Part shown: positions 1 to 38,657 of the stretch, one piece after another
Layout of the letters: every line of letters begins with the position of its first letter
How positions within the stretch are numbered: position 1 is the stretch's first letter
Source: Saccharopolyspora galaxeae
Lineage (GTDB): Bacteria > Actinomycetota > Actinomycetes > Mycobacteriales > Pseudonocardiaceae
Assembly: GCF_016526145.1 (NCBI RefSeq)
Contig: NZ_JADDUE010000021.1
Location: 1 to 38,657, forward strand
Length of the DNA stretch: 38,657 nucleotides
Reading direction: 5' to 3'
Position numbers and translations under genes: made by a program
The notes under the pieces: generated by a model
Databases searched by the model: none
What the model was told of the DNA's origin: nothing
Seen by the model: only the letters and a program-made list of their open reading frames with translations

Positions 1-116
1 TCGTTAATTCCGAGATCGCGTGCTACTTCCGCAATCGGCTTACCCGATTCACGGACCAACTCTACCGCGTGATTGCGATACTCGGCAGTGTACCTCCGGC
101 GCGACGCCGCCATCAT
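1..116 (-). CDS. IS3-family transposase OrfA, N-terminal part (runs off the window)
   Basis: Reading the minus strand from ATG at 116 (a second ATG is at 113) gives a peptide starting MMAASRRRYTAEYRNHAVEL and continuing VRESGKPIAEVARDLGIN to the window edge. This is the typical N-terminus of an IS3-family OrfA: a basic start, then Y(T/S)xE(Y/F)R..A..L, then the helix-turn-helix around IAEVARDLGI that binds the element ends. Only about 38 residues are visible. In the family OrfA is about 100 residues and is followed by OrfB, joined by programmed frameshifting; neither can be checked here. It is the gene carried by the element that interrupts yrbEB. Confidence 0.78.
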   Translation of the reverse strand, partial: MMAASRRRYTAEYRNHAVELVRESGKPIAEVARDLGIN

Positions 117-178
117 CCACCCCTTTCACAGACAGTCGATCACTACTCTCGGCTGTCCGCCAAAGCGGGAACGGTCCA
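1..178 (-). mobile_element. End of an IS3-family insertion sequence
   Basis: The window begins inside an insertion sequence. The transposase reading frame starts at 116 and leaves the window at base 1. The element's outer end is placed near 178, where the minus strand reads TGGACCGTTCCCGC; many IS3-family ends begin with TG and have a similar C-rich inverted repeat (family knowledge). Just beyond this point the reading frame of yrbEB stops matching its family, which fixes the junction to within a few bases. The other end, the second inverted repeat and the target duplication lie outside the window, so neither completeness nor the exact terminus can be confirmed. Confidence 0.65.
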
Positions 179-407
179 CGCTGGATAGGATCAGAATGCC
201 TGCTTGGTGAAAGATCTCGGTGAAGTAGTGGCGTACGTCGGGCAACGTCCGGACAGTCTTACCGCTGAACCGCGCGATCTCCCCACCGGTGCTGACCGCG
301 CCGCGAATCTTGGCCCGCACGGCGGCAGGCGTAACGTGCACGGGTTGCGATTTCGGCGCCCGCGAGCCCGATTCCGCCGGCCGGTCCTGGCCATCCCTGG
401 TCGACAT
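126..407 (-). pseudogene. YrbEB/MlaE-type permease of an mce locus, truncated by an IS element
   Basis: ATG at 407 follows a GAGGAG ribosome binding site and lies 10 bases after the yrbEA stop. The frame gives 93 codons. Residues from about 37 (TGGEIARFSGKTVRTLPDVR) through HYFTEIFHQAGILILSS match the start of the second YrbE permease of actinobacterial mce operons. After ILILSS, at about base 179, the match ends and the frame runs about 17 codons into the IS sequence before a TGA at 126. Family members have about 280 residues and five or six membrane spans; all membrane spans after the first few residues are lost. The locus can no longer make a YrbEA/YrbEB pair from this copy, and the downstream mce genes, if present, are separated from their promoter by the element. 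Confidence 0.85.
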
Positions 408-417
408 GCCCAACTCC

Positions 418-1272
418 TCAGCGGTACACCTGCATCTCGGGGTGGAGCCCGAGCAGAATGGTCGTGAACAGGTAATTGACGACCCAGATCGCCGCGAACG
501 CGGAGACCACAGCCTGGTTGACGGCGCGGCCGACGCCGATCGGACCGCCCTGGACGTGCAGGCCCTTGTAGCAGCAGACCACGCCGATGATGACGCCGAA
601 GATCGTCGTCTTGGCCACGCTGCCCCAGATGTCGGGCGTGGTGGCGTTGTCGAAGAAGCTGGCGAAGAAGGCCGCATTGTCCGCACCCAGCACGAAGATC
701 GCGGCGATGTAACCGCCGACGATGCCGAACACCAAGGCCACCAGATCCATGAAGCCGGTCATGATCGCCACGGCGAGCACTCGCGGCACGATCAGGTCCC
801 GGACGGGGTCGACGCCCAGCACTTCCATCGCGTCGATCTCTTCGCGGATGCGCCGCGCCCCGAGATCCGCGGTCATGGCGGTGCCCACCACACCGGCGAC
901 CACCATCGCGTTGATCCACGGGGCGAACTCCCGGACGCTGGCCATGATGAAGAACGCGCCGAGCCGTTCCGGGATCCCGAAGATCAGGAAGATGTTGCCG
1001 CCCTGCAAACCCGGCGCCGCCAGCCCGAAGGCCGTTGTGGACACCGCCATCGGCACCCAGCACAGCTTCAGCAGGCTGAACATCTGATCTCGGACGGCAC
1101 CCCAGTAACCGACGGGATGCCGAATCGCCGACCACACCACGGCGATCAGCAGTTGGACGATTTCCCCCGCCTGCACCAGCGGTTTCTCGGCGCCGCGCAG
1201 CCACTTCCGCTGCGGCCGGCGCGCCGCCGCCGTCTTGTCCGGCGCCGCCTTCGACTGCGCGGTTTCGCTCAC
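418..1272 (-). CDS. YrbEA/MlaE-family ABC transporter permease of an mce locus
   Basis: A 284-residue integral membrane permease of the MlaE/YrbE family. In actinobacteria, YrbEA and YrbEB form the membrane part of Mce lipid or steroid importers, energised by an MceG-type ATPase. Visible are the amphipathic N-terminal segment (EIVQLLIAVVWSAIRHPVGY), the conserved core REFAPWINAMVVAGVVGTAM then ADLGARRIREEIDAMEVLGV (the MlaE coupling region), and several hydrophobic spans up to VVNYLFTTILLGL. GTG at 1272 was chosen because GGGAG sits about 7 bases upstream and the length then suits the family; the longer ATG at 1314 lacks a clear site. Its partner yrbEB is broken by an IS element, so the transporter is probably non-functional unless complemented from another mce locus. 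Confidence 0.85.
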   Translation of the reverse strand: MSETAQSKAAPDKTAAARRPQRKWLRGAEKPLVQAGEIVQLLIAVVWSAIRHPVGYWGAVRDQMFSLLKLCWVPMAVSTTAFGLAAPGLQGGNIFLIFGIPERLGAFFIMASVREFAPWINAMVVAGVVGTAMTADLGARRIREEIDAMEVLGVDPVRDLIVPRVLAVAIMTGFMDLVALVFGIVGGYIAAIFVLGADNAAFFASFFDNATTPDIWGSVAKTTIFGVIIGVVCCYKGLHVQGGPIGVGRAVNQAVVSAFAAIWVVNYLFTTILLGLHPEMQVYR

Positions 1273-1381
1273 TTGCGCTCCCTGGAATGTCCGCGACGAC
1301 CGCGCTGTATCCACGGCCTCGTCCGACTTCGCACGGCTCCGGCCACACCGAGGTGCTCAGCGGCTCCGCGCCTTTCCCCGT

Positions 1382-2023
1382 TCACGACCGCAGCCATTCC
1401 GCGTCCAACAGGTTCGCCAGGCCGCGGATCGCGCGGCGTTGCAGCTGGCGGATCGCGGCAGGACTGCGCCCCAACGTTTCCGCGGTCTCGGCGACCGTCC
1501 TGCCTTGCAGGAAGCGCAAGCGGACGCACTCCCGCTGGTTGGCGGGAAGCCGTTCGACACCGCTGCGCACGTGCGCGGCACCGAGCGAGTAGATCGCTTC
1601 CCGCTCCGCGCCACCGCTTTCCGGTGGTTCGGGCAGCGGGTCCAGGCACACCTCCCGGGATCTCCGGGAGCGCAAGAAGTCGACTGCCACGTTGCGCGCG
1701 ATCGTGGTCAACCACGCCGGAAATCCGCTGCCTGCATACCCGAACCGGTCGATCGAGGCCAGCGCGCGGACGAACGTTTCGCTGGCGAAGTCCTCGGCCA
1801 CGTCCCGGTCACCGAGCAGGCGCTGCAGGTAGCAGCGCACGTCGTCGTAGTGCCAGGCGTAGAGCGTTCCGAACGCCTCGGTGTCCCCGCGCTGCACGGC
1901 ACGGACCAACGCGAACGACCGCTCCGTAGATCCCGGCTGATCCCGGAATTCACCGGTCGCCAGCCGATATTCGCGGTCTGCCGACGATTCTTCGGGGATA
2001 GCTGACTCCACCACGAGAGACAT
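1382..2023 (-). CDS. ECF-type RNA polymerase sigma factor
   Basis: A 213-residue sigma-70 family protein of the extracytoplasmic-function type. Region 2 is at about residues 45-115 (FGTLYAWHYDDVRCYLQRLL, then DVAEDFASETFVRALASID and AWLTTIARNVAVDFLRSRR). Region 4 is at about 150-205 (LPANQRECVRLRFLQGRTVA, then ETAETLGRSPAAIRQLQRRA), the helix-turn-helix that reads the -35 box. Region 3 is absent, as expected for ECF factors. ATG at 2023 is preferred, just after GGGGTGAGG; a GTG at 2041 is possible. No anti-sigma gene adjoins it. It precedes yrbEA in the same direction with a 109-base gap, so it may govern the mce locus, but nothing in the sequence shows its targets. Confidence 0.85.
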   Translation of the reverse strand: MSLVVESAIPEESSADREYRLATGEFRDQPGSTERSFALVRAVQRGDTEAFGTLYAWHYDDVRCYLQRLLGDRDVAEDFASETFVRALASIDRFGYAGSGFPAWLTTIARNVAVDFLRSRRSREVCLDPLPEPPESGGAEREAIYSLGAAHVRSGVERLPANQRECVRLRFLQGRTVAETAETLGRSPAAIRQLQRRAIRGLANLLDAEWLRS

Positions 2024-2500
2024 GTCCTCACCCCAAGGCACGAGACGGCCGTTTCCCGGCGCATACCCCCGATTTTCCGGGAGTGGCGCTGTTCACCCGG
2101 GAGAAATTACCGACCGCACCGCCGCACAACGTCCTCCCCAAGGGGTGGAGTCGTCCCCCCTTCGGACACGGATCTCCGGTGCGTTGCAGCTGGTTGTAGC
2201 AGCTCCCGCTGCCGCCGCCGGGACGACGCGAAAAGGACCGGCGCCCCGCGGAAAGCGGGGCGCCGGCCCAAGAACAAGATTCGGATCGTCCGGGCGAACC
2301 GAATGAGATTCAATATCGCGATCGAGCAGAACCGTTCCGGCCGCACCTACCCGACCATCGCCGATGGCAGATCGATTCGGTCGCCGAGCGGTTTCAGGCA
2401 CGCTGTCGGAATTGTTCCGGCTCGACGGAATGCCACGAGCAGTGCTGCTGCTATCACGCGGGTGATGAATCGGATCGGTGGTTTTCGATCCCCAGCGCGA
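2024..2500. other. Intergenic region: sigma-factor promoter side and lyase-operon end
   Basis: This 477-base gap holds no credible gene. It contains a CCCC-AA-GGGG-TGG element at 2136-2147, about 115 bases upstream of the sigma gene, and a strong GC hairpin at 2238-2266. The remainder shows no feature I can name. Confidence 0.5.
2238..2266 (-). terminator. GC-rich hairpin, likely terminator of the lyase operon
   Basis: A perfect 12-bp stem (CCGGCGCCCCGC paired with GCGGGGCGCCGG) with a 5-base loop. On the minus strand it is followed by TCCTTTTC, a short T-rich tract. It lies about 235 bases past the HMG-CoA-lyase-like stop codon and ahead of the sigma gene. The weak T-run makes intrinsic termination plausible rather than certain. 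Confidence 0.55.
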
Positions 2501-3427
2501 TCAACCGGTGTTGGAGGCCCACTCCACCGGCCCGGCGACGATCGAATGGCTCGTGAGCTTGCGACCGAGTACCGACTGCGCCGAGCGCGCAGCCTCGATG
2601 GCCGTGGGCAGCGACACCCCGGTGTCCACGCCCATCTCGTGGAACATGCTCACCAGGTCCTCGGTCGCAATGTTGCCGGTGGAGCCCGGCGGGACCGGGC
2701 AGCCGCCGAGTTCCCCGAAGCTCGACTCGAAGCTGTTGCACCCCGCCTCCAGCGCGGCGAAGGCGTTGGCCAGACCCTGCCCGCGGGTGTTGTGGAAGTG
2801 CGCGGTGACCTCGACATCCCGCAACCGTTGCAACGCGGCGGTGAAGAATTCGTTGGCATACCCGGGATTGGCCATGCCGGTCGTGTCGCCGAAACCGATC
2901 TCGGTCGCGCCGGCTTCCGCGAAGCGTTCCGCGAGCTCGAGGACCGCATCCATGTTCACCTCGCCCTCGTAGGGGCAGCCGAACGAGGTGGCGATGACCG
3001 CGGCGCAACCAAGCCCTTCCTCTCGGATTCGCCGCGCCACGACGGTGTTTTCGTCCATAGACTCGCGCACGGTGCGGTTGACGTTCTTCTTGTTGTGCGT
3101 CTCCGAGGCGCTGACGAAGATCGCCGCCTCGTGGAACGTCTCGCGCACCTTCAGCGCGTTGTCGAGCCCCTTGTTGTTGGGGATGAGGACCATGAGCTTG
3201 ACGTCGTCGGGCACGTCCACGCGGCGCAACACCTCGGCACCGTCGGACAGCTGCGGGATGAGGTCCGGGCGCACGAAGCTCGCCACTTCGATGCGCTCCA
3301 GCCCGGTGCGGCCCAATTCGTTGATCAGCCGGACCTTGTCCTCGGTGGAGATGTGCTCCGGTTCGTTCTGGAAGCCGTCGCGGGGACCGACTTCCCGGAT
3401 GTGCACGGCGGACGGGCGGTGGCTCAT
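2501..3427 (-). CDS. mvaB: HMG-CoA lyase-like (retro-aldol acyl-CoA lyase)
   Basis: A 308-residue TIM-barrel lyase of the HMGL-like family; HMG-CoA lyase splits 3-hydroxy-3-methylglutaryl-CoA into acetyl-CoA and acetoacetate. Seen here: the active-site loop GPRDGFQNE (residues 14-22, with R16 and D17), the metal histidines in AHFHNTRGQG (H210, H212), and the family signature GGCPVPPGSTGNIATEDLV with catalytic cysteine C243. ATG at 3427 has a GGGAG site. It is the last gene of a four-gene operon under a FadR-like operator. No biotin-dependent methylcrotonyl- or geranyl-CoA carboxylase is present in the window, so its substrate may be another tertiary 3-hydroxyacyl-CoA, for example one derived from a branched terpenoid acid. 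The catalytic class is firm; the substrate is inference. Confidence 0.85.
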   Translation of the reverse strand: MSHRPSAVHIREVGPRDGFQNEPEHISTEDKVRLINELGRTGLERIEVASFVRPDLIPQLSDGAEVLRRVDVPDDVKLMVLIPNNKGLDNALKVRETFHEAAIFVSASETHNKKNVNRTVRESMDENTVVARRIREEGLGCAAVIATSFGCPYEGEVNMDAVLELAERFAEAGATEIGFGDTTGMANPGYANEFFTAALQRLRDVEVTAHFHNTRGQGLANAFAALEAGCNSFESSFGELGGCPVPPGSTGNIATEDLVSMFHEMGVDTGVSLPTAIEAARSAQSVLGRKLTSHSIVAGPVEWASNTG

Positions 3428-3467
3428 CGCTGCCGCTCCCTTCTTGTCGCTTGTCGAAGTCCGAGAG

Positions 3468-4666
<1,199 letters not shown>

Positions 4667-4667
<1 letters not shown>

Positions 4668-5416
4668 CAGATCACCGTCCCGCCGTCGACGGGCAGCACC
4701 TGGCCCGTGATGTACCCGGCCGCGTCCGAGGCCATGAACACGAAGGACCCCGCGATTTCGGCGGGCTCCGCCCAGCGGCCGAGAGGGATCCGCGCGAGGG
4801 TCTTGGCCGCGAGCTTCTCGTTGCTGCGGATGTTCTCGGTCATCGCCGTGGCGGCCAGCGGGGCGAGCGCATTCACCGTGACCTGCCTGCGCGCGAGCTC
4901 CCGCGCGAGCGACTTGGTCAGCCCGATGATCCCGGCCTTGGCCGCACCGTAGTTGGCCTGGCCGATGGTTCCCTGCAACCCGGCGGCGGAAGTGACGTTG
5001 ATGATCCGTCCCCGCCCGTCCTCGGCCAGATGCGGCAGCGCCGCTTTGCTACAGGCGTAGCTGCCCATTAGGTGGATGTCGACGATGCGGCGGAACGCCT
5101 CTTCCTCCAGGTCCGGGAACATCGCCGGGGAAATCGCACCGGCGTTGTTGACCAGTATGTGCAGCGTGCCGCCGCCCAACCCTGCCGCGCGCTCGGCGAC
5201 TTCGGCGGCTGCCGCCGCGTCGCGGACGTCCAGCGCGGCGTATTCCGCGATACCGCCTGATTCGCCGATCCGTTCCGCGACGTCCTTGGCCGCCTGCTCG
5301 TCGACGTCGGAGACGAGCACGCGCGCACCCGCGTGCGCGAACGCCTCCGCCACCGCGGCGCCGATGCCGCCACCCGCGCCGGTGACCAGGGCGGCCCGGT
5401 CGTTGAGATCGAACAT
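4667..5416 (-). CDS. SDR-family 3-hydroxyacyl-CoA / 3-oxoacyl dehydrogenase
   Basis: A 249-residue classical short-chain dehydrogenase of FabG type. It shows the nucleotide-binding TGAGGGIG (12-19), NNAG (90-93), catalytic S143, Y156 and K160 (YGAAK), and the C-terminal VDGGTVI. D37 at the end of the second strand (VLVSDVD) suggests NAD rather than NADP preference. It is coupled at both ends: its ATG overlaps the acyl-CoA dehydrogenase stop by one base, and its stop overlaps the thiolase start. With those neighbours it is best read as the 3-hydroxyacyl-CoA dehydrogenase of a degradative operon rather than a fatty-acid synthesis enzyme. No enoyl-CoA hydratase is encoded beside it. Confidence 0.87.
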
Positions 5417-6582
5417 CAGTAACTCCTGGGAAGGCCGAGGACGTGCGAACCGAGGTAGTTCAGGACCATCTCCTGGCTGAGCGGAGCGATCCGCAGCAGG
5501 CGAGCCTCCCGGAAGTACCGGGAGACGTGGTACTCCTCCGAGTACCCCATGCCGCCGTGCGTCTGCAACGCCCGGTCGGCCGCCTGGTAACCCGCGTCGG
5601 CGCAGAGGTACTTCGCGGTGTTCGCCTCGCGGCCGCAGGGTTTTCCGTTGTCGTAGAGCCAGGTCGCCTTGCGCAGCGCCAGTTCCGCGGCGTCCAGTCG
5701 GGCCAGCGAGTCGGCCAGCGGGAACTGGAGCCCCTGGTTCATGCCGATCGGGCGCCCGAACACCTCCCGCTCGTTGCCGTACTGCGCGGCCTTGCGCAGC
5801 GCCGCGCGCCCGAGGCCGAGCGCTTCGGCGGCGACCAGCATCCGCTCCGGGTTCAGACCGTCCAAGATGTACTTGAAGCCCTTGCCCTCTTCGCCGACGC
5901 GGTCCTCGACCGGGATGCGGAGTTCGTCGATGAACAGCTCGTTGGAGCTGACCGCGTTGCGTCCCATCTTGTCGATCGGCCGGATGTCCACGCGGTCACG
6001 GTCGAGGTCGGTGAAGAACAGCGTGAGGCCGTCGGTCTTCTTCTCCGCGTCCTCGAACTTGGTCGTGCGCGTCAGCAGCAGGACCTTCTCGGACTCGCGG
6101 GCCTTGGAGATCCACACCTTGCGGCCGTTGACCACGTAGTGGTCGCCGTCGCGGCGCGCGAACGTGGTGATCTTGGTGGTGTCCAGTCCTGCCTCCGGCT
6201 CGGTGACGCCGAAGCACGCATGCAGCTCCCCGTTGACGATGCGCGGGAGGTTGCGGCGCTTCAGGTCCTCCGAACCGTGCACGATCACCGGATGCAGCCC
6301 GAAGATGGACAGATGCATCGAGCTGGCCGCGTTCATCCCGCCGCCGGACGCGGAGACCTCTTCCAGCAACAGCGACGCCTCGGTGATCCCGTATCCGTGC
6401 CCGCCGTACTCCTCGGGCGTGGTGATGCCCAGCCACCCGCCGCGGGCGAACGCGTCGTAGAACTCGGTCGGGAACTCGTGCGCCGCGTCCTTCTCCAGCC
6501 AGTACTGGTCGCTGAACTTGCCGGCCAGCTCGGCGACCGCGTTGCGGATCGTCGCTTGATCCTCGGTCAACTCAAAGTCCAC
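5416..6582 (-). CDS. Acyl-CoA dehydrogenase
   Basis: A 388-residue flavoprotein dehydrogenase that introduces the alpha,beta double bond into an acyl-CoA and passes electrons to ETF. The N-terminal helical domain starts DFELTEDQATIRNAVAEL. The flavin-binding strand carries CFGVTEPEAG. The C-terminal domain has EVFGRPIGMNQGLQFPLADS and the terminal ALQTHGGMGYSEEYHVSRYF followed by REARLLRIAPLSQEM. The usual GT(S/A)EIQ around the catalytic base is replaced by PLSQEM, so the exact base cannot be assigned by eye. GTG at 6582 was chosen because GGGAGA lies 6 bases upstream and the protein then has normal length. It is the first gene of the four-gene operon and is preceded by a FadR-like operator at 6632. 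Confidence 0.88.
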   Translation of the reverse strand: MDFELTEDQATIRNAVAELAGKFSDQYWLEKDAAHEFPTEFYDAFARGGWLGITTPEEYGGHGYGITEASLLLEEVSASGGGMNAASSMHLSIFGLHPVIVHGSEDLKRRNLPRIVNGELHACFGVTEPEAGLDTTKITTFARRDGDHYVVNGRKVWISKARESEKVLLLTRTTKFEDAEKKTDGLTLFFTDLDRDRVDIRPIDKMGRNAVSSNELFIDELRIPVEDRVGEEGKGFKYILDGLNPERMLVAAEALGLGRAALRKAAQYGNEREVFGRPIGMNQGLQFPLADSLARLDAAELALRKATWLYDNGKPCGREANTAKYLCADAGYQAADRALQTHGGMGYSEEYHVSRYFREARLLRIAPLSQEMVLNYLGSHVLGLPRSY

Positions 6583-6631
6583 AGCAGATCTCCCACTCGC
6601 CCCGTTGAGGGTTTGGAGCAATCTTACTAAA

Positions 6632-6640
6632 GGACTGACC
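6632..6640 (-). promoter_or_regulatory. FadR-like operator (GGTCAGTCC) upstream of the acyl-CoA dehydrogenase operon
   Basis: On the minus strand this reads TTTTGGTCAGTCCTTTAGTA, 50 bases ahead of the GTG start. The 20-mer is nearly identical to the site upstream of etfB (19 of 20 positions). The AT-rich stretch just downstream (TAAGAT) could be the -10 box. Which regulator binds is inferred from the GntR/FadR gene at 37602. Confidence 0.65.
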
Positions 6641-6685
6641 AAAATAAAACCGGATGCCACACTTCCGACGTCCGCCTCGGCGAGG

Positions 6686-7666
6686 TCACTCGCAGTCGAG
6701 GACGATCTTGCCGAACCCGCCGCCGCGCTCCAGGTATTCATGCGCCTCAGCGGCCTGGTCGAGCGGAAACGCCCGATCGACCACCGGCGCCCCTACCACA
6801 CCACCATCCACAAGGGACAGAAGTCCGTCGAAGTCCCGCGGGCTTCCCATGGTCGTGCCGAGCAGGTCGTACTGGCCGAAGTAGAAGTGCCGCACGTCGA
6901 GCACCGCGTCCGAGCGCCGCGATGCGCCCAACACCACGAGCCGTCCACCCGGCCGTAGGGCGTGCACGGCCTCCTGCCAACTGCCCACGGGATCCAGCAC
7001 CACGTCAAAACCGAGCCCACCTGGCGACAGCTGCTTGGCCTGCTCCCACCAGTCGTCGTCGGTGTAGCGCACGCCGCCTTCTGCGCCGAGCTCGCGCGCA
7101 TTGTCGACCTTGTCCCGCGAGGAGGACGTGACCACGACCTTCGCACCGGTCGCCGCTGCGAGTTGCACGGCCATCGTCGCGACACCGCCACCGGCACCGA
7201 GGACCAGGAGGGATTCGTCCTTGCAGAGGCGGCCACGGGCGAACAGCGCGCGATGGGTCGTGAGCCCCACCAACGGCAGCGCTGCCGCCTCGCGCCAGTT
7301 CAACCCCTGCGGTTTGGGACGCACGCAATCAACAGGCACGGTGACCAGCTCCGCGTAGGTACCGGCGTGATGATCACCGAGGATCTCCCATCCCGGAGCC
7401 GGAGCGCTCTCGTCGTCGCCCCACCACAAGGACGGGAGGACGACGACTTCCTCGCCGGTGTCGAGTCTGGTGCCCGCCCCGTCCGCACCGGGGACGTGCG
7501 GCAGCTTCGATCCGTACTTGCCCTGGCGGACGAGCACGTCGTGCCAGTTGAGCGCACCGGCCCGCAGACGGACAGTCACCCAGCCGGGCCGGGCCGTCGG
7601 CTCGTCGACGTCTTCGCACCGGAGATTGCGCGCGGGACCGAACTCGCGCAGGACCGCTGCATACAC
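6686..7666 (-). CDS. MDR-superfamily zinc-type oxidoreductase (quinone/enoyl reductase-like)
   Basis: A 326-residue medium-chain dehydrogenase/reductase. The GroES-like N-terminal half includes ALNWHDVLVRQGKYGSKLPH then VPGADGAG. The Rossmann half has LVLGAGGGVATMAVQLAAAT with the GxGxxG-like nucleotide site. No cluster of four structural cysteines is visible, so it belongs with the quinone oxidoreductase / enoyl-reductase branch rather than with true alcohol dehydrogenases. It probably uses NADPH to reduce an activated C=C bond such as an enone or enoyl-CoA; the substrate is unknown. ATG at 7666 has GAGAGGGG about 10 bases upstream. Two operator-like sites lie immediately upstream, which places the gene in the same putative regulon as the acyl-CoA dehydrogenase operon downstream of it. 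Confidence 0.8.
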   Translation of the reverse strand: MYAAVLREFGPARNLRCEDVDEPTARPGWVTVRLRAGALNWHDVLVRQGKYGSKLPHVPGADGAGTRLDTGEEVVVLPSLWWGDDESAPAPGWEILGDHHAGTYAELVTVPVDCVRPKPQGLNWREAAALPLVGLTTHRALFARGRLCKDESLLVLGAGGGVATMAVQLAAATGAKVVVTSSSRDKVDNARELGAEGGVRYTDDDWWEQAKQLSPGGLGFDVVLDPVGSWQEAVHALRPGGRLVVLGASRRSDAVLDVRHFYFGQYDLLGTTMGSPRDFDGLLSLVDGGVVGAPVVDRAFPLDQAAEAHEYLERGGGFGKIVLDCE

Positions 7667-7969
7667 TCGAAACCCCTCTCGGTCAGACCTTTAAAAGGGT
7701 AGGTCCATAACTGCCCGACGACAAGGACGTCGATGCACGAGCAATACCGAACCGCGGCTGGGCCATTCTCCACCGCTATGGCGAGCGGTCCAGCGACCGC
7801 CATCCCCCGCTGGGGGTGGCTTCCTCTCCCGGAATGGAGAACTTCGACGCGATCGCCACCCATTCGTGGCGTCGTAGGTCACAATCCGTCCGCCACCGAC
7901 CCGGTCCGAGCTGCCCGGAGCACGCGTCGAGCCCGCCCCGAGCAGCCGCCCGATAGAGAGGAGCCGGCC
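7667..7969. other. Divergent intergenic region between MDR gene and luxR
   Basis: About 300 bases without a gene. It holds two FadR-like sites near the MDR gene (7681-7706) and a near-perfect inverted repeat at 7799-7820 (GCCATCCCCC-GCT-GGGGGTGGC), about 150 bases ahead of the LuxR-type regulator. The latter could be a regulator site or a leader hairpin. Nothing else is recognisable. Confidence 0.5.
7681..7706 (-). promoter_or_regulatory. Two FadR-like operator sites upstream of the MDR gene
   Basis: 7681-7689 is GGTCAGACC, a perfect palindrome around one base that matches GGTCNGACC. 7698-7706 reads GGACCTACC on the minus strand, a one-base variant of the degenerate form. They are separated by TTTAAAAG and sit 15-40 bases ahead of the ATG at 7666, where bound protein would block transcription. 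The first site is strong; the second is weaker. Confidence 0.65.
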
Positions 7970-9145
7970 GTGAACGGCGCTGTTCAACGCTATGACCGCG
8001 GGAGTGCGCAAGAACGCAGGATCTCCGCAGCACTAGAAGAACCCCTGCGGCAGGCACGCGAGGTGCTGTCCGCAGCCGGCGACCTGACCCGCGCTCCCGG
8101 GCTCATCCCTGACGGTGGCCTCGACATGCACAACGCGGTCCACGCGATCAACGCCGCGGACCGGATTGTGACCAAGCGGATCGCCGCGCAGCCGGACGAC
8201 GCCGCGCAGCGGCAGCAGCTGATCGATCTGCTGGTGCAAGTCAGCGCGATGCGCGACGCGATCAGCGAGGCGCACCTGGCCAACCGCGCCACGGCGATGA
8301 CCGACGTCAACGACGCGCTGCGGCAGATGCATTCGGCCGCCTCGGTGCAGCAGCTGGTCCAGATCGTGCCCAAGATCGTCGGTCAGCTCGGCTACGACCG
8401 GACCCTGCTCTCCCACATCGAAGGGGACAGGTGGATCGCGCAGTCCGCCCACGCGGACGCCGACGCCGTCCTGGCGGAATCGATGGTCGAGGTAGGCACC
8501 GCCGCACCGGGCGTCCTGGATCGCAACGTCCCGGAAGGTCACGTCTTCCGCAGACGCGTGCCAGTGCTCGTCAAGGACGCGCAGGCGCGTCCGGAGGTGC
8601 ACCGAGAGCTCAAGACCCTCATGCAGACCAGGTCCTACGTCTCGGCACCGGTAGTGGTGAACAACCGGGTCGTCGGACTCGTGCATGCCGATGACAGCGC
8701 GAGCCCGGGCGGCGTCGACGAACTCGCCCGCCAAGTGCTGGGCCTGTTCGCGGAAGGGCTGGGCTTCGTGTTCGAGCGGACGTCGTGCTACGAGCGGCTC
8801 AACGCCTTGCAGCACCGGCTGCGTGTGGAGACGCGCGCAGTCGCCGATGCGGTCGACGTATTCGCCGAATCCGACTCTGGCGCTCCTCTGGTTGCGCGTC
8901 AGGGCTCTCTCGACATGGCGGGCTCGGCGGGGAAATCAGATTCAACGCCACCGCTGCCGGAGCTGACGCGACGCGAACTGGAGGTGCTCGCGCGCCTCGC
9001 GACCGGCGAGCGCAATGCCGAGATCGCCACCCGGCTGTTCGTCTCCGAAGGCACCGTCAAGACACACGTGAAGAGCATCCTCCGCAAGCTCGGCGCGGAG
9101 AACAGAGCGCAGGCCGTGGCGCGCTACCACGCCATGAGCCACTGA
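7970..9145 (+). CDS. GAF-domain LuxR-family transcriptional regulator
   Basis: A 391-residue regulator. A helical N-terminus is followed by a GAF-like sensor domain (about residues 118-270, with QLVQIVPKIVGQLGYDRTLL to SYVSAPVVVNNRVVGLVHAD) that probably binds a small ligand. The C-terminal LuxR/NarL helix-turn-helix is at about 325-385 (LTRRELEVLARLATGERNAE, then IATRLFVSEGTVKTHVKSIL). No response-regulator receiver domain is present. GTG at 7970 was chosen because AGAGGAG lies 8 bases upstream; the frame is open for 79 further codons without initiation signals. It stands directly upstream of, and in the same direction as, the P450 operon, so it is the natural candidate to control it, perhaps in response to a monoterpene. 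The ligand and the sign of control are unknown. Confidence 0.85.
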   Translation: MNGAVQRYDRGSAQERRISAALEEPLRQAREVLSAAGDLTRAPGLIPDGGLDMHNAVHAINAADRIVTKRIAAQPDDAAQRQQLIDLLVQVSAMRDAISEAHLANRATAMTDVNDALRQMHSAASVQQLVQIVPKIVGQLGYDRTLLSHIEGDRWIAQSAHADADAVLAESMVEVGTAAPGVLDRNVPEGHVFRRRVPVLVKDAQARPEVHRELKTLMQTRSYVSAPVVVNNRVVGLVHADDSASPGGVDELARQVLGLFAEGLGFVFERTSCYERLNALQHRLRVETRAVADAVDVFAESDSGAPLVARQGSLDMAGSAGKSDSTPPLPELTRRELEVLARLATGERNAEIATRLFVSEGTVKTHVKSILRKLGAENRAQAVARYHAMSH

Positions 9146-9283
9146 CCGGCTTGGAGCACCGCCGCAGCGAACCACGGTGCTGTCGACCGAAAATCGGCGC
9201 CCGGGTGCGCTGGCCGCGATGCCGCCGCTCCGCGGACTCGGTGTGCACGGTTGAGCTCTCCCAGAGGACCCGAGCGGGGTAGG

Positions 9284-9306
9284 AATCTCTCACCCAGGGG
9301 TGATGC
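9284..9306 (+). promoter_or_regulatory. Candidate regulator site upstream of the P450 operon
   Basis: AATCTCTC followed by ACC and CAGGGGTGA, about 100 bases before the P450 start. The core TCACCC-AG-GGGTGA is a near-perfect dyad. The same AATCTCTC and CAGGGGTGA elements, one to three bases apart, recur upstream of the aldehyde dehydrogenase gene on the minus strand at 15654-15674. LuxR/NarL-type proteins often bind C-rich/G-rich dyads (family knowledge), so the neighbouring regulator is the suggested ligand. Confidence 0.55.
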
Positions 9307-9402
9307 AGCACACGTCCTGGCGACAGGAGACTGCATTCCGATCCGGCGGTGCCGGATACCCCGAACGATTTCCCCCAGCGCACGCATAATCCGGGAGCAC
9401 GT

Positions 9403-10728
9403 ATGACCACCACCGAGGAAACGAACCTCACTCCTATTCCGGACGAAATCGCTAACCAGGTCGTACTGCCCGAAGGCCACCGCGACGAGACTCGCCTCTT
9501 CGAGGCGTACCGGTGGCTGCGGGAGAACAACCCGCTCGCCAAAGTCACCGTGGAGGGCTTCGACCCGGTCTACCTGGTGACCAAGCACGCCGACATCATG
9601 GAGATCGAGCGCCAGCCGGACATCTTCACCAGCGGCGGTGGTGAAGAGCCGGGCTCGCACAACCCCATCCTGACCAATCAGGCGGGCGACGAGTTCACGA
9701 AGTCCATCAACAACGGCAGTCTGCGAGTCCTCGAGACCGTCACCTTCCTCGACCCGCCGGAACACACGCTCGTCCGCGACATCGCCGCGGAATGGTTCCG
9801 CCCTGCGACGTTGAAGAAGTGGGAAGACACCATCCGCACGCTAGCCCAGGAGGCGATCGCGAAGGGGTTGCGTTCCGGTACCAACGAAATCGATTTCGTC
9901 AAGGACTTCGCGCTGTACTTCCCGCTGCACGTCATCATGAGCCTGTTCGGCGTCCCGGTTGAGGACGAGCCTCGGATGATGGGCCTCACCCAGGACTTCT
10001 TCGGCGCAGCAGACCCTGACGCGGCTCGTCAGGACGTGGCCCCGACGACGCCGGAAGCCGCGGCGCAGCAGTTCGCCGCGGCCATCCAGGACTTCTACGC
10101 CTACTTCGACCGGCTCGTCGAAGACCGGCGGGCCACGCCGGAGGACGACCTGGCGACCATCATCGCGAACGCGCGGCAGGAGGACGGCGAGTTCTTCGCC
10201 AAGGAAGTCGCCTACGGCTGGTTCATCGCCATCGCCACGGCAGGGCACGACACGACGTCGAGCACCCTGTCCAGCGCGATCGAAGCGCTCGCGCACCACC
10301 CGGACCAGCTCCGGCGTGTGCAGGAGGACCCGAAGCTGATCCCACACCTGGTCAACGAGTCGCTCCGGTGGTCCTCGCCGGTCAAGCAGTTCACCCGTCA
10401 GGCCACCCAGGAGTACGAGCTGCGCGGTCGGCAGATCAAACCGGGCGACCGGTTCGCACTGCTGTACCAGTCGGCCAACCAGGACACCGACATCTTCAAC
10501 GACCCGGAGACCTTCAACATCGACCGTCGGCCGAACAAGCACATCGCCTTCGGCTACGGCCCGCACATGTGCGTCGGCCAGCACCTCGCCAAGCAGGAGC
10601 TGCGCATCATGTTCGAGGAGCTGCTACCGCGCATCGAGCGCGTCGAGGTCACCGGCGAGCGCAAGCTCGTGCAGACCAACTTCGTCGGTGGCCTGAAGAA
10701 CCTGCCCGTCAACCTCGTCCTGCGATGA
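9403..10728 (+). CDS. Cytochrome P450, CYP108 (P450terp)-like monoterpene methyl hydroxylase
   Basis: A 441-residue soluble class I P450. Seen: the I-helix AGHDTT (280-285), ExxR (E319-R322), and the haem loop [10 protein letters not shown] with cysteine ligand C390. Overall it resembles P450terp (CYP108A1) of the terpineol pathway as I remember it, including [11 protein letters not shown], the DPPEHT region and the C-terminal TNFVGGxKNxP. Known CYP108 enzymes hydroxylate the C7 methyl of p-menthanes: terpineol for CYP108A1 and p-cymene for the Rhodococcus CYP108N type. Here the next genes are reductase, ferredoxin and alcohol dehydrogenase, and a p-cumate pathway lies 15 kb away, so p-cymene to p-cymen-7-ol is the favoured reaction. 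ATG at 9403 has GGGAG; the stop overlaps the reductase start (ATGA). Confidence 0.85.
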
Positions 10729-11963
10729 GCCAAGGGACCGGCAGCACCTCCGACGATCGCCGTGTGGTGATCGTCGGAGGTGGCCACGCAGGTGGCACCC
10801 TCACCGGGCTGTTGCGCCAAGGGGGCTTCACCGGCGAGGTCGTACTGATCGGCGAGGAACCCGACCCGCCGTACCACCGGCCGCCGTTGTCGAAGAGCTT
10901 CGACGACGACGGGTTGGAGCAGTGGCTGCGGGATTTCGCCTTCTACGGGGAGCAGGACATCGACCTCCGCCTCGGTGAGGAGGTCGTCTCGCTGGATCGC
11001 GACGCACGGCGAGTGGTCACCTCCTCCGGGCGGTCCGTCGACTACGACGTGCTCGTGCTCGCCACTGGCGCGGCGCCGCGAGCGATCCCGGTACCGGGTG
11101 GCGACCTCGAAGGCGTGCTCGAGCTGCGCACCCTCGCGGATGCGCGGCAACTGCGCGCGGCAGTGCAGCGCGACGGCGGAATCGTCGTCGTCGGCGGCGG
11201 CTACGTCGGTCTGGAGGTCGCCGCTGCGGCGCGCGCCCGCGGCGACGAAGCCACCGTTGTGGAACGCGAATCCCGGATCCTCGCGCGGGTCGCGAGCACG
11301 TCTCTGTCGGAGATCCTGACCGAGTACCACCAGCGGAACGGCACGGACGTTCGCACCGGCGCCCAAGTGATCGAACTGGCCGAGAAGCACGGCAGCGTCC
11401 GCGGGGTGGTCCTCTCCGACGGCACCGAAATTCCGTGTGGGTCCGTGCTCGTCGGGGTCGGGGCGGTTCCGCGGGATCGGCTCGCAGAAGAGGCCGGGCT
11501 GGTCTGCGCCGGCGGCATCCTGGTCGACTCGATGACGCGCACCAGCGATCCGGCAGTGCTGGCGATCGGCGACGTGACCCGCAGGCCGTTGCCCGGCCGC
11601 CCCGATCCGGTCCGGATGGAGAGCATCCCGAGCGCCGTGGAGCAGGCGAAGCAGGCCGCATCGATCATCTTGAACACGCGGCAGCCCAGACCCGAGGTGC
11701 CGTGGTTCTGGTCGGACCAGTTCGATCTGAAACTCAAGATCGCCGGCCTGCCCGGCTCGGCGGACGTGCTGTGCCGAGGCGATCCCACGGCCGGCAAGTT
11801 CGCACTCTTCCACCACGAAGGCGGGGTCGTGTCCTGCGTCGAGTCGGCCAACGCGGCGGCCGAATTCATGGCGGCGCGCAAGCTCATCGCCAACGGCGCC
11901 CGTATCGACCCCGCCAAGCTCGCGGACCCGGAGGTCCCGCTCCGGAGCGCCGTTTCGCAATGA
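10725..11963 (+). CDS. FAD-dependent NAD(P)H:ferredoxin reductase (terpredoxin/putidaredoxin reductase type)
   Basis: A 412-residue flavoprotein of the pyridine-nucleotide-disulfide oxidoreductase fold. It has an N-terminal FAD site [11 protein letters not shown] (residues 13-23), a middle NAD(P) site [14 protein letters not shown], the second FAD motif AIGDV, and the C-terminal reductase domain including [20 protein letters not shown], a hallmark of P450 and dioxygenase ferredoxin reductases. It is translationally coupled to the P450 by an ATGA overlap. Its role is to pass electrons from NADH to the [2Fe-2S] ferredoxin encoded next. It is the only ferredoxin reductase in the window and may also serve the Rieske dioxygenase at 31004, whose operon has none. 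Confidence 0.9.
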
Positions 11964-11976
11964 CAGGAGGAAAACC

Positions 11977-12297
11977 GTGCCCAAGGTCGTCTACGTCCTG
12001 CCGGACGGCAGCACGAACGAGGTCGACGTACCCGTCGGGCAGAGCGTGATGGACGGGTCGGTCCGCAACAACCTTCCCGGCATCGTCGCCGAATGCGGCG
12101 GCAGCTGCTCATGCGCGACCTGCCACGTCCATCTCGACGAGCAGTGGTGGGACTTCTTCGACGAACCCTCCGACGAGGAGAACGAGTTGCTGGAGTTCGC
12201 CGAGGGAGCGCAGTCCAACTCCCGGCTCTCCTGCCAGCTCATCGTCAGCGACGCCTGCGACGGAGTCCAGGTCACAGCCCTCGACAACGACGGCTGA
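11977..12297 (+). CDS. [2Fe-2S] ferredoxin of the putidaredoxin/terpredoxin type
   Basis: A 106-residue electron carrier. Cluster ligands C40, C46, C49 and C86 follow the vertebrate-type pattern C-x5-C-x2-C-x36-C (AECGGSCSCATCHVH and RLSCQL). Its length and pattern match terpredoxin and putidaredoxin, which feed single electrons to class I P450s. GTG at 11977 has an AGGAGG site, 13 bases after the reductase stop. It completes the P450 electron chain reductase to ferredoxin to P450. An extra cysteine, C44, lies inside the cluster loop. Confidence 0.92.
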   Translation: MPKVVYVLPDGSTNEVDVPVGQSVMDGSVRNNLPGIVAECGGSCSCATCHVHLDEQWWDFFDEPSDEENELLEFAEGAQSNSRLSCQLIVSDACDGVQVTALDNDG

Positions 12298-12327
12298 CCC
12301 GCAGCCGAACAGATCAAGGAGTGCACG

Positions 12328-13431
12328 ATGCAGATCACTGCGGCAGTGGTGGACCAGGCGGGTGGCGATTTCACCCCGCAAGAGGTGTCGCTAGGAGAAC
12401 CCGCGGGCGATGAGGTCCTCGTCGAGGTCGTCGGTGCCGGCCTGTGCCACACCGACATCGCGGTGAAGGAGGGGCACCTGCCGTTCCCGTTCCCCGGCGT
12501 GCTGGGGCACGAGGCGAGCGGTGTGGTGGTCGAGGTCGGCTCGTCGGTCACGAAGGTCGGCAAGGGCGACAAGGTCGCGGTCAGCTTCAACAGCTGCGGT
12601 GCCTGTGTCCAGTGCAAGAAGGACGCGCCCGCCTACTGCGAGCAGTTCATGGCCGCCAACTTCGGTGGTCAGCGCTTCGACGGCAGCAGCGCGCTGAGCC
12701 GCGGTCAGGAGCAGATCGGCAGCAACTTCTTCGGGCAGTCCTCGTTGGCCACCCACGCCATCGCCCACGAACGAAACGTTGTGAAGGTGCCCGACAGCGC
12801 GCCGCTGGAACTCGTCGGTCCGCTCGGGTGCGGGGTCCAGACGGGCGCCGGTGCGGTGATGAACTCGCTGGACTGCGAGCCCGGCTCGTCGGTGCTGGTG
12901 CTCGGCGGGGGTTCGGTCGGGCTGTCGGCCGTCCTGGGTGCGGCGGCCCGCGGTCTGCGCACGATCATCGTCGCCGAACCCATGGGGCAACGGCGCGAGC
13001 TGGCGCGCGAACTCGGTGCCACGCATGTGATCGACCCGGCTGAGGGCACGTTGTCCGAAATGGTGCGGGCCGTCGCCCCCGAAGGCGTGGAGTACGCGGT
13101 GGACACCACGGCACAAGTGCCCGTGATCGAGCAGGCCGTGCTATCGCTGGGACAGCGCGGCGCGATCGGGCTGCTGGGCGTACCGGCCGACCCGGCCGCG
13201 GCACTGCCGCTGAGCCTCATTCAGACGCAGGTGACCGGCACCCGGGTGGTCGGAATCGTCGAGGGCGACAGCGATCCGGACACGTTCATCCCGCTGTTGC
13301 TGGAACTGCACGCGGCGGGCCGGTTCCCGTTCGACAAGCTCATCACCAAGAAGCCGTTCTCCGCGATCAACGAGGCGGTGGCGGCACAGCACGAGGGCGA
13401 GGCGATCAAGATCGTGCTCGTGCACGACTGA
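12328..13431 (+). CDS. Zinc alcohol dehydrogenase, aryl/allyl alcohol type
   Basis: A 367-residue class III-like Zn alcohol dehydrogenase resembling benzyl/aryl alcohol dehydrogenases. Catalytic zinc ligands are C40 (GLCHTD), H61-E62 (GHEASG) and C168 (LGCGVQTG). The structural zinc site is C90, C93, C96 and C104. The NAD site is LVLGGGSVGLSAVLGA. It would oxidise the P450 product (p-cymen-7-ol, perillyl alcohol or 7-hydroxyterpineol) to the aldehyde, the role of TerpB in the terpineol operon. ATG at 12328 has an AAGGAG site. It is the last gene of the P450 operon; a strong terminator follows at 13455. Confidence 0.9.
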   Translation: MQITAAVVDQAGGDFTPQEVSLGEPAGDEVLVEVVGAGLCHTDIAVKEGHLPFPFPGVLGHEASGVVVEVGSSVTKVGKGDKVAVSFNSCGACVQCKKDAPAYCEQFMAANFGGQRFDGSSALSRGQEQIGSNFFGQSSLATHAIAHERNVVKVPDSAPLELVGPLGCGVQTGAGAVMNSLDCEPGSSVLVLGGGSVGLSAVLGAAARGLRTIIVAEPMGQRRELARELGATHVIDPAEGTLSEMVRAVAPEGVEYAVDTTAQVPVIEQAVLSLGQRGAIGLLGVPADPAAALPLSLIQTQVTGTRVVGIVEGDSDPDTFIPLLLELHAAGRFPFDKLITKKPFSAINEAVAAQHEGEAIKIVLVHD

Positions 13432-13454
13432 CCAGCTGGCGGGAAAAGGGAGGC

Positions 13455-13500
13455 GGAGGCGCCGACCGGTGGGGGCACACCGGTCGGCGCCTCCGTTTTT
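13455..13500 (+). terminator. Rho-independent terminator of the P450 operon
   Basis: A perfect 16-bp stem (GGAGGCGCCGACCGGT at 13455-13470 with its complement at 13479-13494) around an 8-base loop, followed by GTTTTT. It sits 24 bases after the alcohol dehydrogenase stop. Confidence 0.92.
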
Positions 13501-13887
13501 CGCGCCGCCGAACAGAATTCACTCCTGCCGGTAGCGCACCCCGAATCCATCCCGGCGACGCGCGACGACATGGCGTGCAACGCCGCGACGCAGACGTCCC
13601 GGCCCAACGAATCTGTCCGCGTAGGACTTGGTTTGGGGCGTTTTCGGCGCACGCGCGCGAAAACATGCGTGACTCACCGGGTGCATCAGTCGCGTGCCAG
13701 CGCGGTGACGGAGCAAACAAGCCTGTGTCGCAGCGCCATGTGCGCGGTCTTCGAACGAGGCCGTGTTCGGCGAAGGCGTCATGACGGCGCGCGCCAGAAT
13801 CCCTCGTTCCCAACGAGTTCGCCGCAGGCAGCACGACCCGCCCGTGCATTTCCCCGGCAGTGCGGGACATTTCGTCCCAGACACGAA
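13501..13887. other. Intergenic spacer between convergent transcription units
   Basis: About 390 bases between the two terminators. Short frames on both strands have no ribosome binding site and no recognisable protein content. I see no gene, RNA or repeat here. Confidence 0.5.
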
Positions 13888-13922
13888 GGAGCGCCCGACC
13901 GGCGAACCGGCCGAGCGCTCCT
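13888..13922 (-). terminator. Inverted repeat after the aldehyde dehydrogenase gene
   Basis: AGGAGCGC pairs with GCGCTCCT; the inner part CCGACCGG / CCGGCCGA pairs partly around a CGAA loop. On the minus strand it begins 13 bases past the stop codon at 13935. There is no long T-run, so it is a probable but not textbook terminator. Confidence 0.6.
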
Positions 13923-13934
13923 CGCGCGCTCGAA

Positions 13935-15389
13935 CTACTGCGAGCTATCCAGGTACACCGATTGGATCCGATGATAGGCCGCCAGCCCTTCCGGACCGAG
14001 CTCGCGCCCCATCCCGCTGCCCTTGATCCCGCCGAACGGCGCCGTGGGGTCGGGCAGGTAGGCGTTGATGCCGATGGTCCCGGTCTGCACCCGGCGGGCG
14101 ACGTCGAGCCCCTTCGCCGGGTCGCCGGTGAACACCGAGCCACCGAGCCCGTAATCGACCTCGTTGGCCAGTTGCACGGCACCGTCGACATCGTCGTACG
14201 GGATCACGCTCAGCACCGGGCCGAAGATCTCCTCCTGGGCGACGGTGGTCCGATTGTCCACGTCGGCCAGGATGGTCGGTTCGACGAACCAGCCCTTGCC
14301 GAGATCGTTCGGCCGCCCGCCGCCAGTGGTGATCCGTGCGCCCTCGTGCTTGCCCTTGGCGATGTAGCCCTCGACCCGCTCGCGCTGCTTGGCGGTGGCC
14401 ATCGGACCGATCTGGGTCGCCGGGTCGAGCGCATCGCCCACGCTCAACGACGAGGCCAGCTGGGTGAAGATGTCCACGACCTCGTCGTATCGCTTGCGCG
14501 GCGCGAGGATCCGAGTGCCCGCGTAGCAAGTCTGCCCGTTGTTCATCAGACACGCGCTGAACAGATTCTCCACATTGGACGCCAGGTCCGCGTCCTCCAG
14601 GACGATCGCCGCCGACTTGCCGCCCAGCTCCAGCGTGACGGGCCGCAGCAACTCCCCGCAGCGCTGCGCGATGGCGCGCCCCGCCACGGTAGACCCGGTG
14701 AACCCGATCTTGTCGACCTTCGGGTGCTCGACTATGTATGCACCGATCTCCCGGCCACCGGGCACGATGCTGAGCACACCCGGCGGCACGCCGGCTTCCT
14801 CGGCTGCCTCCGCCATCAGGTAACTGTCCAACACCGTCTCCGGGGACGGCTTCATGACCACCGTGCACCCGGCGGCCATCGCCGGGGCGATCTTGAAGAA
14901 GGCCAGCGACTGCGGGAAGTTCCACGGCACGATCGCGCCGACCACCCCGATCGGCTCGCGCCGCACCAGCGTGGTGCCGCCGAGGAGGCCGGGACGACGC
15001 TCTTCCACCTCCGTGCCCTCGGCGAGGTCGGCGTAGTACCGCAGCAGCATGGCGGGGAAAACAGCCTCCAGCTGTTGCCCGATCGCCACCGGCATCCCGT
15101 TCTGGCCGCTGATGCGGCGCACCATCTCCTCGGCACGACTCTCCAGCGATGCCGCGAAGCGGCGCATGACCTCCGCCCGGCGCGAGGCTGGCCAGTGCGC
15201 CCACCCTGAGGGGTCGTCGAACGCCGCTCGGGCGGACGTCACCGCACGGTCGACGTCGGCCTCACCGGCGTGCGGCACCTTCCCGAGGAGCTCCTCGGTG
15301 CTGGCCGAGACCGGTTCGATCGTGTCGGTCGACTGCGGTGCTACCCACTCGCCGCCGATGTACAGCTTGTCGTAGACCAGCTTGTCCAT
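13935..15389 (-). CDS. NAD(P)-dependent aldehyde dehydrogenase
   Basis: A 484-residue aldehyde dehydrogenase, normal for the superfamily. Visible motifs: IVPWNFP (153-159), the nucleotide-binding GFTGSTVAG (229-237), the general-base glutamate in LELGGKSAA (E254), the nucleophilic cysteine in NNGQTCYAGTR (C288), and EEIFGPV. It would oxidise p-cumic aldehyde, or perillyl or terpineol aldehyde, to the acid, completing the methyl-to-carboxyl route begun by the P450; TerpA does this in the terpineol operon. ATG at 15389 has AGGAG six bases upstream, which excludes the longer open frame. It is transcribed towards the P450 operon, but its upstream region carries the same AATCTCTC/CAGGGGTGA motif, suggesting co-regulation. 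Confidence 0.9.
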   Translation of the reverse strand: MDKLVYDKLYIGGEWVAPQSTDTIEPVSASTEELLGKVPHAGEADVDRAVTSARAAFDDPSGWAHWPASRRAEVMRRFAASLESRAEEMVRRISGQNGMPVAIGQQLEAVFPAMLLRYYADLAEGTEVEERRPGLLGGTTLVRREPIGVVGAIVPWNFPQSLAFFKIAPAMAAGCTVVMKPSPETVLDSYLMAEAAEEAGVPPGVLSIVPGGREIGAYIVEHPKVDKIGFTGSTVAGRAIAQRCGELLRPVTLELGGKSAAIVLEDADLASNVENLFSACLMNNGQTCYAGTRILAPRKRYDEVVDIFTQLASSLSVGDALDPATQIGPMATAKQRERVEGYIAKGKHEGARITTGGGRPNDLGKGWFVEPTILADVDNRTTVAQEEIFGPVLSVIPYDDVDGAVQLANEVDYGLGGSVFTGDPAKGLDVARRVQTGTIGINAYLPDPTAPFGGIKGSGMGRELGPEGLAAYHRIQSVYLDSSQ

Positions 15390-15639
15390 CCGCACTCCTT
15401 GCGCCTGTCGTTTTGTGCACAGCGGGTCCAGTACGCGGATGCTGCGGACCGCATCCGCAACGAACGGCCGGACCGGCCGAAGGCCCGAATGGCGGTAGCC
15501 GCACGGGATCTTGCGGCGTTCGGTCTCGCGGTGCCGCGCTGCGGCCAGAGCCGCTTTCCCCGGCATGCGTCTGCAGTTAGGCCTTGGCCGTTCCGCCCTG
15601 GATGCCGTTCTTCCGCCCCGCTGGCCCAAGTCTGATCGC

Positions 15640-15674
15640 GCAGGGGGTGCCGCGCCTCACCCCTGCGAGAGATT
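15640..15674 (-). promoter_or_regulatory. Candidate regulator site upstream of the aldehyde dehydrogenase
   Basis: On the minus strand 15674-15654 reads AATCTCTCGCAGGGGTGA then GGC, sharing AATCTCTC and CAGGGGTGA with the P450 promoter region at 9284. It is one arm of a larger inverted repeat, GCAGGGGGTG at 15640-15649 against CACCCCTGC at 15658-15666. A further AAGGGGTG lies at 15687. This suggests several binding positions for one regulator. Confidence 0.5.
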
Positions 15675-15800
15675 TTTCGCCTTCCCAAGGGGTGTTGTTG
15701 TGCCCGCGACCTGGGATCCGACGGCACGTTCAGCGAAGCTCGCCGCGGGTACGACGGCAGACCCCTGCTGCGCACGCAGCAGGTTGGCCGAGCCGACCGA

Positions 15801-15829
15801 TTGAAATTTTGGTCTGACCATATTATTTT
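15801..15829 (+). promoter_or_regulatory. Promoter with embedded FadR-like operator for the CoA ligase
   Basis: TTGAAA (15801-15806) and TATTTT (15824-15829) are 17 bases apart, a plausible -35/-10 pair. Between them, GGTCTGACC at 15811-15819 is a perfect palindrome around one base inside TTTTGGTCTGACCATA. A repressor bound there would occlude RNA polymerase. The AT content is striking against the GC-rich surroundings. Confidence 0.7.
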
Positions 15830-15881
15830 TAGCTTGTTCGAGCTTTCCGCAGGGTGCTGTCAAGTCCGAAAGAGTGTTCCC

Positions 15882-17552
15882 ATGCTGCCAACGGCGACAG
15901 TTCAGGACCGGTACACCGACGAAGACGCGAAACGCTTCTACCGAGCCGGTTTCTGGCAGGACGCGAACCTGTTCGACCTCGTCGAAGCGCAGGCGCAAGT
16001 GCGCCCGGACAAGATCTTCGCGTCCGACGGGACGACGAACCTGACCTTCCGCGACCTCCGCGACCGCGGCGCGCGGCTGGCGCTCGGCCTCCGCCGCCTC
16101 GGGATCCGCCCGGGCGACCGGGTGGCCGTCCAACTGCCCAACTGGAGCGAGTTCACGCTGATCGCCACGGCGCTGGGCCGCATCGGCGGCATCCTCGTGC
16201 CGATCATGCCGATCTTCCGCGAGGACGAGGTCGAGTACCTGCTCACCCACTCCGGCGCGAAAGCGGCGATCACCTGCGAGCAGTTCAAGAACTTCGGATA
16301 CGTGGAGATGTACTCCCGGCTCCGCTCGAGGTGCCCGGAACTCCAGGAGATCATCTCGGTGCGCAGCACCGGCACGGACGGCCGGTGCATTCCGCTCGAG
16401 GAGCTGGTCGTCTCCGATCAGGTCGCCGGCGAGGATCCGGAACTCGGCCCGCACCCCTCGCCCGACGACGGATTCCTGATCGTCTACACCTCGGGGACGA
16501 CTTCGCGCCCGAAGGGCTGCTTTCACACCCTCAACACGGTTCGCGCCAGCAGTGCGGCCATCGCGCGCAGCCTGGATTACCGCGAATCCGACGTCCAATT
16601 CGGACCGTCGCCGATCACGCACTCGACCGGCCTGGTCACCAGCATGTTGCTCCCACTGCAGAGCGGTGCCGCATCGCACCTGATGGACGCCTGGGAACCG
16701 AATGCGGCGATGCGGCGAATCGCTGAGTACGGCTGCACCTCCGCGGTCACCGCGACCGCGTTCCTGGAGATGCTGCTGAACGTCTATAACCCCGACCAGC
16801 ACGATCCGAGCAGCATGCGCATGTGGGTGTGCGCGGGCGCTCCGGTACCGGCATCGGTCGTGCACCGCGCTGAGGAGATGCTCGGCGGCTGCCGGATCCT
16901 GAGCCTCTACGGCCGTTCCGAGAACTTCCTGACGACCATGTGCACTGTCGACGACGCGCCGGAGCGATCTGCGACCTCGGACGGGGCGGCCGTGAAATCC
17001 GCCGGGGCGAGCGTGCAGGTCGTCGACGACCGCGGCGAGGAGGTTCCCCGCGGCACGGAGGGCGACATCGCCTACAAGGGCCCCAGCCACATGATCGAGT
17101 ACTTCCGCGACCCCGAGCAGACCGCGGCCCTGTTCACACCGGACGGATACTCCCGCTCCGGGGACCTCGGGTACATGGACCAGGACGGGTACGTCCGGGT
17201 CACCGGTCGCTCGAAGGACATCGTCATCCGGGGCGGGTTGAACATCAGCGCCCGCGAGCTGGAAGAGCTCCTCGCGGAGCACCCGTTGGTCGCCAACGTC
17301 GCCGTGGTGGCGATGCCCGATGCCCGGCTGGGCGAAAAGGTCTGCGTGTACGTCGTGCCGGCCGAGCCGGCGGACCGGCCGTCGTTGGAGTCGATCGTGT
17401 CCTACCTGCGCGGGCGGAGAGTCGCGACCCCGAAGCTTCCGGAACGCCTCGAGCTGGTCGAGGAACTTCCGCTGACGGCGACCGGCAAGGTGCAGAAGCA
17501 CGTGCTGCGCGACGACATCAAGCAAAAGCTCCAGGACGGCGGGGTCGTCTAA
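15882..17552 (+). CDS. AMP-dependent acyl-CoA synthetase (cyclohexanecarboxylate-CoA ligase-like)
   Basis: A 556-residue adenylate-forming enzyme that makes an acyl-AMP and then the CoA thioester. Motifs: [11 protein letters not shown] (P-loop-like A3), LYGRSE (A5), [19 protein letters not shown] then [16 protein letters not shown] (A7-A8 hinge), and the C-terminal catalytic lysine in TATGKVQKH. It resembles AliA-type cyclohexanecarboxylate-CoA ligases and is a paralogue of the ligase at 35657 (shared RYxxE/DExxxxxYxAGxWxDxxLFD start and [11 protein letters not shown]). Substrates may be alicyclic or branched acids such as perillate, oleuropeate or isobutyrate; this is inference. ATG at 15882 suits the family start; upstream codons of the open frame cover the promoter. 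Confidence 0.85.
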
Positions 17553-17570
17553 AGGCGCGCCTCGATTCCG

Positions 17571-17603
17571 AACTGGGCGCCACCGTCGCGGTGGCGCCCA
17601 GTT
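17571..17603 (+). terminator. Terminator-like hairpin after the CoA ligase
   Basis: A perfect 15-bp stem (AACTGGGCGCCACCG / CGGTGGCGCCCAGTT) with a TCG loop, 19 bases after the stop codon. Only TT and then TCG follow, so the U-tract is weak. Confidence 0.7.
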
Positions 17604-17633
17604 TCGTGCTTCGCACGTCCTCGGACGCGAAAC

Positions 17634-17660
17634 GGGGGAAGGGCTACAAGCCCTTCCCCC
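17634..17660 (-). terminator. Terminator-like hairpin at the end of the ETF operon
   Basis: A perfect 12-bp stem (GGGGGAAGGGCT / AGCCCTTCCCCC) with an ACA loop, 20 bases past the stop of the Cys-rich small gene on the minus strand. On that strand it is followed by GTTTCGC. Confidence 0.65.
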
Positions 17661-17680
17661 GCCTCGGGTGCAGGTTCACA

Positions 17681-17896
17681 TCATCGGCGTACCACCGGGG
17701 AGACGATCCCGCGGTTGCGGATGGCAGAGGCGTTCAGCCGCCGACGCACATCCGCGTAGCAGGCGCGGCAGAGCTCCCCCGGAACGAACAGCTGCCACGC
17801 CGAGTTGGACTGGATGCACTGGGAATCGGCCATCTCCTGGCAGATTCCGTGGTGCCCGACCTCGTTGCACAGGCATGCGCACAGCCGCCACGTCAT
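17681..17896 (-). CDS. Cysteine-rich small protein encoded behind etfA
   Basis: A 71-residue protein beginning [20 protein letters not shown], with further cysteines in DSQCIQ and LCRACY. At least seven cysteines, mostly as C-x-C, C-x3-C and C-x2-C pairs, suggest a zinc- or iron-binding knuckle. The C-terminal third is basic. The gene starts 13 bases after the etfA stop on the same strand (an in-frame GTG at 17899 is an alternative start), and a terminator-like hairpin follows, so it belongs to the ETF operon. I do not recognise the family securely; small actinobacterial Cys-rich DUFs have a similar look. A role with ETF or as a metal-binding accessory is only suggested by position. Confidence 0.6.
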
Positions 17897-17909
17897 CACG
17901 CACCACCGT

Positions 17910-18863
17910 TCAGCTCTTCAGCTCGGCGACCGCGCCCGTCAGTTGTGGAGCGACCTGGAAGAGGTCACCCACGATCCCGAAGTCGGCGATCTCGAAAATC
18001 GGCGCCTCCGGATCCTTGTTCACGGCCACGATCGTCTTCGAGGTCTGCATCCCGGCCCGGTGCTGGATCGCCCCGGAAATGCCCAGCGCGACGTACAGGT
18101 TCGGCGAGACGGTCTTGCCGGTCTGCCCGACCTGGAACTGCGCCGGGTAGTACCCGGAATCCACGGCCGCGCGCGAGGCCCCGACAGCGGCACCCAGCGA
18201 ATCCGCCAGCTGCTCGACCACCTCGAACGACTCCGCCGAACCGACGCCCCGGCCGCCGGAGACGACCACCGGCGCCTCGGCCAGGTCCGGGCGCTCCCCC
18301 GCCTCCGCAGGTTGGCGCCCCGTGATCCGCGCCGCCTTGCCGGCAACGCCGATGGCCACCTCTTCCGTGATCGGACTGGATGGTTCGTCCACGGGCTCGA
18401 TGCTGCCCGGCAGCACCGAGAGCACGGACACTCCCGCGGTCACCTCGGCCTCGGCCAGGTACGCGCCGCCGAACAGCGAATGCGACGCGACGCCCTCGGG
18501 TCCGAGGTCCACGACTTCCGACAGCAGCCCGGAACCCAGACGCACGGCCAAGCGGCCCGCGATCTCCTTGCCGTCGACCGACGCGGGGACGAGCACCGCC
18601 GACGGCTCGCGCGTGGCGACCAACTCCGCGAGGACGTCGACCTCCGGAACCAGCAACAACCGTGCTGCCTCGGGCGATTCGGCCGCGTAGATCTTCGCGG
18701 TTCCGTGCGCGGTGAGCGCATCAGCTACCTTCGCCGCCACCCCGGGTTCGCCGACGACTACCGCGGATGGCTCGCCGAGCCAGCGAGCCGCGGTCAGCAA
18801 CTCGGCCGTGACCTTCTTGACCTCGCCGTCGACGTGGTCGACGAGGACTAGAACTTCGGACAT
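17910..18863 (-). CDS. etfA: Electron transfer flavoprotein, alpha subunit
   Basis: A 317-residue ETF alpha (FixB) subunit. With ETF beta it carries electrons from acyl-CoA dehydrogenases to the respiratory chain. The N-terminal alpha/beta domain starts [18 protein letters not shown]. The C-terminal FAD domain has [10 protein letters not shown], the ETF alpha signature beginning [17 protein letters not shown], and [23 protein letters not shown] at 18863 lies 31 bases after the etfB stop with a GAGGAGG site nearby. The pair is the natural electron acceptor for the two acyl-CoA dehydrogenases in this window. Confidence 0.95.
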
Positions 18864-18893
18864 TACTGCGCTCCTCCTCGTGCGGCCCGGATT

Positions 18894-19685
18894 TCAGACC
18901 AGCTTCTGCGCTGCCAGGTACTCCGCGATCCGAGTGCCGCCATCACCGGCGTCGTCGAGCTTCTGCCCGGCCGGCTTCGGCGGGCGGGGTGCGGCGGCGA
19001 GGACCCGGGAGCCGGCGTGAGCGGTACCCACCTCAGCGGCGTCGATGCCCGCATCCGCCAGCGCCAGCACGGACAACGGCTTCTTCTTCGCCGCCATGAT
19101 CCCCTTGAACGACGGGTAGCGCGGCTCGTTGATCTTCTCCGTCACCGAGAGCACCGCCGGCAGTTCCGCTTCCAGTTGCAGCACCCCGGCGTCGGTCTCG
19201 CGGGCAGCGCGCACGGTTGACCCGTCGAGTTCGACGCTGCGGGCATGGGTGAGCTGTGGCCACCCCAGCAGCTCCGCGAGCATCGCTGGCACCGCCCCAC
19301 TCCGGCCGTCGGTGGCCTCGTTGCCTGCGATGATCAGGTCGACCGCCTCCAGCGTGCCAATCACCTTCGCCAACGCCCGAGCGGTCGCCGGTGCGTCGGT
19401 TCCCCGCAACGCCTCGTCGGAGAGGTGGACCGCCTTGTGTGCGCCCATGGACAGCGCCTTGCGGATCGCATCGGTCGCGCGGTCGGGCCCCATGCAGACC
19501 GCGGTGACCTCTCCCCCGTGCGATTCGACGATCTGCAGCGCCGCTTCCACGGCGCGCTCGTTGATCTCGTCCAGGACCGCGTCGACCGACTCGCGGTCCA
19601 GTGCGTGATCCGTCTCGGTCAACCTGCGTTCGGAGTAGGTGTCCGGAACCTGCTTGACCAGCACGACAACGTTCAACAGTCCCAC
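18894..19685 (-). CDS. etfB: Electron transfer flavoprotein, beta subunit
   Basis: A 263-residue ETF beta (FixA) subunit: NVVVLVKQVPDTYSERRL at the start, NEINERAVEAAL-like DEINERAVEAALQIVESHGG, an adenine-nucleotide site around IIAGNEATDGRSGAVPAMLA, and EKINEPRYPSFKGIMAAKKK near the C-terminus, all typical. The longest frame starts with GTG at 19685; a TTG at 19676 would give the family-like start MNVVVLVKQVP with a GTGGGA site, so the start is uncertain by three codons. It is the first gene of the etfB-etfA-small-gene operon and has its own FadR-like operator about 110 bases upstream. Confidence 0.94.
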   Translation of the reverse strand: MGLLNVVVLVKQVPDTYSERRLTETDHALDRESVDAVLDEINERAVEAALQIVESHGGEVTAVCMGPDRATDAIRKALSMGAHKAVHLSDEALRGTDAPATARALAKVIGTLEAVDLIIAGNEATDGRSGAVPAMLAELLGWPQLTHARSVELDGSTVRAARETDAGVLQLEAELPAVLSVTEKINEPRYPSFKGIMAAKKKPLSVLALADAGIDAAEVGTAHAGSRVLAAAPRPPKPAGQKLDDAGDGGTRIAEYLAAQKLV

Positions 19686-19793
19686 GCCCTAACTCGTCGA
19701 GAGTCCGGGCTCGGGTCGAGTCGCGGGGCTCGTACCTCCGCTCGGACCAGGTGTGCCCGGCACCCGCCTACCAATAAGCCTAAAAGTAATAAA

Positions 19794-19802
19794 GGACTGA
19801 CC
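19794..19802 (-). promoter_or_regulatory. FadR-like operator upstream of the ETF operon
   Basis: On the minus strand: TTTTGGTCAGTCCTTTATTA, within an AT-rich island between etfB and the IclR gene. It is nearly identical to the site ahead of the acyl-CoA dehydrogenase operon and spaced like the one in the CoA ligase promoter. TTGTGT upstream and TACTTT downstream, 17 bases apart, may be the core promoter. The IclR gene starts 102 bases away on the other strand and could be affected too. Confidence 0.68.
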
Positions 19803-19903
19803 AAAACACAAGTGCTTGGTGTTGCTTAGGGTCCTCAATATGATCGGTTGTCCGATAATGTGAACCAGCAACCGCGGACATGAGACGAACGACGGAGGCT
19901 CAC

Positions 19904-20662
19904 GTGCCGCCCACACGCGCACACCGCGCCGACCCTCCCGGAACGCGAAGCCCCGAGCACCGGACCGTGACCCGGGTCGCGGCCATCCTGGAGGCCGCGG
20001 CCGCCGCCCCGGACGGCCTGCGCCTCGGGACGCTGCGCGAACTTCTCAACGCGCCGAAGTCGTCCGTCCACGGCCTGGTGAAAGGGCTGGTCGCGGTCGG
20101 TTACCTCGCCGAACAGGACGGCCGGTACACCTTGGGGCCTGCGATGGCGACCGTGGCTGCCGCAGCGCGCCCGACCGTGGTCGACATGGCCCGCGCCCCC
20201 ATGGAGAAGCTGCACCGCCAGTTCGACGAAACGGTCATGCTCGGGTCGATGACCGGCGAGACGCTGGTCTACCTCGACACCATCGAGTCGACCCAGGCCA
20301 TCCGGTATTCGCCGCCGAAGGTGCGGCGGCACTTCGAGAACCCGTCGGCGATGATGAAGCTGCACCTCGCCGAACGGACTCCGGAGCAGCTCGACGACTA
20401 CCTGCTCGCACGCATCTCGGTTCCCCAGCGCCGCAAGGAGTTGTCCGCGGAGCTGGCAGCCGTGCGCGAGCGCGGAGTGGCCTTCAACCGCGGTGACACG
20501 TTCCCCGACCTCAGCGCCGCGGCGATCGGGTTGACCGAGCGGGGCAAACTGGTGGCGTGCATCGCGGTCGGCGGGCCGAGCCCTCGCGTCAACCCGCTGC
20601 TCGACGAGATCGCCGCGGCGCTGTCGGAAGCCGCCGCAGAGATCTCGCAACACCTCACCTGA
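19904..20662 (+). CDS. IclR-family transcriptional regulator
   Basis: A 252-residue IclR regulator. The winged helix-turn-helix is at about residues 20-75 (TVTRVAAILEAAAAAPDGLR, LGTLRELLNAPKSSVHGLVK, GYLAEQDGRYTLGP). The C-terminal effector domain has ETVMLGSMTGETLVYLDTIE, AERTPEQLDDYLLARIS, RGVAFNRGDTFPDLSAAAIG and ERGKLVACIAVGGPS. GTG at 19904 is chosen because GGAGG lies five bases upstream; ATG at 19880 would add eight residues without a good site. It stands divergently from etfB and directly ahead of the CoA-transferase/dehydrogenase genes, either of which it may control. Confidence 0.88.
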   Translation: MPPTRAHRADPPGTRSPEHRTVTRVAAILEAAAAAPDGLRLGTLRELLNAPKSSVHGLVKGLVAVGYLAEQDGRYTLGPAMATVAAAARPTVVDMARAPMEKLHRQFDETVMLGSMTGETLVYLDTIESTQAIRYSPPKVRRHFENPSAMMKLHLAERTPEQLDDYLLARISVPQRRKELSAELAAVRERGVAFNRGDTFPDLSAAAIGLTERGKLVACIAVGGPSPRVNPLLDEIAAALSEAAAEISQHLT

Positions 20663-21078
20663 CCCCGGACTTCCCCAGCACCTGCGGAAAAGCCGTCGCA
20701 GGTCAGGCGTGGATCGCGGGCCGGACGGCAAGCTCCGGCAGTCGACCCGAATCTTGACGGGCGTCATCTATGGTCTTATGGTCCGACCGTCTCCATATAG
20801 GAATGTCGATCTGATGTAAGAACGCGCGTTTGGTTCGAGGTCACTGCGCGCGGTGTCGCCCGCTCCGCGCCCAGCCTTGATCTGCGCTGACGCCATCGGC
20901 GACTGCGCACCACCTCTCGCGGGGTTCAGCCTGCGCGTCCTCACCGGAGTTCGCGGCGCACCGCGAACTCCGCTCGGCATCGTCGCTACTGACGCTGCTG
21001 ATCCCAGAACCAGCGGCCGGAACTCGCAGATTTTCGGCGCAGGAAGCGCAGCACCAGCGAACAGGAAGGCCCCGATCG
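20663..21078. other. Intergenic region with the CoA-transferase promoter
   Basis: 416 bases between the IclR gene and the CoA transferase. The promoter and operator at 20754-20788 are described separately. From about 20800 to 21060 there is a long untranslated leader, or a second promoter, without a recognisable gene or RNA structure. Confidence 0.5.
20754..20788 (+). promoter_or_regulatory. Promoter with overlapping FadR-like operator for CoA transferase / dehydrogenase
   Basis: TTGACG (20754-20759) and TATGGT (20777-20782), 17 bases apart, make a good -35/-10 pair. GGTCCGACC at 20780-20788, a perfect palindrome around one base, overlaps the -10 box. An additional half site, TGGTCT, lies at 20771. 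The start codon is about 290 bases downstream. Confidence 0.68.
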
Positions 21079-22299
21079 ATGGCTGATCGTCGAGACGCCC
21101 ACAGCGCGAGTCCCGATCCCGGTCCGCTGCACGGCGTGACGGTCGTGGCGCTCGAGCACGCCGTCGCCGTCCCGATAGCCACGCGGCAGCTCGCCGATCT
21201 GGGCGCGCGCGTCATCAAGGTCGAGCGCCGCGACGGCGGGGATTTCGCGCGGCACTACGACGATGTGGTCCGCGGCGGGCTGTCGAGCGTGTTCCTGTGG
21301 ACCGGCCGGGGCAAGGAATCGATCACCACCGACCTCAAGCAGCCCGAGGGGCGCGAGGTGCTGCACGCGCTGCTCGCCGAGGCCGATGTGTTCATCCAGA
21401 ACCTCAGCCCCGGCGCGGTCGACCGCATGGGCTTCGGGGACGAAGACCTTCGGACACTGCACCCGCGGCTGATCGTCGTGTCGAACTCCGGCTACGGCGA
21501 ACCCGGCCCCTACTCCGGACGGCGGGCCTACGACGCGCTGGTGCAGTGCGAGTCCGGAGTGGTGGCCGCGACCGGAACCGGGGACGAGATGGTCAAACCC
21601 GGCTTCTCCGCCGCCGACGTCGCCAGTGGCATGCACATGTACTCCGCCGTGCTCATGGCGCTCTACCAGCGCGAACGCACCGGACAGGGCACGATCGTCG
21701 AGGTCGCGATGCTCGACGCGATCACCGACTGGATCGCCAACCACCTCTATTACACCCAGCACAACGGAGCGCCGCCCGAGCGCGTCAACATCGGCCACCC
21801 CTCCTTGGTCCCCTACGGGGCTTTCGCGACCGCGGACGGCGATCAAGTCGTGATCGGCGTGCAGAACGACCGCGAGTGGGCGCGGTTCGCGCGCACCGTG
21901 CTGCAATCACCCGCACTGGTGGACGATCCGAGCACCGCGACCACGATCGCGCGGGCAGAGCACCGCGCCCGGGTGGACGCGCTGGTGAACGACGCGACGT
22001 CCCGACTTGGCACCGCGAAGTTGCTGCAACTGCTCGACGAAGCCCAGATCGCCAACGCACGGGTGAACAGCCTTGCCGAAGCCGCCGACCACCCGCAGTT
22101 CACCGCCCGCGACAGGTGGGTCGAGGTGGAATCTCCGGTCGGGCCTGTGGACACCTTGCGACAGGTGATCCAGGAGCGGGGCAAGCAGTACCCCGCCGGT
22201 CCGGTGCCCGAGCTCGGCGCCCACACCGACGCGCTCCTCGGCGAGCTCGGCTACTCCGCGGCCGCCATCGCCGACCTCCGGCGGCGCGAAGTCGTCTGA
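21079..22299 (+). CDS. CaiB/BaiF-type class III CoA transferase
   Basis: A 406-residue family III CoA transferase, which moves CoA between acids through an aspartyl-CoA thioester. Features: the N-terminal GVTVVALEHAVAVPIATRQL then ADLGARVIKVE, the catalytic aspartate in RRAYDALVQCESG (D152), TGxGDEMVKPGFSAADVASG, GQGTIVEVAMLDA and the late RDRWVEVESPVGPV. The length is normal. ATG at 21079 is preceded by GGAAGG. It precedes an acyl-CoA dehydrogenase by 50 bases, so the pair probably activates a carboxylic acid and then dehydrogenates it. The donor and acceptor acids are unknown. Confidence 0.88.
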   Translation: MADRRDAHSASPDPGPLHGVTVVALEHAVAVPIATRQLADLGARVIKVERRDGGDFARHYDDVVRGGLSSVFLWTGRGKESITTDLKQPEGREVLHALLAEADVFIQNLSPGAVDRMGFGDEDLRTLHPRLIVVSNSGYGEPGPYSGRRAYDALVQCESGVVAATGTGDEMVKPGFSAADVASGMHMYSAVLMALYQRERTGQGTIVEVAMLDAITDWIANHLYYTQHNGAPPERVNIGHPSLVPYGAFATADGDQVVIGVQNDREWARFARTVLQSPALVDDPSTATTIARAEHRARVDALVNDATSRLGTAKLLQLLDEAQIANARVNSLAEAADHPQFTARDRWVEVESPVGPVDTLRQVIQERGKQYPAGPVPELGAHTDALLGELGYSAAAIADLRRREVV

Positions 22300-22349
22300 C
22301 CGCGAATTCCGCAGCACAGCCTGAAACCCCGACCGAGAGGCAGACTCGC

Positions 22350-23504
22350 ATGGTTTCGTTCGCTTTCACCGAAGAGCAGCAAGACTTCCAACGGACGCTC
22401 GCCGACTTCACCCGCAGGAATCTGCTGCCGGGCTATCGCGACCGCGCCGCGTCCACGACGTTCCCGTTCGACGTCCTGCGCCGACTCGGCGAGCTCGGCG
22501 TGCTGGGCATCGGGCTGCCCGAGAAGTTCGGGGGCACCGGTCAGGAAGACCCGATCATGCTGGGCTTGGCGACCGAAACGCTGGCCTACGGCGATGTGAA
22601 CCTGGCTTCGGCGCCGGTGCAGACCGGCCTCATCGCCTCCCAGCTCCTGCACGCGGACGAGGCGGTGCAGGAACGCTACCTGCCGCCCATGATCGAAGGG
22701 CGGGAGACGGTCGCGATCGCGCTCACCGAGCCCGGTTCCGGTTCGGATGCCGCTGCGATGTCCACAGTGGCCCGTCCGGTCTCCGGCGGGTGGCGCCTCA
22801 GCGGTGAGAAGACCGCCATTTCCTGGGCCTGCAACGCTTCCGCCGCGCTGATCTACGCGCGCGATCCCGGCAGCACACGTTCGTCCGGAGTGAGCTGCTA
22901 CCTGGTCCCGCTCGATTCCGCGGGCGCCGCCGTGCACCACATGCCGGGCATGGGCTGTCTGCCGCTCGGGTGGGGTTCCATCCACCTCGACGACGTTTTC
23001 GTGCCGGCGAGCCACCTCGTCGGCGAGCCGGGCACGGGTTTCCAGGCGGTGATGAGCCACTTCGACTTCAGCCGCGCAGCGCTGGGCCTGATGTGCCTGG
23101 GGGCCGCGCAGGTGAGCCTGGACGAAGCGGCCGCCTACGCGACCCAGCGCCACGCATTCGGCAAACCCATCGCCGAAAACCAGGGAGTCTCGTTCCCCCT
23201 CGCGGAGCACGCGACGTACCTCGAAGCCGCGCGATGGATGTGCTACCACGCCCTGTGGATGCGCGAGCAAGAGCAGCCGCACACGTCGCTGGCCTCCATG
23301 AGCAAGTGGTGGCCCCCGGTCGCCGCGAAGGACGCCGTGGAGGCCGCCATGAAGATCCACGGCAACCTCGGCTACTCCACCGAGTTCCCGTTGCAGCAGC
23401 GCTACCGCGACGTCATGGCGTACCTGGTCGCGGACGGGACCGCCGAGATCCAGAAGCGGATCATCGCCAAGGACGTGCTCGAGCGCGGCAGCGTGGTGTT
23501 CTAG
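22350..23504 (+). CDS. Acyl-CoA dehydrogenase (cyclohexanecarboxyl-CoA dehydrogenase-like)
   Basis: A 384-residue acyl-CoA dehydrogenase. The N-terminus is [20 protein letters not shown]. The flavin strand has [14 protein letters not shown]. The C-terminal part has [40 protein letters not shown] and the [10 protein letters not shown] segment in which the glutamate is the usual catalytic base position. It looks closer to the AliB/short-chain type than the dehydrogenase at 5416. ATG at 22350 is the family-like start; the far longer open frame upstream is in another frame of the CoA transferase. Its TAG overlaps the aldolase stop of the opposite strand in a shared CTAG, so the two units converge with no spacer. 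Confidence 0.88.
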
Positions 23505-24535
23505 CGCGGCGAGTCGGCGGTCAGTTCCAGGGCGATGTCCGCGATCATGTCCTCCTGGCCGCCGACCAGACCTCGCCGACCGACCTCCACCAGGATCTGT
23601 CGGGTGTCCAGCCCGTGCTCGGCAGCGGCGCGCTCAGCGTGGCGCAGGAAGCTCGAATACACCCCCGCGTACCCGAGAGTCAGCGTCTCCCGGTCTACCC
23701 GCACTGCGCGGTCCTGCAACGGGCGGACGATGTCGTCGGCGGCGTCCTGCAAGGCGAACAGGTCGCAGCCGTGCTGCCAGCCGTGCAGGTCGGCAACCGC
23801 CACGAACGCTTCGAGCGGACAGTTGCCCGCGCCGGCGCCGTGCCCCGCCAGCGAGGCGTCCACCCGGGTCACGCCCTCTTCCACCGCCACCACCGAATTG
23901 GCCACGGACAACGACAGGTTTTCGTGAGCGTGGATGCCGATCTCGGTGGCGTCGTCGAGCACGTCGCGGTACGCGCGAATCCGTTCCCGCACGTCCCGCA
24001 TCGTCAGTCGACCACCGGAGTCGGTGACGTACACGCAGCGCGCGCCCGCGGACTCCAGCTGCACGGCCTGCTTCGCCAGCTCGGTCGGCGAGGCCATGTG
24101 CGACATCATGAGGAAGCCGGACACGTCCATGCCGAGATCGCGGGCCTTGCCGATGTGCTGGGCGGCGATGTCCGCTTCGGTGGCGTGCGTGGCCACCCGC
24201 ACCGAGCGCACGCCGAGCTCGTGGGCGCGTTCGAGTTCCTTGATGGTCCCGATTCCCGGCAGGAGCAACGTGGTCAGCACCGCCCGGTTGACGACCTCCG
24301 CTGCGGCGGAGATCCACTCCCAGTCGGTGTTGCTCCCGGGGCCATAGGTCACGCTCCCGCCAGCCAAGCCGTCGCCGTGGGCCACCTCGATGGCGTCGAC
24401 GCCCGCGGAGTCCAATGCGGCGGCGATCGCGCGCACCCTGTCCGGGGCCAGTCGGTGCCGGATCGCGTGCATGCCATCCCGCAACGTGACGTCCTGGATG
24501 TACAGACGGGGCGTGCTCTGGTGCGGTGTGCTCAC
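23501..24535 (-). CDS. 4-hydroxy-2-oxovalerate aldolase
   Basis: A 344-residue class II pyruvate aldolase of the DmpG/BphI/HsaF family. It splits 4-hydroxy-2-oxovalerate to pyruvate and acetaldehyde, channelling the latter to its dehydrogenase partner. The barrel start is [13 protein letters not shown] (R19, D20, H23). Metal histidines are in [15 protein letters not shown] (H202, H204). [15 protein letters not shown] and the C-terminal communication domain ([20 protein letters not shown]) are present. GTG at 24535 has GAGGTGG and overlaps the dehydrogenase stop by four bases. It corresponds to the CmtG step of p-cumate catabolism and is the last gene of the five-gene lower-pathway operon. Confidence 0.94.
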
Positions 24536-25479
24536 GTGTCCACCTCGACGCGCTGCCGGGCCGCGTTCGCGGCGAGCTGCTCGGCCGTGCGCAGTGCGGC
24601 CGAGGTCATGATGTCCAAGTTGCCCGCGTAGGCGGGCAGGTAGTGCGCCGCGCCCTCCACGGCGAGGAATACCGAGACCTTCCAGCTCGGGCGCGGCGCG
24701 GCGTCGATCAGCGTGCCCAGCGGCTCGTCCGCGGCGACGGGCGTGATCTGCACCTGCTGCTTGAGCCGGTAGCCGGGCACGTACCTGGAAACCTCGGCGA
24801 CCATCCGCTCGACGCTGTCCCGGATCAGTTCGGGGTCGCCGTCGCCCGCCAGGCACAAAACCGTGTCTCGCATGATCATCGGCGGTTCGGCCGGATTCAG
24901 GACGATGATCGCCTTGCCGCGGTCCGCGCCGCCGACGACCTCGATCGCCTTCGCGGTCGTTTCGGTGAACTCGTCGATGTTCGCGCGGGTGCCGGGCCCC
25001 GCCGATTTCGAGGCGATCGAGGCGACGATCTCGGCGTACCGGACCGGTGCGACCCGGGAAACCGCTGCGACCACGGGAATCGTCGCCTGTCCGCCGCAGG
25101 TCACCATGTTCACGTTGGTGGCGGTTCGGTGCGCGTCCAGATTCACGGCCGGGACCACGAACGGCCCGATCGCTGCGGGCGTGAGGTCGACCAGCAGCTT
25201 CCCGTGGGGCTCCAGCAGCGCCGAGTTCCGCTCGTGAGCCGTTGCCGAGGTGGCATCGAAGACGACATCCACGTCGGCGAACTCGGGCATACCGAGCAGT
25301 CCCTCCACGCCACGATCCGTCGTGGAGACGCCGAGCCGACGCGCGCGGGCGAGCCCGTCCGAGGTGGGATCGACTCCCACCATCACCCCCATGTCTAGGG
25401 AATCGGACAGCCTGATCACCTTGATCAGGAGGTCGGTTCCGATGTTGCCGGAGCCTATGATCGCGACCTTGGTCTTCAC
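24532..25479 (-). CDS. Acetaldehyde dehydrogenase, acylating
   Basis: A 315-residue CoA-acylating dehydrogenase of the DmpF/BphJ/HsaG family, turning acetaldehyde, NAD and CoA into acetyl-CoA. The NAD site is [14 protein letters not shown]. The catalytic cysteine is in [12 protein letters not shown] (C128). [20 protein letters not shown] and [16 protein letters not shown] are family blocks. GTG at 25479 has GGGGGAG and overlaps the hydratase stop (GTGA). It acts as a complex with the aldolase encoded next and corresponds to CmtH. Confidence 0.94.
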
Positions 25480-26285
25480 GTTGCTCCCCCCGCGTTCCCG
25501 GAGAATTCTGCGGTGACGGTCCCGAGCCCGCTCAACGTGGCGGAGAAGGACATCCCGGCGCTGACGGGCACCATCGGTCCGAGGGCTCCGGACAGCACGA
25601 TCTCCCCGCTGCGCAACGGCATCCCGAGTTCGTAGCAGGTGCGGGCCAGCCACAGCAGCGCGTTCAGCGGGTCGCCGAGACAGGCCGCCCCGCTTCCGCT
25701 GCTGACCGTCCGGCCCTGACCATCGACCATGGTCATCTCCACTTCCCGCAGGTCCGCGCCGGCGAAGTCGAGCTGGGTCCCGCCGAGGACGAACATCCCG
25801 CTCGAAGCGTTGTCCGCGACGGTGTCGGGGAAGCTGATGTCCCACCCCGCGATCCGGCTGTCCACGATCTCCAGAGCAGGCACCATCCCCGCGACGGCCT
25901 CGCGCACCGAGGCGAGATCGATGTGCGGGCCGTCGAGGTCGCTGCCGAGCACCAACGCGATCTCCGCCTCGATCCGCGGTTGCAGCAACTGGGCGGTGTC
26001 CACGGCGGTTCCGGCAGGCACAGCCATGTCGTCGAACAGGACACCGAAGTCGGGCTGGTCGACTCCCAGCTGCTGCTGGACCGCCGGGGAGGTCAGGCCG
26101 ATTTTGCGGCCGACGATTCGCCCGCCACGGTCGCTCCGGTGCCGAGTCAGCATTGATTGGACGGCGTAGGCCGTGGTCGCCGCCGCGTCGGGCAGTAGGT
26201 CGCGGACGGGCGCGCACGGCACGCGGGTCTTGGCGGCGTCCAGCAGACGCTCGGCCGCCGCCTCGATTCCGGTCAGCTCGGGCAC
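25476..26285 (-). CDS. 2-hydroxypenta-2,4-dienoate (2-oxopent-4-enoate) hydratase
   Basis: A 269-residue hydratase of the FAH-like MhpD/XylJ/HsaE family. It adds water to 2-hydroxypentadienoate, giving 4-hydroxy-2-oxovalerate. Seen: [42 protein letters not shown] (metal-binding Glu pair), [14 protein letters not shown] and [15 protein letters not shown] at 26285 has GAGGG six bases upstream. It is overlapped by the next gene and lies 30 bases after the hydrolase stop, so all five genes read as one transcript. It corresponds to CmtF. Confidence 0.93.
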
Positions 26286-26315
26286 GATTCCCTCGGTTCG
26301 TCTCGATGCGGCGGA

Positions 26316-27287
26316 TCAGCCGCGTTTGATCAGGGGCAGCTCGGGGCGCCGGTCGGAGACGCCGGCTTCGTCGGCCAGCTCTCCCGGCACGGTTCCGTGC
26401 GCGAAGAACTCGTGGAAGACCGGGTTGAACAGGTCCGGCCGGTCCGTCTGGCCCTGGTGGCCGCAGTCGTCGGGGTAGAAGAACTGCACGTTGGGCAGGT
26501 GGTCCTCCTGGACGTGCCCCCACTCGACCGGGGTCAGGATGTCCTGCCTGCCGTAGAGGTAGATCCCGGGGATCTCCAGCCGGTCCAGGCGCCCCTTGGT
26601 CGCCAGCCGCGCGGCCCGGTTCTGGTCAGTCCACGGGACGATGTGGCGGTACTGCAACAGCGTGGGCCAGAACTGCTGGTGGGCCTCCAACCGCTCGGCG
26701 GCCGACAAGTAGCGCATTTCGACGAGGTCGTCGCTGACCGCCTCGGGCCGGTGGATGATCGCCTCCATCATGGACCGCATTCCTTCGCGGGTGCCGTCGT
26801 AGGCAGTCATGTGGAACTGCCCCTGCGGCGGCTTGATCTCCTCCGGGACGACGTCGCCGACATCGCCGGCGATGAGCGCGAAGCTCAGCACCCGCTCCGG
26901 GTGCGCCACGGTGTAGTTCACCGTGTTCATGCAACCCATCGAGTTGCCCGCCAGGTGAAAGCGGTCCAGGCACAGCGCGTCGGCGAAGTCGTAAATGAAG
27001 TCGACGAAGTCCTCCATGCCCCGCGGCCAGTGCTCCGGCCTCGGATCGGATAGGCCGAACGCCGGCATGTCCGGGCAGTAAACCCGGAACCCGCGCTCCC
27101 CCAGGTAGGACGCCATGAACCGCCACCCGGCCAGGCCCGACGATCCCGGCAGGCCGCCGTGCAGCAGCACCACGGCAGGACCCGTGTCACCCGAGGTCAT
27201 GTAGTGGGCACGTGCACCACTCGCGAGACGCACCCACCGGCTCGCCATGCCCGGTGTCTCGACGAGATTCTCACTGGTCAACGCCAT
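26316..27287 (-). CDS. Alpha/beta hydrolase, meta-cleavage product (C-C bond) hydrolase type
   Basis: A 323-residue alpha/beta hydrolase. Oxyanion region [11 protein letters not shown] (41-51), nucleophile GNSMG (S116), acid D249 (YGRQDILTP) and H277 ([10 protein letters not shown]) form the expected triad. Meta-cleavage hydrolases (MhpC/BphD/CmtE) split a 2-hydroxy-6-oxo-dienoate into 2-hydroxypentadienoate and a carboxylic acid; in the p-cumate path the acid would be isobutyrate. The next genes take up exactly the first product, which supports this role. ATG at 27287 has AAGGAG and overlaps the upstream stop by one base (TGATG). Confidence 0.87.
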
Positions 27288-28315
27288 CAGCGTGCTCCTT
27301 CGCAGCTAGTTCGAGGGGGATCGGTGGCGAGCCCCAGCAATTCGGCGGCATTGCGGGCCAGGAAAGGAGGATCGACGTGCTCGGGCAGCACGCCGGTCTG
27401 CTGTGCCGCCCGCACCGAGTTCATCGATTTCGCCATCTGGTCCGGAAAGAACGGCGCATCGCTACCCAAGACCAACCGGTCGGCACCGAACCGGTGCACG
27501 AGCAGCCCTAGATGCTCGTCGTCGAAAACGAGGGTGTCCACGAACAACCGGCGCGCCAACCGGTCCCGGTCCGCGATGTCGCCGGTCAGGTTTGCTGCGA
27601 GCCGCAACCGTGGGTACGCCCACGGGAACGTTCCGCAGCCGTGCGCGAGCACGACGCGCAGTTGCTCGCGTTCGGCCAAGACTCCCCCGAACACCAGCGC
27701 CGACGCTGCGATGGCCGTGTCGGTCAGCATTCCCAGACCGAGGTCGTACGGAGCTCCGGCCCGGCGAACCACGTCCCGTCCGCCCTGCACCGGGTGCACG
27801 AACACCGCCGATGCCGTGGCATCGCAGGCATCCCAGAACCGGTCGAGATCCGGGGCGTCCAAGTCGAGCTCGCCGATCCGTGTTCCGACTTCGACCCCGT
27901 GCAGGCCGATCTCCCGGCACCGCCGGAGTTCCGCGATAGCGGCGTCGATGTCGCCCAGCGGCAGGCATCCCAGTCCGAGTAGACGCCCACCGGACTGCTC
28001 GCACGCCTCCGCGATCGAGTCGTTGGTGCTGCGCGCGCATTCCGGATCCGCGCCGGACGCGTGCTCCATGACGACCGGGACAGGAGAGACGACCTGGTGG
28101 GAGAGCCCGGCCCGGTCCATTTCCGCCAAGCGCAGATTCACATCCCACAGCACCGGCTCGACGGCCCGGAACGTCGTGTCACCGCGCATGATCTGCCCGC
28201 TCCCGTCTCCGTCGATCACGAGCCGGGGAGCGTCGGTATCGTGCCGGACCGGGGTTTCTCCCGCGTCGGGACCGAAATGGTGCGCGTGCACATCGACGGC
28301 CGTGAGCTCGGGCAT
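27287..28315 (-). CDS. ACMSD-family amidohydrolase, probable ring-cleavage-product decarboxylase
   Basis: A 342-residue metal-dependent amidohydrolase-2 protein related to 2-amino-3-carboxymuconate-6-semialdehyde decarboxylase. Metal site residues: DVHAHHFG (H10, H12), FVHPVQGG, LAHGCGTFPW and LGSDAPFF (the conserved Asp). ACMSD-type enzymes remove a 3-carboxylate from an extradiol ring-cleavage product. In p-cumate degradation the step after ring cleavage is precisely such a decarboxylation (the CmtD step), so this gene is proposed to fill it. ATG at 28315 has AGGGA eight bases upstream; in-frame starts at 28324 and 28366 are possible. It is first in the lower-pathway operon and divergent from an IclR regulator. 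Confidence 0.83.
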   Translation of the reverse strand: MPELTAVDVHAHHFGPDAGETPVRHDTDAPRLVIDGDGSGQIMRGDTTFRAVEPVLWDVNLRLAEMDRAGLSHQVVSPVPVVMEHASGADPECARSTNDSIAEACEQSGGRLLGLGCLPLGDIDAAIAELRRCREIGLHGVEVGTRIGELDLDAPDLDRFWDACDATASAVFVHPVQGGRDVVRRAGAPYDLGLGMLTDTAIAASALVFGGVLAEREQLRVVLAHGCGTFPWAYPRLRLAANLTGDIADRDRLARRLFVDTLVFDDEHLGLLVHRFGADRLVLGSDAPFFPDQMAKSMNSVRAAQQTGVLPEHVDPPFLARNAAELLGLATDPPRTSCEGAR

Positions 28316-28387
28316 GGACAGCATCCCTGCGGTTCGGAGGAATCGTGGCCGCGACGCTAAAGGCACCCGCGCCGCGGTGGGGCTGAT

Positions 28388-28410
28388 GTTTCAGTGGCCG
28401 GAACCGAAAC
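28388..28410. promoter_or_regulatory. Candidate IclR operator between decarboxylase operon and iclR
   Basis: An interrupted 23-base dyad: GTTTC...GAAAC outer arms plus inner GT/AC matches. It contains CAGTGGCCGGAACC, which recurs as CAGCGGCCGGAACC at 30887-30900 in the other divergent region of the module. It lies 73 bases ahead of the decarboxylase and 128 bases ahead of the IclR gene. Confidence 0.5.
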
Positions 28411-28537
28411 CCGTGCGGCGCAAGGAAAGACCTGACAGGCGCGATCGGGTTAAGCTCTCCATGGTCCCGATCGGCGCCGCACGGCCCGCGCTCGTGCGCG
28501 GGTTTGCACGACGGCGGGCAGCACAAGGAGGTGCGCC

Positions 28538-29341
28538 GTGACCACGATGCACGAGCAGAAGCAGGAATCCCCTCCCACTTCGATCCTGTCCAAAGCGTTC
28601 GACGTGCTGGGAGCATTCGGGCCCGACCACCGGGTCCTCACCCTCACCGAGATCGCGTGCGCGAGCGGTCTGCCGAAATCCACGGTTCACCGCTTGCTCG
28701 GCCGGCTGACCGAGCTCGGTGTGATCGAGCCGCATTGCGCGGGGTTCAAGGTCGGCTTACCGCTGCGGCGGTTCGCTTCGGCGATGCCGATCGAAAGCCT
28801 GCGGCAGTCGGCGCTGCCACACCTGGGCGCGCTGCACCACTGGTCTCGCCGGCACGTGCACATGGCCACGCTGCGGGGCGAACGCGTGGTGTTCGTCGAG
28901 CGGATGATGGTGCCGGGGCACGAGCTGCCGTCGGCCGACCCCGGCACGGACCTGCCCGCGCACGCCACAGCACTGGGCAAAGCGTTGTTGGCGTTCGCAC
29001 CACCAGATGAGGTCGACTCCGCGTTGGCAGGCCCGTTGCACGCGGTCGCGCCGAACACGATCACGGATGCCGCGGAGTTCCGCGCCGAACTGGCCGAGGT
29101 TCAGCGGAACCGGTTCGCCGGTGCGCGCGGTGAATCGCACCCCGACGTTTGCTGCCTGGCCGCGCCGGTGCTGATCCGCGGCCGCGCGGTCGGGGCGTTG
29201 TCGGTGTCCTCGACGGCCGGAGAACGCAACAGCGACCGGGCACTCATCGATGCTGTGCGCGTGACCGCGGACCGGATCGCCACGGACAATGCGAAGGTGC
29301 TCGCCGACGGCCACGAGGACTGGTTCCCAGGTCGGCTGTGA
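28538..29341 (+). CDS. IclR-family regulator of the p-cumate-like module
   Basis: A 267-residue IclR protein. The winged helix-turn-helix is at about residues 14-70 (SILSKAFDVLGAFGPDHRVL, EIACASGLPKSTVHRLLGRL). The C-terminal ligand domain contains ERVVFVERMMVPG, LPAHATALGKALLAFAPPDE, RFAGARGESHPDVCCLAAPV and GALSVSSTAGER, all standard. GTG at 28538 has AAGGAGG. It sits between the decarboxylase operon and the extradiol dioxygenase gene, with dyads in both flanking promoter regions of the module. Aromatic-catabolism IclR proteins such as PcaU or PobR act on adjacent pathway genes, so a p-cumate or ring-product effector is likely but unproven. Confidence 0.88.
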   Translation: MTTMHEQKQESPPTSILSKAFDVLGAFGPDHRVLTLTEIACASGLPKSTVHRLLGRLTELGVIEPHCAGFKVGLPLRRFASAMPIESLRQSALPHLGALHHWSRRHVHMATLRGERVVFVERMMVPGHELPSADPGTDLPAHATALGKALLAFAPPDEVDSALAGPLHAVAPNTITDAAEFRAELAEVQRNRFAGARGESHPDVCCLAAPVLIRGRAVGALSVSSTAGERNSDRALIDAVRVTADRIATDNAKVLADGHEDWFPGRL

Positions 29342-29460
29342 GCGCCCGTCCGCTCAGGAGTCGCTTCCGAGTGGTCTGCGTGGCGGTGCCGGTTGCTTAC
29401 ATGGTCGTTGCTGGAGCGGCTCCGCCGCTGACAAGACAAAGACCCTACTGAAACGACGCA

Positions 29461-30522
29461 TCAAGAGAAGATCCCGAACGGCTTGTTCGAGTTGAACACG
29501 TCTGTGGTCACCATCGTCGACCAGCGCCGCTGCAAGCCGAGTTCCTGCACGGCGCCGAACAAGCAGAACCAGTTCAGCATCTCGTGCTGGCCGGCCGCCA
29601 CGACGTCGCGCCCGCTCACCACGGCGAGGTCGTCGAAGCGGCCCTCGACCATCAGCTGGTAGAGTCGGCGGTCGGCGGCGGTGTCCGGCCGTATGTGCCA
29701 GAGGGCATCGGTCAGGAAGGCGTGCGACCAGCTCGACGAGGCGATGAACGCGACCCGCTCGTCGTTCCCGGCGAAGTGCCGCGCGATCGCCCGTCCCACC
29801 TCGACGCAGCGGGCCGGGCTCGGGCCGGACGGGTCGAGCTCCTCGCTGGAGATGTCGGCGAACCGGGCCAAGCCGCCCTTGCGCGCGATGGCGTGCTCGC
29901 CGTAGCAATTCACCGTGATCGGCAGCAGCCGGTACGCGAATCGCGCTCCCGCGTGGTCGTAGTCCAGGAACAGCTGGGTGTTCAGGATGGCGTGCGGGAA
30001 GTGCGCTCCATCCCGCTTGCGGTACGAATAGGCCATGTCGACGCCGTCGTTGATGAGCCCGTCGGCGAGCCTGCGGGCGATCGCGGAGTCACCGCGGAGG
30101 GTGATGCGGAAGTCGTCGGGCAGTCCCCAGGCGTTCGGGCTGCCGCGCTCGTTCATCACCTCGAACGCCGGCACCTCCAGGTCGTCGTAGGCGAGCACGC
30201 AGAACGGTGGCACGACCTCCTCGCGGAAGTTCTCGTACTGGTCGTCACCCCAGACCACGACCACGTCGGGGGCGAACTCGTCGAGGGCGGCGCGGCACCG
30301 CGCGAGACCGTCCAGCAGGTGGGCGCGGTGCCCGGCCGCTGCGGAGCGCCCCTGGTCCGCGCCCCACTCCGCGCGCATGGACGCCGGCCAGCTCGCCGGG
30401 TCCTTCTCGCGCTCGGGGATATCGGGGTCCTGCAACGTCCACCTGAGCAATCCGGCCATGTGCTCGTCCGTGCCAGCCAGCAACGGGTAGTGCGTCATGC
30501 CGAGGCCGAGGAATCGACTCAT
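29461..30522 (-). CDS. LigB-type (class III) extradiol ring-cleavage dioxygenase
   Basis: A 353-residue protein of the LigB/DODA superfamily, which uses Fe(II) to open a catechol ring next to one hydroxyl. Visible are the N-terminal GMTHYP with H11, the AGHRAHL region (H65 or H68), DVVVVWGDDQYENF, ITVNCYGEHA, AFIASSSWSHAFL and GQHEMLNWF, where a metal Glu is expected. In the p-cumate route the substrate would be 2,3-dihydroxy-p-cumate (the CmtC step). The ATG at 30522 overlaps the stop of an 86-codon gene (ATGA), giving a two-gene unit. Its product would need the ACMSD-type decarboxylase encoded 1.1 kb away. Confidence 0.83.
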   Translation of the reverse strand: MSRFLGLGMTHYPLLAGTDEHMAGLLRWTLQDPDIPEREKDPASWPASMRAEWGADQGRSAAAGHRAHLLDGLARCRAALDEFAPDVVVVWGDDQYENFREEVVPPFCVLAYDDLEVPAFEVMNERGSPNAWGLPDDFRITLRGDSAIARRLADGLINDGVDMAYSYRKRDGAHFPHAILNTQLFLDYDHAGARFAYRLLPITVNCYGEHAIARKGGLARFADISSEELDPSGPSPARCVEVGRAIARHFAGNDERVAFIASSSWSHAFLTDALWHIRPDTAADRRLYQLMVEGRFDDLAVVSGRDVVAAGQHEMLNWFCLFGAVQELGLQRRWSTMVTTDVFNSNKPFGIFS

Positions 30523-30779
30523 CGTCGTTCTGCTCCGTTCTGGGTTCCCCGCGGTGTCGGTGCGACGTGCGATTCCGGCATGACGACGACGCTGGATGTG
30601 CCCAGGTGCCACCAATTCGTCCCGTCTTCGTCGGGCTCGTGCGGGAGCACCTCGACGGTCGTGAACGGAATCCCATTGGGATCGTGCGTGCCCACGATGA
30701 TATTGATGTCGCAGCCGACCGACCGGATGTGCAGGATCTTGTCCGGCCCGTCGGGTTCGTGGTGATCGACGATGCGCAT
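30519..30779 (-). CDS. 86-residue protein of unknown function coupled to the extradiol dioxygenase
   Basis: A small, acidic, His-rich protein (MRIVDHHEPDGPDKILHIRS start) with DINIIVGTHDPNGIPFTTVE in the middle and NWWHLGTSSVVVMPESH near the end; the last dozen residues are polar and probably disordered. ATG at 30779 has GGAGC six bases upstream, and its TGA overlaps the dioxygenase ATG, so it is almost certainly translated. No family was recognised. Possible roles are a second (LigA-like small) subunit, an iron-handling helper, or a stability factor for the dioxygenase; none is shown by sequence. Confidence 0.7.
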   Translation of the reverse strand: MRIVDHHEPDGPDKILHIRSVGCDINIIVGTHDPNGIPFTTVEVLPHEPDEDGTNWWHLGTSSVVVMPESHVAPTPRGTQNGAERR

Positions 30780-30873
30780 CGGTGCTCCGTTCGCGGGTGG
30801 CCGCAGCGGTGCCGGAATGGCGGCACGTCGGGTTTCGCTCGACCCGGACGTTAGCCATCTGCTGCCGGCCCCA

Positions 30874-30900
30874 GGAACAGCGGTTCCAGCGGCCGGAACC
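30874..30900. promoter_or_regulatory. Triple-repeat operator candidate between dioxygenase units
   Basis: Three arms in alternating orientation: GGAAC (30874), GGTTCC (30882-30887), GGAACC (30895-30900), spanning CCAGGAACAGCGGTTCCAGC and GGCCGGAACC. It lies between the small gene/extradiol unit (minus) and the Rieske operon (plus) and shares CAGYGGCCGGAACC with 28393-28406. PcaU/PobR-type IclR proteins bind three similar repeats (family knowledge). Confidence 0.55.
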
Positions 30901-31003
30901 AGGTCACCGCGATGCAGCGGCGATTCCTAGCCTGGGCTCCTCCCCCGGCCTCCCGGAGGTTCCGGGTGTGGGCAACGAAGGCCGCACTGAAACGGAGACG
31001 GGC

Positions 31004-32314
31004 ATGCCTGATCCTCTCGTGATCGACAATCGCAAGGACTCGCTGTTCCAAGTCGACCGCGAGGTGTTCACCTCGCAGGAGGTCTTCGAACGGGAACGCG
31101 AGCTGCTGTTCGGCCCGTCTTGGTTGTACGTCGGCCACGAATCCGAGATCCCCGAGCGCAACGATTTCCGCACCCGCGACGTGGGCGGCCGGTCGATCAT
31201 CTTCAACCGCGACCGGCGCGGCGAGGTCCGGGTGCTGCTCAACACCTGTCTGCACCGCGGCGCATCGGTCTGTCGGCATCCGGCCGGGAAAGCGAAGATC
31301 TTCACCTGCTTCTACCACGGGTGGGCCTACCGCAATTCGGGCGAGCTGGTGAACGTCCCGTCCGCGGAGGACTACGCCGCGTCACCGGCCGACGTGTACG
31401 GCGGTCTGCACACGCCGCGCATCGAGTCCTACCGCGGCTTCTGGTTCGTGAACTTTTCCGGCGACGCCCCGGATCTGCGTAGCTGGCTGGGCACCGCGAC
31501 ATACCTGCTGGACCTGGCCGTGGACCAGTCCGAGGACGGCATCGAGGTGCTCACCGGCACGCACAACTACGAACTGCACGCCAACTGGAAGCTGCTGGTC
31601 GAGAACAGCGTGGACGGCTACCACGCGAAATCGGTGCACCACACCTACTTCGAGATGATGATGGAACTCGGGCAGACCCCGCCGATGCTCGGCGATGCCG
31701 ACACCAACGGCGTGCCACCGGCCGGGCTGGGAACCGAGTTCGACAACGGGCACGCCACGCTGATCTACCCGGGCAACGGCCTTCCGCTGGCCAACGAGAA
31801 CGTCGTGCGCAACTTGGCCGAGCTGCGGGAGAAAGCGGTCCAGCGATGCGGCGAGTCCTACGCCACCGCGGTGTTCGACCTGGCGCGCAACAGCATCTTC
31901 TTCCCCAACTTCGTGCTGATCGACCTGAACTTCGGCATGATCCTGCGCACGATCATGCCGGTCGCGCCGGACCGCACCGAAGTCACCAGCTGGCACATCG
32001 CGCCCCGCGGCCTCGACGGCGAATCCCTGCAGTACCGCATCGACAACGCGCTCACGTTCTGGGGACCGGCCGGGCTGGCCACCCCCGACGACGTCGAGGC
32101 GCTCGAACAGGCACAGCGCGGATTCAGCGCGCGCAAGGAGCTGCGCTGGTCCGACATCTCCAAGGGCATGGGCAAGACCCGCCCGGCTGCCAACGACGAA
32201 CTCCAGATGCGCGCCTGGTGGCGGCAGTGGAACGCGCTGATGACCGGCGAGCGGTTGCCGCGCGAGGTCGACGAGTTCGTCCCCTTCGACACCCGCGCAC
32301 CCCAGGGAGCCTGA
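31004..32314 (+). CDS. Rieske non-haem iron aromatic-ring dioxygenase, alpha subunit
   Basis: A 436-residue oxygenase subunit. Rieske ligands C82, H84, C102 and H105 are seen in CLHRGASVC and CFYHGW. The mononuclear iron site is ENSVDGYHAKSVHH, with D203 bridging and H206 and H211 as ligands (D-x2-H-x4-H). The enzyme adds both atoms of O2 to an aromatic acid, giving a cis-dihydrodiol; p-cumate is the favoured substrate because the following genes form the rest of a cmt-like route. ATG at 31004 has GGAG seven bases upstream. The beta subunit starts two bases after its stop. Substrate specificity cannot be read from sequence alone: benzoate- or biphenyl-type substrates remain possible. Confidence 0.9.
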   Translation: MPDPLVIDNRKDSLFQVDREVFTSQEVFERERELLFGPSWLYVGHESEIPERNDFRTRDVGGRSIIFNRDRRGEVRVLLNTCLHRGASVCRHPAGKAKIFTCFYHGWAYRNSGELVNVPSAEDYAASPADVYGGLHTPRIESYRGFWFVNFSGDAPDLRSWLGTATYLLDLAVDQSEDGIEVLTGTHNYELHANWKLLVENSVDGYHAKSVHHTYFEMMMELGQTPPMLGDADTNGVPPAGLGTEFDNGHATLIYPGNGLPLANENVVRNLAELREKAVQRCGESYATAVFDLARNSIFFPNFVLIDLNFGMILRTIMPVAPDRTEVTSWHIAPRGLDGESLQYRIDNALTFWGPAGLATPDDVEALEQAQRGFSARKELRWSDISKGMGKTRPAANDELQMRAWWRQWNALMTGERLPREVDEFVPFDTRAPQGA

Positions 32315-32315
32315 C

Positions 32316-32819
32316 ATGACCGCTGCCACCCCGAACGCCGCGACCGTGACCCGCAGCGAGGTCGAGGACTTCTTGTTCCTGGAGTCCTCGCTACTCGACG
32401 AATGGCGCCTGGAGGAGTGGGTCGAGCTGTTCACCCTCGACTGCACCTACGAGGCGCCGGCCACCGACGCGCCCGCGTCCGATCCGGGTCAGACCTGGTC
32501 GTTGATCCACGACCGGCGGACGATGTTGGAACAGCGCGTGATCCGCCTCAAAAAGCCGGAGGCGCACGCCGAGTTCCCGCACTCGCAGACCAGCCGCATC
32601 GTCGGCAACGTCCGCATCCTCGACCGCGGTCCGGATGCCGTGTCGGTGTCGGCGAGCTTCCTCGTCTCCCGCATGAAGGCCGGAAAGTTCGACCAGTACG
32701 CCGGCCACTACTACTACGACCTGGTGCAGGGCGAGGACGGGTTCAAGATCCGGCGCAAGAAGGCGGTGCTGGCCCACGACCGCCTCGCTCCCCAGGGCAA
32801 GATCTCGTTCGTCCTGTGA
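32316..32819 (+). CDS. Aromatic-ring dioxygenase, beta subunit
   Basis: A 167-residue small subunit with the cystatin/SnoaL-like fold of ring-hydroxylating dioxygenases. It starts VEDFLFLESSLLDEWRLEEW and VELFTLDCTYEAPAT, and ends with FKIRRKKAVLAHDRL, the usual IxRRxxxLxxD closing motif. It packs with the alpha subunit into an alpha3beta3 hexamer and has a structural role. The ATG lies just past the alpha stop with GGGAG upstream inside the alpha gene, so translation is coupled. Confidence 0.92.
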   Translation: MTAATPNAATVTRSEVEDFLFLESSLLDEWRLEEWVELFTLDCTYEAPATDAPASDPGQTWSLIHDRRTMLEQRVIRLKKPEAHAEFPHSQTSRIVGNVRILDRGPDAVSVSASFLVSRMKAGKFDQYAGHYYYDLVQGEDGFKIRRKKAVLAHDRLAPQGKISFVL

Positions 32820-32854
32820 CGAACGGCGCGCGTCCACACCAGGAGGATTTACCG

Positions 32855-33208
32855 ATGAGCGAGCCGAGCGCGGTTTCGGACCGGGTTCTCGCGTGCGAGA
32901 CCGACGAACTCGCCGACGGCGAGTCGATGACGGTCGAGCCCGACAACGGCGAGGCGATCGCGGTCTACCGCGTCGACGGGCAGTTCTACGCTACCGCGGA
33001 CATGTGCACGCACGAGGAGTGGTCGCTGGGTGAGGAAGGCGAACTGTGCGGTTTCGAGGTCACCTGCACGCTGCACAACGCGAAGTTCGACATTCGCGAC
33101 GGAACGGCGTTGTGCTTCCCCGCCACGGTCGCCCTGCGCCGCTACCCCACGACCGTGGAGGCCGGGAAGGTCTACGTGCTGACCGAGGAGTCCGCTGGTG
33201 AGGACTGA
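32855..33208 (+). CDS. Rieske-type [2Fe-2S] ferredoxin of the dioxygenase
   Basis: A 117-residue Rieske ferredoxin. Cluster ligands are C and H in MCTHEEW and CTLHNAKFD (C-x-H ... C-x2-H), with the surrounding EIAVYRVDG-like EAIAVYRVDGQFYATAD and FDIRDGTALCFPAT strands typical for dioxygenase ferredoxins. It passes electrons to the Rieske centre of the alpha subunit. ATG at 32855 has AGGAGG. Its last codons overlap the dehydrogenase start by 11 bases. No matching ferredoxin reductase follows, unlike the four-component dioxygenases known from Pseudomonas. Confidence 0.92.
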   Translation: MSEPSAVSDRVLACETDELADGESMTVEPDNGEAIAVYRVDGQFYATADMCTHEEWSLGEEGELCGFEVTCTLHNAKFDIRDGTALCFPATVALRRYPTTVEAGKVYVLTEESAGED

Positions 33209-33986
33209 GCGGTTCACCGGCCGCGTCGCCGTCGTCACCGGTGGCGCCAGCCCCATCGGTTTCGGGATCGCGGCACGACTGGCCGACGAGGGCGCCACAC
33301 TCGTGCTGGGCGATGTCGATACGGACCGGTTGCGGACCGCGGCGGCCGAGCTGGCATCGGACCCACCGGGCCGAGTCCGGACCGTCTCCGGGGATCTCAG
33401 CGAACGCGCGGACGCCGAACGGCTGATCGCGACCGCCGCGGAAACGGCCGGACGCCTGGACATTCTGGTCAACTGCGCCGGCGGCGGCGTGATCCTGCCG
33501 ACCCCCGAACACACCGAAGACACGGTGCGAGCGACGATCGACCGGAACCTCTGGACGACGCTGCACTGCACGCTGGCAGTGCTGCCGATCATGTCCGGGG
33601 CCGGGTACGGAAGGATCGTCAACATCGGTGCGGAATCGGTGCGCAACGGCCTCTACCGGCACGCGGTGTACAACGCCGCGAAGGGCGGGGTGCACGCGTT
33701 CGCCACCGGCCTCGCACGCGAGTACGCCGAGCGGGGTATCACGGTGAACACCGTCGCGCCGGCGTGGATCAGCACTCCGGAGGCGGATGCCCGGATCGTG
33801 GCCGCCCCCGAGGCGGAACGTCGCGACATGGCGGAGTTTTTCGCGCAGATCAGGTCCACGATCCCGATGGGCCGTCCGGGGACGGTGGCCGAGGTCGCCG
33901 CGGCGGTCGCGTTCGTCGCCGCGGAAGAGGCGTCCTACGTGACCGGGCAGACGATCAGCGTCAACGGCGGCAGCTCCATGCTTTGA
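33198..33986 (+). CDS. SDR-family cis-dihydrodiol dehydrogenase (CmtB-like role)
   Basis: A 262-residue classical SDR: VTGGASPIGFGI (13-24), NCAG (92-95), S147, Y158 and K162 (YNAAK), and SVNGGSSML at the end. D39 after the second strand favours NAD. As the gene that directly follows the dioxygenase ferredoxin, it should oxidise the cis-dihydrodiol to the catechol, here 2,3-dihydroxy-p-cumate. GTG at 33198 lies inside the end of the ferredoxin gene with GAGGAG upstream. A hairpin follows the stop. Confidence 0.87.
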   Translation: MRTERFTGRVAVVTGGASPIGFGIAARLADEGATLVLGDVDTDRLRTAAAELASDPPGRVRTVSGDLSERADAERLIATAAETAGRLDILVNCAGGGVILPTPEHTEDTVRATIDRNLWTTLHCTLAVLPIMSGAGYGRIVNIGAESVRNGLYRHAVYNAAKGGVHAFATGLAREYAERGITVNTVAPAWISTPEADARIVAAPEAERRDMAEFFAQIRSTIPMGRPGTVAEVAAAVAFVAAEEASYVTGQTISVNGGSSML

Positions 33987-33995
33987 TCCCGTCCT

Positions 33996-34032
33996 CGGAG
34001 GAGCGGGCCTGCCCAGCCGGCTCGCTCCTCCG
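33996..34032. terminator. Bidirectional terminator-like hairpin between convergent genes
   Basis: CGGAGGAGCGGGCC (33996-34009) pairs with GGCTCGCTCCTCCG (34019-34032) with one mismatch around a 9-base loop. It lies between the dihydrodiol dehydrogenase stop and the opposing stop at 34045. No T-run is present on either side. Confidence 0.6.
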
Positions 34033-34044
34033 GCCTCGCTGGTC

Positions 34045-35055
34045 TCAGGCGAGGGTCGGGCGGTATGTGTAGGACGTGCTGCGGCTGAGCGCGAATTCGA
34101 AGATCCCCGTGCCGCGAACCCCGTTCCAGCGGTAGGACGCCAGCCGGTCGGTCAACGGCGAGTCGAGGGTCCGCTGGTGGACCGACCCATCCAGCGGGTA
34201 GGTGTCGTGCTCCAGGTGGTCCCGACCCATCCGGCGCCCGTGGTGCCCGCCGTACCCGCCACCCGCCATGAAGCCGCCACCGGCCGTGGCGTCCACGTCG
34301 ATCAGATATGTCGTGCCGCGCTTGGTCACCACTTCCACGGTGCCGTCCCGCAGGTCGAGCCCGTCGAAGCGGAGGTCGTGCCGGACGTCGACGACGGCGT
34401 CGAGGACGCCGTGCTCGTGCAGCACCGCACCTTCCAGCAGCAGTCGTCCGCCGCCGCGGTCCTCGACCAGCAGGAGGCTGACCGAGCGGTCCGGGAACTG
34501 CGCCTGGAACCACGCGTGCATCCCCTGGCCTCCCGAGAGGTTCCGCACGCCCCGGGACCGGTCCCGCTGGCCGTACCAGCCGTTGACCCGGTGCACCTCG
34601 CCGTCGAGCAGCAGCGTGCCTTCGTAGCGCCCGGACTGCACGAGGTGTTCGAAGTCGGTCGTCGCCGCGTCGGCGTTGTTCACCGCCACATCCCCGAGCC
34701 AGTACGGGGTGCGCGCCCGCCAGATCACGTCGTACTCCATGCCGGTCGGGTTGGGGGCGAGCCGGAGCCGCCAAGCCCGGTTCGGCTCGAGCACCTCGAA
34801 CCGCAGCGGGCCGGCGCCTCGTCCTCCCGTGGCGCTGAGTTCGGTGGAGAACCGGACGTTGCGCTGCTCGGTGTCCGTGGTGACGATCGCGAAGCCGTCG
34901 GCGACGTCCTTTGCCGGGTAGTGCCCGAACCCCGTGATCACCGACGGTGCGGTCTCCCAGGTCGGATGGAGGTTGAACATGAAGCGGTCGAAGAACCGCT
35001 CGGGCACGCCCGTCCCGCCGGGTTCGACCAGGTCGTCGTGGAATTCCTCGCTCAT
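34045..35055 (-). CDS. Lipocalin-like (CrtC/AttH-type or DUF7064-like) protein of unknown function
   Basis: A 336-residue soluble protein, apparently all beta, with no signal peptide. Notable blocks: FMFNLHPTWETAPSVITGFG, NRAWRLRLAPN, GTLLLDGEVHRVNGWYGQRD followed by RSRGVRNL, HAWFQAQFP, and a glycine/histidine-rich stretch around FMAGGGYGGHHGR. The G-x-QRDxSxGVR motif recalls proteins of the hydroxyneurosporene-synthase/AttH lipocalin superfamily, some of which add water to isoprenoid double bonds; this is recalled similarity, not a computed match. ATG at 35055 has AAGGAG. It converges on the dioxygenase operon. A role as a monoterpene-modifying or ligand-binding protein is inference from context. 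Confidence 0.55.
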   Translation of the reverse strand: MSEEFHDDLVEPGGTGVPERFFDRFMFNLHPTWETAPSVITGFGHYPAKDVADGFAIVTTDTEQRNVRFSTELSATGGRGAGPLRFEVLEPNRAWRLRLAPNPTGMEYDVIWRARTPYWLGDVAVNNADAATTDFEHLVQSGRYEGTLLLDGEVHRVNGWYGQRDRSRGVRNLSGGQGMHAWFQAQFPDRSVSLLLVEDRGGGRLLLEGAVLHEHGVLDAVVDVRHDLRFDGLDLRDGTVEVVTKRGTTYLIDVDATAGGGFMAGGGYGGHHGRRMGRDHLEHDTYPLDGSVHQRTLDSPLTDRLASYRWNGVRGTGIFEFALSRSTSYTYRPTLA

Positions 35056-35158
35056 CGGTTCTCCTTCCGACCGGTATCCGGTCTCCTGCTGCGAATCGGC
35101 ACGGGCAGCGCGACCGCCAACGACTTTCTGCTCCGGAGCACCGAGGTGGTCACGGTTC

Positions 35159-35461
35159 TCAGCGGTCCGCCTCCGCCGACGGTTCCGGGATCGAGCTGAG
35201 CACGCCGGCCTCGACCAGCGACGCCACCGCGTCCTCGGGCACGCCCCAGTCGGCCAGCGCCGACCTGGTGTGCTCGCCGGGTAGCGGCGGTGGTGAATCG
35301 ACGCGCGCCGGTGTCCGGCTGAATCGCGGCGCGGGCGCGGGTTGGGTCAATCCGTCGACCTGGACGAAGCCGCCGCGCGCTCGGTTGTGCTCGTCCTCGG
35401 CTGCTTCCTCCACGTCCAGCACGGCGGTTAGGCAGGCATCGCGTCCACGCGCCGCCTCGGT
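35159..35461 (-). pseudogene. C-terminal remnant of an alpha-methylacyl-CoA racemase / CaiB-type gene
   Basis: The last 100 codons of this frame, from about TEAARGRDACLTAVLDVEEA through NRARGGFVQVDGLTQPAPAP, RFSRTPARVDSPPPLPGEHT and SALADWGVPEDAVASLVEAG, reproduce the C-terminal end of AMACR-type class III CoA transferases (as recalled). Codons upstream of this bear no resemblance, and the 250 or so N-terminal residues with the catalytic Asp and His are absent from the window. The frame is open to 35599 but that part looks non-coding. It lies downstream of, and in line with, the CoA ligase gene, as if a ligase-racemase pair had lost most of the second gene by deletion. Confidence 0.75.
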
Positions 35462-35570
35462 GCACGAACGCGCCCTCCTTCGATGTGCGCTGAGACGCAG
35501 AAGTCCACTTCGGACTCCCGAAACCGAATTCCCTTCCCATAGAAGGCTTCCGGAAGCGGTGGAGTCCCGT

Positions 35571-35586
35571 ATTTTCCCGGGAAAAT
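35571..35586. promoter_or_regulatory. Perfect 16-base palindrome ATTTTCCCGGGAAAAT
   Basis: A perfect dyad without a loop, AT-rich at the ends, 71 bases past the end of the CoA ligase and ahead of the racemase remnant. The lack of a loop argues for a protein-binding site rather than a terminator; it may be a relic of the deleted gene's promoter. Function unknown. Confidence 0.35.
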
Positions 35587-35656
35587 CCAGGTCGGCCACC
35601 CCGGACCTCGACGCCCCCGCAGCCCCGACGCTCTCGGGCCGCCGCCCGCGGTCGGC

Positions 35657-37300
35657 TCATTCCTGAATCTTGTCCTTAATGTCGGCCCGCAGCAGGTGCT
35701 TCTGGATCTTGCCGGTCGCAGTGGTCGGCATCGCCTCGACGACCTCCAACCGCTCCGGCACCTTCTGGATCGCCAAGCCCTCGCCCAGCAGGTAGGTCTT
35801 GATCTCGTCGAACGCCGGCGGATTCGCCGAGTCGGCCGGAACCAGGTAGGCGCACATCTTCTCGCCCAGCCGCGCGTCGGGCATGCCCACGCAGGCGCTC
35901 TCGTGAACCCCGGGATGCGCCGCGAGCAGGTCCTCGACCTGCCGAACGCTGATGTTCAGCCCGCCACGGATGATGATGTCCTTGAGTCGGCCGGTGACCC
36001 GCACGAACCCGTCCTTGTCCATCACGCCCAGATCGCCGGAGCGGTGGAAGCCGTCGCTGGTGTAGTTGGCCGCGGTCTCCTCTGGCTGGTCGAGGTACCC
36101 GAGGCAGTTCATCGCCCCGCGGTAGGCGATGTCGCCTTCCTGTCCCGGCGGCAATTCCTCTCCTTCCGGCCCCACGATCCGCACCTCCTGATGTGGCAGC
36201 GCGCGACCGTCCGAGGTGAGCGAGCGGGACGGGTCGTCATCAACGGTGCACACCGTCGTGGTGATGCCCTCGGTCCTGCCGTAGAGACTGAAGACGTGCA
36301 TGTTCGGCAGAACCTGCCGGGCCGACTCGACCATGCTGGCCGGAACCGGCGCCCCGGCCGACGTCCAGAACCGCATGCTCCTGGCGTCATGCACGGCCGG
36401 GTCGTAGACGTCGATCAATGCCTGCAGGAACGTCGTCGCGGTCACCGCGGCCGTGCAGCCGAACTTCGCGATCCGCTCCAGACCCTCGCGCGGTTCCCAC
36501 TTCTCCATCAGGTGCGAGGACGCGCCGTGGATCAGCGGCATCAGGTAGCTGGTGACGAAGCCCGTGGTGTGCGTGACCGGCGAAGGTCCGAGTTGGACGT
36601 CATCGGCGGTGTAGCGCCACCCCTGGCCGAGCAGCCGGGCTCCGGCGCACATGGTGTTGAAGGTGTGCACGCAGCCTTTGGGCCGGGAGGTTGTGCCGGA
36701 GCTGAACATGATCGTGAACGGATCGTCCGGCGACGCACCCGGCCCGAGTTCCGCGTCCGAGGCAGCCGGTTCGGCGAGCAGGTCGCGGTACGCGACGGCC
36801 CCCGCGGGAACCTCTTCGGCCCGGACGACCACCACCGTATCCAAGGACTCGTGCGCACCCGCCAGGTCGACGAACAGTCCCGCGTGGTCGAAGCCCCGGT
36901 GCTCGCCGGCTGTAAAGGCCGCCTTCACGCCGGCGCTCTCGACGATGTAGGCGACTTCGTCTCGGCGATAGATCGGCATGATCGGCACCAGGACCGCACC
37001 TGCCCACGCGACCGCCGTGGCGATCGCGAAGAACTCCGTCCAGTTGGGCAACTGCACCGCGACCCGGTCGCCGGGCCCGATCCCCCGGCGCACCAGTCCG
37101 GAAGCCAGCCGCACCGCTGCGTCCCGCAACTCGCTGTAGGTGCACGAGGTGGTCGAGTCGGAGCCGAACAGCCCCTCCCCTCGTTCGGCCGCGTGCTGCT
37201 CGACCACGTCGAACAGCCGCTCATCGCGCCAAACACCGGCGGCGTAGTGGTCGCGGATCTCGTCCTCGCTGTAGCGGTCATGCACGGTCATGAGCGTCAT
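35657..37300 (-). CDS. AMP-dependent acyl-CoA synthetase (second cyclohexanecarboxylate-CoA ligase-like paralogue)
   Basis: A 547-residue adenylate-forming ligase. Motifs: [11 protein letters not shown] (A3), LYGRTEG (A5), RSGDLGVMDKDGFVRVTGR then [16 protein letters not shown] (A7-A8), and TATGKIQKHLLR with the catalytic lysine. It is a clear paralogue of the ligase at 15882, sharing the N-terminal RYSEDEIRDHYAAGVWRDER layout, [11 protein letters not shown] and RPKGCVHTFNT. The ATG at 37300 has GGTAGG five bases upstream; GTG 37306 and ATG 37291 are alternatives. A FadR-like operator lies 78 bases ahead. It probably activates an organic acid of the monoterpene route; the racemase/transferase that once followed it is now a remnant. 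Confidence 0.87.
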   Translation of the reverse strand: MTLMTVHDRYSEDEIRDHYAAGVWRDERLFDVVEQHAAERGEGLFGSDSTTSCTYSELRDAAVRLASGLVRRGIGPGDRVAVQLPNWTEFFAIATAVAWAGAVLVPIMPIYRRDEVAYIVESAGVKAAFTAGEHRGFDHAGLFVDLAGAHESLDTVVVVRAEEVPAGAVAYRDLLAEPAASDAELGPGASPDDPFTIMFSSGTTSRPKGCVHTFNTMCAGARLLGQGWRYTADDVQLGPSPVTHTTGFVTSYLMPLIHGASSHLMEKWEPREGLERIAKFGCTAAVTATTFLQALIDVYDPAVHDARSMRFWTSAGAPVPASMVESARQVLPNMHVFSLYGRTEGITTTVCTVDDDPSRSLTSDGRALPHQEVRIVGPEGEELPPGQEGDIAYRGAMNCLGYLDQPEETAANYTSDGFHRSGDLGVMDKDGFVRVTGRLKDIIIRGGLNISVRQVEDLLAAHPGVHESACVGMPDARLGEKMCAYLVPADSANPPAFDEIKTYLLGEGLAIQKVPERLEVVEAMPTTATGKIQKHLLRADIKDKIQE

Positions 37301-37377
37301 GGGCACCTACCCGTCACTTCGCCTGAGCGTCACCTGGCGTGCCCCGCATCACGCCACCATGCTCCAACTATTACAAA

Positions 37378-37386
37378 GGTCAGTCC
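37378..37386 (-). promoter_or_regulatory. FadR-like operator upstream of the second CoA ligase
   Basis: On the minus strand: TTTTTGGACTGACCTTTGTA followed by ATAG. The 9-mer GGACTGACC is the same as (complement of) the 6632 and 19794 sites, in the same AT-rich setting with a possible -10 (TAATAG) directly downstream. Confidence 0.65.
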
Positions 37387-37523
37387 AAAAACGGAAGAGC
37401 TTCGGAGTGACGGGAGAGGGCGACACCACGGGGGCACTGGGGCGGCCGCACCCATAGGGCGAGGAAGCTGCGAGCTAGAGCCGAGACTCAGCGGGCGATG
37501 TTGCACCGGCAAGCGGCCGGACA

Positions 37524-37584
37524 CGTCCGACCGGACGTCCACGAACTAACCCGCGAATGTTAGAATCAACCATAATATCCGACC
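37524..37584 (+). promoter_or_regulatory. Possible autoregulatory FadR-like sites ahead of the GntR gene
   Basis: CGTCCGACC at 37524-37532 differs from GGTCCGACC by one base, and TATCCGACC at 37576-37584 by two, the latter in the AT-rich context CATAATATCCGACCAAAAT only 18 bases before the GTG start. TAGAAT (37561) or CATAAT (37571) may serve as -10. These are weaker than the other sites; autoregulation is a suggestion. The rest of the 37301-37601 gap holds the operator at 37378 and nothing else recognisable. Confidence 0.45.
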
Positions 37585-37601
37585 AAAATCGGGAGATCCA
37601 G

Positions 37602-38363
37602 GTGGCTGACTCACCCAAGGGCGCTCGCTCGGCAGTGCGGCTGGCGCCGATGGAAGTGCCGAAGGCTTCCGACGTGCTCGCCGAGGAGTTGCGCGAGCGC
37701 ATCCTCAGCGGGGAGTTCGTCGAGGACACCCAGCTGCCGCCGGAACGGGACCTGGTCACCCAGACCCAGATGAGCCGCAGCACGGTCCGCGAGGCGCTGC
37801 GCATCCTCGAAGTCCAGGGCCTGGTGCGCATCAAGTCCGGCCGCGCCGGCGGCGCGTTCGTGCAACGACCAAGCCAGGATTCGGTCGCGACGTCGTTGAG
37901 CCTGCTGATCAGGGGGCGCCAGCTGCGGCTGACGGACCTGCTGCAAACGCGCGAGGCCATCGAGCCTGTCTGCGCCAGCCTCGCGGCGCAGAACAGAACC
38001 GACGAGGAGCTGGCCGCGCTACACGACGCGAACAAGGCACTGGAGGCGGCCGAGGGGAACCTTTCGGACTTCCTCGACGCCAACATCGACTGGCACATCG
38101 GCGTGGCCACCGCCAGCCACAACGAACTGCTCGAAGCCCTGATGATCGCGCTGTCCAAGGCGATCTACACGGCTACGGAGAACGAAGCGTTCGTTGACGC
38201 GGATGTCCGCAAGGTCACCGCGCGGGCACATAAGTCAATCACTACCGCGATCCGCCAGCAGAACCCGGAGGCCGCCGTGCGCCGGATGAACCGGCACGTG
38301 CACTCTTACGCCAAGGCCGTGCTGGAGACCGACGAACGCGTGGAGATCCCGGTCGACGACTGA
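37602..38363 (+). CDS. GntR-family transcriptional regulator, FadR/FCD subfamily
   Basis: A 253-residue regulator. The winged helix-turn-helix at about 22-90 is classic GntR (VLAEELRERILSGEFVEDTQ, LPPERDLVTQTQMSRSTVRE, ALRILEVQGLVRIKSGRAGG). The FCD ligand domain at about 105-240 carries the metal-type triad N161-x2-W-H165, H210 and H232 (NIDWHIGVAT, ARAHKSI, RHVHSY), so it may bind a metal and a carboxylate. GTG at 37602 has GGGAG six bases upstream; the ATG at 37557 would run across the promoter. FadR-type GntR proteins bind TGGTCNGACCA-like sites (family knowledge), and just such sites lie ahead of the CoA-related operons here, so it is the likely local repressor, responding to an acyl-CoA or acid. 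Confidence 0.9.
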   Translation: MADSPKGARSAVRLAPMEVPKASDVLAEELRERILSGEFVEDTQLPPERDLVTQTQMSRSTVREALRILEVQGLVRIKSGRAGGAFVQRPSQDSVATSLSLLIRGRQLRLTDLLQTREAIEPVCASLAAQNRTDEELAALHDANKALEAAEGNLSDFLDANIDWHIGVATASHNELLEALMIALSKAIYTATENEAFVDADVRKVTARAHKSITTAIRQQNPEAAVRRMNRHVHSYAKAVLETDERVEIPVDD

Positions 38364-38376
38364 CGCCCGCATCCCG

Positions 38377-38398
38377 CCGCGAGCATCGGCGCTCGCGG
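38377..38398. terminator. Short hairpin between convergent genes
   Basis: CCGCGAGC (38377-38384) pairs with GCTCGCGG (38391-38398) around ATCGGC, 13 bases after the GntR stop. There is no T-run, so it is a weak terminator candidate serving either strand. Confidence 0.45.
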
Positions 38399-38475
38399 TG
38401 CTGCGCCAGCGGTGGAGCCTCCCCTTCACATGGAGCGCTACGCCCGGATTGCACACCAGGTTTGTCCTATGTGGA

Positions 38476-38657
38476 CTATGCGCCGCGCTTGACGCTGGAC
38501 AGCAGCAGTTGCGCCACGTCGAGGACTTCGACGTCTTCGGAGGCGGCCTGCTCGTTCTGCCGGGAGGTCAGCCCGTCGGTGAGCATGACGCGGCAGAACG
38601 GGCAGCCGGTGGCGATCTTCTGCGGCGCGGTGCCCAGCGCCTCGTCCACGCGGTCGA
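38476..38657 (-). CDS. C-terminal end of an Fe-S oxidoreductase with CCG domain (EtfD/FadF-like), partial
   Basis: Only the last 59 codons are in the window (DRVDEALGTAPQKIATGCPF onward, then CRVMLTDGLTSRQNEQAASE and VEVLDVAQLLLSSVKRGA). GCPFC with a following MLTDGL and VEVLDVAQLL is the end of the second cysteine-rich (CCG) domain found in heterodisulfide-reductase-like Fe-S proteins. In mycobacteria one such membrane protein (EtfD, Rv0338c) is reported to take electrons from ETF during fatty-acid oxidation. Its presence beside etfAB and acyl-CoA dehydrogenases fits that role, but most of the protein, with its membrane and ferredoxin domains, lies beyond the right edge. Confidence 0.72.
   Translation of the reverse strand, partial: DRVDEALGTAPQKIATGCPFCRVMLTDGLTSRQNEQAASEDVEVLDVAQLLLSSVKRGA

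Follow-up and report, generated by a model that had tools for sequence, protein, structure and literature searches.

The signal shared by the CoA-pathway promoters of Saccharopolyspora galaxeae is carried by an extended palindromic site and not by the bare 9-mer GGWCNGWCC at its centre, and the linked GntR protein, encoded in the same 38,657-nucleotide stretch of DNA (the window), is strongly supported as the most likely reader of this shared operator of the FadR-subfamily type. The sites are probably operators of this GntR/FCD protein, bound by a dimer that would repress a ring-acid regulon. Since the sites are conserved, co-occur with the regulator across genomes, pass an enzyme control and keep their phase to a −10-like hexamer, the pairing of regulator and regulon finds strong support in the comparison.

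The six intergenic sites listed in the earlier note were all recovered with the correct positions and sequences. They lie ahead of the acyl-CoA dehydrogenase operon (6632–6640, minus strand, with a TANNNT hexamer 5 bp downstream), directly 5′ of a gene for an MDR-type zinc-binding dehydrogenase (site 7681–7689, no strand assigned; gene 6686–7666, minus), and ahead of CoA ligase 1 (15811–15819, plus), the ETF beta/alpha operon (site 19794–19802, minus; genes 17910–19685, minus), the CoA-transferase/dehydrogenase genes (20780–20788, plus, a weaker site with matrix score 20.2) and CoA ligase 2, divergent from the GntR gene (37378–37386, minus). Three of them (7681, 15811 and 20780) are perfect GGTCNGACC palindromes, as had been claimed. 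The count of six did not hold, as the 9-mer matches 11 times in the window; the remaining five matches (11710, 12056, 26624, 32487 and 34179) are intragenic, in the P450 and p-cumate modules, and those at 11710 and 32487 are likewise perfect palindromes. Because of these five, the statement that the two modules lack the site is wrong for the 9-mer, but it stands for the extended form: when the window was scanned with an 11-site matrix, the 14 top matches (scores ⩾7.6) all coincided with or adjoined the six sites or fell in the GntR promoter, the scan being partly circular since six of the training sites are the window sites themselves. The proposed separation of the CoA branch from the aromatic branch is supported by comparison.

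The flanks described earlier were found in part: TTTTGG precedes the core in four of the six sites, with TTATGG at 20780 and no T-tract ahead at 7681, and TTTANTA follows it at 6632 and 19794 and, loosely, at 37378 and 15811. The site at 15811 does lie between a plausible −35 (TTGAAA, upstream) and a −10 (TATTTT, 4 bp downstream), and that at 20780 overlaps a possible −10, TATGGT. A weak site in the promoter of the GntR gene itself is present as TTTTGGTCGGAT at 37576–37584 (minus strand, matrix score 15.3); it is kept in G001 and in the same-genus G003, where the rest of the spacer has diverged. The 37378 site is also retained in G003 (spacer identity 70%), and the 20780 site in G001 with changed surroundings. 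MDR orthologues in L033, L036 and L102 and the ETF beta gene in L110 are likewise preceded by sites. At the window's own and the other loci, the operator is a palindrome with a GGTCNGACC core in A/T flanks, many copies reading GGTCNGTCC with one half imperfect, and it fits the GT-N3-AC palindrome in A/T-rich flanks that the available part of PMC4494728 gives as the FadR-subfamily consensus.

The bare 9-mer is not distinctive, and its enrichment was rejected, as its counts are near expectation both in the window (11 versus 7.81 expected, sd 3.07, with 18 of 100 shuffles reaching 11) and in the genome, where GGTCNGACC occurs 141 times against 121 for the reversed control. Six of the 11 window matches fall in the 16.7% outside the CDS list (binomial p 0.0046), the true intergenic share being lower than this figure since the list missed two genes at about 23504–25476. 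Exact TTTTGGWCNGWCC, by comparison, occurs seven times in the 6.4-Mb genome, four times in the window and three times on C6, a contig found next to the window in a close relative, and all six genomic matches to GGWCNGWCCTWWRNTANNNT are in the window or on C6, with none for the reversed controls. Allowing one mismatch to TTTTGGWCNGWCC gave 37 matches versus 25 for the reversed control, so this loose form is hardly enriched.

The extended site recurs near GntR orthologues in Saccharopolyspora, Amycolatopsis, Frankia/Protofrankia and Streptomyces; this linkage alone is circular because the loci were picked via GntR, which does not apply to a genome-wide test. Among the 640 genomes scanned, GGWCNGWCCTWWRNTANNNT was found in 15 of the 22 that encode the GntR and in 4 of the other 618 (Fisher p 8 × 10−22), in 8 of 15 with it (p 5 × 10−12) when the seven pattern-supplying genomes were dropped for an independent count, and with p 1 × 10−10 when a near-duplicate genome was also removed, all of these p-values being too small because related genomes are not independent. 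The seven were G000, G001, G003, G216, G507, G547 and G563, the last three matching L035, L036 and L033, respectively, in contig number or GntR coordinate; L031 was excluded from the test set as the same contig as C12 of G216. The exact pattern is absent from the GntR-containing family genomes G108, G170 and G211, all with looser sites, and from the class genomes G266, G304, G455 and G598, and it is present without a detected GntR in G016, G055, G110 and G413. Matches to the reversed control were scattered (10 in the family scan and 17 in the class scan).

The possibility that the motif is a trait of the enzyme promoter itself was rejected, since it is absent from near-complete genomes that have the acyl-CoA dehydrogenase ACAD1 and lack the GntR. 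The operator stands ahead of the ACAD1 orthologue (⩾79%) in 11 of 13 genomes with the GntR versus 0 of 3 near-complete genomes without it (p 0.018; the second ACAD1 copy of G068 was left out), in a control that spanned 150 bp, a stretch that in G087 at least resembles the end of another gene. All three of these genomes have zero exact pattern matches genome-wide, and a single 74%-complete genome with ACAD1 and without the GntR does have the operator. None of 13 more distant ACAD1 homologues (63–66%) has the 9-mer within 150 bp 5′.

In addition, the matrix was run over 23 other stretches (450 kb) of GntR-containing genomes, where it gave 68 merged sites at a score of ⩾15. Sixty of these are located ⩽250 bp upstream of an annotatable gene, mostly GntR, PimC, ACAD1, PimD or ligase genes, and none of the 68 is inside a gene annotatable by the 30 query proteins from the window and C6, the only genes that this count covers. 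At a score of 14 there were 93 matches versus 0.8 in shuffles. The control set of the matrix scan included L039 and L040, two loci from outside the actinobacteria, as well as L044 and L050/L051 of G003, two stretches close to the own cluster. Of 17 orthologous loci, 16 have an operator no more than 250 bp ahead of the regulator gene, often in common with a divergent PimD-like gene, and this suggests autoregulation.

For the phase of the operator, 29 promoters were hand-picked from the ACAD1 and PimC promoters having the 9-mer. The operator is 5 bp ahead of a TANNNT hexamer in 25 of them (14 of 15 ACAD1 and 11 of 14 PimC promoters), the −10 of the PimC promoters being ambiguous because TANNNT is also present there at 0 (10 of 14) and at +2 (7 of 14). 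No −35 element rose above shuffles in the 29 promoters, as 101 of 500 shuffles reached the observed value. A sigma-factor promoter was rejected as a reading of the motif, its core being palindromic and the 5-bp gap to TANNNT unlike the usual −35/−10 spacing, and the sigma-type gene at 1382–2041 having no match in 26 other stretches.

The regulator gene (37602–38363, plus strand, GTG start at 37602) encodes a FadR-subfamily GntR protein as proposed, with both Pfam domains over their cut-offs (GntR 60.5 and FCD 86.4 bits), and orthologues in 21 other genomes (E ⩽ 1e−50) share 64–96% identity with it in 20 cases and 56% in the remaining case. The description as FadR-like is apt for the FCD/FadR-subfamily architecture and the type of operator, but the curated models do not make it a FadR orthologue (NF003444, 49.8 versus 189 bits; TIGR02812, 48.7 versus 249.2 bits; PF07840 FadR_C, 22.7 versus 23.6). 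With a gap-free mapping assumed, the base-contacting Arg35 and Arg45 of FadR correspond to R49 and R59, and the contact residue His65 to a Ser. His165, His210 and His232 are invariant in 16 of 16 aligned orthologues, and their spacing of 45 and 22 residues is that of the metal-binding FCD domains of TM0439 and CGL2915, as far as the excerpts consulted describe them; the residue four ahead of the first of these His is Asn. A structure model (mean pLDDT 82, pTM 0.69) ranked NanR, Streptococcus GntR, DhdR, VanR, Lar and CGL2915 at the top of the solved structures and E. coli FadR at 38, and it was used for family-level fold neighbours only, because the listed Foldseek whole-chain rmsd values are mostly 12–18 Å at this pTM. 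By model and alignment, the protein is thus a predicted NanR/DhdR/LldR-like FCD regulator with an intact metal-ligand triad. Given this type and triad, a free carboxylate would be no less probable as the effector than an acyl-CoA, which becomes one of two live options.

The regulon proposed earlier, six local promoters, proved too small: the window and C6 together have 11 sites or more, and the arrangement recurs in other genera, so the predicted regulon is about twice that size. Behind the 6632 operator are the genes for ACAD1 (5416–6588, approximate start), an SDR (4667–5416) and a thiolase (3468–4667) of the same operon, and an HMG-CoA-lyase-type enzyme (2501–3427; NF004283, 326 bits, cut-off 246), all on the minus strand. 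CoA ligase 1 (15882–17552, plus; taken from 15876 for the scoring) scores 408 bits with the cyclohexanecarboxylate-CoA ligase model TIGR03208 (cut-off 792) and 429 with a medium-chain ligase model (cut-off 736); CoA ligase 2 (35657–37306, minus) scores 376, under the cut-off, and 403. The CoA-transferase family III gene (21079–22299, plus) is followed by an acyl-CoA dehydrogenase (22299–23504, plus) nearest to cyclohexanecarboxyl-CoA dehydrogenase (TIGR03207, 313 bits, cut-off 575). The ring-pathway names are mostly matches under curated cut-offs (AliA, TIGR03208, 408/792; AliB, TIGR03207, 340/575; BadH, TIGR03206, 285/431; BadI, TIGR03210, 269/468), so that these proteins are best described as relatives of the bad-ali enzymes; the BadI-like protein passes the curated cut-off as MenB. 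In several genomes, BadH-like and BadI/MenB-like genes adjoin those for ACAD1, thiolase, CoA transferase and HMG-CoA lyase; AliB- and PimC-like dehydrogenases belong to the predicted regulon. Judged by these matches, mostly under cut-off, the pathway looks like one for an alicyclic ring acid (bad/ali/pim-like, of the cyclohexanecarboxylate type) and not like ordinary fatty-acid breakdown. An MlaE-type permease adjoins the cluster. Next 3′ of the C6 site at 82036 is a 43-residue ETF-alpha remnant, with thioesterase, ferredoxin reductase, ALDH and ADH genes beyond it.

For binding, repression, effector and substrate, we infer the following scheme. A dimer of the 37602 protein would bind GGWCNGWCC in its A/T-rich flanks and, as the operator is 5 bp ahead of a −10-like hexamer in most targets, would cover the spacer of the promoter, obstructing RNA polymerase until released by the pathway acid or its CoA ester. 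The supra-operonic regulon thus controlled would take an alicyclic carboxylic acid through activation, opening of the ring and beta-oxidation; the acid may be a 4-substituted cyclohexane(ene)carboxylate, for example one of the p-menthane (perillate-like) type. The adjacent aromatic (p-cumate) branch would be separately controlled, and the regulator would act on its own gene. A more specific version, in which the GntR, as a metal-dependent FCD protein, responds to the free ring acid and not the acyl-CoA, at ten or more promoters with the operator in phase with the −10, in a module common to several actinobacterial genera, is possible but doubtful. If true, an entire terpene-acid island (about 120 kb) would answer to one carboxylate sensor, a regulatory type previously undescribed for alicyclic or monoterpenoid acid catabolism.

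The same operator and regulator might instead activate, with the site standing in for the −35 and the effector-bound form recruiting or remodelling RNA polymerase. As no −35 signal beats the shuffles, this reading keeps some probability, and the 5-bp phase in 25 of 29 promoters would suit it as well; it is nevertheless unlikely, since polymerase would be expected to meet an obstacle in a dimer within the spacer, a plausible −35 is present at 15811, and weak −35 elements are common in actinobacteria. The FCD protein CitO does activate, according to the portion of PMC4746285 consulted. That another cluster regulator (the LuxR-GAF protein, an IclR or another GntR paralogue) reads the sites is decidedly improbable. 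LuxR-GAF relatives (33–42%) occur in 7 of the 26 stretches and the own genome holds 20 matches to this GntR at E ⩽ 1e−3, but the GntR orthologue is in 18 of the 26 (chosen via GntR), no match to IclR1, IclR2 or the sigma factor turned up there at E ⩽ 1e−10, the FadR-subfamily consensus in the accessible text of PMC4494728 is GT-N3-AC with A/T-rich flanks, and the pattern is absent from 614 of 618 genomes without the GntR although other GntR kinds are common. Chance copies of a common 9-mer, which the missing enrichment in window and genome would allow, have a negligible probability, because in its exact form the extended site keeps to the cluster, recurs at orthologous promoters in other genera and follows the distribution of the regulator.

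The substrate is a question separate from the regulator, and another class (a fatty, steroid or diterpenoid acid) under the operator as described has a sizeable, if lesser, chance. The sub-cut-off ring-pathway matches, the MlaE-type permease, IpdE2 and steroid-thiolase models that also match under cut-off, and the slightly higher medium-chain than ring-acid scores of both window ligases speak for it; the BadH-like and BadI/MenB-like genes beside ACAD1 and its neighbours in several genomes and the AliB- and PimC-like dehydrogenases of the regulon speak for the ring acid.

Taken together, the GntR protein and its operator form a candidate regulatory pair through which actinobacteria may control the catabolism of ring acids (naphthenic or monoterpene acids); the pair would aid the prediction of genomes that degrade such acids and might serve as a biosensor part. 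In the sections of PMC9795900 consulted, bad-ali clusters have MarR regulators in Gram-negatives and a TetR-like gene in Gram-positives, and BadR (MarR family) of Rhodopseudomonas and Aromatoleum represses cyclohexanecarboxylate genes with a pathway CoA ester as effector; a GntR-type regulator of such clusters was not found in the open-licence literature. The present system would share with BadR the control of cyclohexanecarboxylate-type genes, whereas BadR belongs to another family and has the operator CAAN4TTG. The mrc genes of Castellaniella defragrans encode monoterpene ring-cleavage steps of a similar kind (perillyl-CoA hydratase, 2-hydroxy dehydrogenase and 2-oxo hydrolase), but in a betaproteobacterium with MarR and LuxR genes nearby and no GntR mentioned in the part of PMC4109377 at hand. 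The metal-binding FCD regulators (NanR, DhdR, CGL2915/LldR, TM0439, DgoR and CitO) include the fold neighbours NanR, DhdR and CGL2915 and share the three His, but they differ in target pathway and operator, that of NanR consisting of GGTATA-type direct repeats in the available parts of PMC4494728 and PMC8012715. With E. coli FadR, the 37602 protein has in common the winged HTH, the same Arg contact residues and, in its predicted operator, a palindromic GT-N3-AC site, but it is no orthologue, and its Ser in place of His65, metal-type FCD domain and predicted targets set it apart. The E. coli FadR operator consensus, TGGTCNGACCA, fits the core of the sites described here.

All six intergenic copies of the 9-mer GGWCNGWCC that the earlier note took for a FadR-like operator are found where it placed them (6632, 7681, 15811, 19794, 20780 and 37378), and their context sets them apart from other 9-mers. 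The 9-mer alone is not distinctive: the window holds 11 matches against 7.81 expected (s.d. 3.07), five of them within genes, 11710 and 32487 among these being perfect palindromes, and GGTCNGACC occurs 141 times genome-wide against 121 for a reversed control. It becomes distinctive as an extended site, the exact TTTTGGWCNGWCC being present seven times in the genome, at 6632, 15807, 19794 and 37378 of the window and three times on C6, the contig beside it. The loose site says little, since one mismatch gives 37 matches against 25 for the reversed control. As the window and C6 are contiguous in a complete genome of the same species (G001), these sites form one cluster, which would extend over some 120 kb (6632 to C6 90199 on the coordinates of the own genome). 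A matrix whose training set included both sites scores the weaker 20780 at 20.2 and 7681, which has no T-tract, at 29.2; both are retained in G001, where the retention of 7681 says little since the surrounding stretch is identical in the two genomes. On C6, at about 81.8–82.0 kb (L043 7813–8044), an exact operator has TANNNT at +5. The only thing behind it is a 43-residue remnant of the ETF alpha C terminus (72% identity to the window ETF alpha), as if an ETF operon had been lost and its promoter retained.

A matrix built from 11 sites of the own genome was applied to 450,475 bases in 23 other stretches. It gave 93 matches scoring at least 14, against a mean of 0.8 in five sets of shuffles, and four in control loci of 183,021 bases (strands counted apart throughout). 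None of the 68 merged sites (score at least 15) lies inside an annotated gene and 60 lie at most 250 bp upstream of one, the annotation comprising 30 query proteins only. These 68 sites precede the genes for the GntR protein (window copy 37602–38363, plus strand) 16 times, PimC 15, PimD 14 and the acyl-CoA dehydrogenase ACAD1 (window copy at about 5416–6588, minus strand) 14, in overlapping tallies, since a single site may precede two genes. TANNNT starts exactly 5 bp past the 9-mer in 14 of 15 ACAD1 and 11 of 14 PimC promoters, the PimC promoters having it additionally at 0 (10) and +2 (7); a −35 search in site-bearing promoters gave no signal above shuffles (observed value reached by 101 of 500). 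Many ACAD1 promoters also carry CCAAA about 15 bp past the 9-mer (window 6612–6616, minus strand; L098, L034, L111), which may be an additional half-site such as PMC4494728 mentions.

The window GntR is 80% identical to that of Saccharopolyspora endophytica, to which the source organism is thus probably related, and orthologues occupy eight of ten loci (Saccharopolyspora, two Amycolatopsis, three Frankia/Protofrankia, Streptomyces and a Frankiales MAG), the other two holding 26–31% relatives. An A/T-flanked GGWCNGWCC is present at all eight. It is likewise found at least once in each 20-kb stretch from ten GntR-positive genomes of the same family (G035, G068, G108, G170, G193, G202, G211, G216, G225 and G242; G216 is the genome of locus L031), singly in G108 and G211. 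The recurring neighbours, incomplete in some genomes, are PimD-like; ACAD1, thiolase, CoA transferase, HMG-CoA lyase, BadH-like and BadI/MenB-like; PimC-like with an acetyl-CoA-synthetase-like ligase; and ligase, enoyl-CoA hydratase and MDR. In Streptomyces humicola (L037 9926–11689) two GntR genes lie side by side; both products are about 72% identical to the window protein, and each gene has an A/T-flanked 9-mer upstream.

The pattern GGWCNGWCCTWWRNTANNNT, derived from the own genus and L031–L038, clearly co-occurs with GntR (E ≤ 1e-50). The family scan (249 genomes) found GntR in 14, the pattern in 14 and both in 11, with 29 of 32 pattern matches in GntR-positive genomes; the class scan (394 genomes) found 9, 6 and 5, and reversed controls gave 10 and 17 matches, respectively. 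Over all 640 genomes (G000, G038 and G050 being common to both scans), the pattern is present in 15 of 22 with GntR and 4 of 618 without (P = 8e-22), or in 8 of 15 GntR-positive genomes when the seven pattern-source genomes are removed (P = 5e-12), both P values being too small since related genomes are not independent. The exact pattern was not found in GntR-positive G108, G170, G211, G266, G304, G455 and G598; it occurs without detected GntR in G016 (74% complete), G055, G110 and G413. In G110, which has no GntR orthologue, two GGTCGGACC sites lie 34 bp apart in A/T-rich DNA (L114 9688 and 9722), perhaps operators of a different regulator.

ACAD1 orthologues of at least 79% identity have the predicted operator in 11 of 13 GntR-positive genomes; G003 instead has GGTCAGGCC, and in G108 ACAD1 sits close after a ligase gene. 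The operator is also present in the incomplete G016. It was found in none of the three near-complete GntR-negative genomes with ACAD1 (G087, G133 and G236; 150 bp scanned), nor was the exact pattern found genome-wide in these three, and it was not found upstream of more distant homologues (L084–L096). Several of the latter have TTCGTATGTACGAAC-like palindromes upstream in its place and thus may have another regulator.

Pfam and NCBIfam profiles place at the cluster edge an MlaE permease, adjoined by an ECF-like sigma factor with sigma-70 regions 2 and 4 (1382–2041). The window further holds the ACAD1 operon (HMG-CoA-lyase-type enzyme, thiolase, SDR, ACAD1), an MDR dehydrogenase, a LuxR-GAF regulator, a P450 with reductase, ferredoxin and ADH, an ALDH, CoA ligase 1, ETF, an IclR, a CoA-transferase paired with another acyl-CoA dehydrogenase, a meta-cleavage module for aromatics (Rieske and LigB dioxygenases, amidohydrolase, alpha/beta hydrolase, FAA hydrolase, DmpG aldolase, acetaldehyde dehydrogenase and an IclR; putative substrate p-cumate, as assigned earlier), and CoA ligase 2 with GntR; with a G+C content of 68.0%, it makes up contig C13 in a genome of 6.4 Mb. 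A gene call at 23934–24347 was rejected as false, since it overlaps the DmpG-type aldolase (23504–24856) on the other strand, and the ORF at 35052–35660 has no Pfam match.

Any of the other regulators encoded nearby might read the sites instead, but these are not conserved along with them, and the sigma factor had no match in 26 other stretches. A regulon with the linked GntR as its predicted regulator is strongly supported by these sequence comparisons. The predicted operator also lies upstream of GntR in 16 of 17 test stretches holding the gene, which suggests autoregulation. GntR could activate through the operator rather than repress; since the operator occupies the promoter spacer beside the −10, where a bound protein would get in the way of transcription, steric repression is most likely.

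As to the pathway, the NCBIfam matches include enzymes of ring acids: the cyclohexanecarboxylate-CoA ligase model scores 408 and 376 bits with the two ligases (the medium-chain ligase model slightly higher for both), and the cyclohexanecarboxyl-CoA dehydrogenase model 340 on C6 and 313 in the window. The NCBIfam scores are 285 for 2-hydroxycyclohexanecarboxyl-CoA dehydrogenase, 197 for PimC and, for the BadI/MenB-like protein, 445 with MenB and 269 with BadI. Of the matches listed, cut-offs are exceeded only by HMG-CoA lyase, MenB and the generic thiolase model; in PMC4591350 Rhodococcus BadI itself carries the annotation naphthoate synthase. Chemically, HMG-CoA lyase, CoA transferase and thiolase would fit a 3-substituted glutaryl-CoA derived from cyclohexanecarboxylate with a substituent at position 4; isobutyryl-type products would then follow from a p-menthane acid, and these would also suit a p-cumate branch.

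The FadR-like character proposed earlier holds for the operator type; it extends neither to orthology nor, as far as the enzymes show, to the pathway. The window GntR, of Pfam class GntR/FCD, scores far under the NanR, PdhR, LldR, GlcC and FadR cut-offs. When its alignment is assumed gap-free (start 28 to 14), E. coli FadR Glu34, Arg35, Arg45, Thr47, Arg49, Glu50 and Gly66, from the contact table of PMC4494728, correspond to E48, R49, R59, T61, R63, E64 and G80, while Thr46 is replaced by S60, where orthologues mostly keep Thr, and His65 by S79. His 165, 210 and 232 are invariant in all 16 orthologues aligned. Our literature search, of largely open-licence papers, found none on a GntR regulator of ring-acid catabolism, which is weak evidence of absence. 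The 22-residue His gap equals that of TM0439 and CGL2915 (PMC7674646, PMC4746285), and the metal-FCD proteins described there bind carboxylic acids (citrate, galactonate); by this analogy a free ring acid would be a good candidate for the GntR effector. BadR, the MarR-family regulator of bad-ali genes, by contrast responds to CoA esters (PMC9795900).
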